DNA from: Procambarus clarkii
Taxonomy: Eukaryota > Arthropoda > Malacostraca > Decapoda > Cambaridae
Length of the DNA: 64,000 nt
NCBI RefSeq assembly: GCF_040958095.1
Contig: NC_091220.1
Location: 22,300,439-22,364,438 of the forward strand
Reading direction: 5' to 3'
Part shown: positions 1 through 64,000 of the stretch, one piece after another
How the letters are laid out: each line of letters opens with the position of its first letter
How positions within the stretch are numbered: position 1 is the stretch's first letter
Notes under the pieces: generated by a model
Told to the model about the DNA's origin: nothing
The model's database searches: none
What the model saw: only the letters and a program-made list of their open reading frames with translations
Translations under genes and position numbers: made by a program

Positions 1-703
1 GATGACTGTAGGCCGCAGTCATACTCTTAATTGGTCATCTCTCCCTCCGTGTTATTACTCGTGTTTACCATCTTTGTCCCTTGAATATTTCTCATTTTTG
101 ACAGATCATCATATTGGTACCCTGGTACTGTGGTCTGCCCCGGGTCAAGAGTACCCAATCTTCTGCAATCTGACTGTAGGAGGACAAAGAGGGCCATAGT
201 TCCTCTAGCTCGAACTTTAGTTGCTGAATTGGGACCTCAGCAGCAGTTCTCGTCACCAGTTGACACCTCGCACCCCTACACGTCAGTCAGAGATGATGAT
301 ACATACAACGGTAGGGAATTAGCTTACTTTTCAGAGCACAAAAGTTCGCTAATTCTGTAAGTATCATACTAAATTCAGTAGGAAAAACTTGCTTTATGTC
401 CTATAGAGACTTGGCAAGGTATGCCTACATCCTTGGACTACCAATTTTACCTTTGAGACAATTAACTGTTTCATTTGTTTTCGAAACTCTGTTTCATTTG
501 TTAGTAGGATTTTCTTGCCCTTATCCTCTTACATGAGTACCGGGTACAAGATTTCCTGCGCCCTTGATTTAATTTAATCATTTAATATCTTTTACTTAAC
601 TTTAATTGTTAAAGATCTCACAGGATAGGTACCAGTTGCCACGTTGTCCTGTTTCTGACATTCACTATTGAATATTCGTGTACCTTTATTTGCTAATTTC
701 ACC
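1..703 (+). other. Leader region upstream of the gypsy-type ORF
   Basis: No gene is supported here. The short open frames at 2-199 and 130-360 show no recognisable domain and overlap each other. This is where a 5' LTR and primer-binding site of the retroelement at 704 would lie, but I could not match any stretch to the sequence downstream of the element (4735-5107), nor find a convincing tRNA-complementary primer site. It may be LTR or leader whose 3' partner is lost. Confidence 0.35.
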
Positions 704-3700
704 ATGTTTCGTCTCCAAGCTTTCCGTGCAAATCCAGCAGGTGAAATAGGGACTTTAAGTCGTGCCAAGAGGACTGAATTACAAACTCTTGCACATGAGT
801 ATCAACTAGAAGTTCCCTACCAAGCCAACAAAAATGACCTACACAACCTGTTGCTGGATTACTATTTAGAGCAAGGTAAGATAGACTCTGAAACTCATGA
901 AACTTACTATATTGCAGAGAAAACTGACTTGGCAACGATGAAACTTAAACTAGAGCTGGCCAAGATTGAACGTGAGCAGCAAAGAGAAGCAGCTGCCATA
1001 CGAAGGGAAGAACAAGAACGCGAAGCTGCTTTGAGGAGAGAAGAACACGAACGTGAGGTCGCATTACTCCGTGAACGTGAACGAGTACAGCTTGAAACAC
1101 TCCAGGAGCGGGAACGCTTACAGCTTGAAACCAAACAACGCGAGTTGGAGATACAACGTGAACATGACAAGCAACAAGTGACTCTGGCTCTTGAGTGTCG
1201 TCAACGAGAATGCACGTTGGAAACTTCACACCTCGCTCAACGCCAACAAGCTACTGCCAATCTTCCCGTCAGTTTTAATATATCACATGCAAGTAAGTTA
1301 ATGCCATCCTTTGTAGAAGCAGAAGTTGATGTGTTTTTCACCACCTTTGAAACCCTTGCTAATCAACTCAGTTGGCCTGTCGACCAATGGGCCACACTTC
1401 TCAGAGTCCATCTTACAGGTAGAGCTGCAGTCACACTCAGTACTCTGGCGTCTGAGAATGACTACCCGACTCTGAAACAAGCAGTGTTGGACGCCTACCT
1501 CCTCTCTACTGAAAGTTATAGAAGGAAATTCCGTGACCACCTGAAGGCAAGTACCACTACCTTCCTTGAGTTTGCTAACACGAAACGGAGGTATTTCATG
1601 AAATGGCTGGAAGCAGCACATGTCTCTACTTTTACAGAACTCGTCAACCTGATGCTTGTTGAAGAATTCTTGAGACGTGTGCCGCCTCCTGTCCGCCTCT
1701 ACTTAGCAGATAAAGAAGAAACCGACTACCTGAAGTGTGCTAAGTCGGCTGACACTTACAGCCTCATCCACCGGCTGACACCCGAACCATCCTCCAGTAA
1801 GAAGTCGTGGTACAGTTACGAGAAAGTGAGCACCGATCAAGCTGGTTCACAACTGTACTGCAAGTATTGTAGACTCTATGGACATACCATAGACAAGTGT
1901 GGTAAGTCTCAATACAAGGGAACCACTGACCAACAAAAACCCAAACCAACTCCTCCTAAGTCCGGTAAGCCTGTGATGAATGTTGGTGTTGATGTTAATG
2001 ATCTTTCTCTTTTCAGTAACCACCTGTATACTGGAACTGTCTCTGCCAACGGTTCAAATCCGGAGGGACGTTTCAAATTGAAGATCTTGAGGGACACAGC
2101 GGCTCTACAATCGATCATCTTGAAGTCGGCTGTGCCCAACATCACCTACACCGGAGAAACTGTCTTCATCACTGACCTCACTGCTACCACTCCATACCCT
2201 CTCGCCAGAGTCCACCTGGATTGTCCCTACGTGAACGGGGAAGTCCAAGTCGCCGTCAGGGAAAAGCCTTTTCCCATGCCTGGAGTGCAACTTCTCCTAG
2301 GCAACGACTTGGCAGAAGACCTGCAACCGACTAACCTGATCGTCATGGACAAACCCCAGGTGTGTAACTCTGTGCCAAGTAACCCTATTCTAGAGTATGT
2401 TCCAGCAGAGGTTCAAGAGAGTGATGAAGTTTCTCCTCCGGTTCTCGTGACCACCCATGCACAAGCCGCACGTCCACAGCCAGCTGACTCTACTGCTACC
2501 GCTGTCCCTCAAGACCCTCAGAAACTCCCCCCGCATCTGACCAAGTTGGAGTTCCGTAAGTTGCAGAGGGAAGATCTTACTTTAACACCATTGTTTTTCC
2601 AGGCTGAGACTCAACCCGACAGTATTCCTGGGTTCTTCCTAGAGAACGACTTGCTCTACCGCAGATATAGACCCAGTAAACTGAAGGAGGAGGACGATTG
2701 GGCCAACATCGAACAACTTGTGATTCCCACCAGCCTGCGGCCCACTATTCTACACCTGGCCCACGGAGCATTCTCCCACTACGGCTTCAACAAGACTTAC
2801 CATGGAATTCGTCAAGACTACTACTGGCCAGGTATGGTAAATAACGTCAAACAGTACGTAAAACAGTGTCATACATGTCAGATGGCAGGCAAACCGAACA
2901 TCTCCATTCCCAGAGCGCCACTGATTCCCATACAGGTGCCTGCGGAACCTTTCCACAGACTCATAATAGACTGTGTTGGTCCTTTACCTCGGACCAGTTC
3001 AGGTAACGCCTACATCCTAACCATCCTGTGTCCTACCACCAGATTTCCCATAGCAGTTCCAGTGAAGAACATCACGGCTGCTACGGTTATAAAACATCTA
3101 TTGAAGATCTTCACTCAATACGGATTTCCCAGGGAGATTCAAAGCGACTGTGGTACCAACTTCACCAGTGATCTCTTCAAAAGGACACTGGAGGAGTTCA
3201 ACATCAAACAGGTATTGTCCAGCCCCTATCATCCTGCTTCACAGGGTTCTCTTGAACGTAGTCATCAGACTATCAAAGCACTCTTGAAAAAGTTTTGTAG
3301 TGAAACCTCTAAGGATTGGGATAAGCAGATTGACCTTATAATGTGTATTTTCAGAAGTCTCCCCAATGAGTCCCTAGGAGTATCTCCTTATGAGATGCTC
3401 TACGGCCGTAAGTGCCGTACTCCCCTTAAGGCTTTCAATGACTCTCTCCGAGATGCCACCTTCAGTGAGCATCAGAATGTGCCCCAGTTTCTTCAAAACC
3501 TTCAACACATTCTAGAGAGAGTCCACCGTTTTGCCCATGATAATCTATTGAAAGCCCAGGAGAGAATGAAAACTCATTACAACCAGACCAGCAAAGTACG
3601 AAAATTTAAGCCGGGAGACTTCGTCCTTGTACACTTCCCTATGCCAGGTTCACCTTTACAAAACAGATTTTCAGGACCCTACTGCGTCAAAGAGTGCAGG

Positions 3701-3889
3701 AATAATAACAACTACGTAATAGAGACTCCAGATAGGCGGCGGAAGACCCAGCTGTGCCATGTCAACCTCCTGAAGCAATATAATGGTACTCCTCCCACTG
3801 TCCTGACTAACTGTTCTACCTTCACAGAACCCTACATCCACAGTGAGACCATCCCAGCTTCTCATCCCGAAAGCACTGACAAAGAGTGA
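704..3889 (+). CDS. Ty3/gypsy-type Gag-protease-integrase polyprotein, lacking reverse transcriptase
   Basis: Retrotransposon polyprotein of 1061 aa. I start it at the ATG at 704; the open frame extends 12 codons upstream without an ATG. In order: a Gag-like N-terminus with an Arg/Glu-rich coiled coil (about residues 75-180); a CCHC zinc knuckle CX2CX4HX4C at 386-399 for RNA binding; an aspartic-protease-like region with D464-T-A and a later LLLGNDL segment; the integrase HHCC finger (H687, H692, C722, C725); an integrase core with D756, D815 and E851 (DD35E); and a GPY/F module at about 991-993. A normal Ty3/gypsy pol has RT and RNase H between protease and integrase. Here protease passes straight into integrase, and an RNase H relic lies downstream. 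The ORF is uninterrupted, but the element cannot reverse-transcribe itself. LTRs were not identified. Confidence 0.9.
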   Translation: MFRLQAFRANPAGEIGTLSRAKRTELQTLAHEYQLEVPYQANKNDLHNLLLDYYLEQGKIDSETHETYYIAEKTDLATMKLKLELAKIEREQQREAAAIRREEQEREAALRREEHEREVALLRERERVQLETLQERERLQLETKQRELEIQREHDKQQVTLALECRQRECTLETSHLAQRQQATANLPVSFNISHASKLMPSFVEAEVDVFFTTFETLANQLSWPVDQWATLLRVHLTGRAAVTLSTLASENDYPTLKQAVLDAYLLSTESYRRKFRDHLKASTTTFLEFANTKRRYFMKWLEAAHVSTFTELVNLMLVEEFLRRVPPPVRLYLADKEETDYLKCAKSADTYSLIHRLTPEPSSSKKSWYSYEKVSTDQAGSQLYCKYCRLYGHTIDKCGKSQYKGTTDQQKPKPTPPKSGKPVMNVGVDVNDLSLFSNHLYTGTVSANGSNPEGRFKLKILRDTAALQSIILKSAVPNITYTGETVFITDLTATTPYPLARVHLDCPYVNGEVQVAVREKPFPMPGVQLLLGNDLAEDLQPTNLIVMDKPQVCNSVPSNPILEYVPAEVQESDEVSPPVLVTTHAQAARPQPADSTATAVPQDPQKLPPHLTKLEFRKLQREDLTLTPLFFQAETQPDSIPGFFLENDLLYRRYRPSKLKEEDDWANIEQLVIPTSLRPTILHLAHGAFSHYGFNKTYHGIRQDYYWPGMVNNVKQYVKQCHTCQMAGKPNISIPRAPLIPIQVPAEPFHRLIIDCVGPLPRTSSGNAYILTILCPTTRFPIAVPVKNITAATVIKHLLKIFTQYGFPREIQSDCGTNFTSDLFKRTLEEFNIKQVLSSPYHPASQGSLERSHQTIKALLKKFCSETSKDWDKQIDLIMCIFRSLPNESLGVSPYEMLYGRKCRTPLKAFNDSLRDATFSEHQNVPQFLQNLQHILERVHRFAHDNLLKAQERMKTHYNQTSKVRKFKPGDFVLVHFPMPGSPLQNRFSGPYCVKECRNNNNYVIETPDRRRKTQLCHVNLLKQYNGTPPTVLTNCSTFTEPYIHSETIPASHPESTDKE

Positions 3890-3955
3890 GCGCTTTCTAA
3901 TTCCGAAATCCTTAATGATCTTCCCAAATGCTTTCAGGATAATAATCGTGCTCCT

Positions 3956-4734
3956 TTGCCCTCTTCTAATTCCACTCTCACCTCGTCAGATAAGCCCTTC
4001 ATCCTCCATGTCGACGCCAATGGTACCGACGTTGGTGGTGTCGTGATGCAGCAACGAGGCGAGAAGAATACACTTGTCAGCGACTACTGCTACAAGGAAC
4101 TACGGAACAATTGGCAAGGAGCTACTCTTCCTCATCCTGAAGCTTCAGCACTTCACTCCACACCTGAAAAGTGCTCGGTCCACCATCAGTACGGACCACA
4201 CTACCCTACACCTCCTGCAGCACGCCCACTTCTCATCTCAACGTCTTCTACTATGGGCTTGCTAACTGCAGAAATTCAACCTGGAGACACGCTATACCAA
4301 GAGTCTGACAACATCTTAGCCCATGATCTCTCCAGAGTTTATGAAGTAGAAGCAACTCCATCTAATACTCCACCACATAACGACGTACTTCTTCCAGAAC
4401 CACAGGCTTCGGGGGAGAGTTGTGACGATAATCTCCTTCAAGAGATTGAGCCTGCTCTTCCCTCCACAAATACGTCGCAACAAATATATATAACTACTAT
4501 GGAAGAAATGTCCAACAACGACAACAACACCAGCAAGGTTTGCCAGAGAGCAAAACGTATGCAGCCAGGGACACCTGCTCAGACTCAAACCGCCAAACTA
4601 CCTGTCTTACTACCGGCTCCGCTGATTGGTCGCCGGTCTGGCTGCAACTGCACTCGCCCCCCCCCCATACTACTTGATGTCTGGGGTCGCCACGACCTCA
4701 GACCTCAGAATATTCAGTGCTTTCGCAGTTAACA
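3956..4734 (+). pseudogene. RNase H remnant of the same retroelement
   Basis: Just after the integrase stop, the frame opening at 3956 encodes a recognisable gypsy RNase H start (KPFILHVDA near 3990, with the first catalytic Asp). The homology shifts frame near 4105 to the frame open at 4074-4265 (NYGTIGKELL, TDHTTLHLLQH) and returns to the first frame near 4290-4350 (DNILAHDLSRV). The remaining ORF to 4734 has no recognised domain. So two frameshifts break the domain. A short linker between the integrase stop and the RNase H replaces the whole reverse transcriptase, as expected from an internal deletion in an element with the order Gag-PR-INT-RT-RH. Confidence 0.75.
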
Positions 4735-5104
4735 CTTCTCCCGGCTAGACGTAAGCGTATACTGAGAGAGGTGGTAGCTTAAAGCCAATATTCCAGCACC
4801 TTACAATTTATTTTTGTATTGCACTTCTTGTTATTTTGTCTTAACGTAACTTTTCATTGTGTCATTTAATTATTCTTATTATTTTGATTGATTGATTTTA
4901 TTATACGAATTTGTTTGTCCATTTTTTCATGTTTTGATTTATTTAACGTAATTAAAATTTCATTGTTAAAGTTTACTTGTGTTTTGTGTGTCTTCTCCTT
5001 ACCTTACCACAGACGAAGTTCCAGTTTTTTTCGTTTTTTTTTATAACTATGTGACGAGGCCATACCCCTAGCCTTAAACAGCCGAACACCAACGCGTTAC
5101 CGTC

Positions 5105-5107
<3 letters not shown>
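4735..5107 (+). other. AT-rich 3' flank of the retroelement, possible LTR
   Basis: No gene. A purine-rich stretch near 4760-4775 (ACTGAGAGAGGTGG) could be the polypurine tract, and the segment ends in ...CCGTCACA just before a (TA)n run, which could be an LTR end. There is no matching copy upstream of the ORF in this window, so the LTR call is tentative. Confidence 0.3.
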
Positions 5108-5108
<1 letters not shown>

Positions 5109-5165
<57 letters not shown>

Positions 5166-5166
5166 G
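5109..5166. repeat. (TA)n microsatellite
   Basis: Nearly pure TA dinucleotide run with one TGTA interruption. It separates the retroelement flank from the first satellite unit, and reads like the tail or target of the repeat that seeded the array. Confidence 0.95.
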
Positions 5167-6909
5167 CGAACAAGCCTGAATGGTCCCCAGGACAATATGC
5201 AACTGAAAACTCACACCCCAGAAGTGACTCGAACCCATACTCCCAGAAGCAACGCAACTGGTATGTACAAGACGCCTTAATCCACTTGACCATCACGACC
5301 GGACATAATGAGGTGATAGCCGAGGCTATTTGAACCACCCCACCGCCGGCACTCGGATAGTAATCTTGGGCATAGCATTTTACCAAATCACCTCATTCTT
5401 TGGGGCAGACGTGAGGAACACAAATGCGAACAAGCCTGAATGGTCCCCAGGACAATATGCAACTGAAAACTCACACCCCAGAAGTGACTCGAACCCATAC
5501 TCCCAGAAGCAACGCAACTGGTATGTACAAGACGCCTTAATCCACTTGACCATCACGACCGGACATAATGAGGTGATAGCCGAGGCTATTTGAACCACCC
5601 CACCGCCGGCACTCGGATAGTAATCTTGGGCATAGCATTTTACCAAATCACCTCATTCTTTGGGGCACACGTGAGGAACACAAATGCGAACAAGCCTGAA
5701 TGGTCCCCAGGACAATATGCAACTGAAAACTCACACCCCAGAAGTGACTCGAACCCATACTCCCAGAAGCAACGCAACTGGTATGTACAAGACGCCTTAA
5801 TCCACTTGACCATCACGACCGGACATAATGAGGTGATAGCCGAGGCTATTTGAACCACCCCACCGCCGGCACTCGGATAGTAATCTTGGGCATAGCATTT
5901 TACCAAATCACCTCATTCTTTGGGGCACACGTGAGGAACACAAATGCGAACAAGCCTGAATGGTCCCCAGGACAATATGCAACTGAAAACTCACACCCCA
6001 GAAGTGACTCGAACCCATACTCCCAGAAGCAACGCAACTGGTATGTACAAGACGCCTTAATCCACTTGACCATCACGACCGGACATAATGATGTGATAGC
6101 CGAGGCAATTTGAACCACCCCACCGCCGGCACTCGGATAGTAATCTTGGGCATAGCATTTTACCAAATCACCTCATTCTTTGGGGCACACGTGAGGAACA
6201 CAAATGCGAACAAGCCTGAATGGTCCCCAGGACAATATGCAACTGAAAACTCACACCCCAGAAGTGACTCGAACCCATACTCCCAGAAGCAACGCAACTG
6301 GTATGTACAAGACGCCTTAATCTACTTGACCATCACGACCGGACATAATTAGGTGATAGCCGAGGCTATTTGAACCACCCCACCGCCGGCACTCGGATAG
6401 TAATCTTGGGCATAGCATTTTACCAAATCACCTCATTCTTTGGGGCACACGTGAGGAACACAAATGCGAACAAGCCTGAATGGTCCCCAGGACAATATGC
6501 AACTGAAAACTCACACCCCAGAAGTGACTCGAACCCATACTCCCAGAAGCAACGCAACTGGTATGTACAAGACGCCTTAATCCACTTGACCATCACGACC
6601 GGACATAATGATGTGATAGCCGAGGCAATTTGAACCACCCCACCGCCGGCACTCGGATAGTAATCTTGGGCATAGCATTTTACCAAATCACCTCATTCTT
6701 TGGGGCACACGTGAGGAACACAAATGCGAACAAGCCTGAATGGTCCCCAGGACAATATGCAACTGAAAACTCACACCCCAGAAGTGACTCGAACCCATAC
6801 TCCCAGAAGCAACGCAACTGGTATGTACAAGACGCCTTAATCCACTTGACCATCACGACCGGACATAATGAGGTGATAGCCGAGGCTATTTGAACCACCC
6901 CACCGTCGG
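5167..6909 (-). repeat. 260-bp satellite array, left arm (minus orientation)
   Basis: About 6.7 head-to-tail copies of a 260-bp monomer whose tRNA-like portion points left. Copies are almost identical; a GATGTG...GGCAATT variant recurs at 6090 and 6610, two units apart. Each unit keeps open frames on both strands (about 87-88 codons), but these come from the repeat itself and no coding signal is implied. The arm ends inside a unit at the inversion point near 6909. Confidence 0.95.
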
Positions 6910-6910
6910 C

Positions 6911-9900
6911 GCCTTAAGTGGATTAAGGCGTCTTGTACATACCAGTTGCGTTGCTTCTGGGAGTATGGGTTCGAGTCACTTCTGGGGTGTGAGTTTTCAG
7001 TTGCATATTGTCCTGGGGACCATTCAGGCTTGTTCGCATTTGTGTTCCTCACGTGTGCCCCAAAGAATGAGGTGATTTGGTAAAATGCTATGCCCAAGAT
7101 TACTATCCGAGTGCCGGCGGTGGGGTGGTTCAAATAGCCTCGGCTATCACCCCATTATGTCCGGTCGTGATGGTCAAGTGGATTAAGGCGTCTTGTACAT
7201 ACCAGTTGCGTTGCTTCTGGGAGTATGGGTTCGAGTCACTTCTTGGGTGTGAGTTTTCAGTTGCATATTGTCCTGGGGACCATTCAGGCTTGTTCGCATT
7301 TGTGTTCCTCACGTGTGCCCCAAAGAATGAGGTGATTTGGTAAAATGCTATGCCCAAGATTACTATCCGAGTGCCGGCGGTGGGGTGGTTCAAATAGCCT
7401 CGGCTATCACCTCATTATGTCCGGTCGTGATGGTCAAGTGGATTAAGGCGTCTTGTACATACCAGTTGCGTTGCTTCTGGGAGTATGGGTTCGAGTCACT
7501 TCTGGGGTGTGAGTTTTCAGTTGCATATTGTCCTGGGGACCATTCAGGCTTGTTCGCATTTGTGTTCCTCACGTCTGCCCCAAAGAATGAGGTGATTTGG
7601 AAAAATGCTATGCCCAAGATTACTATCCGAGTGCCGGCGGTGGGGTGGTTCAAATAGCCTCGGCTATCACCTCATTATGTCCGGTCGTGATGGTCAAGTG
7701 GATTAAGGCGTCTTGTACATACCAGTTGCGTTGCTTCTGGGAGTATGGGTTCGAGTCACTTCTGGGGTGTGAGTTTTCAGTTGCATATTGTCCTGGGGAC
7801 CATTCAGGCTTGTTCGCATTTGTGTTCCTCACGTGTGCCCCAAAGAATGAGGTGATTTGGTAAAATGCTATGCCCAAGATTACTATCCGAGTGCCGGCGG
7901 TGGGGTGGTTCAAATAGCCTCGGCTATCACCTCATTATGTCCGGTCGTGATGGTCAAGTGGATTAAGGCGTCTTGTACATACCAGTTGCGTTGCTTCTGG
8001 GAGTATGGGTTCGAGTCACTTCTGGGGTGTGAGTTTTCAGTTGCATATTGTCCTGGGGACCATTCAGGCTTGTTCGCATTTGTGTTCCTCACGTGTGCCC
8101 CAAAGAATGAGGTGATTTGGTAAAATGCTATGCCCAAGATAACTATCCGATTGCCGGCGGTGGGGTGGTTCAAATAGCCTCGGCTATCACCTCATTATGT
8201 CCGGTCGTGATGGTCAAGTGGATTAAGGTGTCTTGTACATACCAGTTGCGTTGCTTCTGGGAGTATGGGTTCGAGTCACTTCTGGGGTGTGAGTTTTCAG
8301 TTGCATATTGTCCTGGGGACCATTCAGGCTTGTTCGCATTTGTGTTCCTCACGTGTGCCCCAAAGAATGAGGTGATTTGGTAAAATGCTATGCCCAAGAT
8401 TACTATCCGAGTGCCGGCGGTGGGGTGGTTCAAATAGCCTCGGCTATCACCTCATTATGTCCAGTCGTGATGGTCAAGTGGATTAAGGCGTCTTGTACAT
8501 ACCAGTTGCGTTGCTTCTGGGAGTATGGGTTCGAGTCACTTCTGGGGTGTGAGTTTTCAGTTGCATATTGTCCTGGGGACCATTCAGGCTTGTTCGCATT
8601 TGTGTTCCTCACGTGTGCCCCAAAGAATGAGGTGATTTGGTAAAATGCTATGCCCAAGATTACTATCCGAGTGCTGGCGGTGGGGTGGTTCAAATAGCCT
8701 CGGCTATCACCTCATTATGTCCGGTCGTGATGGTCAAGTGGATTAAGGCGTCTTGTACATACCAGTTGCGTTGCTTCTGGGAGTATGGGTTCGAGTCACT
8801 TCTGGGGTGTGAGTTTTCAGTTGCATATTGTCCTGGGGACCATTCAGGCTTGTTCGCATTTGTGTTCCTCACGTGTGTCCCAAAGAATGAGGTGATTTGG
8901 TAAAATGCTATGCCCAAGATTATTATCCGAGTGCCGGCGGTGGGGTGGTTCAAATAGCCTCGGCTATCACCTCATTATGTCCGGTCGTGATGGTCAAGTG
9001 GATTAAGGCGTCTTGTACATACCAGTTGCGTTGCTTCTGGGAGTATGGGTTCGAGTCACTTCTGGGGTGTGAGTTTTCAGTTGCATATTGTCCTGGGGAC
9101 CATTCAGGCTTGTTCGCATTTGTGTTCCTCACGTGTGCCCCAAAGAATGAGGTGATTTGGTAAAATGCTATGCCCAAGATTACTATCCGAGTGCCGGCGG
9201 TGGGGTGGTTCAAATAGCCTCGGCTATCACCTCATTATGTCCGGTCGTGATGGTCAAGTGGATTAAGGCGTCTTGTACATGCCAGTTGCATTGCTTCTGG
9301 GAGTATGGGTTCGAGTCACTTCTGGGGTGTGAGTTTTCAGTTGCATATTGTCCTGGGGACCATTCAGGCTTGTTCGCATTTGTGTTCCTCACGTGTGCTC
9401 CAAAGAATGAGATGATTTGGTAAAATGCTATGCCCAAGATTACTATCCGAGTGCCGGCGGTGGGGTGGTTCAAATAGCCTCGGCTATCACCTCATTATGT
9501 CCAGTCGTGATGGTCAAGTGGATTAAGGCGTCTTGTACATACCAGTTGCGTTGCTTCTGGGAGTATGGGTTCGAGTCACTTCTGGGGTGTGAGCTTTCAG
9601 TTGCATATTGTCCTGGGGACCATTCAGGCTTGTTCGCATTTGTGTTTCTCACGTGTGCCCCAAAGAATGAGGTGATTTGGTAAAATGCTATGCCCAAGAT
9701 TACTATCCGAGTGCCGGCGGTGGGGTGGTTCAAATAGCCTCGGCTATCACCTCATTATGTCCGGTCGTGATGGTCAAGTGGATTAAGGCGTCTTGTACAT
9801 ACCAGTTACGTTGCTTCTGGGAGTATGGGTTCGAGTCACTTCTGGGGTGTGAGTTTTCAGTTGCATATTGTCCTGGGGACCATTCAGGCTTGTTCGCATT

Positions 9901-12900
9901 TGTGTTCCTCACGTGTGCCCCAAAGAATGAGGTGATTTGGTAAAATGCTATGCCCAAGATTACTATCCGAGTGCCGGCGGTGGGGTGGTTCAAATAGCCT
10001 CGGCTATCACCTCATTATGTCCGGTCGTGATGGTCAAGTTAATTAAGGCGTCTTGTACATACCAGTTGCGTTGCTTCTGGGAGTATGGGTTCGAGTCACT
10101 TCTGGGGTGTGAGTTTTCAGTTGCATATTGTCCTGGGGACCATTCAGGCTTGTTCGCATTTGTGTTCCTCACGTGTGCCCCAATGAATGAGGTGATTTGG
10201 TAAAATGCTATGCCCAAGATTACTATCCGATTGCCGGCGGTGGGGTGGTTCAAATAGCCTCGGCTATCACCTCATTATGTCCGGTCGTGATGGTCAAGTG
10301 GATTAAGGCGTCTTGTACATGCCAGTTGCATTGCTTCTGGGAGTATGGGTTCGAGTCACTTCTGGGGTGTGAGTTTTCAGTTGCATATTGTCCTGGGGAC
10401 CATTCAGGCTTGTTCGCATTTGTGTTCCTCACGTGTGCCCCAAAGAATGAGGTGATTTGGTAAAATGCTATGCCCAAGATTACTATCCGAGTGCCGGCGG
10501 TGGGGTGGTTCAAATAGCCTCGGCTATCACCTCATTATGTCCAGTCGTGATGGTCAAGTGGATTAAGGCGTCTTGTACATACCAGTTGCGTTGCTTCTGG
10601 GAGTATGGGTTCGAGTCACTTCTGGGGTGTGAGTTTTCAGTTGCATATTGTCCTGGGGACCATTCAGGCTTGTTCGCATTTGTGTTTCTCACGTGTGCCC
10701 CAAAGAATGAGGTGATTTGGTAAAATGCTATGCCCAAGATTACTATCCGAGTGCCGGCGGTGGGGTGGTTCAAATAGCCTCGGCTATCACCTCATTATGT
10801 CCGGTCGTGATGGTCAAGTGGATTAAGGCGTCTTGTACATACCAGTTGCGTTGCTTCTGGGAGTATGGGTTCGAGTCACTTCTGGGGTGTGAGTTTTCAT
10901 TTGCATATTGTCCTGGGGACCATTCAGGCTTGTTCGCATTTGTGTTCCTCACGTGTGCCCCAAAGAATGAGGTGATTTGGTAAAATGCTATGCCCAAGAT
11001 TACTATCCGAGTGCCGGCGGTGGGGTGGTTCAAATAGCCTCGGCTATCACCTCATTATGTCCGGTCGTGATGGTCAAGTGGATTAAGGCGTCTTGTACAT
11101 ACCAGTTGCGTTGCTTCTGGGAGTATGGGTTCGAGTCACTTCTGGGGTGTGAGTTTTCAGTTGCATATTGTCCTGGGGACCATTCAGGCTTGTTCGCATT
11201 TGTGTTCCTCACGTCTGCCCCAAAGAATGAGGTGATTTGGAAAAATGCTATGCCCAAGATTACTATCCGAGTGCCGGCGGTGGGGTGGTTCAAATAGCCT
11301 CGGCTATCACCTCATTATGTCCGGTCGTGATGGTCAAGTGGATTAAGGCGTCTTGTACATACGAGTTGCGTTGCTTCTGGGAGTATGGGTTCGAGTCACT
11401 TTTGGGGTGTGAGTTTTCAGTTGCATATTGTCCTGGGGACCATTCAGGCTTGTTCGCATTTGTGTTCCTCACGTGTGCCCCAAAGAATGAGGTGATTTGG
11501 TAAAATGCTATGCCCAAGATTACTATCCGAGTGCCGGCGGTGGGGTGGTTCAAATAGCCTCGGCTATCACCTCATTATGTCCGGTCGTGATGGTCAAGTG
11601 GATTAAGGCGTCTTGTACATACCAGTTGCGTTGCTTCTGGGAGTATGGGTTCGAGTCACTTCTGGGGTGTGAGTTTTCAGTTGCATATTGTCCTGGGGAC
11701 CATTCAGGCTTGTTCGCATTTGTGTTCCTCACGTGTGCCCCAAAGAATGAGGTGATTTGGTAAAATGCTATGCCCAAGATAACTATCCGATTGCCGGCGG
11801 TGGGGTGGTTCAAATAGCCTCGGCTATCACCTCATTATGTCCGGTCGTGATGGTCAAGTGGATTAAGGCGTCTTGTACATACCAGTTGCGTTGCTTCTGG
11901 GAGTATGGGTTCGAGTCACTTCTGGGGTGTGAGTTTTCAGTTGCATATTGTCCTGGGGACCATTCAGGCTTGTTCGCATTTGTGTTCCTCACGTGTGCCC
12001 CAAAGAATGAGGTGATTTGGTAAAATGCTATGCCCAAGATTACTATCCGAGTGCCGGCGGTGGGGTGGTTCAAATAGCCTCGGCTATCACCTCATTATGT
12101 CCGGTCGTGATGGTCAAGTGGATTAAGGCGTCTTGTACATACCAGTTGCGTTGCTTCTGGGAGTATGGGTTCGAGTCACTTCTGGGGTGTGAGTTTTCAG
12201 TTGCATATTGTCCTGGGGACCATTCAGGCTTGTTCGCATTTGTGTTCCTCACGTGTGCCCCAAAGAATGAGGTGATTTGGTAAAATGCTATGCCCAAGAT
12301 TACTATCCGAGTGCTGGCGGTGGGGTGGTTCAAATAGCCTCGGCTATCACCTCATTATGTCTGGTCGTGATGGTCAAGTGGATTAAGGCGTCTTGTACAT
12401 ACCAGTTGCGTTGCTTCTGGGAGTATGGGTTCGAGTCACTTCTGGGGTGTGAGTTTTCAGTTGCATATTGTCCTGGGGACCATTCAGGCTTGTTCGCATT
12501 TGTGTTCCTCACGTGTGCCCCAAAGAATGAGGTGATTTGGTAAAATGCTATGCCCAAGATTACTATCCGAGTGCCGGCGGTGGGGTGGTTCAAATAGCCT
12601 CGGCTATCACCTCATTATGTCCGGTCGTGATGGTCAAGTGGATTAAGGCGTCTTGTACATGCCAGTTGCATTGCTTCTGGGAGTATGGGTTCGAGTCACT
12701 TCTGGGGTGTCAGTTTTCAGTTGCATATTGTCCTGGGGACCATTCAGGCTTGTTCGCATTTGTGTTCCTCACGTGTGCCCCAAAGAATGAGGTGATTTGG
12801 TAAAATGCTATGCCCAAGATTACTATCCGAGTGCCGGCGGTGGGGTGGTTCAAATAGCCTCGGCTATCACCTCATTATTTCCAGTCGTGATGGTCAAGTG

Positions 12901-14724
12901 GATTAAGGCGTCTTGTACATACCAGTTGCGTTGCTTCTGGGAGTATGGGTTCGAGTCACTTCTGGGGTGTGAGTTTTCAGTTGCATATTGTCCTGGGGAC
13001 CATTCAGGCTTGTTCGCATTTGTGTTCCTCACGTGTGCCCCAAAGAATGAGGTGATTTGGTAAAATGCTATGCCCAAGATAACTATCCGATTGCCGGCGG
13101 TGGGGTGGTTCAAATAGCCTCGGCTATCACCTCATTATGTCCGGTCGTGATGGTCAAGTGGATTAAGGCGTCTTGTACATACCAGTTGCGTTGCTTCTGG
13201 GAGTATGGGTTCGAGTCACTTCTGGGGTGTGAGTTTTCAGTTGCATATTGTCCTGGGGACCATTCAGGCTTGTTCGCATTTGTGTTCCTCACGTGTGCCC
13301 CAAAGAATGAGGTGATTTGGTAAAATGCTATGCCCAAGATTACTATCCGAGTGCCGGCGGTGGGGTGGTTCAAATAGCCTCGGCTATCACCTCATTATGT
13401 CCGGTCGTGATGGTCAAGTGGATTAAGGCGTCTTGTACATACCAGTTGCGTTGCTTCTGGGAGTATGGGTTCGAGTCACTTCTGGGGTGTGAGTTTTCAG
13501 TTGCATATTGTCCTGGGGACCATTCAGGCTTGTTCGCATTTGTGTTCCTCACGTGTGCCCCAAAGAATGAGGTGATTTGGTAAAATGCTATGCCCAAGAT
13601 TACTATCCGAGTGCTGGCGGTGGGGTGGTTCAAATAGCCTCGGCTATCACCTCATTATGTCTGGTCGTGATGGTCAAGTGGATTAAGGCGTCTTGTACAT
13701 ACCAGTTGCGTTGCTTCTGGGAGTATGGGTTCGAGTCACTTCTGGGGTGTGAGTTTTCAGTTGCATATTGTCCTGGGGACCATTCAGGCTTGTTCGCATT
13801 TGTGTTCCTCACGTGTGCCCCAAAGAATGAGGTGATTTGGTAAAATGCTATGCCCAAGATTACTATCCGAGTGCCGGCGGTGGGGTGGTTCAAATAGCCT
13901 CGGCTATCACCTCATTATGTCCGGTCGTGATGGTCAAGTGGATTAAGGCGTCTTGTACATGCCAGTTGCATTGCTTCTGGGAGTATGGGTTCGAGTCACT
14001 TCTGGGGTGTCAGTTTTCAGTTGCATATTGTCCTGGGGACCATTCAGGCTTGTTCGCATTTGTGTTCCTCACGTGTGCCCCAAAGAATGAGGTGATTTGG
14101 TAAAATGCTATGCCCAAGATTACTATCCGAGTGCCGGCGGTGGGGTGGTTCAAATAGCCTCGGCTATCACCTCATTATTTCCAGTCGTGATGGTCAAGTG
14201 GATTAAGGCGTCTTGTACATACCAGTTGCGTTGCTTCTGGGAGTATGGGTTCGAGTCACTTCTGGGGTGTGAGTTTTCAGTTGCATATTGTCCTGGGGAC
14301 CATTCAGGCTTGTTCGCATTTGTGTTTCTCACGTGTGCCCCAAAGAATGAGGTGATTTGGTAAAATGCTATGCCCAAGATTACTATCCGAGTGCCGGCGG
14401 TGGGGTGGTTCAAATAGCCTCGGCTATCATCTCATTATGTCCGGTCGTGATGGTCAAGTGGATTAAGGCGTCTTGTACATACCAGTTGCGTTGCTTCTGG
14501 GAGTATGGGTTCGAGTCACTTCTGGGGTGTGAGTTTTCAGTTGCATATTGTCCTGGGGACCATTCAGGCTTGTTCGCATTTGTGTTCCTCACGTGTGCCC
14601 CAAAGAATGAGGTGATTTGGTAAAATGCTATGCCCAAGATTACTATCCGAGTGCCGGCGGTGGGGTGGTTCAAATAGCCTCGGCTATCACCTCATTATGT
14701 CCGGTCGTGATGGTCAAGTGGATT
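6911..14724 (+). repeat. 260-bp satellite array, right arm (plus orientation)
   Basis: About 30 head-to-tail copies of the same 260-bp monomer, now pointing right. The arm begins within the box A region (near 6916) and stops abruptly in box A at 14724, where unrelated sequence begins. Marker substitutions show blocks of several units copied together: variants at 11757-13056 recur in order at 13057-14356 (shift 1300, five units); variants at 7337-8640 recur at 10977-12280 (shift 3640, fourteen units); and a pair at 9157/10197 is shifted by four units. Confidence 0.95.
7171..7257 (+). promoter_or_regulatory. tRNA-Leu-like internal Pol III promoter in the satellite monomer (one representative unit)
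   Basis: Box A-like TGGTCAAGTGG at 7171-7181 is followed by AAGGCG spacing as in class II tRNAs. Box B-like GGTTCGAGTCA is at 7228-7238, one base off the usual consensus. A TTTT run at 7254-7257 could end a Pol III transcript of about 95 nt. From GTCGTGATGG onward the segment tracks tRNA-Leu through the D arm, a long variable region and the T arm, but the anticodon and acceptor stems do not pair, so it is a tRNA-derived relic and not a working tRNA. The same motif recurs in nearly every unit. Confidence 0.65.
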
Positions 14725-15918
14725 CCCAGCAAACACAAATCATCTACACAACGTTCGCCTATCTCTTGCCATAGGTGTGGGAATGATTTGCATTGAGAAT
14801 GGTGCAGGAGAGCCTTTGAGAAACTTTTACTCAAAAAATCCAAACACAAAGGTTTAATTATAAATTGTTTTTCTACAATTATTTTCTTCCAAATGTAAAA
14901 CAAATAGTTTTTACATGTTTAAATATAAAATTTATGGTGTTTTTTTGTAAAATTCATTAATAAATTGTGAATGATATATATTGGCTGAGTGAAACCTTTA
15001 TAATCCATTTAGTTATAATTTGAACAGAAAAAAGTATTTTTCCAAATTTTCTAAAAATTGCTCTTTTTAACACAATTTGACTCCTTATACATTCCACTAA
15101 ACACTATATCATGTTTAAATATATAATTTATGTATTATTCTCTAAAATAATTTATATAAATTATATAAGTTGTTGGAAAGTGGTGTTAAGGATTCTGAAA
15201 ACATTTTGTTGTGTTAATATGTTCTTATTAACTATGTCTCAAGTTCACAGTTTATCAAACAAGAATATTAACATTCATCAACTCTTAAAATCTTATATGT
15301 TATCTTGCTGGTGCAAAAAAGGGTGAATCTTTAGGAACAGCTATAGTATCTATATATCACAAATGGTGTTTTCCCTAACTCAAACAATGTAGGGTTTATT
15401 ATTCTACACATATTTCTAATGACTCTTAGATGTTTACATTCTCTGAAGTATAATTGTGAAGGCTGTGTCCATCACTCTCAACACAGATTCTTAAACTCGT
15501 CTCTGCAGGTTCAACTATATAATTAGTTTCCATTTTGAATTTCCATGGACATTTGTATCCAAAATGAAACCAATGTGGTTTCCTTCAGCGCCTTCAGCCA
15601 GCACATTTGCTCATTCATTTCCACAGATTCCAACAAGGTAGGGGATTTACAGAAATTTGTATATTCATATTGTTATATATTAAAAATATGAATGCAGTTC
15701 AATATGATAAGACAAATACATGAGTTTATGATAAATTCGTTTTCTGTGATATACCATTGATATGCTCTTTTTTTCTTTAAACGGCAGACTAAACTAAAGT
15801 GCTCACATCAACAGATTTGATGTATAAATGGTCAACGCTCAACAGAGTTAGTATAAATGTATTAGTATAAATCTTACTTGTCTCATTGTTAATTCACATT
15901 CAATGTCAACTTGTGGTT
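14725..15918. other. AT-rich DNA with no recognised feature
   Basis: Both strands lack convincing coding sequence; the 71-codon frame at 15111 is low-complexity and AT-driven. Nothing here matches the neighbouring repeats. Confidence 0.6.
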
Positions 15919-16577
<659 letters not shown>

Positions 16578-17284
16578 CCACCTACATCAGCTTCACTCCA
16601 CCTAGGAACATCTGTTGAGCAACTTCAGGAATCAGTACCTGAAGGAGGTGGAGTGGAGATAAAATGCTCAACTTATTTTACTACAATCGTCTTTGCTTTG
16701 GTAAGTACACATAATTGTCTTAGATTGTTTCAGTATTGTAGTCTATTTTTTTAGGAATATTTTGATACCTAAATGAGAACTGTAGCACGAAAACTAAAGT
16801 AAGTATACATGAAACAAGAGAAACTTTTTTTGTGGGTGTTGCGGGTGTGAGTTGGAGTGTCAATTAAGAGCGGGTTCCGGTTGTGTGTTTTCCGTCATCT
16901 CTACAGCTGTGAATTCCAAGGAATTGTATTTGATATGCATATGTCTGTGTAGGGAATTTTATTCCGAACACTATACAAAAAAAAAACGGTGTGAAACAAG
17001 TATAAACTTGAAAAACATGAGCAAAGTAAAAACTTTTGACGCTCACGGGTACAAACACGCGTAAGATTTTATTCGCCGCAAATTTATTTGACGCTGTGTT
17101 GGCCAACTCTACCCATGTTCTTATAGAACTTTCTATTGCGAACACATTGCTATAAAAATGAAATACGTAGCTCCAGAAATAATGTCAGGACAGTGAAATC
17201 AGTATAAACATTCAAAGCCCTGCATCACACCAGTGTCGTCCCTGCTGAAATCACGGCTAATGCTTCGCCCAGTTCCCACACTCC
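16578..17284. other. Intergenic DNA, nothing recognised
   Basis: No coding sequence or repeat family is recognised. The overlapping 70- and 93-codon frames at 16852-17145 lie on opposite strands, lack domain features and are treated as chance. Confidence 0.55.
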
Positions 17285-17790
17285 CACCAGTATACACCAT
17301 AAGGCCCCAGTACACACCATAAGGTACGAGTACACACTATAAGGCACCATCAGTACACACCTACAGGTATTTGTTTCTGGTGTGGTGCTCATGGGATCTG
17401 TTACAACCTTCTAGGAAGCCTTTAGGGTCAGGATTGACATTACAGTTCCCATTCCCACCAGTATACACCATAAGGCCCCAGTACACACCATAAGGTACGA
17501 GTACACACTATAAGGCACCATCAGTACACACCTACAGGTATTTGTTTCTGGTGTGGTGCTCATGGGATCTGTTACAACCTTCTAGGAAGCTTTTAGGGTC
17601 AGGATTGACATTACAGTTCCCATTCCCACCAGTATACACCATAAGGCCCCAGTACACACCATAAGGTACGAGTACACACTATAAGGCACCATCAGTACAC
17701 ACCTACAGGTATTTGTTTCTGGTGTGGTGCTCATGGGATCTGTTACAACCTTCTAGGAAGCTTTTAGGGTCAGGATTGACATTACAGTGC
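17285..17790. repeat. 171-bp tandem repeat, three copies
   Basis: Copies begin at 17285, 17456 and 17627 (CACCAGTATACACC). The first half of each unit is itself made of roughly 20-bp subrepeats of the type CAGTACACACCATAAGG. The second half, from GTATTTGTTTCTGGTGTGGT, matches the 3' coding end of the LINE at 27440-27530, so the monomer captured LINE sequence. Confidence 0.9.
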
Positions 17791-17905
17791 AGCGTTTTAT
17801 ATATATAAAATACACATGAGAGTATGTGCAGGGACTTAATATCTAACATATTCAGAGATTTGAGTAAGGGGTCCATATATACTGCCCGGTTGCCTGAAAT
17901 GCTAT
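17730..17905 (-). mobile_element. Diverged LINE 3'-end fragment
   Basis: The last 171-bp unit continues into sequence parallel to 27540-27640 of the minus-strand LINE: GAGAGTATGTGCAGGGA then TTAATAT and a TTTGAGTAAGGGG stretch, compared with GAGAATGTGTGGAGGGA, TTAATAT and TTTAAACAAGGGA. It is clearly homologous but diverged, and represents an independent older copy of the same LINE type. Confidence 0.6.
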
Positions 17906-18508
17906 ATGCCTACTATATTGGCTTTAGGTATTGTATGCACTAGCTCTATCTATAAATCCAACATTATGTTTGTAAATCAACTATGTATGTACTTTCCTGA
18001 ATAAAATTGACTTTACTCTACACTTATATGCTCTGTGGATTTGTTATCCTTTATCGTTTGGGAGAAAAAAAATGACTAATACGTTCGGCGAATGACTTTG
18101 ACTTCAACTTCACTTTGACTTCGTTCATGTCATCGTATTTTCCGTAATATATAAAGGTTATGACAATGCAATTATATTATTGTGTGCAAATAATTTGGAA
18201 ATTTCATGTACCCTAAAAATAGTAAAATAAAGAATAAGAATAATTAAATAATTGTTGTAGTAAATTGTCACACGTTCATCATACGCAAACGAACACACAG
18301 TGTGGAGCGTCAGTAGACCAAGGTCCGCGCCATTTTAAAACACGGCTTCGAATGTAAGTAATGTTTTTCTCGTACTAACACTGTGTTATGCAATAGATTA
18401 GGTCTTGAATTCACAAATTTAGTTGTTACATCTGACAGAGTATGTTAGACGGTGTAATGCTGGTCCATGTTGACGTATTTGTGGGCTTGATTGGTTTACA
18501 TGTGATGG
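17906..18508. other. Intergenic DNA, nothing recognised
   Basis: No coding sequence found. A weak splice-donor-like AATGTAAGTAATG occurs near 18352, but no exon can be supported. Confidence 0.5.
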
Positions 18509-19611
18509 CACACAATATCGGCACCCCACAACATGCTGTTGAAGTTGGAATGCATGGCATAGGCTCCTCACACAATGTTCTTTATGTGGTCCTCAGGTGA
18601 TAGTTTTCTATTTAGAACCACCCCTAGATCTCTTTCTTTATCAGAATTCCTTAAAGATTTCTCACATGGTTTTCCTAATGATAGATTGTGGGCTGTAAGG
18701 GACAGGTTTGATGTATGGATTAGTTGATAGAAGTTCCAGTCCACCTGTAGACAGGGATCTCACATCAGCTTGTATATTATACAAGGATAAGATTTGATAA
18801 ATTCAGTTACTTGACTGAACACTGGCTCTGTTTAAATCAGAGATTTAAACATACATAGTCTAACCTAGCTCCTTTCTTTTTTACCTAGCCTAACCTAGCC
18901 TAACCTAGCACACAATATCGGCACCCCACAACATGCTGTTGAAGTTGGAATGCATGGCATAGGCTCCTCACACAATGTTCTTTATGTGGTCCTCAGGTGA
19001 TAGTTTTCTATTTAGAACCACCCCTAGATCTCTTTCTTTATCAGAATTCCTTAAAGATTTCTCACATGGTTTTCCTAATGATAGATTGTGGGCTGTAAGG
19101 GACAGGTTTGATGTATGGATTAGTTGATAGAAGTTCCAGTCCACCTGTAGACAGGGATCTCACATCAGCTTGTATATTATACAAGGATAAGATTTGATAA
19201 ATTCAGTTATTTGACTGAACACTGGCTCTGTTTAAATCAGAGATTTAAACATACATAGTCTAACCTAGCTCCTTTCTTTTTTACCTAGCCTAACCTAGCC
19301 TAACCTAGCACACAATATCGGCACCCCACAACATGCTGTTGAAGTTGGAATGCATGGCATAGGCTCCTCACACAATGTTCTTTATGTGGTCCTCAGGTGA
19401 TAGTTTTCTATTTAGAACCACCCCTAGATCTCTTTCTTTATCAGAATTCCTTAAAGATTTCTCACATGGTTTTCCTAATGATAGATTGTGGGCTGTAAGG
19501 GACAGGTTTGATGTATGGATTAGTTGATAGAAGTTCCAGTCCACCTGTAGACAGGGATCTCACATCAGCTTGTATATTAGACAAGGATAAGATTTGATAA
19601 ATTCAGTTGAT
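18509..19611. repeat. 400-bp tandem repeat, two full and one partial copy, LINE-derived
   Basis: Copies begin at 18509, 18909 and 19309 (CACACAATATCGGCACCCC); the third stops near 19611. The minus strand encodes a LINE reverse-transcriptase 3' segment (ERDLGVVLNRKLSPEDHIKN type), so the monomer is a reversed LINE fragment. Units are linked by TAACCTAGCC pentamer-type runs, which resemble the TTAGG arthropod telomere motif. Copies are almost identical, so the amplification is recent. Confidence 0.9.
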
Positions 19612-20003
19612 AAATTTTTTTATGGAGTAATCTTTGCTGTTGAAATGTAGTCTTTTGGAGACTACATTTCAAATGTAGTGTGTGTGGAGGCGTGTATGTT
19701 AGGTATTACCTAATATACACGGTGTAATATATCTATCTGTGTGAAATAGATTAAATCCATTTATTTGATATTCAGCTAATAGTTCTGTATTTTCTACATT
19801 CATCCATGTTTTGGTAAGTGCAATAATATGTATTGTTTCATTGCAGATTAGAGATTCAAGATAGTTCTAGATTTCCGAAGTACTGAAACGCGCGCCATAC
19901 AGGCTTGGTGGATCTAGGTGCAAGGTAAAATTATTTACATTTACTTGTTTTGTATTTATGTTTTGTATTTATATGCATATATGCATTTATATGCATTATT
20001 CTA
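19612..20003. other. Intergenic DNA, nothing recognised
   Basis: A short inverted repeat is present around 19645-19672 (TGAAATGTAGTCT / AGACTACATTTCA). There is no gene. Confidence 0.5.
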
Positions 20004-20100
20004 TAGAATAATAGATCTCGTAATAATTTTGCAAAAATAGTGGCATTTACTATTTTTAAAAGATTATTAAAAAATTTACTGATATGGTGCATTCGGAAGG
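20004..20100 (-). repeat. Single inverted copy of part of the 235-bp repeat unit
   Basis: This stretch is the reverse complement, with a few mismatches, of the first 95 bases of the 235-bp monomer arrayed at 23416-24724 (shared ATAGATCTCGTAATAATTTT and GGTGCATTCGGAAG). It lies just ahead of a G-run and SINE sequence, as does the other inverted copy at 23214. Confidence 0.75.
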
Positions 20101-20129
20101 GCGAAGAGGGAGAACGGCCTGTTGACATA

Positions 20130-20400
20130 GCTCGGGTGCAGGGGGGGGGGGGGTTGTGTAAAAGCCTGGTTTGTGCCTCGGAGAGGCTATGGGATCCAGT
20201 AAGTTCAGTAGAACTTCGGTTTCAACCCTTTTACCCTGTTGTAGCTCAGTCGATTAAGGCAGTGTCTGGGATGCTCCCGGACGCAGGTTCGAATCCTCGT
20301 CACGGCCCTTGTGGATTTGTTCATTTGATGCATCACGTTATTGTGATCTGTGTGTGTAATTCTTCACTTGCTACAGCAACAGGAATGTGTGTGTATGTAT
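20130..20400 (+). mobile_element. tRNA-derived SINE
   Basis: Box A-like TAGCTCAGTCGATT at 20242 and a perfect box B GGTTCGAATCC at 20286-20296 sit in a tRNA-like head, followed by a unique body (CGTCACGGCCCTTGTGG, then GTTCATTTGATGCATCACG) and a GTGT-rich tail. The head is preceded by a poly-G run and a conserved CTTCGGTTTCAACCC stretch. It is a Pol III retroposon, not a functional tRNA gene. I associate this body with decapod genomes, but that is memory, not a search. Confidence 0.7.
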
Positions 20401-20639
20401 TTGTGTTGTTGAATATGACCGAAAGTGTAAGATTAATGATTCTAACACAAATCGTCTGAATATTTGTTTTTCTTCACTGTCGAGAGTAGTTAAAAAAATT
20501 TACTCAAGTTTATTTTCACACTTTATTTATGGTCCTTAAGTCCCTCTCCTTAATGCTGCTGCTGTTTCTCGCATCTTTGCATCGCTTGTATGTTTGGGGG
20601 TTTGGCCTCTTGCTATATATTGATTCCATTTGTGTGTGT

Positions 20640-20830
20640 TTGGGTCTCAGGCCCTCTCGCAATTTCTGTTGAACAAACCCCTTTTCCTAGTTCTGCATCT
20701 CTCCTTTGGTACAAATTTTGTTGTGCTTTTATCATATATTTCACAAAACTTGACATACATTTCATTTACTTCATGTCCTATCAGCAAGTGTTTGTCAAAT
20801 TCTTTAAGGAAAGTTTATCATCCTGATTGC
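20640..20830 (-). pseudogene. LINE fragment (endonuclease-RT linker)
   Basis: Read on the minus strand, this stretch keeps one frame encoding a linker typical of jockey/CR1-like LINEs (EFDKHLLIGHEVNEMYVKF, then a Lys/Arg-rich FVPKERCRTRKRG stretch). The flanks do not extend it, so it is a truncated copy. Confidence 0.55.
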
Positions 20831-21500
20831 AGATCTCTAGCGATATTATGTCAACTTCTTGTGGATTCGCAATCGTTATTTAATTTACCTTTAGGTGTTC
20901 TTTCACCAGCACAGCAACACTGTACCTCTCCCAACCAGTTTAAGATAAAAACTAAGTACTAACTAATTAACTCAATGTAACCTACCATACCCCCAAAATG
21001 ACAACCCATGTCTTCTATTTTAAACAATGCTGTTTTGTTGACCAAATTGTATTTTTGTTTTTTTCTGCAATGTTTCCCCCCCCCCCCCCCCCACCACTCT
21101 ACCACCACATTGAGTTTAGTAGCTCTGTGCACGTCAGGTGCTGTTTAATATACAGACCTACTCCTCCATTTGACCTAGTTTCTCTATCACATCTATATCA
21201 CTTTGTGCTTTAGCCCTGGTGGAGCTTGGTCCACCAGGCTGTTGTTTGGAGTGGCCCGCAGATCCACATACAGTCTGCATATGATATACAGTCTGTTGAT
21301 CAATTAAACTACAGTAGTTAGTTTTTATCATCCGAATGCACCAATATGTGTTCATTCTTCCCAGATGAAGGAACTAGGTAATATTCATCATCTGAATGCA
21401 CCATCTGATGCTTTAACACACTCATGATACACGAGAGGTTTAAAAAACTTTTAAAACTTTTAAAACTTTTTGACCTATGTATTTAAAAGCAATTCTAAAG
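20831..21500. other. Intergenic DNA with a poly-C run
   Basis: Contains a long poly-C tract at about 21077-21092. Small open frames here have no recognisable content. Confidence 0.5.
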
Positions 21501-21612
21501 TTAAAAAGTGTAGCATAGGCCCCTCGCAGAATGTTCTTAATATGATCCTCAGGTTATAGTTTTCTATCTAAAACCACCCCTAGATCTCTTTCTTGATCAG
21601 AATTCTTTATAG
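21501..21612 (-). mobile_element. LINE RT fragment related to the 400-bp repeat
   Basis: The minus strand carries the same RT segment as the 400-bp array (ERDLGVVLDRKL, a stop, then PEDHIKN), but diverged from it. It is a separate degraded insertion of the same LINE type. Confidence 0.6.
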
Positions 21613-22639
21613 ATCTCAGTGGCTCGATCATAGAAACTGCTCTAAATCCTTGTTGGCCTGGATTGTGGAGGTCATTGGTCTCTATAAAACTAGTAATCTG
21701 ACTCCTGATCACTCTCAAATAATTTTATTATGTGGGATGTTAGTGCAACTGGTCTATAATTCTTTGCCAATGCTTGTGTTGTGTTGTGTTGTTTTGGTAG
21801 TGATGTGCAATGTGTTGTTTTGGTAGTGATTCGTCCAGTTCTGGTAGTAGTGCGGTTGTTGTGTAGTGTAGTACTTGTGTGCTTGTTAATGACTTGTATT
21901 CCAGTCTTGTGGGTATCTCCTTTCCCCTACGGGCCAACTGCTTTGTTCTTACCTAGCATTTTGCTTTGTTTGGGTATGAATGTTTGTGTGCCGTATATTT
22001 TGCAAAATTTGCCATATATCTCATTATTTACTCCTCTGCCTAGCAACAAGTCTGTCTAATTATACTCATTAACTGTTTTTCAAAGTTCCCCATAGTGTCC
22101 TTTATTGAAATCGAGTTCATGAACCGTTTCAATGTTCTTATTTTCTTCTAGATTATATCTTAAAGTATATTTAAATGTTATTGTTATTATTGTTATTAAA
22201 TGTTATTGTGACATTGCATTGCAATTGAGCTATGTTGTTTACCATACCGTTCATTTCGTGAGTATAAGTATAGATGCCACACTTGTGACAGGTAAAACCA
22301 TGCCTTTTTTGAAAAACAGCACCGTCTGTTGCACGTAAGAGCAACCCACACTATATTATGTTGCGATATTATTTCAATATTTCCGATTGTATTGATAATT
22401 TGAATTTTCATAGATTTCAATTTATTTTCATTTCGATTTAATAATTTTGTGTGACATTGCATTGAAATTGAGCTGTGTTGTTTACCATACTGTTCATTTC
22501 ATGAGTATAGTTTATTTTTTTATTTTTTTCATTTCATTTTTTTAGCTGTTCTTATTTTTCAGTGATGGGAATATCAGATCATTTGATGTTCCCAATTTTC
22601 TGATGGAAGCATCAGACCATTATAGAATGCATCGGATGA

Positions 22640-22925
22640 GGTAGTTTGGAATGGTGGGGAGGACGAGAGGGGGGTATGGTGGGGAAGACGAGGGGACAGA
22701 GGAGAGGGTAATGGTGGGGAGGACGAGGGGACTGGGGAGTTGGGGATGGTGGGGACAGGGGAATGCTGGGGAGGACAAAGGGACAGGTGAATGGGAGATG
22801 GTGGGGGAGGAAGAAGGACAGGGGAGGGGAAAATGGTAAGGAGGACGATGGGACAGGGAAGTGGGAATAGTGGGGATGATGTGGGGACAGGGAAGTGGGA
22901 AGGACGAGAGGACTGTGGAATGGGG
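22640..22925. repeat. Purine-rich minisatellite (GGTGGGGAGGACGAGGGGA type)
   Basis: Irregular repeats of about 20-35 bp, almost all G/A on the plus strand; a shorter version is at 25940-26095 in the duplicated copy. Open frames on either strand are composition artefacts. Confidence 0.85.
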
Positions 22926-22979
22926 AATAGCAAAGTGAATTATAATTATATATATTAATTAATTCTTATAAATTTCCAG

Positions 22980-23086
22980 AAGCCTGTATCAACACCCACA
23001 CTAATGCAACTGAAAGAGATGTTGAGACAAGTATTGCTGATATGTTGAAGAACGCCCCAAACAAACTCGGTGGAAACAGATACAAG
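22980..23086 (+). pseudogene. Orphan duplicated exon of the DUF4806-type gene
   Basis: A 107-bp exon bounded by TTTCCAG and GTAAAG is nearly identical to the true exon at 26195-26301 (one coding difference, LGG versus HGG). No other exons of the gene surround it, and the segmental duplication explains it. It would keep frame if spliced in, so inclusion as an alternative exon cannot be excluded. Confidence 0.6.
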
Positions 23087-23213
23087 GTAAAGTTTGCCAA
23101 TTTGCTGTAGTCTAATTCAATTTCTTTTTAGTAATCTTCGAGAACATTTATGCTATGAATAAGATAAAATAATGTAACTGATTTTGATTTATTTACTATT
23201 TATTATTTATTTA

Positions 23214-23345
23214 CCGTTATTAGTATAATAGATCTCGTAATAATTTTGCAAAAATAATGGCATTTACTATTTTAAAAAGCTCGGGTGCAGGGGGGGGGGT
23301 TATGTAAAAGCCTGGTTTGTGCCTCGGAGAGGCTATGGTATCCAG
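23214..23345 (-). repeat. Inverted copy of the 235-bp unit head, next to a SINE-head fragment
   Basis: 23214-23279 is the reverse complement of the 235-bp monomer start. It is followed by the same G-run and CCTGGTTTGTGCCTCGG block seen at 20145. Together with the downstream array it forms a potential large hairpin. Confidence 0.75.
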
Positions 23346-23415
23346 TAAGATCGTCCTTCCTTTCCTCCCTAGAATCTGGATGTAGCAGGTGCTCAATTGT
23401 CAAAAGTGAAAAATT

Positions 23416-24724
23416 GGTTTTGTCTTCCGAATGCACCATTTCTGTAAATTTGCTAATAATCTTTTAAAAATAGTAAATGCCATTATTTTTGCAAAATTAT
23501 TACGAGATCTATTATACTAATAACGGTTTGATAAAATACAGTAGACTGCCTACTGGTTTTACCTGTAATAAGGTTTGATACAGATGATTATGATTATGGT
23601 TTTGGCCTCCACCACCCTCTCACCTAACTTGTTCCAACCATGTCTACCACGGTTTTGTCTTCCGAATGCACCATTTCTGTAAATTTGCTAATAATCTTTT
23701 AAAAATAGTAAATGCCATTATTTTTGCAAAATTATTACGAGATCTATTATACTAATAACGGTTTGATAAAGTACAGTAGACTGCCTACTGGTTTTACCTG
23801 TAATAAGGTTTGATACAGATGATTATGATTATGGTTTTGGCCTCCACCACCCTCTCACCTAACTTGTTCCAACCATGTCTACCACGGTTTTGTCTTCCGA
23901 ATGCACCATTTCTGTAAATTTGCTAATAATCTTTTAAAAATAGTAAATGCCATTATTTTTGCAAAATTATTACGAGATCTATTATACTAATAACGGTTTG
24001 ATAAAGTACAGTAGACTGCCTACTGGTTTTACCTGTAATAAGGTTTGATACAGATGATTATGATTATGGTTTTGGCCTCCACCACCCTCTCACCTAACTT
24101 GTTCCAACCATGTCTACCACGGTTTTGTCTTCCGAATGCACCATTTCTGTAAATTTGCTAATAATCTTTTAAAAATAGTAAATGCCATTATTTTTGCAAA
24201 ATTATTACGAGATCTATTATTCTAATAACGGTTTGATAAAGTACAGTAGACTGCCTACTGGTTTTACCTGTAATAAGGTTTGATACAGATGATTATGATT
24301 ATGGTTTTGGCCTCCACCACCCTCTCACCTAACTTGTTCCAACCATGTCTACCACGGTTTTGTCTTCCGAATGCACCATTTCTGTAAATTTGCTAATAAT
24401 CTTTTAAAATAGTAAATGCCATTATTTTTGCAAAATTATTACGAGATCTATTATACTAATAACGGTTTGATAAAATACAGTAGACTGCCTACTGGTTTTA
24501 CCTGTAATAAGGTTTGATACAGATGATTATGATTATGGTTTTGGCCTCCACCACCCTCTCACCTAACTTGTTCCAACCATGTCTACCACGGTTTTGTCTT
24601 CCGAATGCACCATTTCTGTAAATTTGCTAATAATCTTTTAAAAATAGTAAATGCCATTATTTTTGCAAAATTATTACGAGATCTATTATACTAATAACGG
24701 TTTGATAAAATACAGTAGACTGCC
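23416..24724. repeat. 235-bp tandem repeat, five full copies and one partial
   Basis: Units begin at 23416, 23651, 23886, 24121, 24356 and 24590 (GGTTTTGTCTTCCGAATGC). One unit lacks a single A. Differences among units are one or two bases, so the array is young. It lies immediately upstream of the first supported DUF4806 exon and is probably intronic. Confidence 0.92.
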
Positions 24725-24747
24725 AATCTATATATACCATATACTAG

Positions 24748-26853
24748 ATATACCAATCCTGGAAGACATTCTTCCATCCCCACTTGAAACTGTTGAGCAG
24801 GTGGAAAGTCTGTCACATGAGCTAAAAGTTAACAGTGAATATAAAAAGAGTATGGTAAGTGTTGCTTAATTCTTTTAGCCTGAGTATGGTAAGTGTTGCT
24901 GAATTTTTTTAGCCTTGTACATATGTCTTTTGATTAGTTTTTTTGCAGATGAAGGAAGGTGGGGTGGCACATAATTGATTGTTCAGTGTTATGTTTAAGG
25001 TACAAATAAAACAAAAGCAAAAGTTACTCAAATTCGTTGATTTTTGTAATAGTTAAGAAGGAAAATATTTTAATGCTATTTATTTAATACAGTTGGAAAT
25101 TAGAAAATCTAATGTTGAGATTGAAAGATATATATTATTCTCTATTACCTTACAGCTTATGCATTATTTTAACAGGTCCAGACGCTGTCTCAAATGGGCG
25201 GTGCAAGCTGTGGAGACACAGTGAGACGAATGATGAGGAGGATAGGGACCTATGGGGTCTGGTCTCAGTATTCACTCGTTGGGCGCAAGAGGAAACGTGT
25301 CTTCAAAACCTTGGATATTTGTAATGTAATAATAAGTACGTAAATTTGACATTTTTTTGGATTATATATATGTCTGCATGTATTATGTATTATACTTGCA
25401 TGCTTGTTAATGACTTGTATTCTAGTCTTGTGGGTATCTCCTTTCTCCTACGGGCCAAATGCTTTGTTCTTACCTAGCATTTTGCTTTGTTTGGGTATGA
25501 ATGTTTGTGTACCTTCATTGTATATTTTGCAAAATTTGCCATATATCTCATTACTCCTCTGCCTAGCAACAAGTCTGTCTAATTATACTCAATAACTATT
25601 TTTCAAAGTTCCCCATAGTGTCCTTTATTGAAATAGAGTTCATGAACCGTTTCAATATCCTTATTTTCTTCTAGATTATATCTTAAAGTATATTTAAATG
25701 TTATTGTGACATTGCATTGCAATTGAGCTGCGTTGTTAACCATTCTGTTCATTTCATGAGTATATTTTATTTTCTATTTTTTCATATCATTTTTTTTTAT
25801 CTGTTTTTATTTTTCAGTGATGGGAATATCAGATCATTTGATGTTCCCATCAGAAAATTGGGAAAGTCAGATCTTTTGATGTTCCCAATTTTCAGATGGA
25901 AGCATCAGACCATCATGGAATGCATGGGATGAGGTAGTTTAGAATGGTGGGGAGGACGACAGGGGGGATGGTGGGGAAGACGAGGGAACAGAGGAGAGGG
26001 TAATGGTGGGGAGGACGAGGGGACAGGGGAATGGAGAATGCTGGGGAGGACAAAGGGGACGAGGGGACGGAGGAAGACTGGAGAACAGGGGAACACCTAA
26101 ATAAAAGCCAACAATGTTATTACTCTGTGGCTTCTTGTCTCCTGACAAAAAGAATTATAATTATATATATTAATTAATTCTTATAACTTTCCAGAAGCCT
26201 GTATCAACACCCACACTAATGCAACTGAAAGAGATGTTGAGACAAGTATTGCTGATATGTTGAAGAACGCCCCAAACAAACACGGTGGAAACAGATACAA
26301 GGTAAAGTTTGCCAATTTGCTGTAGTCTAATTCAATCTCTTTTTAGTAATCTTTGTGAACATTTATGCTATGAATAAGATAAAATAATGTAATTGATTTT
26401 GACTAAATATGTAGATATATTTAATTTTCTGAGCACTAATAATGAAAGAAAACCAAAATAAGAGGTGGCTACTATCTCTAATAATGGGCTGGAATAATAC
26501 AGGATATAATAATATATATATATATATAAATATATATACATATATTTATATATATATATATTTATTTATATAAATATATATATGATATATATATTCTATT
26601 CTATTAGTCTATTCTATTCTATAGTTATAGTTTTTTTCTATAATATGGAAAGGGTTATTAATTAATAAATTAAATATTATATAATAAAATAATGTATTAT
26701 TGAAAACAATTAGTAACAAACAATATTTCATTACAGGGTGGTGAAGCAAGAATACATGTGCATCACATAGCAGAGTCGGATATGACGAATAATGAAAACA
26801 GCGGAGAGCCTGGTGCATGGCATACCGCTGAATCTTCTCTAATGTCTATATAG
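24748..26853 (+). CDS. DUF4806-type gene, 3' end in four exons (partial)
   Basis: Exons with matching phases: 24748-24854 (donor GTAAGT), 25176-25335 (acceptor AACAG, donor GTACGT), 26195-26301 (acceptor TTCCAG, donor GTAAAG) and 26737-26853 (acceptor TTACAG, stop TAG). The joined frame stays open across all three junctions. It reads an acidic LPSPLETVEQVESL start, then MGGASCGDTVRRMMRRIGTY with the Trp/Tyr/Lys-rich GRKRKRVFKTLDI core, then an ATERDVETSIADMLKNAPNK helix. That layout is the DUF4806 domain as I know it from arthropod proteins of unknown function, some linked to transposons. 5' exons are upstream and not identified; the intron before the last exon holds (TA)n repeats at 26510-26585. 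The second donor was chosen because the nearer GTAATG would create a stop in phase. Confidence 0.65.
25393..26375. repeat. Segmental duplication, copy 2
   Basis: Partner of 21883-23110, lying in the introns around the DUF4806 exon at 26195. It carries the minus-strand LINE linker (25460-25645), the purine-rich minisatellite (25940-26095) and the true exon. This copy sits in a gene with good splice phases, so it is probably the parent. Confidence 0.85.
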
Positions 26854-26874
26854 AAGAATCTTTGTTTCTGTGTA

Positions 26875-27374
26875 NNNNNNNNNNNNNNNNNNNNNNNNNN
26901 NNNNNNNNNNNNNNNNNNNNNNNNNNNNNNNNNNNNNNNNNNNNNNNNNNNNNNNNNNNNNNNNNNNNNNNNNNNNNNNNNNNNNNNNNNNNNNNNNNNN
27001 NNNNNNNNNNNNNNNNNNNNNNNNNNNNNNNNNNNNNNNNNNNNNNNNNNNNNNNNNNNNNNNNNNNNNNNNNNNNNNNNNNNNNNNNNNNNNNNNNNNN
27101 NNNNNNNNNNNNNNNNNNNNNNNNNNNNNNNNNNNNNNNNNNNNNNNNNNNNNNNNNNNNNNNNNNNNNNNNNNNNNNNNNNNNNNNNNNNNNNNNNNNN
27201 NNNNNNNNNNNNNNNNNNNNNNNNNNNNNNNNNNNNNNNNNNNNNNNNNNNNNNNNNNNNNNNNNNNNNNNNNNNNNNNNNNNNNNNNNNNNNNNNNNNN
27301 NNNNNNNNNNNNNNNNNNNNNNNNNNNNNNNNNNNNNNNNNNNNNNNNNNNNNNNNNNNNNNNNNNNNNNNNNN
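26875..27374. other. Assembly gap (500 Ns)
   Basis: Exactly 500 undetermined bases, a conventional scaffold gap size. It separates the DUF4806 last exon from the LINE 3' end; true length is unknown, and long open frames across it are meaningless. Confidence 0.99.
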
Positions 27375-29291
27375 GAGTGAGTTCCATAGACTAGGTCCCT
27401 TAATTTGCATAGAGTGTTTACACAGATTAAGTTTGACCCTGGGGATATCAAAGAGATATTTATTTCTGGTGTGGTGATAATGGGTCCTATTACATCTGTC
27501 CAGGGAGAGTTTCAGAGCATGGTTTGCATTTAAGAACAGGGTTTTGTAAATGTAGTTGACACAAGAGAATGTGTGGAGGGAGTTAATATTTAGCAAGTTT
27601 AGGGATTTAAACAAGGGAGCTGAGTGTTGACTGACAGCAGAGTTAGTTATTATTCTGATAGCAGATTTTTGCTGTGTGATGATGGGCTTAAGGTGGTTTG
27701 CAGTGGTAGACCCCCATGCACAGATACCATAATTAAGATAGGGGTAGATTAGTGCATAATATAGTGAGAGGAGAGCAGAGTTAGGAACATAATATCTGAT
27801 TTTGGAGAGTATACCAACTGTCTTAGAGACTTTCTTAGTTTTGTGTTGAATGTGGGTGCTGAAGTTGAGTCTCTTGTCTAGGAATAGGCCAAGAAACTTG
27901 CCATCATTTTTATTACTGATGTTAATGTTGTCTATCTGTAGCTGAATTGCATTTGATGATTTGCTTCCAAATAAGATGTAGTAAGTCTTTTCGATGTTTA
28001 ATGTTAGTTTGTTCGTTGACATCCATAAGTGGACTTTTTTTAATTCATTATTCACAACATTATTTAGTGTATGTGGGTTGAGGTTTGAGTAGATAAGGGT
28101 AGTATCGTCAGCAAACAATATAGGTTTGAGAATATTAGAGACATTAGGCAGATCGTTTATATATATAAGAAATAGAAGAGGTCCTAAGATGCTGCCCTGT
28201 GGCACTCCAACGGTAATTGGTAGAGTGGAAGAAGTTGTATCATTGATGGTTACATATTGGTGTCTGTCACTAAGATAGGATCGGATGTAGTCAAGGGCAA
28301 GGCCTCGGATTCCATAATGCTGGAGTTTAAGTAAGAGGTAGTTGTGATTAACAGTATCAAAGGCTTTTCTTAGGTCAATGAAGAGTCCAATCGGAAACTC
28401 ATTTTTGTCAAGGGCTGAGTATATAATGTCAAGGAGACTAATGATTGCATCATTGGTACTCTTTTGGGACCGGAAGCCAAACTGGCAGGGGCTGAGTATG
28501 TCGAATTTTACAAGGTAGGAATAGAGCTGTTTGTAAATAATTTTTTCAAATATTTTTGATAGAATGGGTAAATTTGATATTGGTCTATAATTGTTTATGT
28601 CCGCCGGATTGCCTCCTTTATGGACTGGCGTTACTCTTGCTTTTTTGAGGATATCAGGGAAGGTGTGATACTCTATAGATTTGTTGAACAGTAGTGCTAT
28701 GGGTGGGGCAAGGGCATGGGAGGCTCTCTTGTACACAATGGACGGAATTTCACTGGTGTTCCCTGCCTTGGTTTTTAGAGAATGTATGATGGACACAACA
28801 TCTGCCGGGCTGATTGGTGAAAGGAGAAGAGAGTTTGGATAGCTGCCTGAGAGATATGTGTTGATATGTGTCTGAGTCTGTGGGATTTTACTGGCAAGAT
28901 TAGCACCAACCGATGAAAAGAAACTATTAAATTCATTTGCCATTTCTAAGTCAGTTGACGGTATACCCCCATCCTTGTAGAGTTTTATTTGGTTATGTGA
29001 GTGTTGTTTAGTTCCTAGGATACTAGAGATAGTTTTCCAAGTGCTTTTCATGTTGCCTTTTGCTTCATTGAATCTATTCACATAATATGCAAGTTTTGCC
29101 TTTCTTATGATACTGGTAAGCATTGATGAGTACCTTTTAGCTACTTCCTTTGAAACTAGGCCAATCCTAACTTTCTTTTCATATTCATGTTTCTTGTTGA
29201 TTGAGTTGAGAATGCCACTTGTGAGCCATGGATTGTTTAATCTTTTGTCAGTTACTTGCTTGACAGCCACACCATCAGGAGATCCACACAC
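27375..29291 (-). mobile_element. Non-LTR retrotransposon (LINE) ORF2, reverse transcriptase, 5'-truncated
   Basis: About 640 codons are open on the minus strand up to the gap. The frame holds a post-endonuclease linker, then RT motifs in order: NYRPISNLPILSKIFEK, the QFGFRSQKST block, FIDLRKAFDTVNH, GVPQGSILGPLLFLIYINDL, the catalytic FADDTTLIYS, then a GKFLGL block and the thumb region. This is a jockey/CR1-like RT by motif style. The apurinic endonuclease domain is absent: the frame begins in the linker with no ATG, next to a (CA)n/poly-C run. The 3' end is lost in the Ns. There is no stop in what remains, so it is a fairly young 5'-truncated insertion. Confidence 0.92.
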
Positions 29292-29319
29292 ACACCCCCC
29301 CCCCCCCCCTCACAAATGA

Positions 29320-29521
29320 AATGAGAACACTGACCTGCTCGCGTGAATGGAGAGAAACTATGAAGCAAGAGAGGGTGGCTCTGTCTTATATTGACAGGAA
29401 ACAGGAAACTCTCTTAAAAAAAAAAAAAAAAATACAGTTTTGAGATTAATTTTTAAAAATTAAATGTTGTAAATGAATTGGAATGGTGGTATCCATTTTT
29501 TCATGTCTTGTTCCATATATG
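29320..29521. other. Possible duplicated promoter segment
   Basis: 29330-29415 parallels 29905-30005 (ACCTGCTCGCGTG versus ACCTGGTCACGTG, then CTGTCTTATAT versus CTTGTCTTATAT, then CTCTTAAAA versus CTCTTTAAAA). The second is the apparent promoter of a family A remnant on the minus strand, so this is probably the promoter of another copy whose gene was lost at the LINE edge. The poly-A run at 29417-29432 ends the match. Confidence 0.4.
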
Positions 29522-29863
29522 TTATAGTCGGACAATTTTTTTTTTCAAAATGGGTTCAAACATCAAATAACTAAAATATTTATCTCGCCCAAAATAGCTT
29601 TGTTCTTCTCTTAGCCAAAGTTCTTCTTCATAATAACTTTTGTAGTATGTCAACAAAGGTGGAATCGATATTCCGTCGATTTGCACTAAAGCTTCTTTTT
29701 CCTCTTCTGAAGCTTGAACCATCTTTAGAAATAGGATAGGGTCTTTGATAAAGGATTTATATCCACTTTTATTGTTTGTTATTTCCAATTTTCCATCAAA
29801 ATTATAATCACATAATATTGTATATCTTTCATCTAAGTTTGAAATAATATTGTGATACTACCT
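29522..29863 (-). pseudogene. Family A remnant (middle third only)
   Basis: On the minus strand the frame from about 29863 to 29522 aligns to the middle of family A: SNLDER then CDYNF, GYKSFIKDPILFLKMVQASEEE, DGISIP and YFSYLMF correspond to SNIDQR, CEHNF, GYRSYAKDPSIFLMMIQASNQE, DGISIP and YFRYMMF in the complete genes. An in-frame stop precedes it and there is no start codon. The N- and C-terminal thirds are absent. It is the most diverged family A relic in the window, and marks the left edge of the virus-like block. Confidence 0.75.
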
Positions 29864-29889
29864 CTTTGGTCTGCTTGAGCTGCCAACAC

Positions 29890-29990
29890 ATCTCCTAAAA
29901 ATACATTAAAAATCACTAACCTGGTCACGTGGATAGAGAGCAACTGAGCAAGTATGAAGCTGCTCTTGTCTTATATACAGCCTGACAAAA
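29890..29990 (-). promoter_or_regulatory. TATA-type promoter upstream of the family A remnant
   Basis: The minus strand reads CTGTATATAAGACAAG (TATATAAG at about 29971-29978), followed by a start-site-like region and a leader into the remnant at 29863. TATA boxes of the same form precede the family B genes. Confidence 0.4.
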
Positions 29991-30151
29991 TTATCCTCTT
30001 TAAAAATAAATGTTCTATCATACCTCCCACTCATTTGACAAGGGAGAACTCTGTGGTCTCCATTTTCTCATGATCATAAGATTTTCAACGCTTTATCCAA
30101 ATGGGATAAACAGGCAGGAACAACTGTGACTGTTGTACAACAATAGTATAA

Positions 30152-30709
30152 TTAACATATATCTATATCAAATGCCTTAAATATTTGTGGTGAAAATAAA
30201 TTTTGGTTCCCTTCTTTTAGTAACTGATGTGATAAAATCTTTTCATTATCCCATTCTATTACAATATGTGGAATTTGATAGATGAGTTTGATAAAAGATG
30301 GCATCAAGAAAGGTAGTGAATGCCCCAAAACAGAAGTTAACATGGATGATATACATGTTTCTAAGGATGGGAGTTTTCCTTTTCCTTTTTCTATATTAAT
30401 TCTGAATAATAAAGTAGAAGCTACACTCACTAATTGTTGAAATTTAACCTGGTCAATAGGAACATAAGATTTGTGTAAGTACCAAATTATAATATATTGT
30501 AAATGAGGCAAAACAATTTTATACTGTTGTTGTTGTTGTTGTTGTTGTTTGTGTTTATGGGCATTATTAAAATTTACAGTTTCATAATCAATGTTAAATG
30601 AATTTATTGGAATGACATAGGCTATAGTTTTATATTTCTTTTTATTTTGTGTTATATACAAGTTAGTAGATGAGTTTAAGAGTTTATTGGAATAAACATA
30701 AATCGTCAT
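30152..30709 (-). CDS. Hypothetical protein, 185 aa, with a poly-Gln tract
   Basis: Starts at an ATG that overlaps the stop of the upstream gene by four bases (ATGA, 30706-30709), so it is the third gene in a minus-strand run with the 98-aa gene and the kinase. An eight-Gln tract near residue 55, encoded by a CAA-type microsatellite, separates a short N-terminal part from a more hydrophobic C-terminal part. No domain is recognised. The overlap suggests that the two downstream products are functionally linked, or arose by splitting one longer gene. Confidence 0.6.
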   Translation of the reverse strand: MTIYVYSNKLLNSSTNLYITQNKKKYKTIAYVIPINSFNIDYETVNFNNAHKHKQQQQQQQQYKIVLPHLQYIIIWYLHKSYVPIDQVKFQQLVSVASTLLFRINIEKGKGKLPSLETCISSMLTSVLGHSLPFLMPSFIKLIYQIPHIVIEWDNEKILSHQLLKEGNQNLFSPQIFKAFDIDIC

Positions 30710-31002
30710 TTTTTAATACAGTCATCACAAAAGTGATGAGATTCGATTGACTCATCTGCAAGTCTTCGTAATGTTGGTATTTGGAGGAGGTGTAGTGGTT
30801 TATTTGACTGGCGACATTTATAACAACATGCTACATTCTTACTTTTTTCCAGTTGACGCCATTTTTCAACTCTCTGGTATATTGATAAATTCGGATGGAC
30901 TGTTTTTAAAAGGTGTTCTGGAGAAATGTATTTTAAGAGAGGTTCCATAAAAGTATCAAAATTATGTAATTCCATATTATCGAAATCAAAATTGGCATTC
31001 AT
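30706..31002 (-). CDS. Small zinc-binding-like protein, 98 aa
   Basis: The ATG lies 7 bases after the kinase stop, and the gene overlaps the next one by ATGA. The C-terminal half holds CYKC (residues about 61-64) and HHFCDDC at the end, a CX2C...H..CX2C arrangement like half a RING or another treble-clef finger. There is no coiled coil or membrane segment. Function is unknown; small zinc-finger proteins next to kinases are common in large DNA viruses, but I cannot name a homologue. Confidence 0.6.
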   Translation of the reverse strand: MNANFDFDNMELHNFDTFMEPLLKYISPEHLLKTVHPNLSIYQRVEKWRQLEKSKNVACCYKCRQSNKPLHLLQIPTLRRLADESIESHHFCDDCIKK

Positions 31003-31009
31003 TTTTTAT

Positions 31010-32206
31010 CTAAAGGGTTAGGTTTTCAACGATGTTTGAGGTTTTAAGCAATTCTATAATATTTTTTTGTATCTCTTGACTTTTATAGACATCATTCAAA
31101 ATCAATGTTGGATTATATGAGTGAATAATTTTTCTTAAAATGTGGCGTACTTTATCTCGTCTTTCACAACCCCACATTAACATCACACACATTGTCACGG
31201 TTGCAATGATACCATACATAGTAGGAATGACACTGTATTTATCTCGTTTAGGCAAACGTGTAAAATATCGGTTAGAAAGATATTGAACATATCTTTTATA
31301 ATTGAGTTTTGATTTAGATATTTGTTTAGAAAAGACATCACAGATATTTTCGGAATGAAATACTGGCATCGGTTCTGTGATTATAGAATATATATTTAAA
31401 GAAGGAAGAAAAAGGCCTCCGTAATCAATTAATTTAATTCGATGAATGTCATCATTGGATACAAATACATTTTGAGGATTAATATCGTAATAAGTACCTG
31501 ATATATATTTGTCAGTAGTATTATATAAGACTAATTGAACATCAATAAGCTGTCTAAGAACTGTAGTAAGCAATTGTTGACGACAATACTGATCATTTTT
31601 CAATAAGTCGACTTTTTCCCTTAGTAGGATCCAATCGCGTGGGTTTAAGTATTCCATTTCGATAAAGTAGCCTATAGATTTAGATTTGAAAGGACATTTA
31701 TACTCAATATTATTCAAAGAATGAGGAACTTTTGTAGGTTGTGATGACTCTAGAAATTTACCTTGTGGACAGTGTATTACATTATAGGCAGTTTCGACCA
31801 TAAACACACGATACACTTGAACAAAGAATGCCTTTCTGATATTTTCATCAAGACGTGAAATGTTTTCAATCTCCATTAAAAAATCCCTTTTCCGGCGAAA
31901 ACTCTTTCGAGCCACAAATGTTTGTAGATACTTTTTTCCTCGTTTGTGCTTCTTCTTAGAAGATTTAAAAAGTTTGGAAGCCGTGTGTGGGTAAATATTT
32001 TGAAACACATGTATTTGATGTGGTAATCTAGGATCAAGAAGTTCAATAGTAGGTACTTGGACAAGATCAACTTTACCATAGGCACCTTTCCCTAAATGAC
32101 GTTTGTGGGTATTAAATGTAAAACGAATATGATTAGATATTCTATTATTTAGTGTTTCACATTCATCAGGCTTAGTCAATTTGTTTTTCCCCTTAATGAC
32201 TTCCAT
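31010..32206 (-). CDS. Divergent serine/threonine protein kinase-like protein, 398 aa
   Basis: Kinase-fold landmarks appear in order: glycine loop GKGAYGKV (G39, G41, G44), a VARKSF strand with the ATP-binding lysine K101, a candidate helix-C Glu (E112 or E114), the catalytic loop YYDINPQN with D241 and N246, and DYG (261-263) in place of DFG. Catalytic residues are therefore present, but the His of HRD is Tyr and the activation segment lacks a clear APE, so substrate and activity are uncertain. Two Lys-rich patches (85-92, 101-107) interrupt the N-lobe. It starts at an ATG preceded by an AT-rich intergenic region shared with the divergent macro-domain gene, and heads a three-gene minus-strand run. 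Similar stand-alone kinases occur in several large invertebrate DNA viruses; I cannot assign a family. Confidence 0.8.
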   Translation of the reverse strand: MEVIKGKNKLTKPDECETLNNRISNHIRFTFNTHKRHLGKGAYGKVDLVQVPTIELLDPRLPHQIHVFQNIYPHTASKLFKSSKKKHKRGKKYLQTFVARKSFRRKRDFLMEIENISRLDENIRKAFFVQVYRVFMVETAYNVIHCPQGKFLESSQPTKVPHSLNNIEYKCPFKSKSIGYFIEMEYLNPRDWILLREKVDLLKNDQYCRQQLLTTVLRQLIDVQLVLYNTTDKYISGTYYDINPQNVFVSNDDIHRIKLIDYGGLFLPSLNIYSIITEPMPVFHSENICDVFSKQISKSKLNYKRYVQYLSNRYFTRLPKRDKYSVIPTMYGIIATVTMCVMLMWGCERRDKVRHILRKIIHSYNPTLILNDVYKSQEIQKNIIELLKTSNIVENLTL

Positions 32207-32525
32207 TTTTTAATTATTTATTATATAATCCCAACTTGAAAACGGATACCAAACCCAACTCTTATAAGTCTTACGAAATTTTGATAGAAGGTATAAAAAA
32301 AGAAAAACATATATATATTAAATATATCATAACTATATATAATACAACAGTTTTTGTTTTTCATATATTATAATACAAACACTGTCATGACAAATACAAC
32401 TGAAAATATTTGAAGTAATTCACAAACTATTGGACTGAAATGGAGGAATTTATCAAGAAAGGTAATCAAACATATCCTAATCTCTTAAAAATATATTCTT
32501 TGGCAACATATATTAGAAGATAATT
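32207..32525. promoter_or_regulatory. Bidirectional intergenic region between kinase and macro-domain genes
   Basis: About 320 bp of very AT-rich DNA separate two divergently starting ORFs. TATA-like runs occur on both sides: GGTATAAAAAAAG near 32290, and ACTATATATAATAC near 32332. Which of them acts as a promoter cannot be told from sequence. Confidence 0.35.
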
Positions 32526-33233
32526 ATGGACTGTAATGGTACAACCAATGTTTCTTTCTTCTTTGTAGATAACTTGGAGTTTATTAATGGAGACATTACT
32601 GACCCTGTATATAGAAGCCCCAATATAGCGCTTGTACAAATACTCAACTGTGTAGCTGTTAAATCTCATGGACTTTCTCAGATTCTTGCTGAGATATATC
32701 CATACTGTGGTTCTTATACACGACGCCGGGCAATAGGCACTTTAAACCGTGCTATGCTTGAAGATAGACCTCAACCAGGAAATATTGAGATTTGTCATCC
32801 TAACACTGTAACAAAGGGACCAGTAGTTATAAATGTTTTTGGGCAGTTTTATATGGGGAAGGAGAAAAATCAAAACCTTTATACTAAAAGACTCATACAG
32901 CAGTTACAGCAGTCGTGTACTGTTGATGTTGGACCTAAAGGAAGAAATCCTAGACATTTAGAACCTTTCGATCATCAACTTTTATCTGGCCTTTTAAAAG
33001 ATACATCCCAAAACAGGATTTATTGGTTTAATGAAGGTCTAAATAAATTAGCAGTGCAAGTATCTAATGGAAAATACAGTTTGGTAATATTTCCATCGTT
33101 AATTGGGTGTGGATTGGCTGGTGGAAACTGGGAAAGAGACTACTTACCAGCAATTATAAAATTTTCTAGACAGGTCTACCCCTTTGGTGTCAGAGTTAAA
33201 ATTATAAACAAAATTATGTCAAAGACATCATAA
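32526..33233 (+). CDS. Macro-domain protein, 235 aa (ADP-ribose binding or hydrolysis)
   Basis: Features in order: a short N-terminal strand, NGDIT at 21-25 (the ADP-ribose binding NGDI motif), a NCVAVKSHGL turn at 41-50, VVINVFGQ at 100-107 in place of the usual V-N-hydrophobic-x-x-Q strand, and a strong second loop SLIGCGLAGGNWERD at 191-205. That is the layout of ALC1-type and Appr-1-p-processing macro domains, with an insertion of about 45 residues between. Such proteins bind or remove ADP-ribose; in viruses they are thought to counter host ADP-ribosylation. Translation starts at an ATG with no competing upstream start, divergent from the kinase. No intron is seen, unlike typical host genes here. 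Confidence 0.82.
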   Translation: MDCNGTTNVSFFFVDNLEFINGDITDPVYRSPNIALVQILNCVAVKSHGLSQILAEIYPYCGSYTRRRAIGTLNRAMLEDRPQPGNIEICHPNTVTKGPVVINVFGQFYMGKEKNQNLYTKRLIQQLQQSCTVDVGPKGRNPRHLEPFDHQLLSGLLKDTSQNRIYWFNEGLNKLAVQVSNGKYSLVIFPSLIGCGLAGGNWERDYLPAIIKFSRQVYPFGVRVKIINKIMSKTS

Positions 33234-33501
33234 CAATGAAAAGAATAGTTAAACCTCCTAATTTATATATATATTTTTTTCATAGGTTCCCCTCTTTATG
33301 ACAAAAAAAAAAAACAGGACAGTGTCATTAACATAAATAAGACAGACCTCCACCCTCCCTGGTCAATTGTTGTTGTGTGATGATTTAATCCTGACAACAG
33401 AATGAACCAGTCAGTGGGTTTAGATATGTTCCCTAAAACTTTATGAACTGATTGAGGTGAGAGAGACCATAGTTACTAATTGAAGAAATTTTATCTCTAC
33501 C

Positions 33502-33559
<58 letters not shown>

Positions 33560-33769
33560 CATCCTACTCTTATTTACCCTATCACTTTTCAGACATCTTT
33601 CTACATACCAAACCTGAGAAAAGTGTTGTTGTTTTTTTTTTTTTTTTTTTTTTTTTTGAATAGTTAATTGTGGAATAAAGAGCTTTTTCCCCTTGTTTAC
33701 AACTCCATTTCTTCTCCCTTTTTTTTAATTAATATTAATGTTATCTTTCATATTTCTTCTAGGTTTAAT
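33234..33769. repeat. Intergenic region with (CTA)n and poly-T tracts
   Basis: Holds a (CTA)n run at about 33512-33557 and a poly-T of about 28 at 33628-33657. The sequence just before the next gene (TTTCATATTTCTTCTAG, ending about 33762) looks like a splice acceptor, so a 5'UTR intron is possible. No coding sequence is supported. Confidence 0.7.
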
Positions 33770-34927
33770 ATGGAATTATCCCTGGGGAAATGTCCAAAGA
33801 GAAGACATTTAAAAAAAAATATATACAAAATATCAAATTCAAAAAACTCAAGAGGTTGCCAACTTTTTTTGACTTGCAAGATTTCTCCTACAAGGTCAAG
33901 ATTACAGCAGAATATCAAAGTAAGAAACATCATAGAAATTATGACAGAAGCAGAAAAGGCATCGTTAACTATTATATTTAATTGTTCACCAAATATCAGA
34001 TCAATTGATACTGATATAAATCTGTTTGAAAATGAACATGATTTTAGACAAGACGAGTGTTTTGAAACTAAAAATAATTCTACAGTCCTGGTTAAAATAC
34101 CATTTTTGAAAAAATATCAAACAAACCTGGTGTCCAACCGACTCTGGGGACCTGATAATAAGGACGTTGTCATTGATATATCAATTAAACACGGTTCCCT
34201 TAAAACTATCAAGAAAAATGTCATTCGTCATCAAATTGTATCTTGCCCCATTTGTTTAGATATGAATGGGTCAGGTGACATGGTTTTTATGTTTGATGAT
34301 TATATGGTTGGATGTGGTCACAGTATTTGTCCTCAATGTATGTTTACATTATCAGCCAAAATTTTGTTGGGTAAAAAATCTACAGGGAAATTTGATTATA
34401 ATAATTATGGCTGCCTTAGATATATGAATAATTCTTATGGGATGTACTCTTTTTTATCAAACATTATCTACAAAGATGAAATATTTTGTCCACTTTGTAA
34501 GCAAATAGTAAAAAGTGTGTTTGTGTTGAATATGCATCATCTAAAATGTAGCATTAGGGAATTTTCTCGTAAGTATGCACAAATCTTATTTTGGGGTAAT
34601 CAAACTGACAGGCTGTTTTTAGAAGCCGCAACTAGTTTTATATATGGAGTGGAGCAATTGGCAGTCACTGATTTGTATATAGAAAGATATATTATGGAAA
34701 ACAGTTGGATTTTTGACGAATATGTGACACCAGTTACCCTATACCTTAACTTTAATGAAACACTTTCAGAGATGAAACTTGTTTTTAAGAGTTTACAGCC
34801 ATATTTATTAAAACTAGCCTCAAAAAATTCTAATGATCCATCAAATAGAAAATACTTATTATTCTTTAACCAACTTTGTCATAGAAAGGGAGGTGAACCA
34901 ATCCTGAGACCAACATTCATTAAATAA
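33770..34927 (+). CDS. RING-finger protein, 385 aa, probable E3 ubiquitin ligase
   Basis: Uses the first ATG of the frame at 33770; the open frame extends 34 codons upstream without an ATG. The N-terminus is Lys/Arg-rich. A C3HC4-type RING follows: C159-x2-C162, C182-x-H184-x2-C187-x2-C190, C240-x2-C243, with an unusually long loop of 49 residues between the third and fourth pairs. After the RING comes about 140 residues without a recognised domain. RING proteins of this size are frequent in large invertebrate DNA viruses, where they redirect host ubiquitination; that role is inference. Intronless coding, AT-rich codons and position among kinase and macro-domain genes support a viral origin. 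Confidence 0.82.
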   Translation: MELSLGKCPKRRHLKKNIYKISNSKNSRGCQLFLTCKISPTRSRLQQNIKVRNIIEIMTEAEKASLTIIFNCSPNIRSIDTDINLFENEHDFRQDECFETKNNSTVLVKIPFLKKYQTNLVSNRLWGPDNKDVVIDISIKHGSLKTIKKNVIRHQIVSCPICLDMNGSGDMVFMFDDYMVGCGHSICPQCMFTLSAKILLGKKSTGKFDYNNYGCLRYMNNSYGMYSFLSNIIYKDEIFCPLCKQIVKSVFVLNMHHLKCSIREFSRKYAQILFWGNQTDRLFLEAATSFIYGVEQLAVTDLYIERYIMENSWIFDEYVTPVTLYLNFNETLSEMKLVFKSLQPYLLKLASKNSNDPSNRKYLLFFNQLCHRKGGEPILRPTFIK

Positions 34928-35005
34928 AACAATTAAAAAAAATGTTTTTTTGTAAATAAATGTATATGTATGTGTTATTTTTACCTCTGTTTGGGTTTCA
35001 ATCAG

Positions 35006-35171
35006 AGGGCATCAATTTCTCAGGCAGCAACAGGTACCACCTAGCGTTCATATTCATATGACAACCCAAGGCCAGCCATCACCACTTCAGTTGCAAGGTC
35101 CACCGCAGGTACAGTCACAGTTGCCTCCCCAGGGCCCACCTCAGGGCCCAGCTCAGGCACCAATGCTATAA
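35006..35171 (+). CDS. Possible terminal exon encoding a Pro/Gln-rich tail
   Basis: After TTTCAATCAG, a frame opens and runs to TAA at 35169-35171. It encodes about 54 residues rich in Gln and Pro (LRQQQVPPS, GQPSPLQLQGPP, QGPPQGPAQAPML). G+C is clearly higher than in the flanking viral-like genes. It looks like the last coding exon of a host regulatory protein with a P/Q tail. No matching upstream exon is visible in this window, and a chance frame or processed fragment remains possible. Confidence 0.35.
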
Positions 35172-35532
35172 AAACTCTAATCCGAAAAGTTAAAATGTCA
35201 TCCTTACCACATTTCCATATCATATTTTTATAGGAGGGTGTAATTATTTATTTCTTATGTTTTCTCATTTGAAACTGTGTTTGGTTGAAGTTGTAGCTGG
35301 TTAGATACATTATCCAAATCTGTATCTACAGTATTTTTTAGTCCATCTGTGAGTGTGTTTTGACTCAAGGTTGTGCAGTGTTCTCGCAGAGTATATCAGA
35401 ATCCTAAAACAAAGAAAAAAGTGTCCTTTTTTTGTAAGTAAGTATATGAAACATATAAATAAATAAATAAATAAATAAATAAATAGCATACACCTTAACC
35501 TTTTAAGTTAATGTGTTTTTTTTTTTCAGAAG
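35172..35532. other. Intergenic or 3'UTR-like DNA with an (AAAT)n run
   Basis: AT-rich, with (AAAT)n at about 35455-35486 and a poly-T plus CAG splice-acceptor-like end (35516-35529) directly before the cytochrome c start. No coding sequence is recognised. Confidence 0.55.
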
Positions 35533-35847
35533 ATGGTTGAGAGGGAAAAAGGTAAGAAGATCTTTATGCAGAGGTGTGCACAGTGTCACACTGTTGAATT
35601 AAACGGCAAGCACAAAACTGGACCAAATCTAAATGGCCTCTTCGGCCGCCAAACTGGTCAGGCTTCTGGCTATATTTACACTTATGCCAACAAGGCCAAG
35701 AGTATCACGTGGGACAAAGATAATCTGGATATCTACTTGACCAACCCCAAGAAATTTATTCCAGGCACAAAGATGGTGTTCGTTGGTCTTAAGAAGAAGA
35801 ATGAGCGTGCAGACTTGATTGCTTACCTGGAAACCTCCACCAAGTAG
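35533..35847 (+). CDS. Cytochrome c, single-exon copy (probable retrocopy)
   Basis: 104-aa mitochondrial electron carrier. It has the haem attachment site CAQCH (C15, C18, H19), the [18 protein letters not shown] stretch, the PGTKM axial methionine (M81) and a normal ADLIAYL C-terminal helix. Length is normal for the family and the frame is intact, but several positions look unusual (TYANK where DANK is typical, a [11 protein letters not shown] start). The whole coding region is in one exon and is followed by AATAAATCATCC (about 35887) and then 15 As at 35922-35936, which is the signature of a retroposed mRNA. Against this, a poly-T/CAG acceptor-like tract precedes the ATG, so a gene with a 5'UTR intron is the alternative. 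It lies at the edge of the virus-like block. Confidence 0.88.
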
Positions 35848-35967
35848 AGCAAGCATTAATATTTTTGTGGTCTCACCACTTTAAATCAATAAATCATCCT
35901 GCTATCAAAATTTACTAAAAAAAAAAAAAAAGGGGGCAGTAAAAATTACAAAACATTGCTCAAAGAG

Positions 35968-36162
35968 TGGAGGAGACAGCTGGTTGCCCGGAGTAGATGG
36001 TAGCAGTATCAGTTGAATTATATAAATATCAAGTAGTCGCAGGCTACTCTCACATTTTACATCCACTGACGGCCAACCAACACAAGCTTCGCTACTCTTC
36101 CATCCAATAGAAATTTAGTAGCCACATTCTTAGTAATATTTGGAATATTCAGGTGTACAAAG
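35968..36162 (+). repeat. 195-bp inverted repeat, left copy (family A promoter and leader)
   Basis: Matches 62319-62513 in reverse complement with only a few mismatches. It contains TATATAAATATC (about 36021-36032) and the leader ending GGAATATTCAGGTGTACAAAG that precedes family A start codons. Homology on both sides stops at the same outer base (TGGAGGAGACAG), so it may be a terminal repeat or a duplication boundary. Confidence 0.9.
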
Positions 36163-36661
36163 TGTGATGATATATGTTGTATTAGGCTAGGAAACCTTGA
36201 CCGAATTTATCATTTAAATTCGGCGAAGAGCGAATTAATTGCTCGAATAGTGGCGAAAGAATACGGATCATTTTATGTAGAAAAGGTAAACCGCGTACTT
36301 TTCATAACCCGAAATCCCCATCTCTTTATGGACCTCATTCAAATGGGAGAAAAGGAAGAAATCTGTCATTTTATTATAGAAGACGAAGGTTTATCATCAT
36401 CACCACCACCAATTTGTGAATTCCTTTTTGGATATTACTAGAATGGGATATTGGACCATGGCCTGCTTACGTAGAGCAATCAACACCAACCGTAATATTC
36501 CTCATTTATTTAAACTCCAATTAATCAACGAAGTTCAACGGAATCTAATGATTAGATCGTGGGAAAGAGTAGTGGCAGATGAATTGAATCAAAACAATTT
36601 TTCAAAAAAAAATCACCAGGCCTTAGAGAGAATATCATTAGGATGTTATGATTGGTTGTAA
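36157..36661 (+). pseudogene. Family A pseudogene, 5' deletion joined to C-terminal third
   Basis: The family A leader runs straight into codons from the KCDDICC region, so roughly the first 300 codons are deleted. The frame continues through NLDRIYHLNSAK, FITRNPHLFMDLIQ and EDEGLSSSPPP. A second deletion then removes the segment before the FVNS motif and shifts the frame, and the tail resumes at 36416 (ITRMGYW...EVQRNLMIRSWERV). The end extends to 36661 with an alternative tail. It is the inverted partner of the intact copy at 60955-62307. Confidence 0.85.
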
Positions 36662-36740
36662 CGGAATAAAAATCTGGAGAGGATTGAACAAACTGACAAA
36701 ACCATTAAAAAATATCTCTCATCATTATTTCATGATAATT

Positions 36741-36929
36741 AAATTTAATGTGGGAATCATTAATATTATCATTTATTAACTTGTATAACTTATAAACTAT
36801 AAATAATTATCTTATTAGATTATGTCTCAGGGGTAAATAATGTAATCCAGGAATTTTTTTGGTGTTAAATTTTTCATTATTTATATGTTCGATATCTATA
36901 TTAATGAAAAGTTCCTCTTTTTTGTTCAT
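36741..36929 (-). pseudogene. Truncated inverted copy of the 320-aa gene (N-terminal 60 codons)
   Basis: The minus strand from the ATG at 36929 reproduces the beginning of the gene at 40493 with few differences, including one that breaks the frame. At 36741 it jumps to the 3' flank of that gene (36642-36740 matches 41455-41550), so about 775 bp are deleted. The inverted homology also extends upstream of the start to about 37198. Confidence 0.8.
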
Positions 36930-37198
36930 ATTTTTTAAAATCCTTTAAATATTCAATTCTAATACTTTCTCGAAATGATCTGCCCTAGCAACAAATAGGG
37001 AATTAATTATTGGCTAAGATTTATCGTCATATGAATTTTTTATTATATATTTGTGATAGAATTTAATCAAATAAATCCCAATAACATATGGTCTTTGTTT
37101 CAAGGTTATCTGACCATGGCATAGACAAACAAAGACTACTTTTTTTTTTCCGTGGCATAACGTGTCGATGTTAATGTACTATTAGATCAAAGATCAAA

Positions 37199-37385
37199 GT
37201 GACTGACTGAACTCTGGCCGATGGTAGATTTAACCAGTTCAGTTATCATTTTCTGCACTTCAGAAGAGTTCATCATTTGAATAAAAGGTTACTAAAATAT
37301 GTTCTCGTTTTTGGTTAATGAATGGATGGATAGTTAGTGAAATTCTAAATTTTTATTACTTTTATACTTCTTGTCAATTTGTTTT
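37199..37385 (-). pseudogene. Family B fragment with internal deletion
   Basis: On the minus strand the family B 5' leader (GAAGTATAAAAG type) and a short N-terminal piece (TFYSNDEL) are joined directly to the C-terminal piece (MITELVKSTIGQS). About 100 codons are missing and there is no usable start. Confidence 0.7.
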
Positions 37386-37524
37386 TCCTAATTTGTGATA
37401 ATATTTGCTGAAAACTTTGTTCTGGTTGAATCTATACTTAAATTTTTTTTCACACTCATTGTACATAAAGGGATTTACTCCTACTAACATTCGGAATACT
37501 CATTTGCACAAAGGTTTTAAAACC

Positions 37525-38931
37525 ATGGTATCCATGTTTCCCTTTAAATCTTTTACATCTTCGATTACATCAAGTTCCCAAATAAAAAAATATGTAGACA
37601 AATATTTTTCAATTGGTTTAAATATTACTTTAGAACCATCTATAAGTAAATTAATACAATTTAACCCCCAAATTGTAAATGTTTATGCTATTAAAATATG
37701 GATGGGATCTACTCAAGAAGGATATCCTGCGGCATCCCAATTGCAATTTATACTGCGAGTCTTATTTAATGAGGCTGAAAATTATTGTTCTTATATGTTT
37801 GTAGAATTCTTCTCTAACATTGACCAAAGAAGCATTATGTTCTGTGAACATAATTTCAAGTACCCCCGTGATCCGGATTACTTAATATTGCCTATCAAGG
37901 GATATAGGTCCTACGCCAAAGATCCTTCCATATTTCTAATGATGATACAAGCTTCCAAGCAGGAACGAGAAGCTCTGAGAGAGATGATGATAGCAGACGG
38001 AATATCGATTCCATCGTCATGTAGCAAAGTTGATCAGGCAGCGCTGAAAAAGCTTATGTCTATAAAACAATATTTGAATCGGCATTATTATTTCAGGCAC
38101 ATGATGTTTAAAAATATACGTTGGGAATTAACCCGAGATGTGAGAGCTTACGAAGCATGGTTTAAAAATAAAAAATGGCTTAAATACGTTAATCGAAGGA
38201 TGATTCGACATAAACCCTATTGTTTACATGATGGGAAGGCATATTATCATCACAAGCCTCGTCAAGATATAATTTATAGGGACCCCAACTATAAACGTTG
38301 TTATCCTTATGGGGTACCCGAATATTGTAATAAATGGCCTAAAAATTATACATTTCGGGTTTTCAGTGATGGTGATAAAAAGTGTGATGATATATGTTGT
38401 ATTAACATAGGAAAGCTTGACAGAATTTATCATTTAAATTCTGCGAAGAGAGAATTAATTGCTCGAATAGTGGCGAAAGACTATGGATCCTTTTATGTAG
38501 AAAGGGTAAACCGCGTACTTTTCATAACCCGAAATCCCCATCTCTTTATGGACCTCATTCAAACGGGAGAAAAGGAAGAAATCTGTCGTTTTATTATAGA
38601 AGACGAAGGTTTATCATCATCATCATCACCACCACCTCCATGTAAAAACACCTACAAGCCAAATAGTTTGCAGGCAATGTGCGTCAATCAATTTGTGAAT
38701 TCCTTTTTGGATATTAATAGAATGGGATATTGGACCGTGGCCTGCTTACGTAGAACAATCAACACCAACCCTAATATTCCTCATTTTTTAAAACGCCAAA
38801 TAATCAATGAAGTTCAACGGAATCTAATGATTAGATCATGGGAAAGAGCAGTAGCAGATGAAACAACTACTGAACTTTTATTTCAAACGCACCACAGACC
38901 CCGAGATGAGATACATTGGCAAATTGGATAG
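37525..38931 (+). CDS. Family A protein, intact copy 1, 468 aa
   Basis: I place the start at ATG 37525 in ACCATGG context, which is conserved in most copies; the frame is open upstream without an ATG. Conserved blocks in order: FPFKSFTSSITSSSQI near the N-terminus; VNVYAIKIWMGSTQEGYPAA; QLQFILRV; SNIDQRSIMFC; GYRSYAKDPSIFLMMIQASKQ; DGISIP; LNRHYYFRHMMFKNIRWELT; RVFSDGDKKCDDICC; FITRNPHLFMDLIQ; a poly-Ser/Pro hinge encoded by a TCA microsatellite; then NSFLDINRMGYW and NLMIRSWERAV. No known domain, signal peptide or membrane span is recognised. The C-terminal tail is longer than in the other copies (LFQTHHRPRDE). A family B gene follows on the same strand. Confidence 0.78.
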   Translation: MVSMFPFKSFTSSITSSSQIKKYVDKYFSIGLNITLEPSISKLIQFNPQIVNVYAIKIWMGSTQEGYPAASQLQFILRVLFNEAENYCSYMFVEFFSNIDQRSIMFCEHNFKYPRDPDYLILPIKGYRSYAKDPSIFLMMIQASKQEREALREMMIADGISIPSSCSKVDQAALKKLMSIKQYLNRHYYFRHMMFKNIRWELTRDVRAYEAWFKNKKWLKYVNRRMIRHKPYCLHDGKAYYHHKPRQDIIYRDPNYKRCYPYGVPEYCNKWPKNYTFRVFSDGDKKCDDICCINIGKLDRIYHLNSAKRELIARIVAKDYGSFYVERVNRVLFITRNPHLFMDLIQTGEKEEICRFIIEDEGLSSSSSPPPPCKNTYKPNSLQAMCVNQFVNSFLDINRMGYWTVACLRRTINTNPNIPHFLKRQIINEVQRNLMIRSWERAVADETTTELLFQTHHRPRDEIHWQIG

Positions 38932-38940
38932 CGATCACTA

Positions 38941-39102
38941 TTCATACATTTTGTATGGTTTAGTGACGGTGATGACCACTGCCATTTAATGAAACTCGTT
39001 CACATGTCCAAAACAGTAGTGACATATTTATTGGGATTGTGTAAGAGACACAAAGCACTGTGTAGTATTTTAAGTTATTTTACTGAATTGATTATGTTAT
39101 AA
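38941..39102 (+). pseudogene. Orphan family A-like C-terminal tail, copy 1
   Basis: A 53-codon open stretch reads HFVWFSDGDDHCHLMKL then SKTVVTYLLGLCKRHK and ends in TAA. WFSDGD matches RVFSDGD of family A, but the following part differs. A second copy with synonymous and conservative changes is at 48555. There is no start codon; it appears to be the 3' end of a lost, more distant paralogue. Confidence 0.5.
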
Positions 39103-39249
39103 AATATATTTGTTTATTATTCTTATAATAAATAAATCTTGAAGTTAGGAGCAAATGCTAAAAGTATAAATAAAAACCATTGATGAATCTTAATAATGTA
39201 ATAATGCCAAACCAATTAATTCACATATTTCTTTACATTACAAAGGAAA

Positions 39250-39365
39250 CATAAGTAACTGAATGGGCTCTGGCCGAAATCAAGGCCTTTAAAAACGTAT
39301 TCGTTTTTCGTTTTGTATAGATCCTGTTGATCATTTCATTTACTGACGACGTCATTATACTTGGC
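39250..39365 (-). pseudogene. Family B scrambled fragment
   Basis: Minus-strand pieces of family B are joined out of context: the N-terminal MTSSVNEMIN codons with their upstream leader, then a short middle piece and the C-terminal SGQS-type flank. It is too rearranged to encode protein. Confidence 0.55.
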
Positions 39366-39604
39366 TTCAATGCCCCCACCATCATTATTACCCCCTCCTC
39401 TCATATTATTTGAGATAACTAAAATTAAGTCAAATGGTATAAAAAGGGGAACTAATTATTATTAAAAGTACAAGTTTTCAACAACTATTGTCACTAATTA
39501 GAAATTAAATTTTTGTAAGAAGTGTATAAAAGTAATAAAAATTTAGAATTTCACTTAACTATTACATTCATTTGCCCAAAACGAGCACAGTAATAATAAG
39601 TATA

Positions 39605-40146
39605 ATGACGTCGTCAGTAAACGAAATGATCAACTATATTTTATTCTTTAGAAAAGAGTATGATGCTGTAAAACTTAAACATATCTTAGTAACCTTTTAT
39701 TCAAATGATGAACTCCTAGCTACCAAAAAAATTTTGGTATCATGTAATAATGGTAAGTGAGTGGCCATATGGAATTAGACGAATTTAATTATCCACATAA
39801 GATGGATTACAATGATCTATACAAAAAGAAAGACGACCACGTTACTTCTATTTTTAAAGGCCTTGATTACCTGGAAACCGAAGGTAGATTACCGAAACCT
39901 TCAATAGATTTGAGTAAATATCCCCAATATGAATTAACCACCCATATAACTGTTATTGAGGTGCTAACTAAATTGTCGAGGCTTCAAGATAATGTGGATC
40001 ATTTACAAAATGTTGCCTTGCGACTAACGGAAGAAGTACGTAACTCTGAAATACAGAAAATGATAACTGAACTGGTTAAATCTACCATCGGCCAGAGTCC
40101 AGTCAGTCACTTAAGTTCCCTTTCTAATGTAAAGAATGATATGTGA
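39605..40146 (+). pseudogene. Family B copy 1, interrupted
   Basis: The ATG at 39605 begins MTSSVNEMINYILFFRK; a TATAAAAG box lies at 39525-39532. A small indel at the acidic GDEWP position gives TGA at 39758. The frame resumes at 39757 through LDEFNYP, GLDYLETEGRLPKPSIDL, the coiled-coil LSRLQDNVDHLQNVALRLTE and the HLSSLSNV tail to 40146. The break looks like AATGGTAAGTGAG, a fortuitous splice-donor-like site; other copies show it is an indel, not an intron. Confidence 0.8.
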
Positions 40147-40492
40147 ATTAATTGGTTGGGCATCATTACATTATAGTATAGTATAAGATTCATCATGTGT
40201 AGGGGGGTGAAGGGGGTAGGATTTAGAGTCTTTGATCTAATAGTACATTAACATCGACACGTTATGCCACGGAAAAAAAAAAGTAGTCTTTGTTTGTCTA
40301 TGCCATGGTCAGATAACCTTGAAACAAAGACCATATGTTATTGGGATTTATTTGATTAAATTCTATCACAAATATATAATAAAAAATTCATATGACAATA
40401 AATCTTAGTCAAAAATTAATTCCCTATTTGTTGCTAGGGCAGATCATTTCGAGAAAGTATTAGAATTGAATATTTAAAGGATTTAAAAAAAT

Positions 40493-41455
40493 ATGAACAA
40501 AAAAGAGGAACTTTTCATTAATATAGATATCGAACATATAAATAATGAAAAATTTAACACCAAAAAAATTCCTGGATTACATTATTTACCCCTGAGACAT
40601 AATCTAATAAGATACTTATTTATAGCTTATAAGTTATACAAGTTAATAAATGATAATATTAATGATTCCCACATTAAATTTAATTATCCGCCCAATCTTA
40701 GCAGAAGACAGTTAATTTATTGGAAAATTTACGATATGTCAGGATTAACAGCTGATAATAAATTTATCTGGTATGAAAATTTTTTTACACAATTTCACAA
40801 TCAGGATATTGTAATTGACGAAGATTTTGGGGTATATTCCCCATTTAAAATTGAAGAGGCCAAAATGATAATATATATTAATACTGTGGTAGATTTATGG
40901 TTTTTTCTTTTAGATGGGGTAAGAAATGTGGAACAAAGTTTAAGTGAGTATATTATTAGAAATTGTTTAACTTATGAACAAACATTGGAAGTAAACAAAA
41001 AATCAATTACAAATATTGATATGTACATTAAAATCGATGAAGTCGTGAGATATGATGAGAATATAATTGAGCATCTCATTAGTAATTATGAAAAAAATAA
41101 TAATTGGTCAAAACTAAGAAATATATCACTATCTACAGCGTGGGACATGCATTGTGATTTATTAGAACAATTTACTAGTATTATTAATAAAATTAAAAAT
41201 CCAATAGAAACAATACCAAGAGATGCCAAATTTTATTCTTATCTTTCCCCTGATTATGTAGTAACTAAAATGGTGGCTTACCTCTCACAAAAAAGGGAAA
41301 ATATTACTATTTGGAAAAATCAGTACCAAAATTATTCCATTAAAAAGAATGGAATTATAAAAAAGATGAGAAATCGGGGGGTGTTGAAAGATCAAGTTGT
41401 AGAAAGGGAGGTAGAAGAAGAAGAAGAAGACAAAGATTACATTTGTACAACATAG
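40493..41455 (+). CDS. Hypothetical protein, 320 aa, with an acidic tail
   Basis: Starts at ATG 40493, intronless and very AT-rich. No known domain is recognised. Near residues 245-268 it has KFYSYLSPDYVVTKMVAYL, a motif shared with the 206-aa protein at 43021 (NFYSVLFPPYIVTKLEYL), so the two are probably distant paralogues. The C-terminus is basic (KKNGIIKKMRNRG), then a run of seven acidic residues (EEEEEDKD). A truncated inverted copy of its first 60 codons lies at 36741-36929. It sits between family B copy 1 and the 104-aa gene. Confidence 0.65.
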   Translation: MNKKEELFINIDIEHINNEKFNTKKIPGLHYLPLRHNLIRYLFIAYKLYKLINDNINDSHIKFNYPPNLSRRQLIYWKIYDMSGLTADNKFIWYENFFTQFHNQDIVIDEDFGVYSPFKIEEAKMIIYINTVVDLWFFLLDGVRNVEQSLSEYIIRNCLTYEQTLEVNKKSITNIDMYIKIDEVVRYDENIIEHLISNYEKNNNWSKLRNISLSTAWDMHCDLLEQFTSIINKIKNPIETIPRDAKFYSYLSPDYVVTKMVAYLSQKRENITIWKNQYQNYSIKKNGIIKKMRNRGVLKDQVVEREVEEEEEDKDYICTT

Positions 41456-41762
41456 CAATGATGAAATAATGATGAAAGATATTTGTAATGGTTATGTCAG
41501 TTTGTTCAATCTTCTCCAGATTTTTATTCCGTTACAACTTTCCAATCATAACATCTTGATGATAAAACTAAACCTTTAATAATGAATGATGACAAAACTA
41601 AACATTTAATAATGAATAATTCATTCAAATAGATAATCACTTTTGAGCCTAGAATTAGAAAAACAAACTAAAAGTTGTAAAGAAGGATGAGCTTTAGTCA
41701 AAAACTAATCTGGTATTAGGGAGACAGGGGAAACCTGGCAAGGATAACCTTGGAAAGGACGT
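41456..41762. other. 3' flank shared with an inverted copy at 36642-36740
   Basis: 41455-41550 is the source of the inverted fragment. The rest has short direct repeats (ACTAAAC..TTTAATAATGAAT). No gene. Confidence 0.5.
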
Positions 41763-41770
41763 TATATAAA
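41763..41770 (+). promoter_or_regulatory. TATA box for the 104-aa gene
   Basis: TATATAAA lies about 105 bases upstream of the ATG at 41876, with a CATTCTAG-type initiator about 35 bases further on. Form and spacing match the boxes at 42659 and before family B genes. Confidence 0.5.
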
Positions 41771-41875
41771 GAGACTCCGACAACTTGGCGGTCCACATTC
41801 TAGAACTAACTAAGTACAGTCGTCACAACCAAAAAGTGCAGTATAGGATTTGCCCATTAGAGTCATAAGTCAATT

Positions 41876-42190
41876 ATGAACCAACAACCCCATCTTCATC
41901 CTGTAGACGATTGCTTGCTGGAATATTCCAGAACTGTATCTGGTTGTAGCAACATAGATCCTATTCGCCTACTAAATATTTGGAACAGCCTCAGGGTCGA
42001 TAACAACCTTCGCCCAATAAATATAACACCGGACACTCTGAACATAATTGACCCAAATCGGTTTCCTATCGACAACCCAACTTTACATGCTCCTGAGACA
42101 TCCAATCCCCCCCTCCCATTATCTTGTCCACCAATCCAAAGTCCCCCAATTACTCCAGCTGAACTCTGTAACAATCACCTCATCAACTAA
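41876..42190 (+). CDS. Small Pro-rich hypothetical protein, 104 aa
   Basis: Starts at an ATG downstream of a good TATA box. The C-terminal half is Pro-rich (SNPPLPLSCPP, SPPITPAELC); the N-terminal half holds DPIRLLNIWNSLRVDNNLRP. No domain is recognised. Its stop overlaps the ATG of a 39-codon ORF (TAATG), which hints at coupled translation or a frameshifted longer protein. Confidence 0.5.
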   Translation: MNQQPHLHPVDDCLLEYSRTVSGCSNIDPIRLLNIWNSLRVDNNLRPINITPDTLNIIDPNRFPIDNPTLHAPETSNPPLPLSCPPIQSPPITPAELCNNHLIN

Positions 42191-42309
42191 TGATCTTAAC
42201 CCACCCTCTAAGAGAACATAGAAAATCGATTAGATCAGCAGAAATAACAAGATCCAACAGTGACAATGATTCATCTGAAAAATCGTCCAAAAGTGGAGTG
42301 GACTCATAG
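42190..42309 (+). CDS. Possible Ser-rich micro-ORF, 39 aa, overlapping the upstream stop
   Basis: The ATG at 42190 shares one base with the TAA of the 104-aa gene (TAATG). It encodes a basic then Ser/Asp-rich stretch (RSNSDNDSSEKSSK) and stops at 42307. It could be a separate small gene, or the original C-terminus of the 104-aa protein after a frameshift. Neither can be decided without a homologue. Confidence 0.3.
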   Translation: MILTHPLREHRKSIRSAEITRSNSDNDSSEKSSKSGVDS

Positions 42310-42575
42310 GATGAAAAATCTCCAGATCAAGTAAGTAATTATCAAAAGGTATCAAAGCCGAGGAAGAAAAAAATATTGTTTAAAATAGGTGGTAAAAGAA
42401 CTGTAAATTATCTGAACATAGCAAAAATCATAGTGTTGATTTTAAACATTACTGGACAATGTTGATGATTTAGTAGTTGGGGTGTTGATAACCAGTGGTG
42501 ATGATGGTGATGGTGGCTAAAGTCGAGGGGTGCTTGGGATATATATAGCTGAGCGGAAAGGGTTTAAATATTTGG

Positions 42576-42601
42576 GAGAGAGAGAGAGAGAGAGAGAGAG
42601 G
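42576..42601. repeat. (AG)n microsatellite
   Basis: Short pure AG run in the promoter-side region of the 206-aa gene. Confidence 0.9.
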
Positions 42602-42658
42602 TGACATCATATTTTAAAGGATGTGGTAACGTCAGATGATAACAAAACTTGTCCAGAG

Positions 42659-43020
42659 TATATAAACAGATGACTGTTACAGCTTAACCAGCACTACACA
42701 ACAAGCCTTTGACTGACTATAAAGCTTATCCATCTTTACAACTGAAGAGTTGCTCACTTGAAACATAAGTATGTTTTTTTTTTTATTTTTTTTTTTTTTT
42801 TTTAATTTTGTCATTGTTTATTGTTTGAGTCTTTATTTGGTTCATTTTGAAACATAAGGTATATTTTAAAAACTTTTTGTTTAATTTTTTGTATCACTAT
42901 TTAATTCTTTAGAAAGGATTGTTTTAATAATTCTAGGCTTTGGTTCTGTATCAGACGTTTTTGTTAATTAATTTTTTAAATATTTAGGATAACGATTTAA
43001 CTGATTTTGTTTTTTCGTAG
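42659..43020 (+). promoter_or_regulatory. TATA box and probable 5'UTR intron of the 206-aa gene
   Basis: TATATAAA at 42659-42666 is followed by a leader. A donor-like AA|GTATGT at 42768/42769 and an acceptor-like TTTTTTCGTAG ending at 43020, directly before the ATG, bracket a T-rich 252-bp stretch with no coding content. This reads as a spliced leader-exon arrangement, but it is not proven. Confidence 0.4.
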
Positions 43021-43641
43021 ATGAAAGAAGTCTCTCAACATCGCTGTCGTCGTTCACGTCGATCGAAGAATGATAAATATCTTCTACCCCAGAAAATAAA
43101 AAGAGAGGATGCCCAGAGGTATGGACAACTTGGTAACAAAAATTGTGGCCCACATATGAACCCCTATAGATGGATGGTTGGTTTTAATACTGAAGAAAAG
43201 AAAGGAAGGATCTTAAGGAGCAAACCATGTTCTTATATATGCACCTTATTTATCACATTCGATCCATTTAATCCACATGAAGATGGACTATTAGACTGGG
43301 ATATTAACATTGAGATAGAACGTAATTTAAATACATCCTGCCTTGAAATTCAATTTGAAGGCAAGGATTCAGAATGTGATTTTGTGGATCTGAGAGGACA
43401 TTTTGGACTAACTGATCTCAAGGAGATATTTAAAAGAATAATATATATTCTCCCAGAAGTCGAGCTATCCAAAATATTCAAAATAATCCCATCCTTTAAA
43501 GATAAAAAGGTTTTAAAGCATACTGAAAAGATTAAAAGTCTTTTCACAATTGAAAAGTATAGGTGTAGATTTGCAAATTTTTATAGTGTATTATTCCCAC
43601 CTTATATTGTTACTAAACTGGAGTATTTGCTTGGTAAATAA
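43021..43641 (+). CDS. Hypothetical protein, 206 aa, paralogue of the 320-aa protein
   Basis: Starts at ATG 43021, immediately after the acceptor-like tract. The N-terminus is very basic (HRCRRSRRSKNDK), suggesting nucleic-acid binding or nuclear targeting. The middle has an acidic DPFNPHEDGLLDWDINIEIE stretch. The C-terminus carries NFYSVLFPPYIVTKLEYL, which matches KFYSYLSPDYVVTKMVAYL in the 320-aa protein at 40493. No known fold is recognised. Confidence 0.6.
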   Translation: MKEVSQHRCRRSRRSKNDKYLLPQKIKREDAQRYGQLGNKNCGPHMNPYRWMVGFNTEEKKGRILRSKPCSYICTLFITFDPFNPHEDGLLDWDINIEIERNLNTSCLEIQFEGKDSECDFVDLRGHFGLTDLKEIFKRIIYILPEVELSKIFKIIPSFKDKKVLKHTEKIKSLFTIEKYRCRFANFYSVLFPPYIVTKLEYLLGK

Positions 43642-45891
43642 CAGTGTTTGTAATTTGGGACTAAGTTGGATTTGTGCTGATTGATTGATGAGGTATGGGG
43701 GCAAGAGTTGTTTGTCTCCTAATTCATATATCTTATAGGATCTAAGTTGGATTTGTGATGACAGGAAAATATTTATTATTTGTTTGTCGAACTTAATTAA
43801 GCTTTGTTTATTAGACAAATCAGGTCTCGCATAGTAGGCAGAGTACTGTGTTCTAGCTAGTATGCAAGGCCCGATTTACCACATCATCAGTGGGATTTTC
43901 GTTATTAAACAAACAATTTGTACCCCAATCATTGATTTAACATAAACTATATGATTTACATTTTACATTGAAATATTTTTTTTTTTACATACCACCACTA
44001 CAAAAGCTCTAAAGTCCTCCATATTATTGTAAAAAAAAAGAGAGATAATGTTTACTGAAAAATGAGTAGTAGTATTAAGGGGTAAAGTAAAAGTTGTTCA
44101 ATTTGTTTATAAATTTATTTATGAAATGGTTATAGAAAGAGCTGCAACTGGTCCAAGTTTCAGCATCACACCCTAAACAGAAAAGGAGAAAAAAAATACA
44201 CAACGTATTATGCAACGAATTTTCAACATTTTCAAATAATTTCAGGGAACACATGTGTCAACAAAAATATTTCTATAACAATCAGATATTAAATTTAGCA
44301 CATAATAAAGGATTCTATTGATCAGTTTTATCAAAAGAAGTGTTTAGTGCAATAATATAATTATTCAAAGTTACCCTTCCAAAAATATACAATATTTGAT
44401 GTTTAATCAACAAATGGACTTTGGACTAAAATGTCTCAATAGGTTTGTAGAAGCACAAACTCTATAAGGTGTAATTTGCATGTAAATTGATTAATAAATG
44501 AAAGCTGAGAAACACCTTGAAGTTGTAAATTACTTACCTGAGTAAAATAAGATCAAAGTTCGGCCACCTGTAGTCGAGTGTGTCATCGACCGATTTCGTT
44601 CATAATTGGCACCCTTGTAGATAGGCATCCATTGAGCAAGGTATGCAATATCCTGCACATACATATTACCAGACTTCGACTTGTAGACGGCACTGCCACA
44701 CCAGCCACAGCAGTAAATGTAGATGGCACTGTCGTGGCCGTTCCATACCCACTGCCACACCAGCCACAGCAGGATGTGTGAGGAGGGTCGAAGCGGGGTG
44801 TGGCTGCTGTGTCATGCCTCTCACAGCTGAGGCGGGGAGGCCGCCTGTATCTTCACTTGATAATAACCTCCCTTGTGCTACAGCGTCTCTCCTTTCCAGC
44901 CAACGACGGCGACCGCGTGTCAAATTGGCTACTCTTGCATTCAGACCCTTCCGTTTATAGTCATTGTGCGCTAGACGCTACAAAAGCGAGATTCCAGGAG
45001 CAAAAATGGAGCGCGCATCAACACCCTCCACTCTCAACAGGACACAACATGTGACTGGTAGCTGGCTGCCTCTCCCACCCCCGCTAGGAGACGGTTGCCA
45101 TTGAGTGTATATTTGTTGTCATATATACAGAGTTATTTCCGACGTTATTACGGAAAAATTGACGTTTAGAACGTACGACGCAATACTCTTTGTCGCGCCA
45201 CAGCCGCGGGGCACCGGATTCTGCAAAATTACGCATGGAAATGTACCATAAATACTTTAATTTATATCATAACATTCTCGGGTTTGCGCCAAAGTGTTAC
45301 CAGAACGTTGTAGTATTTTTATAAATTTTTCAAAAAGATTCGATTTTTCCGAATTTTTGTGATGATAAGCCCCCTTAAGAAGATGAAAATATTACATAAT
45401 ATATAATTAATGAATAATGAATAGTTCATTCCCTTTTTTGAAAGGAGAGGGAGTATTCCAAAGTGTAATTTATTTTATGTTTGCCGTACAAATTAATTAA
45501 ATGTTTAAATGGTGGTGAAAGAATATTCATTTTTCTGAAACATATTCTTCATATACCTCTCTCATTCAAACGAAGGAAAGGGAAACTAAAGTCACTGTTT
45601 AATTTTACACAACAAAACATTTATCTTCATCATCAGCATGTCAAAAAAAAATGACAAGAGCAAGGTAATAGTAGTATACAAGACAAAGAACGCAATGAGT
45701 TTGTGATTTAAATTTTTACATTGAACGACAATTACATTATTACAATGTGTACTACAATATTGACCTACCTTATGTTAAATGTGGTTAAGAACTTATTACT
45801 GTGTCTTTGAAGCTATACAAAAATAATAAAAACATCTCGAGCATAAACATTGATATAAAAATTAAATAATAATATATATTTATAAGAAATA
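43642..45891. other. 2.2-kb stretch without a supported gene
   Basis: 44500-45240 is more GC-rich than the surrounding viral-like DNA and has an imperfect direct repeat of about 57 bp (GGCACTGCCACACCAGCCACAGCAG near 44690 and 44750, in shorter shared blocks). Overlapping frames on both strands at 44530-45054 have no domain and look like chance. 45380-45890 is AT-rich. The GC change suggests a piece of host DNA inserted in, or flanked by, the viral-like block. Confidence 0.5.
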
Positions 45892-47553
45892 ATGTCAGTC
45901 TACGATGACATAACCATGGCACAACTAGCCAGATTAATAAGACCATGGAGAACTTTTATATCTTCGATTAAATACGACGATGAACTAACAAGAATGATAT
46001 ATCTATATTATGCCGATAGACTTGATATTACTCTGGAATTACATTGCAATGTACCACCACCAATGGTACATCGTGTGCATAAAACATACAGTGTATCAAT
46101 AACGCCCGTAACTCTTTATTCGATAAAATTTTGGATGGGAACGAATAAAAAAGGGTATCCCGTGGCATCACAATTGCAATTTATAATGCGAGTTATGGTA
46201 ACTGACAGGAAAACGGGAAAATATTATTATTTGTTTGTAGAACTTATCACTAACCGCGACGAACGGCGTTCTGACGATGATACAAGCGTCTAACGAAGAA
46301 AGAGAAGCTCTGAAAGAGATGATGAGAGCCGATGGAATAAGAATCCCTTTATCATCATCATCATCATCATCTTATTCATATAATAAAGTTTGTCAAACTG
46401 CAAAAGAGAAGCTTTTGAGATTGAAACGATATTTCAATCGACATTATTACTTTAGGTATATGATGTTCGACAATATACAGTGGGAATTAACCAGAGATGC
46501 TATTGCTTTCGAAGCCTGGTTATATGGCCAAGAATGGTCTGAATACGCTCATGAAAAGAGAATTCAACACGAAAAATATTGCTTGTTCAACGACAGAGAG
46601 TTTCAACTAACAAAGTTGCACATGAAACCCAGTTTTAAGTTTTTTTTAGAAGGTTCGTGCATATGTATGACTGTGGGAAAATTGGTTACACCATACTTTG
46701 GAATAAGGACACTACTACCACATATCGGGTATTTAGCGATTGTGAGGAAGAATACTCTGAAATTTTTTGTGGTACTGATCATTTATTAAATCACGTCGAC
46801 AGAGTGTATCATGTGAATCAATTTGGTAACTGGTGGCATGATGATGGTGATGGAAGAAACATGGAACCATGTGTGAATTCATATGGTGAACTAATTGCAC
46901 GCATGCATGTGAAAAATTATGGAAAAATTTATTTCGAAATGATCATAGTAACTTATAGCACCCCATTCGACGTACTATCTGAATGTATTCTTTTTCTAAC
47001 CCGAGATCTCAAACTCTTTGTGGATATTATTCAAACGGGGAACAAGGATGAAATTTATAGTTTTATCGTTCGAGACGAGGGTTTATCAACATCTCCGCAC
47101 AAATATGACAATCGTTTACGAGCTATATGTACTCGGGCAGTTATAAGTTATTTTTTGGATGTTAGAACAACAGAATGGGGTTGGACAGCGGCCACTCTGT
47201 GCGAAGAAATGGTTTCCACCCTCCAGATCCCGGATTCCTTTAAATATCAATTTATCGATGATGAACTTAAATGGAGTCTAATGGTTAGTTCCTGGAAGAG
47301 AGCCGTGGAAGATTTGACATTAGATGATAATATAGCTGAACGGAGCAAGGCTGCATTTATGGCTAAATCGCAAAAACTGGATAAATTGATAGATGAAAAA
47401 ATAGCGGTCACACTGGAGTACTTGAGCCAGCAGGGATGTCTTGATGAGTTGGATATATATACATTATTTTATGCTTCTTTAGTAAAAGATCCTATTATAA
47501 ACTTGGATTATGCTTCTTTGGCCATAATATGGGGAACCATTAAAGAACAATAA
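45892..47553 (+). pseudogene. Family A divergent copy, broken into three frames
   Basis: This is the most complete divergent family A gene. The ATG at 45892 opens a frame with FWMGTNKKGYPVASQLQFIMRV. At about 46275 roughly 35 codons (the CEHNF-to-SIFL segment) are deleted with a frame change. A second frame from 46277 (MIQASNEEREALKEMM, DGIRIP, a poly-Ser run, YFRYMMFDNIQWELT) shifts again near 46655 into the frame ending 47553 (YRVFSDCEEE, LTRDLKLFVDIIQ, SLMVSSWKRAV). The tail extends about 80 residues beyond the other copies. Divergence shows it split off before the recent A expansion. Confidence 0.8.
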
Positions 47554-47568
47554 ATGAGGGCGCTGGGG

Positions 47569-47690
47569 CATCTTCCCGCTCTCACAGTAGGGAAGGAGGG
47601 GAGGGGGGGCCATCTTCCCGCTCTCACAGTAGGGAAGGAGGGGAAGGGGGGGGGGCATCTTCCCGCTCTCTCAGTAGGGAGGTGAAATAT
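47569..47690. repeat. Three tandem copies of a 40-45 bp G-rich unit
   Basis: CATCTTCCCGCTCTC begins at 47569, 47611 and 47656, each followed by CAGTAGGGAAGGAGGGG-type purine runs. It directly adjoins a SINE. Confidence 0.85.
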
Positions 47691-47691
47691 G

Positions 47692-47866
47692 TGTATGGGT
47701 GTACTCCTGTCCGTGGTGGTTCCCTATTTACTACCGAGTGAACAGGAGCACCAGGGTGAAAGAAAATGACCATTTGTTTCTGCTTTTTTTTCTGGGGATC
47801 AAACCCGGGCCCTTAGGACTACCACCCTAGAGCGCTGTCCACTCAGCCGCCAGGCCCTGTGTACTC
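47692..47866 (-). mobile_element. tRNA-derived SINE, second type
   Basis: The minus strand has a tRNA-like head: GGCGGCTGAGTGGACAGCG (box A), a GGGTTTGATCCCC box B-like site, then a body with ACAAATGGTCATTTTC and CACCCTGGTGCTCCTG. It resembles an abundant decapod SINE type from memory. It is inserted inside the virus-like block just after the divergent family A copy. Confidence 0.65.
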
Positions 47867-48150
47867 GCCTAATTTTGCTTACCTTGCGGGTGTTGAGCTC
47901 TGACTCTTTAGTCCCGCCTCTCAACTGTCAATCAACTGGTGTACAGATTCCTGAGCCTATTGGGCTCTATCATATCTACATTTGAAACTGTGTATGGAGT
48001 CAGCCTCCACCACACCACTACCTAGTGCATTCCATCCTAACTACTGACATTGAAAAAGTTCTTTCTAACGTCCCTGTGGCTCATGTGGGTACTCAATACC
48101 CACCTGTGTTCCCTTGTGTGTGTACCACCCATGTTAAATAATTCATCCTT
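47867..48150 (-). mobile_element. LINE 3'-end fragment
   Basis: The minus strand encodes the C-terminus of a LINE reverse-transcriptase ORF (MGGTHTREHRW, then SHRDVRKNFFNV, a gap, then VEADSIHSFKCRYDRAQ) followed by a 3'UTR-like stretch. It has lost a few bases in the middle, so the frame is broken. Confidence 0.6.
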
Positions 48151-48554
48151 TTCTACCTTATCAATTCCCCGTGTGCGTGTGTGCGTGTGCGATAGACACG
48201 CTTTGCCCGCAGATAGTATCAGTTAAGCCTTTCCAGGAGTAAACTGGAAAGAGATTGAAAAGCTTGCAAGCCCTTTTACCGGGAGAAGCCAACGTGTTTT
48301 GCTCGAGTGTTCGTGTCTTGAGGAAACACGGTCGCGTCGCCGCCTGGTTGATTATGCTTGAGGAAGGCAGGTATCAAGCAGGAGAGAAGGAAGGAGGTGG
48401 GTAGGTGGGGAGGTGTTAGGGGTGAGGTAATGTGCAGTATCTCCCTCCTTGCCTTCTACTCTCATCCCTCCCAGCCTATGTAGAAAAAAATCACTCAACC
48501 AACGTTACCAGGTTTTTGTAACATACACACATTGAGGAGCATTGGGCAACTCAA
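48151..48554. other. Host-like repeat-flank DNA, nothing recognised
   Basis: Contains a GTGTGCGTGTGTGC run and G/A-rich sequence, of more balanced composition than the viral-like DNA on either side. No gene. Confidence 0.45.
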
Positions 48555-48716
48555 TTCATACATTTTGTATGGTTTAGTGACGCTGACGACCACTGCTATT
48601 TAATGAAACTCGTTCACGTGTCTAAAACAGTGGTGACATATTTATTGGGATTGTGTAAGAGACACAAAGCACTGTGTAGTATTTTAAACTATTTTACTGA
48701 ATTGATTATGTTATAA
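48555..48716 (+). pseudogene. Orphan family A-like C-terminal tail, copy 2
   Basis: Parallel to 38941-39102: open for 53 codons, with mostly synonymous or conservative changes (GDGDD versus DADD region, M to V, S to N). The following 130 bp also match the flank at 39103-39240, so the two are a segmental duplicate. Confidence 0.5.
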
Positions 48717-48859
48717 AATACTTGTTTATTATTCTTATAATAAATAAATCTTGAAGTTGGGAGCAAATGCTAAAAGTATAAATAAAAACCATTGATGAAT
48801 CTTAGTAATGTAATAATGCTCAACCAATTAATTCACATATTTCTTTCCATTAGAAAGGG

Positions 48860-49050
48860 AACTTAAGTGACTGACTGGACTCTGGCCAATGGTAGATTTA
48901 ACCAGTTCAGTTAGCATTTTCTGCACTTCAGAGTTACCTACTTCTTCCATTAATCGCAAGGTAACATTTTGTAAATGATCCACACTATCTTTAGTTAGCA
49001 CCTTAATAACAGTTATATGGGTAGTTAATTTATATTGGGGATATTTGTAT
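48860..49050 (-). pseudogene. Family B C-terminal fragment
   Basis: The minus strand carries about 55 codons of the family B C-terminus (an ITVI stretch, DSVDHLQNV, MLTELVKSTIGQSPV), with a deletion in the coiled coil. No start codon. Confidence 0.65.
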
Positions 49051-49169
49051 ATTAATTTTATTTAACAGTTCTAAAGTTATATATATAGAAATAGAAATTT
49101 AGTAGCCACACTCCTACTAACATTCGGAATATTCAGCTGCACAAAGCTTTTAAAAAAAACATTTTATCA

Positions 49170-50495
49170 ATGTTTCCCTTTAAATCTTTTTCATCTTCGA
49201 TTACATCAAGTTCCCAAATAGAACAATATTTAGACAAAGATAATTCTTATCTTTTAAATATTACTTTAGAACCATGTATAATTAAATTAAAGCCATTTCT
49301 TAGACACAATATTGTAATTGTAAATGTTTATGCTATAAAAATATGGATGGGATCTACTCGAAAAAGATATCCTGCGGCATCCCAATTACAATTTATACTA
49401 CGAGTCGTAGTTAAGGAGCATGAAAGATATTGTTCTTATATGTTTGTTGAACTCTTCTCTAACATTGACCAAAGAAGCATCATGTTCTGTGGACAGAATT
49501 TCCAGGATCCCTGTCATTATGACTTAAAATTGCCTATCACGGGATATAGGTCCTACGCCAAAGATCCTTCCATATTTCTGATGACGATACAAGCTTCCAA
49601 TCAGGAACGAGAAGCTCTGAGAGAGATGATGATAGCAGACGGAATATCGATTCCATCGCCATGTAGCAAAGTTGATCAGGGTGCGCTGAAAAGGCTTATG
49701 TCCCTCAAACAATATTTGAATCGGCATTATTATTTTAGGTACATGATGTTTAAAAATATACGTTGGGAATTAACCCGAGATTTGAGAGCTTACGAAGCAT
49801 GGTTGAAAAATACAAAATGGCTTACCTGCATTGATGACAGGATGATTCAACATATGCGGTATTGTTTACATAAAAAATTTGGTTGTAACGACCCTCGTGA
49901 AGATATAATTTATAGGGACCCCAACTATAAAATTAGATCTCATTTAGGGGTACCCGAATATTGTGATAAATGGCCTAAAAATTATACATTTCGGGTTTTC
50001 AGTGATGGTGATGAAAAGTGTGATGATATATGTTGTATTACACTACGAAACCTTGACCGAATTTATCATTTAAATTCGGCGAAGAGCGAATTAATTGCTC
50101 GAATAGTGGTGAAAGAATACGGATCATTTTATGTAGAAAAGGTAAAACGCGTACTTTTCATAACCCGAAATCCCCATCTCTTTATGGACATCATTCAAAC
50201 GGGAGAAAAGGAAGAAATCTGTCGTTTTATTATAGAAGACGAAGGTTTATCATCATCATCATCACCACCACCTCCAAATAGTTTGCAGGCAATGTGCGTC
50301 AATCAATTTGTGAATTCCTTTTTGGATATTAATAATTGGACCGTGGCCTGCTTACGTACAGCAATCAACACCAACCATAATATTCCTTCTTTTTTAAAAC
50401 GCCAATTAATCAACGAAGTTCAACGGAATCTAATGATTAGATCGTGGGAAAGAGCAGTGGCAGAAGAACCAACTATTGGACTTTTATTTTACTGA
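49170..50495 (+). CDS. Family A protein, intact copy 2, 441 aa
   Basis: In this copy the usual ACCATGG start has changed to ACATTTT, so translation would begin at the next ATG (49170, MFPFKSFSSSITSSSQI), five codons later. All conserved blocks follow without interruption: VNVYAIKIWMGSTRKRYPAA, SNIDQRSIMFC, GYRSYAKDPSIFLMTIQASNQ, LNRHYYFRYMMFKNIRWELT, RVFSDGDEKCDDICC, FITRNPHLFMDIIQ, then a Ser/Pro hinge shortened by loss of the CKNTYKP segment, and NLMIRSWERAV. It ends LLFY-stop. A TATATATA run lies about 90 bases upstream. A family B relic follows on the opposite strand. Confidence 0.76.
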   Translation: MFPFKSFSSSITSSSQIEQYLDKDNSYLLNITLEPCIIKLKPFLRHNIVIVNVYAIKIWMGSTRKRYPAASQLQFILRVVVKEHERYCSYMFVELFSNIDQRSIMFCGQNFQDPCHYDLKLPITGYRSYAKDPSIFLMTIQASNQEREALREMMIADGISIPSPCSKVDQGALKRLMSLKQYLNRHYYFRYMMFKNIRWELTRDLRAYEAWLKNTKWLTCIDDRMIQHMRYCLHKKFGCNDPREDIIYRDPNYKIRSHLGVPEYCDKWPKNYTFRVFSDGDEKCDDICCITLRNLDRIYHLNSAKSELIARIVVKEYGSFYVEKVKRVLFITRNPHLFMDIIQTGEKEEICRFIIEDEGLSSSSSPPPPNSLQAMCVNQFVNSFLDINNWTVACLRTAINTNHNIPSFLKRQLINEVQRNLMIRSWERAVAEEPTIGLLFY

Positions 50496-50644
50496 ATTGA
50501 TTATGTTATAAAATATATATGTTTATTATTATTCTAATAAATAAATCTAAAGTTGGAAGCAAATGCTAAAAGTATAAATAAAAACCATTGATGAATCTTA
50601 ATAATGTAATAATGCCCAATCAATTAATTCACATATCATTCTTT

Positions 50645-50945
50645 ACATTAGATAGGGAACTTAAGTGACTGACTGGATTCTGGCCGATGATAGATTTAAC
50701 CAGCTCAGTTATCATTTTCTGTATTTCAGAGTTTTACGTACTTCTTCCGTTAGTCGCTAGGCAACATTTTGTAAATGATCCACACTATCTTGAAGCCTCG
50801 ATAATTTAGTTAGCAACTCAATACCAGTTATAAGGGTGGTTAATTTATATTTGGGATATTTAGCAAAATCTATTGAAGGTTTCGGTAATCTACCTTTGGT
50901 TTCCAGGTAATTAAGACCTATAAATAGGTGCTGAAAACTTGTACC
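50645..50945 (-). pseudogene. Family B fragment (C-terminal two-thirds)
   Basis: Minus strand: NYLETKGRLPKPSIDFAKYP, the THITGIELLTKLSRLQDSVDHLQNVA region, then a frameshift near 50745 and MITELVKSIIGQS. The N-terminal third is missing, and the fragment is fused to the tail of the adjoining family A gene. Confidence 0.7.
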
Positions 50946-52369
50946 TATCGTATCCCTCATTAATTTCTACCGGAAATTCAGTAGTTGTTTCATCTGCTAC
51001 TGCTCTTTCCCAAGATCTAATCATTAGATTCCGTTGAACTTCATTGATTATTTGGCGTTTTAAAAAATGAGGAATATTAGGGTTGGTGTATATTGCTCTA
51101 CGTAAGCAGGCCACGTTCCAATATCCCATTCTATTAATATCCAAAAAGGAATTCACAAATTGATTGACGCACATTGCCTGCAAACTATTTGGCTTGTAGG
51201 TGTTTTTACATGGAGGTGGTGGTGATGATGATGATGATGATGATGATGATAAACCTTCGTCTTCTATAATAAAACGACAGATTTCTTCCTTTTCTCCCGT
51301 TTGAATGAGGTCCATAAAGAGATGGGGATTTCGGGTTATGAAAAGTACGCCTTTTACCCTTTCTACATAAAAGGATCCATAGTCTTTCGCCACTATTCGA
51401 GCAATTAATTCTCTCTTCGCAGAATTTAAATGATAAATTCGGTCAAGGTTTCCTAGCCTAATACAACATATATCATCACACTTTTTATCACCATCACTGA
51501 AAACCCGAAAAATAGAATCTCTATCCCGCCAGTCATTACAATATTTGGGTACCCCCAAACGAGATCTAATTTCATAGTTGGGGTCCCTATAAATTATATC
51601 TTGACGAGGCTCGTTATAAAAAAATCCATCATGTAAACACTTGACGAGGCTCGTTATAAAAAGATCCATCATGTAAACAATAGGGTTTATGTTGAATCAT
51701 CCTGCGATTAACGTAGTTAAGCCATTTTTTATTTTTCAACCATGCTTCGTAATATCTCACATCTCGGGTTAATTCCCAACGTATATTTTTAAACATCATG
51801 TACCTAAAATAATAATGCCGATTCAAATATTGTTTGAGGGACATAAGCCTTTTCACCGCAGCCTGATCAACTTTACAAAATGAAGATGGAATCGATATTC
51901 CATCTGCTATCATCATCTCTCTCAGAGCTTCTCGTTCCTGCTTGGAAGCTTGTATCATCATCAGAAATATGGAAGGATCTTTGGCGTAGGACCTATATCC
52001 CGCGATAGGCACTATTTCCGGATCATGGGGATACTTGAAATTATGTTCACAAAACATGATGCTTCTTTGGTCAATGTTAGAGAAGATTTCCAAAAACCTA
52101 TAGGAACAATAAAATTTTCCATCCTCCTCATTTGCGACTCGCAGTATAAATTGTAATTGGGATGCCGCAGGATATCCTTCTTGTGTAGATCCCATCCATA
52201 TTTTTATAGCATAAACATTTACAATTTGGGGTTTAAATTCTATTTGATTTATAAATGGTTCTAAAATAATATCTGTACCATATGAACCATATTTGATGAT
52301 ATATTTCATTATTTGGGAATATGATGTAATCGAAGATGTAAAAGATTTCAAGGGAAATATGGATACCAT
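50911..52369 (-). pseudogene. Family A copy broken by a 40-bp tandem duplication
   Basis: Starts at ATG 52369 (ACCATGG). The reading frame is intact to about 51640, where 40 bp (TTGACGAGGCTCGTTATAAA block, at 51601 and again at 51641) are duplicated in tandem and shift the frame after YCLHDGSF. The downstream part continues open to 50911 with DIIYRDPNYEIR, RVFSDGDKKCDDICC, the longest poly-Ser hinge of the family (about nine Ser), and a novel tail after ERAVADETTTEF. It is a recent lesion: everything else is conserved. Confidence 0.85.
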
Positions 52370-53792
<1,423 letters not shown>

Positions 53793-54332
53793 ATGACGAC
53801 GTCAGTAAATGAAATGATCAACTTTATTTTATTCTTTAGAAAAAAGTATGATACTACAAAACTTAAAAATATTTTAGTAACCTTTTATTCAAATGATGAA
53901 CTCCTAGCAACCAAAAAAATAGTGGCATCATGTAATAATGGTGATGAGTGGCCATATGAATTAGACGAATTTAATTATCCAGATATGATGGATTACAAAG
54001 ATCAATACAAAACGAAAGAGAAACACATTACTTGTATTTTAAAAGGTCTTGATTACCTGGAAAACAAAGGTAGATTACCGAAACCTTCAATAGATTTGAG
54101 TAAATATCCCCAATATGAATTAACAACCCATATAACTGGTATTGAGGTGCTAACTAAATTGTCGAGGCTTCAAGATAATGTGGATCATTTACAAAATGTT
54201 GCCTTGCGACTAACGGAAGAAGTACGTAACTCTGAAATACAGAAAATGATAACTGAACTGGTTAAATCTATCATCGGCCAGAGTCCAGTCAGTCACTTAA
54301 GTTCCCTATCTAATGTAAAGATTGATATGTGA
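53793..54332 (+). CDS. Family B protein, intact copy, 179 aa
   Basis: The ATG at 53793 is followed by MTTSVNEMINFILFFRKKYD. Blocks: LKNILVTFYSNDELLATKKI, an acidic EWPYELDEFNYPDMMDYKDQ, GLDYLENKGRLPKPSIDLSK, then a predicted coiled coil (about residues 120-165: LSRLQDNVDHLQNVALRLTEEV, MITELVK) and a Ser-rich HLSSLSNV tail. No known family is recognised. TATATAAG is at 53725-53732. Transcribed away from family A at 52369, with a second B gene following on the same strand. Confidence 0.72.
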   Translation: MTTSVNEMINFILFFRKKYDTTKLKNILVTFYSNDELLATKKIVASCNNGDEWPYELDEFNYPDMMDYKDQYKTKEKHITCILKGLDYLENKGRLPKPSIDLSKYPQYELTTHITGIEVLTKLSRLQDNVDHLQNVALRLTEEVRNSEIQKMITELVKSIIGQSPVSHLSSLSNVKIDM

Positions 54333-54400
54333 ATTAATTAATTGGGCATTATTACATTATTTAGATTCATCAATGTTTTTTTTAGCATTTGCTCCCATCC

Positions 54401-54612
54401 AATATCCCATTCTAGTAGTATCCAAAAAGGAATTCACAAATTGATTGACACACATTGCCTGCAAACTATTTGGGTTGTAGGTGTTTTTACGTGGTGATGG
54501 TGGTGGTGGTGGTGGTGGTGGTGATGATAAACCTTTTGAATATAAAATAATCCATATTCTTTTGCCACTATTCGAGCAATTAATTCGCTCTTCGCCGAAT
54601 TTAAATGATAAA
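54401..54612 (-). pseudogene. Family A C-terminal fragment
   Basis: Minus strand: pieces of NLNSAKSELIARIVAKEYG and FVNSFLDTTRMGYW flank an expanded GGT/ACC-type Pro hinge (about nine Pro instead of four). The FITRNPHLF segment is deleted. No start. It ends exactly where a 128-bp block shared with 57173 begins. Confidence 0.75.
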
Positions 54613-54828
54613 TGGGAACACATAAATTTACGTAGGGGGATGGGTCAGCTGGACTTCTCTTTGTGCAGTTTCTTTTACTAAAAACACTACATTTTCGCTG
54701 GGAATCGGCATATTGTCTTATAAGGCGGTGCTAATTAGAAATAAAATTTGGGCAAGAAGTGTATATAAGTAATAAACATTTAGAATTTCACTTAACTATT
54801 CCATTCATTTACCAAAAACGAATACATA

Positions 54829-55367
54829 ATGACGTCGTCAGTAAATGAAATGATCAACTATATTTTATTCTTTAGAAAAAAGTATGATACTGCAAAACTT
54901 AAAAATATTTTAGTGACCTTTTATTCAAATGATGATCTCAAAACCACCAAAAAAATAGTGAAATCATGTAATAATGATGACAAGTGGCCATATGAATTAG
55001 ACGAATTTAATTATCCAGATATGATGGATTACAAGGATCAATACAAAACGAAAGACGAACACATTACTTGTATTTTTAAAGGCCTTGATTACCTGGAAAC
55101 CAAAGGTAGATTACCGAAACCTTCAATCGAATTGGCTAAATATCCCCAATATGAATTAACCACCCATATAACTGGTATTGAGGTGCTAACTAAATTATCG
55201 AGGCTTCAAGATAGTGTGGATCATTTACAAGATGTTGCCTTGCGACTAACGGAAGAAGTACGTAACTCTGAAGTGGAGGAAAATGATAACTGAACTGGTT
55301 AAATCTACCATCGGCCAGAGTCCAGTCAGTCACTTAAGTTCCCTTTCTAATGTAAAAATTGATATGT
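54829..55367 (+). pseudogene. Family B copy with a late frameshift
   Basis: ATG 54829, TATATAAG at 54762-54769. The protein matches other B copies through the coiled coil, but a one-base insertion at the SEIQKM position shifts the frame, giving a stop at 55291 after 154 codons; homology continues out of frame to 55367. The missing part is the end of the coiled coil and the Ser-rich tail, so a shortened product is conceivable. Confidence 0.8.
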
Positions 55368-55541
55368 GAATTAATTGATTGGACATTATTACATTATTAA
55401 GATTCATCAATGTTTTTTCATTATTTAATTCCAACTTTAGATTTATTTATTATAAGAATAATAAACAAATATTTTCAATTCAGTAAAAAACTTTTTCATT
55501 GAATCTGTTCTTAAAAAAAAAAAAGTTTAGTAGTTAGTTCA

Positions 55542-56831
55542 TCAGTCCACTGCTTTTTCCCAAGATCTAATCATTAGATTCCGTTGAACTTCGTTGATTA
55601 ATTGGTGTTTAAATAAATGAGGAATATTAGGGTTGGTGTTGATTGCTCTACGTAAGCAGGCCACGTTCCAATATCCCATTCTATTAATATCCAAAAAGGA
55701 ATTCACAAATTGATTGACGCACATTGCCTGCAAACTATTTGGGTTGTAGGTGTTTTTACATGGAGGTGGTGGTGATGATGATGATGATGATGATGATAAA
55801 CCTTCGTCTTATATAATAAAACGACAGATTTCTTCCTTTTCTCCCGTTTGAATGAGGTCCATAAAGAGATGGGGATTTCGGGTTATGAAAAGTACGCGTT
55901 TTACCTTTTGTATATAAAATAATCCATATTCTTTTGCCACTATTCGAGCAATTAATTCGCTCTTCGCCGAATTTAAATGATAAATTCGGTCAAGGTTTCG
56001 TAGCGTAATACAACATATATCATCACACTTTTCATCACCATCACTGAAAACCCGAAATGTATAATCTGGAGACCATATATTATAAATTCCATCTTGAGAC
56101 ACGTCATGAAAATATTCATCATATAAACAATAGGGTCTATGTTGAATCATCCTGTGATTAACGTAGTTAAGCCATTTTTTATTTTTCAACCATACTTCGT
56201 AATATCTCAAATCTCGGGTTAATTCCCAACGTATATTTTTAAACATCATGTACCTAAAATAATAATGCCGATTCAAATATTGTTTGAGGGACATAAGCCT
56301 TTTGAGCGCACCCTGATCAACTTTACAAAATGACGATGGAATCGATATTCCGTCTGCTATCATTATCTCTCTCAGAGCTTCTCGTTCCTGATTGGAAGCT
56401 TGTATCATCATCAGAAATATGGAAGGATCTTTGGCGTAGGACCTATATCCCGTGATAGGCAATTTTAAGTAATCCGGATCATCGCAATACTTGAAATTAT
56501 GTTCACAGAACATGCTGGTTCTTTGGTCAATGTTAAAGAAGAGTTCCACAAACATATAAGAACAATGATTTTCATCCTCCCTAACTACGACTCGCAGTAT
56601 AAATTGTAATTGGGATGCCGCAGGATATCCTTCTTGAGTAGATCCCATCCATATTTTTATAGCATAAACATTTACAATTACAATTTCTTGTCGCTTTAGT
56701 CTTAAATTAATTATACATAGTTCTAAAGTAATATCTACACTATGCGAACATGATTGGTCTAAATATTTTTCTATTTGGGAACTTGATGTAATCGAAGATG
56801 TAAAAGATTTAAAGGGAAATATGGATACCAT
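55542..56831 (-). pseudogene. Family A copy with one premature stop
   Basis: The ATG at 56831 (ACCATGG) opens 340 codons with all conserved blocks. A single base change turns the Glu codon of the FIIEDEGL motif into TAA (55809-55811). Beyond it the frame stays open through the Ser/Pro hinge, NSFLDINRMGYW and MIRSWEKAV to a stop at 55542. The segment between CLYDEYF and YTFRVFSDGD is shorter than in other copies. The lesion is recent. A 340-aa product lacking the C-terminal quarter would still be made if transcribed. Confidence 0.85.
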
Positions 56832-57383
56832 GGTTTTAAAAAGTTTGTGCAGCTGAATATTCCAAATGTTAGTAGGAATGTGGCTACTAAATTTCTATTT
56901 CTATATAATATATATAACCTTGGAATTGTTAAATGAAATTAAAAAAAAAAAAAAAAAGGAGGTAAAAATGTTAACTGATCAACTATTTGTGAGTACATTC
57001 AAGCCAAAAAAAAAACCCTTTATGTGCAATGAGTAAGAAAAAAAAAATAAGTACAGATTCAATGAAAACAAAGTTTTCAGTAACTATTGTCACAAATTAA
57101 TTAGCAAGAAGTATAAAAGTAATAAAAATTTAGAATTTCACTAACTATCCATCCATTCAACCAAAAAGGAGAACACATAAATTTACGTAGGGGGATGGGT
57201 CAGCTGGACTTCTCTTTGTGCAGTTTCTTTTACTAAAAACACTACATTTTCGCTGGGAATCGGCATATTGTCTTATAAGGCGGTGCTAATTAGAAATAAA
57301 ATTTGGGCAAGAAGTGTATATAAGTAATAAAAATTTAGAATTTCACTTAACTATTCCATTCATTTACCAAAAACGAATACATA
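56832..57383. promoter_or_regulatory. Head-to-head intergenic region of module 2 (A at 56831, B at 57384)
   Basis: Contains the family A leader, A-rich runs, and a 128-bp block (57173-57300, ACGTAGGGGGATGGGTCAGC) that also occurs at 54612-54740. TATATAAG for the B gene is at 57317-57324. The spacer is shorter than in modules 1 and 3 and of partly different sequence. Confidence 0.55.
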
Positions 57384-57938
57384 ATGACGTCGTCAGTAAA
57401 TGAAATGATCAACTATATTTTATTCTTTAGAAAAAAGTATGATACTGCAAAACTTAAAAATATTTTAGTGACCTTTTATTCAAATGATGATTTCAAAACT
57501 ACCAACAAAATAGTGAAATCATGTAATAATGGTGACGAGTGGCCAAAGTGGCCATTGGGATATGAAGAATTAGACGACTTTAATTATCCAGATATGGATC
57601 GTCGCTATAAATACAAAACGAAAGAGAAACACATTACTTGTATTTTAAAAGGTCTTGATTACCTGGAACCAAAAGGTAGATTACCGAAACCTTCAATAGA
57701 TTTGAGTAAATATCCCCAATATGAATTAACCACCCATATAACTGTTATTGAGGTGCTAACTAAATTGTCGAGGCTTCAAGATAGTGTGGATCATTTACAA
57801 AATGTTGCCTTGCGACTAACGGAAGAAGTACGTAACTCTGAAATACAGAAAATGATAACTGAACTGGTTAAATCTACCATCGGCCAGAGTCCAGTCAGTC
57901 ACTTAAGTTCCCTTTCTAATGTAAAGATTGATATGTGA
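57384..57938 (+). CDS. Family B protein, intact copy, 184 aa
   Basis: Like the 53793 copy, but five residues longer because the acidic/Trp segment is partly repeated (EWPKWPLGYEELDDFNYP) and the DMMDYKDQ part reads DMDRRYKYK. All other blocks are conserved, including the coiled coil and HLSSLSNVKIDM end. ATG 57384, TATATAAG at 57317-57324. Converges on the broken family A gene at 58297-59716. Confidence 0.72.
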   Translation: MTSSVNEMINYILFFRKKYDTAKLKNILVTFYSNDDFKTTNKIVKSCNNGDEWPKWPLGYEELDDFNYPDMDRRYKYKTKEKHITCILKGLDYLEPKGRLPKPSIDLSKYPQYELTTHITVIEVLTKLSRLQDSVDHLQNVALRLTEEVRNSEIQKMITELVKSTIGQSPVSHLSSLSNVKIDM

Positions 57939-57984
57939 ATTAATTGGTTGGGCATTATTACATTATTAAGATTCATCAATGTTT

Positions 57985-58084
57985 TTTTTAGCATTTGCTC
58001 CCATCCAATATCCCATTCTAGTAGTATCCAAAAAGGAATTCACAAATTGATTGACGCACATTGCCTGCAAACTATTTGGGTGCC
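57985..58084 (-). pseudogene. Family A C-terminal scrap
   Basis: About 33 codons of the SLQAMCVNQFVNSFLDTTRMGYW region on the minus strand, joined directly to a family B N-terminal fragment at 58085. Confidence 0.75.
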
Positions 58085-58270
58085 ACTATTTTTTTGGTTG
58101 CTAGGAGTTCATCATTTGAATAAAAGGTTACTAAAATATTTTTAAGTTTTGTAGTATCATACTTTTTTCTAAAGAATAAAATAAAGTTGATCATTTCATT
58201 TACTGACGTCGTCATTATGTATTCGTTTTTGGTAAATGAATGGAATAGTTAAGTGAAATTTGAAATTTTT
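58085..58270 (-). pseudogene. Family B N-terminal fragment with leader
   Basis: Minus strand: leader (TTAAAT...CGAATACATA), the ATG and about 40 codons (MTTSVNEMINFILFFRKKYD, LLATKK), then truncated at the A fragment. The leader and TATATAAG (about 58280) remain. Confidence 0.75.
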
Positions 58271-58296
58271 ATTACTTATATACTTCTGGCCAAAAT

Positions 58297-59716
58297 TTAA
58301 TTTCTAATTAGCGACCCATAAATATCATACCTTTGGTTTCCCTCATTAATTTCTACCGGAAATTCAGTAGTTTTTTCATCTGCTACTGCTCTTTCCCATG
58401 ATCTAATCATTAGATTCCGTTGAACTTCATTGATTATTTGGCGTTTTAAAAAATGAGGAATATTAGGGTTGGTGTTGATTGTTCTACGTAAGCAGGCCAC
58501 GGTCCAATATCCCATTCTATTAATATCCAAAAAGGAATTCACAAATTGATTGACGCACATTGCCTGCAAACTATTTGGCTTGTAGGTGTTTTTACATGGA
58601 GGTGGTGGTGATGATGATGATGATGATGATAAACCTTCGTCTTCTATAATAAAACGACAGATTTCTTCCTTTTCCCCCGTTTGAATGAGGTCCATAAAGA
58701 GATGGGGATTTCGGGTTATGAAAAGTACGCCTTTTACCTTTTCTACATAAAATGATCCGTATTCTTTCACTACTATTCGAGCAATTAATTCGCTCTTCGC
58801 CAAATTTAAATGATAAATTCGGTCAAGGTTTCCTAGCCTAATACAACATATATCATCACACTTTTTATCACCATCACTGAAAACCCGAAAAATAGAATCT
58901 ATATCCTGCCAGTAATTACAATATTTGGGTAGCCCCAAACGAGATCTAATTTCATAGTTGGGGTCCCTATAAATTATATCTTGACGAGGCTCGTTTAAAA
59001 AAAGATCCATCATGTAAACAATAGGGTTTATGTTGAATCATCCTGCGATTAACGTAGTTAAGCCATTTTTTATTTTTCAACCATGCTTCGTAATATCTCA
59101 CATCTCGGGTTAATTCCCAACGTATATTTTTAAACATCATATACCTAAAATAATAATGTCGATTCAAATATTGTTTGAGGGACATAAGCCTTTTGAGCGC
59201 AGCCTGATCAACTTTACAAAATGACGATGGAATCGATATTCCGTCTGCTATCATCATCTCTCTCAGAGCTTCTCGTTCCTGATTGGAAGCTTGTATCATC
59301 ATCAGAAATATGGAAGGATCTTTGGCGTAGGACCTATATCCCGCGATAGGCATTATTAAGTAATCCGGATCATGGGGATACTTGAAATTATGTTCACAGA
59401 ACATGATGCTTCTTTGGTCAATGTTAGAGAAGATTTCCAAAAAACTATAGGAACGATAAAATTTTCCATCCTCCCTAACTGCGACTCGCAGTATAAATTG
59501 TAATTGGGATGCTGCAGGATATCCTTCTTGAGTAGATCCCATCCATATTTTTATAGCATAAACATTTACAACTTGGGGTTTAAATGGTATTAGATTTATA
59601 AATGGTTCTAAAATAATATCTATACCATATGAACCATATTTGATGATATATTTCATTATTTGGGAATATGATGTAATCGAAGATGTAAAAGATTTCATGG
59701 GAAATATGGATACCAT
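58297..59716 (-). pseudogene. Family A copy with a homopolymer frameshift
   Basis: Start ATG 59716 (ACCATGG). The frame is intact to about 59000, where a run of seven T/A gives a one-base shift at the GSF/NEPRQ junction; the downstream frame (DIIYRDPNYEIR to ERAVADEKTTEF) is open to 58297. It is very close to the 50911-52369 copy, and the two share the altered tail. The 40-bp duplication of that copy is absent here, so the lesions are independent. Confidence 0.85.
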
Positions 59717-60257
59717 GGTTTTAAAAGCTTTGTGCAATTGAATTTTCCGAATGTTAGTAGGAGTGTGGTTACTAAATTTATATTTCTATACATTATAACT
59801 TTAGAACTGTTAAATAAAATTAATATACACATATTAATAATATAAATTAATATACAATGATATTCTTCAATTGGTCAATAATAGCATGAATCGTGTGAAA
59901 AAAAAATGAGGTAAAAATGTTTGCTGATCAACTGAATCAACCAGGCTGAATATTTGAAGTCACTCAGCAACAAAAAAAGCCCATATGTGTGATGAAGACA
60001 GTTGTATTTTTTTATATTGTGTTAAAGATGAAAGAAGACCAAGAGCATTCTCAATAAAATATTGAGATAACAAAAATTGCGGTTATTTAGTATTAGGTCG
60101 AAGGGTATAAAAAGGGGAATTAATCATTATCAAAAGTACAAGTTTTCAGCAACTATTGTCGCTAATTAGAAATTAAATTTTGGCCAGAAGTATATAAGTA
60201 ATAAAAATTTAGAATTTCACTTAACTATTCAATTCATTTACCAAAAACGAATACATA
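59717..60257. promoter_or_regulatory. Head-to-head intergenic region of module 3 (A at 59716, B at 60258)
   Basis: Nearly identical to the two ends of the module 1 spacer, without its central 880 bp. TATAAAAAG near 60107 and TATATAAG at 60191-60198 serve family B; the family A leader (ACTCCTACTAACATTCGG) lies at the other end. Confidence 0.55.
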
Positions 60258-60812
60258 ATGACGTCGTCAGTAAATGAAATGATCAACTATATTTTATTCT
60301 TTAGAAAAAAGTATGATACTGCAAAACTTAAAAATATTTTAGTGACCTTTTATTCAAATGATGATTTCAAAACTACCAACAAAATAGTGAAATCATGTAA
60401 TAATGGTGACGAGTGGCCAAAGTGGCCAATGGGATATGAAGAATTAGACGACTTTAATTATCCAGATATGGATCGTGACTATAAATACAAAACGAAAGAG
60501 AAACACATTACTTGTATTTTAAAAGGTCTTGATTACCTGGAAAACAAAGGTAGATTACCGAAACCTTCAATAGATTTGAGTAAATATCCCCAATATGAAT
60601 TAACCACCCATATAACTGTTATTGAGGTGCTAACTAAATTGTCGAGGCTTCAAGATAGTGTGGATCATTTACAAAATGTTGCCTTGCGACTAACGGAAGA
60701 AGTACGTAACTCTGAAATACAGAAAATGATAACTGAACTGGTTAAATCTACCATCGGCCAGAGTCCAGTCAGTCACTTAAGTTCCCTTTCTAATGTAAAG
60801 AATGATATGTGA
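60258..60812 (+). CDS. Family B protein, intact copy, 184 aa
   Basis: Nearly identical to the 57384 copy (PKWPMG versus PKWPLG; DYKYK versus RYKYK; LENKG versus LEPKG). ATG 60258, TATATAAG at 60191-60198. Blocks as in the other B genes: MTSSVNEMINYILFFRK start, TFYSNDDFKTTNK, GRLPKPSIDL, coiled coil, HLSSLSNVKNDM end. It converges on the intact family A gene at 60955, with about 140 bp between the stops. Confidence 0.72.
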   Translation: MTSSVNEMINYILFFRKKYDTAKLKNILVTFYSNDDFKTTNKIVKSCNNGDEWPKWPMGYEELDDFNYPDMDRDYKYKTKEKHITCILKGLDYLENKGRLPKPSIDLSKYPQYELTTHITVIEVLTKLSRLQDSVDHLQNVALRLTEEVRNSEIQKMITELVKSTIGQSPVSHLSSLSNVKNDM

Positions 60813-60954
60813 ATTAATTGGTTGGGCATTATTACATTATTAAGATTCATCAATGTTTTTTTTAGCATTTAATCCCAACTTTAGATTTATTTATTATAAG
60901 AATAATAAACAAATATTTTCAATTCAGTAAAAAACAATTTCATTGAATTTGTTC

Positions 60955-62307
60955 TTAAAAAAATAAAAGTTCAGTAGTTGGTTCATCTGCCACTGCTCTT
61001 TCCCACGATCTAATCATTAGATTCCGTTGAACTTCGTTGTTTAATTGAGGTTTAAATAAATGAGGAATATTAGGGTTGGTGTTGATTGCTCTACGTAAGT
61101 AGGGCACGGTCCAATATCCCATTCTAGTAGTATCCAAAAAGGAATTCACAAATTGATTGACGCACATTGCCTGCAAACTATTTGGGTTGTAGGTGTTTTT
61201 ATATGGAGGTGGTGGTGATGATGATGATGATAAACCTTCGTCTTCTATAATAAAACGACAGATTTCTTCCTTTTCTCCCGTTTGAATGAGGTCCATAAAG
61301 AGATGGGGATTTCGGGTTATGAAAAGCACGCGTTTTACCTTTTCTACATAAAATGATCCGTATTCTTTCACCACTATTCGAGCAATTAATTCGCTCTTCG
61401 CAGAATTTAAATGATAAATTCTGTCAAGGTTTCGTAGCGTAATACAACATATATCATCACACTTTTCATCACCATCACTGAAAACCCGAAATGTATAATT
61501 TTCAGGCCATTTATTACGATATTCGGGTACCCCCAAAACACGAGAATTAGATTCAAATTTATGGTTGGGGTCCCTATAAATTATATCTTGACGAGGGTAG
61601 CTATGACAACTTTCTATTAAACAATAGGGTTTATGTTGTTCCATCCTGCGATCAATGAAGTTAAGCCATTTTTCATTTTTCAACCATGCTTCGTAAGCTC
61701 TCAAATCTCGGGTTAATTCCCAACGTATATTTTTAAACATCATGTACCTAAAATAATAATGCCGATTCAAATATTTTTTGAGGGACATAAGCCTTTTCAG
61801 CGCACCCTGATCAACTTTACAAAATGACGATGGAATCGATATTCCGTCTGCTATCATTATCTCTCTCAGAGCTTCTCGTTCCTGATTGGAAGCTTGTATC
61901 GTCATCAGAAATATGGAAGGATCTTTGGCGTAGGACCTATATCCCTTGATAGGCAATTTTAAGTAATCCGGCCTGAAATTATGTTCACAGAACATGATGC
62001 TTCTTTGGTCAATGTTAGAGAAGAATTCTACAAATATATAAGAACAATAATTTTCATCCTCCCTAACTGCGACTCGCAGTATAAATTGTAATTGGGATGC
62101 CGCAGGATATCCTTCTTGAGTAGATCCCATCCATATTTTAATAGCATAAACATTTACAATTTTGTGTTTAGTTGGTCTTAATTTAATTATAGATGGTTCT
62201 AATGTAATATTTATATCAACTGAACAATATTTGTCTACATATTTTTTTATTTGGGAACTTGATATAATCGAAGATGTAAAAGATTTAAAGGGAAATAATG
62301 ATACCAT
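60955..62307 (-). CDS. Family A protein, intact copy 3, 450 aa
   Basis: Start ATG 62307 (ACCATGG); the frame is open upstream through the leader without an ATG. Uninterrupted blocks: FPFKSFTSSIISSSQI, VNVYAIKIWMGSTQEGYPAA, SNIDQRSIMFC, GYRSYAKDPSIFLMTIQASNQ, LNRHYYFRYMMFKNIRWELT, DIIYRDPNHKFE, RVFSDGDEKCDDICC, FITRNPHLFMDLIQ, a five-Ser/four-Pro hinge, SFLDTTRMGYW and NLMIRSWERAV, ending LLFF. Its promoter and leader are the right copy of the 195-bp inverted repeat. The partner at 36157-36661 is a deletion derivative of the same gene. Function is unknown. Confidence 0.78.
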   Translation of the reverse strand: MVSLFPFKSFTSSIISSSQIKKYVDKYCSVDINITLEPSIIKLRPTKHKIVNVYAIKIWMGSTQEGYPAASQLQFILRVAVREDENYCSYIFVEFFSNIDQRSIMFCEHNFRPDYLKLPIKGYRSYAKDPSIFLMTIQASNQEREALREIMIADGISIPSSFCKVDQGALKRLMSLKKYLNRHYYFRYMMFKNIRWELTRDLRAYEAWLKNEKWLNFIDRRMEQHKPYCLIESCHSYPRQDIIYRDPNHKFESNSRVLGVPEYRNKWPENYTFRVFSDGDEKCDDICCITLRNLDRIYHLNSAKSELIARIVVKEYGSFYVEKVKRVLFITRNPHLFMDLIQTGEKEEICRFIIEDEGLSSSSSPPPPYKNTYNPNSLQAMCVNQFVNSFLDTTRMGYWTVPYLRRAINTNPNIPHLFKPQLNNEVQRNLMIRSWERAVADEPTTELLFF

Positions 62308-62318
62308 GGTTTTAAAAG

Positions 62319-62513
62319 CTTTGTACACCTGAATATTCCAAATATTAGTAAGAATGTGGCTACTAAATTTCTATTTGATGGAAGAGTAGCGAAGCGTGTG
62401 TTGGTTGGCCGTCAGTGGATGTAAAATGTGAGAGTAGCCTGCGACTACTTGATATTTATATAATTCAGCTGACACTGCTACCATCTACTCCGGGCAACCA
62501 GCTGTCTCCTCCA
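62319..62513 (-). repeat. 195-bp inverted repeat, right copy
   Basis: Reverse complement of 35968-36162 with a handful of substitutions. It contains the TATATAAATATC box and leader of the family A gene starting at 62307. Beyond 62513 the sequence changes to host-like DNA. Confidence 0.9.
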
Positions 62514-63231
62514 GGCATGATGGGACAGGGGGTTGCGTTGAACCTAGGGAACCTAACCTAACCTATCCTAGGGGAGGGTGCTTATCGCTTCGTAATAAGC
62601 TACCGTATACAGACTATATAAAAAGTTAGGTTAGGTAAGTACTATTAGGTTCAAATGAGAATGTAGTGGTATACAGGATGTAACTTCTGGTGGTCGAGCC
62701 ACCAAGGATCCTTATCGGAGAGGATGCTGGCCTGGGATAAGACATTATTTGTTCAATGTGATTTTGAGGCAGGACAAAATGTTCAGACATGAGCATGTTT
62801 CAGTTATGTATGTTTTAAGGAGTTGAGAACTATTAATCTATCTCTCTCTTTCTCTCTATAAACACAAAATTGTTTTAAATAATAGTGTATGCCAGCTAAG
62901 TGTTCAAGCACCATATCGCTCCACGTGCTACTGATTTCTAGTACAAACAATTCCTAAGGCCATTATTAATCTGTACATCGTCCCCATTTGACATTTTTAT
63001 CTAAATATCTTCCTACATTCAATGGACAACATCTTACTTTACAGTGACCATGTGAAAAACAAATAAACAATCGCCAGTTTGCATTCTTGGCCAAAAAAAC
63101 AGTATGATTTTTTGCATAATAGGCCAAAATGTTTACACTTAGCCAGAAACAACAGAGTCCTTGCTAACTTAGTTAAGTAAGACGAGAGCCCTGCATAATA
63201 GGCCAAGAAGTGAGTTCTGGCTATTAGGTAC

Positions 63232-63268
<37 letters not shown>
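62514..63268. other. Host-like flank with TTAGG-type pentamers and (TA)n
   Basis: ACCTAACCTAACCTATCC at about 62554 and TTAGGTTAGGTAAG at about 62626 resemble the arthropod telomere repeat in short interstitial form. CATAATAGGCCAA occurs twice (63114 and 63195). A (TA)n run is at 63235-63266. No gene. Confidence 0.55.
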
Positions 63269-63269
<1 letters not shown>

Positions 63270-63318
63270 AGTAAGGTGAGGTACAATACTTGGACAAGTA
63301 TTGTACCTCACCTTACTT
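63269..63318. repeat. Perfect hairpin, 24-bp arms with a 2-nt loop
   Basis: AAGTAAGGTGAGGTACAATA-type arm at 63269-63292 and its exact complement at 63295-63318. It lies just after a (TA)n run, at the apparent start of a Penelope-like element fragment. Confidence 0.9.
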
Positions 63319-63371
63319 CACCACTCTCTCCTGCCTATTTATACCCATCACTCGATCTGTAAAATGACCGT

Positions 63372-63396
63372 CTGAAGATGTATTTAATATACGAAA
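63372..63396 (+). ncRNA. Hammerhead-like ribozyme core (tentative)
   Basis: CTGAAGA fits the CUGANGA core, then TGTATTTAATATAC can form a GTAT/ATAC stem II, then GAAA. Penelope-like elements are known to carry hammerhead motifs in their terminal repeats, and one is adjacent here. Stems I and III are not clearly formed, so catalytic activity is doubtful. Confidence 0.3.
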
Positions 63397-63413
63397 GTAC
63401 TTTAGGAAATTCC

Positions 63414-63740
<327 letters not shown>

Positions 63741-63742
63741 AT

Positions 63743-64000
63743 AAAATACCTTGTAAGGAATGTAATAAGTTCTATGTTGGGCAAACATCTAAAGATTTAA
63801 AATGTAGAATATCGCAACATAAATACTCTGTAAGACATGGCCAATTGTCTAATGCTTTGTTTGTTCATGTGTCAGAAAATGCTCACCTAATTGATTGGGA
63901 GAGTGCTTCTTCAATAATAAATTGTAAAAGCACCTATAACAGAAACATAATTGAATCTGCTTTGATACAGATCACAAAAGAAAGTAATTTGAATATTAGC
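63743..64000 (+). mobile_element. Penelope-like element, GIY-YIG endonuclease (partial, runs off the end)
   Basis: The frame begins right after the palindrome and is open to the window end. [18 protein letters not shown] carries the FYVGQT half of the GIY-YIG motif, preceded by the paired Cys typical of Penelope endonucleases; CRISQHKYSVRHGQ follows with the conserved Arg and His, and later IIESALIQ holds the catalytic-region Glu. The reverse transcriptase that should precede it is absent, so this is a 5'-truncated copy with rearranged ends. Confidence 0.75.

Follow-up and report, generated by a model that had tools for sequence, protein, structure and literature searches.

Among large DNA viruses, gene accordions are best known from laboratory poxviruses. 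Of the systems described so far, the closest to the element of Procambarus clarkii considered here are the nimaviruses SiNMV and CdNMV, endogenous in sesarmid crabs (Kawato et al. 2023, PMC10871703), which are likewise multicopy and inserted in (AT/TA)n; 31 nimaviral core genes are given in the same source. The terminal repeat begins with GTTGTGCCTAATA in the sesarmid nimaviruses and with GTCGTACCTAATA here, 11 of the 13 bases being the same, whereas only 23 of 46 bases agree between the published repeat and that of the present element. GC is 44% in the sesarmid-crab nimaviruses and ~0.33 in the DNA analysed here, and a terminal array like the one below is not described in the results and discussion of that paper. 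In the majanivirus Nimav-1_LVa (Bao et al. 2020, PMC7016691) the paralog family PF1 has 10 members and PF3 has four, three of which are of 421-469 aa. These resemble the families A and B described below in being multigene families of unknown function, PF1 having no conserved domain and being, like the A/B array, partly clustered towards an end of the linear genome. However, neither a divergent two-gene unit nor variation in copy number between integrated copies is described in the parts of that paper drawn on here, and the comparison is one of descriptions. The K3L arrays of poxviruses (Sasani et al. 2018, PMC6115191) are similar in being tandem, variable in copy number and subject to exchange between copies, but they belong to experimental evolution of free virus, whereas here there are many integrated copies and a divergent two-gene unit.

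The window, that is, the whole stretch of 64,000 nt of P. clarkii DNA that was analysed (GCF_040958095.1, NC_091220.1:22,300,439-22,364,438, forward strand), contains family A at 11 places (tblastn) and family B at 10, with three intact copies of each. The counts, positions and pairs given in an earlier note on this DNA (at least nine A and nine B within 33 kb) are borne out by this inventory. Since most comparisons among the copies give a DNA identity of 82-98%, and those with pieces of the divergent gene at 45892 one of 67-77%, the resemblance is not due to chance. The intact A genes are A37525 (37525..38931, plus strand, 468 aa), A49170 (49170..50495, plus, 441 aa) and A62307 (60955..62307, minus, 450 aa counted from the ATG), the upstream region of the last being unlike that of the other copies. 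A52369 (50974..52369) and A59716 (58360..59716), both on the minus strand, are broken in mid-frame, and A56831 (55548..56831, minus) is frameshifted, with a 340-aa frame. Pieces of A are found at 54369..54613 and 57975..58094 (both minus), a relic with 38% amino acid identity at 29549..29842 (minus, tblastn), and a fragment at 36160..36634 (plus), which sits behind a segment (35968-36162) common to the region upstream of A62307. The divergent A gene (45892..47550, plus, ~37% amino acid identity) is in pieces that are 97.6, 95 and 94% identical to pieces of a 591-aa database protein, P0003. The intact B genes, all on the plus strand, are B53793 (53793..54332, 179 aa), B57384 (57384..57938, 184 aa) and B60258 (60258..60812, 184 aa). 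Also on the plus strand, B39605 (39605..40146) has a broken frame and B54829 (54829..55369) a frameshift close to its 3' end. On the minus strand there are 3' fragments of B at 48833..49046, adjoining the upstream region of A49170, and at 50629..50919, tail-to-tail with A49170, as well as pieces at 39221..39277 and 58081..58215.

The array copies stem from one divergent A-B unit of ~2.6 kb, which has been repeated, partly inverted and eroded. In the right half of the array the spacer, both genes and their tails repeat as one block, and the copy of the element at C31 contains additional A(-)B(+) units relative to the window; both observations support the earlier suggestion that amplification acts on the pair as a unit. 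The divergent spacer at 56832..57383 has ends that are conserved across copies and a middle that varies, and another such spacer lies at 59717..60257. The spacers carry putative promoters facing both genes. A TATA-like motif is located at -65 to -68 upstream of B in four of the five genes examined (at -80 in the fifth), and 66-92 bases upstream of A in four of the six genes examined; it is at -155 in A62307, and none is present within 160 bases upstream of A37525.

Two statements of the earlier note had to be revised. The tandem arrangement of A37525 and B39605 is secondary: head-to-head with A37525, at 37196..37476 on the minus strand, there are B fragments (37311-37196) and the B-side spacer in inverted orientation (37297-37476), and therefore A37525 once faced a B that has since been lost. 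Likewise, the pairing is not constant in general. At C9:38.06-38.10 Mb, ~18 consecutive A copies with a period of 2.07 kb are accompanied only by 3' remnants of B, so that an intact B is not required. The proposal that the products of A and B work together is weakened by two findings: A was amplified ~18-fold at C9 with truncated B only, and duplication of a single block accounts for the pairing. This duplicated-block origin, which the earlier note had set against joint function, is what was found; co-function itself is neither shown nor refuted.

Both families are orphans, in agreement with the earlier failure to recognise either. The profile search of Pfam gave no above-cut-off match for A or B. 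Among 5.8 billion proteins, family A has three relatives and family B has none (47 candidates, none at E 0.001). Searches of NCBIfam and PHROG with P0003 and B57384, and of PDB with the family A alignment, gave chance-level or below-cut-off matches only, and scans of IMG/VR and GTDB found no relatives. Structure prediction gave models of too little confidence to be relied on (pLDDT 36.6 for A and 49.7 for B), and at this low confidence family B is predicted to be all-helical. The protein P0001, which is 99% identical to A37525, was considered as a sign of spread to another organism; this idea was dropped, because the source of P0001 may be the same species or a close one.

The A/B block forms the right-hand end of an element with dozens of copies in the genome. 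In the whole genome (4.03 Gb) there are 95 scored places of family A among 1836 candidates, distributed over 64 sites on 45 contigs, and 71 of the 95 are without an internal stop. The right terminal segment of the element (62935..63234, minus strand) has 40 scored places among 1072 candidates; its terminal repeat (63206-63234) adjoins (AT)n at 63235. This end is seen in the window and at L013, L022 and L031, and the element is known from its right end only. At 21 of the 40 scored termini a scored A lies within 60 kb (0.11 expected), in 20 of the 21 on the inner side, where the distance from the terminus to the nearest scored A is 4.7-36 kb. Of the 146 AT-run flanks tested, nine match the first 13 bases of the sesarmid nimavirus repeat at 10 or 11 positions; these nine best flanks are all ends of this element's terminal type, and the next best matches 7 of 13.

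Nine further sites, selected for the presence of family A, were fetched. B and the A45892-type gene are present at all nine, and therefore the array likely predates the spread of the element. At least one of three anchor ORFs is present at five of the nine within the stretch fetched. These ORFs, all on the plus strand, encode 320 aa (40493..41455; ~97-100% amino acid identity at C31, C6, C71:21.1 Mb and, in part, C78), 104 aa (41876..42190; 96-100% at five of the nine sites) and 206 aa (43021..43641; 97-99.5% over most of its length at five of the nine sites, with a 68-residue piece at C9). As in a gene accordion, the tandem copy number differs among copies of the element (window, C31 and C9).

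No viral hallmark gene is present within the 64-kb window. DNA polymerase B, however, with 93 scored genomic places among 165 candidates, occurs within 250 kb of 16 of the 64 A sites (0.74 expected), two of which share one polymerase, and at 14 of these 16 sites the array is 115-232 kb from the nearest polymerase. In the near-identical polymerase set most frames are of 1,210-1,234 codons or shorter, with single frames of 1456, 1631 and 2638, whereas the polymerase of Nimav-1_LVa is of 2455 aa (PMC7016691, Table 3). The ORFs of the element are intronless and densely packed, and some of them are RING-, macro- or NIF-phosphatase-like. In the window they include a divergent 398-aa ORF, possibly protein-kinase-like (31010..32206, minus; Pkinase E 0.28, below cut-off), whose protein is present on 11 contigs of the protein database; a 235-aa macro/phosphatase-like ORF (32526..33233, plus; PHROG 335 'phosphatase' 1.2e-7, DarG 0.022, below cut-off); a 419-aa RING-finger-like ORF (33668..34927, plus; Pfam zf-RING_UBOX 6.9e-4, below cut-off); and an intronless 104-aa cytochrome c (35533..35847, plus; Pfam 7.2e-16, PDB cytochrome c 1.4e-49), which is followed on its 3' side by a poly(A) run and is at the same place in two of the three other element copies probed. 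Neither family A nor the ORFs described here as kinase-, RING-finger- and macro-like, nor the 697/592-aa pair, nor a polymerase had a relative among the viral contigs scanned, and PF04583 (per os infectivity factor) had no match, as was also the case in the control genomes. Judged from the polymerase co-location, the style of the genes and the termini, the element is likely viral, and it is possibly nimavirus-like.

The distinct intact frames number 39 in family A and 25 in family B. Indels among the intact A copies are multiples of three in 16 of 16 cases, compared with one of six in non-coding duplicates. In neutral simulations a mean of 7-11 stops is expected over the three intact A genes; none of 1000 runs per setting was without any stop, and no run, whatever the setting, reached the unevenness observed along A. 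The overall pN/pS is only ~1.1 for both families, but among the 39 distinct intact A frames it is patchy, rising to 2.1-2.9 in alignment columns 241-300 and falling to 0.29-0.55 in columns 151-210. The excess of amino acid changes in the three intact A genes was reached by 193, 6 and 1 of 1000 simulations at kappa 1, 3.5 and 6, respectively, and depends on the assumed transition bias; that in B is not significant (397, 136 and 82 of 1000). Synonymous divergence differs between the 5' and 3' parts of A37525 when compared with A52369 (p 0.007) and A59716 (p 0.013), and no such difference is seen in the comparisons of A49170 and A62307 (p 0.2-1). These patterns suggest that open frames have been kept, that amino acid diversification is patchy in family A and that some of the copies are mosaic. 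The ratio near 1 could instead reflect neutral drift after insertion, and the uneven variation along A could stem from exchange between copies.

A and B constitute a variable-length tandem array near the right end of a multicopy element. In the reading that we regard as probable, this element is a large DNA virus that became endogenous, and the array works as a gene accordion that would diversify host-facing proteins. The A-B units would multiply through unequal recombination and swap segments, and the two genes of a pair are predicted to have their promoters at either end of the spacer between them. In A, conserved blocks surround variable patches; it may be a fast-evolving virus-host interaction protein, and B may be its neighbour or helper. 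The virus would insert by means of a Ginger2-like integrase, as the sesarmid-crab nimaviruses do. An obligate two-component system (subunits of a complex, or a matched pair), in which a divergent promoter drives both genes and amplification keeps their doses matched, would account for the head-to-head units, the TATA-like motifs on both sides and the intact frames in many copies of both families, and also for one case (L031:2327-3607) in which the 3' part of A is fused in frame to B. It is nevertheless unlikely, considering the A repeats with B remnants at C9 and the fact that relics of A and of B also occur singly. The fusion, moreover, looks like a deletion product inside a broken A.

There is also a small chance that the array is neutral debris, a dead viral segment that the host genome duplicated in tandem after endogenisation, as the overall pN/pS near 1 and the many broken copies would have it. 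The indel sizes, the lack of stops in intact copies and an unevenness along A that the neutral runs failed to reproduce are against this, and so is the presence of B and the same neighbour at every A-bearing site fetched. Nor do we favour the view that the element was never a virus but a giant DNA transposon of Ginger2-like or Polinton-like type that acquired genes. The same terminal repeat also occurs on small elements of ~390 bp, and therefore marks a type of transposase and not a virus family; this, the (AT)n target and the many polymerase frames of ~1,200 codons are what such a transposon would show. Polintons, however, are 15-40 kb in size, and at 14 of the 16 linked sites the polymerase is much farther than this from the array; the dense intronless ORFs with RING-, macro- and NIF-phosphatase-like genes also make this origin improbable. 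Within the preferred reading of an accordion in an endogenous virus, a more specific version is offered tentatively, its chances appearing to be somewhat short of even: an undescribed lineage of giant terminal-repeat endogenous DNA virus, with transposon-like spread via (AT)n, a terminal two-gene A/B accordion and a captured cytochrome c. If so, this genome keeps dozens of parallel snapshots of a viral gene array in expansion, recombination and diversification. Since one host genome contains many sibling copies of the element, with arrays that are unequal where compared, array growth, exchange and patchwise diversification may be read directly and dated. The endogenous large DNA viruses of the crustacean type thereby gain orphan families, a gene for cytochrome c and a style of insertion with terminal repeats.

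Some minor observations concern the ends and copies of the element. A repeat at L031:8125 was rejected as the left end, being part of a ~390-bp element. The stretch C31:457001-466900 holds minisatellite frames only. The right flank is (AT)n and not of the telomere type, (TAACC/GGTTA)n; a lone two-unit TAACC is located at 62554, inside the element.

The two repeated families, A and B, are borne out by ORF lists, self-comparison and tblastn, which place family A at 11 positions between 29.5 and 62.3 kb of the window, three of them intact (468, 441 and 450 aa), and family B at 10, also with three intact (179, 184 and 184 aa). The DNA identity between copies is mostly 82-98%. The right half of the array repeats one divergent A-B unit of ~2.6 kb in tandem, in the order A52369(-), B53793(+), B54829(+), A56831(-), B57384(+), A59716(-), B60258(+) and A62307(-) (copies are named by start position), with small A and B fragments interspersed. 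In self-comparison, 50942-52589 and 53468-54397 match 58328-59934 and 59935-60877 at 93.5% each, and therefore the block was copied whole; one of the two blocks has an insert at 52590-53467. The left half is the divergent unit in turned-round orientation. A49170 has a 5'-truncated B upstream (49046-48833) and a second B fragment downstream, tail-to-tail. Since a B-side spacer (37297-37476) and B fragments (37196-37311) lie upstream of A37525, the tandem of A37525 and B39605, which the earlier note had taken as such, is secondary.

The earlier note recognised neither family, and wider searches bear this out. Pfam gave no family above cut-off for A or B, NCBIfam and PHROG gave chance-level matches only (queries P0003, a database relative of A, and B57384), and the best PDB match to the family A alignment was at 0.031. 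Of ~5.8 billion proteins, three are related to family A: P0001 (99% to A37525), P0002 (44% to A49170) and P0003, which is an unbroken counterpart of the disrupted gene at 45892-47550. Family B has no relative there. The predicted structures of both were too poor in quality for fold searching; the weak model of B is all-helical.

In the spacer 56832-57383, the first ~110 and last ~100 bases are kept in other copies (83-94%), and the middle recurs in some copies only. TATA-like motifs are located at -65 to -68 in four of five B genes and at -66 to -92 in four of six A genes, and from sequence the spacers may be used as promoters. A62307 and the 36160 fragment have a common upstream segment (97% over 195 bases in self-comparison), unlike the other copies, which looks like promoter exchange.

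The A/B block in the window (C71:22300439-22364438) is part of a multicopy element. In the genome (4.03 Gb, 2308 contigs), 95 of 1836 candidate A places were scored, a lower bound, at 64 sites on 45 contigs, and 71 of the 95 have no internal stop. Nine further A-bearing sites were sampled (C31, C6, C52, C71:21.1 Mb, C9, C78, C58, C445 and C20). All nine have B and the A45892-type gene, and five have at least one of the anchor ORFs 40493, 41876 and 43021 (96-100% aa over most of their length). C9 has a piece of ORF 43021; within the stretches fetched, the anchor ORFs were not found at the remaining three.

On C31 the element runs on leftward beyond the 29.3-kb junction of the window. Further intronless ORFs lie there, one of them encoding a complete divergent A protein (456 aa). 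Two paralogues, 697 aa (L032:1433-3526, -) and 592 aa (L032:3573-5351, +), are 47% identical, match no Pfam family above cut-off, and are candidates for structural proteins; a NIF-type phosphatase of 396 aa (Pfam 1.2e-11) lies nearby. Left of this sampled part, L033 (C31:457001-466900) contains a long minisatellite with coding-like repeat frames. Within window 35533-35930, an intact cytochrome c ORF of 104 aa is followed by AATAAA and 15 consecutive A. The ORF occupies the same position in two of three other element copies probed: C31 (99.9% DNA identity) and C71:21.13 Mb (residues 1-74 within the stretch); none was seen in the C6 stretch. The element probably carries it as a host gene that derives from an mRNA. 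A literature search on viral cytochrome c listed one paper, on marine metagenomes.

Many copies keep their reading frames open. Indels among the three intact A genes are multiples of three in 16 of 16 cases, and those between non-coding duplicates in 1 of 6; the count for A is pooled over three non-independent pairs, one of which alone gives 8/8 (p 0.003). Neutral simulation of these genes produced on average 7-11 stop-making changes, and none of 1000 runs per setting was free of them. The share of amino-acid changes in A was reached by 193, 6 and 1 of 1000 neutral runs at kappa 1, 3.5 and 6, and is thus above neutral only where transitions are favoured; that in B is not significant (397, 136 and 82 of 1000). 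In both genes, the distribution of change exceeds all simulations in its peak and in its spread (0/1000); this unevenness could come from selection, from exchange between copies or from the two together. The window and the loci fetched together give 39 distinct intact frames of A and 25 of B; across these, overall pN/pS is 1.08 for A and 1.14 for B, and for A it is 2.1-2.9 at alignment columns 241-300 and 0.29-0.55 at columns 151-210. The central excess in the three A copies, tested by itself, is modest (p 0.014), the region being chosen after the fact. Exchange is suggested by very low synonymous change at columns 361-420 (0.025 and 0.004) and supported by synonymous divergence that is mosaic in two of the six A comparisons.

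The element's right end in the window is at 63234, GTCGTACCTAATAGCCAGAACTCACTTCT (reverse strand), adjoining an (AT)n run; its left end was not seen in the data examined. Beyond the run, a reading frame at 63740-64000 resembles what we take to be a Penelope-type GIY-YIG endonuclease. Endogenous nimaviruses of sesarmid crabs are likewise inserted in (AT/TA)n, and their terminal repeat begins with GTTGTGCCTAATAAGG (PMC10871703). This repeat agrees with the window terminus at 11 of the first 13 bases. When 146 AT-run flanks from the window and loci are scored against those 13 bases, nine reach 10 or 11, every one of them an end of the element's type, and the next best scores 7. Over the full length of the repeat, however, only 23 of 46 bases agree. 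Because of this low agreement, and because small ~390 bp elements in (AT)n (L022:2042-2430 and L031:8125-8513), possibly mobilised by the big element's integrase, also bear its terminal repeat, the repeat indicates a shared kind of transposase and not, by itself, a shared virus family.

A genome search with Pfam DNA_pol_B scored 93 of 165 candidate places, many copies of two types by matched length (long and short), which suggests two related large elements. A polymerase lies within 250 kb of 16 of the 64 A sites, where 0.74 would be expected, and at 115-232 kb in 14 of the 16; for two of the 16 it is one and the same polymerase. The single polymerase examined is of family B with an exonuclease domain, and only distantly like solved polymerases (best 8.6e-15). 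One frame reaches 2638 codons; in the near-identical set, most have 1,210-1,234 or fewer, in contrast to a nimavirus polymerase listed at 2455 aa in PMC7016691.

The best reading is that the array is probably a terminal gene accordion within an endogenous large DNA virus; our confidence is slightly reduced because differences in the array are directly observed at C31 and C9 only. What is observed is a repeated divergent unit whose copy number differs from one sibling element to another, reading frames that stay open, variation in patches, and the (AT)n terminus. Unequal recombination would multiply the unit, host defence may be the selective force, A and B would be co-expressed divergently from the spacer, and the element would be viral, possibly nimavirus-like. 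In titles and abstract openings, no A/B-like divergent array was found for crustacean endogenous viruses, which does not prove its absence.

On C31 the A(-)B(+) units repeat over a further 10 kb rightward. C9 has ~18 A copies with a period of 2.07 kb, and of B only a 3' remnant accompanies each of them, which speaks against a need for intact B. With the 300-base right terminal segment, 40 of 1072 candidate places were scored. At 21 of the 40, a scored A lies no more than 60 kb away (chance expectation 0.11), on the inner side in 20 of the 21. For those 20, the distance from the terminus to the nearest scored A is 4.7-36 kb, a range that measures array length indirectly, since the scored A may be a different paralogue from site to site. 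At G000:C5:56830782-56842387, two oppositely oriented right termini, separated by 11.6 kb, enclose a scored A; this is a rearranged or head-to-head copy of the element. An in-frame fusion of the C-terminal half of A with a whole B occurs at L031:2327-3607 (-), apparently by deletion. The left 26 kb of the window contain a Ty3/gypsy-like frame, a transposase zinc-finger frame and satellites; a 260-bp satellite at 5164-14724 forms two opposed arrays of 6.7 and 30 copies.
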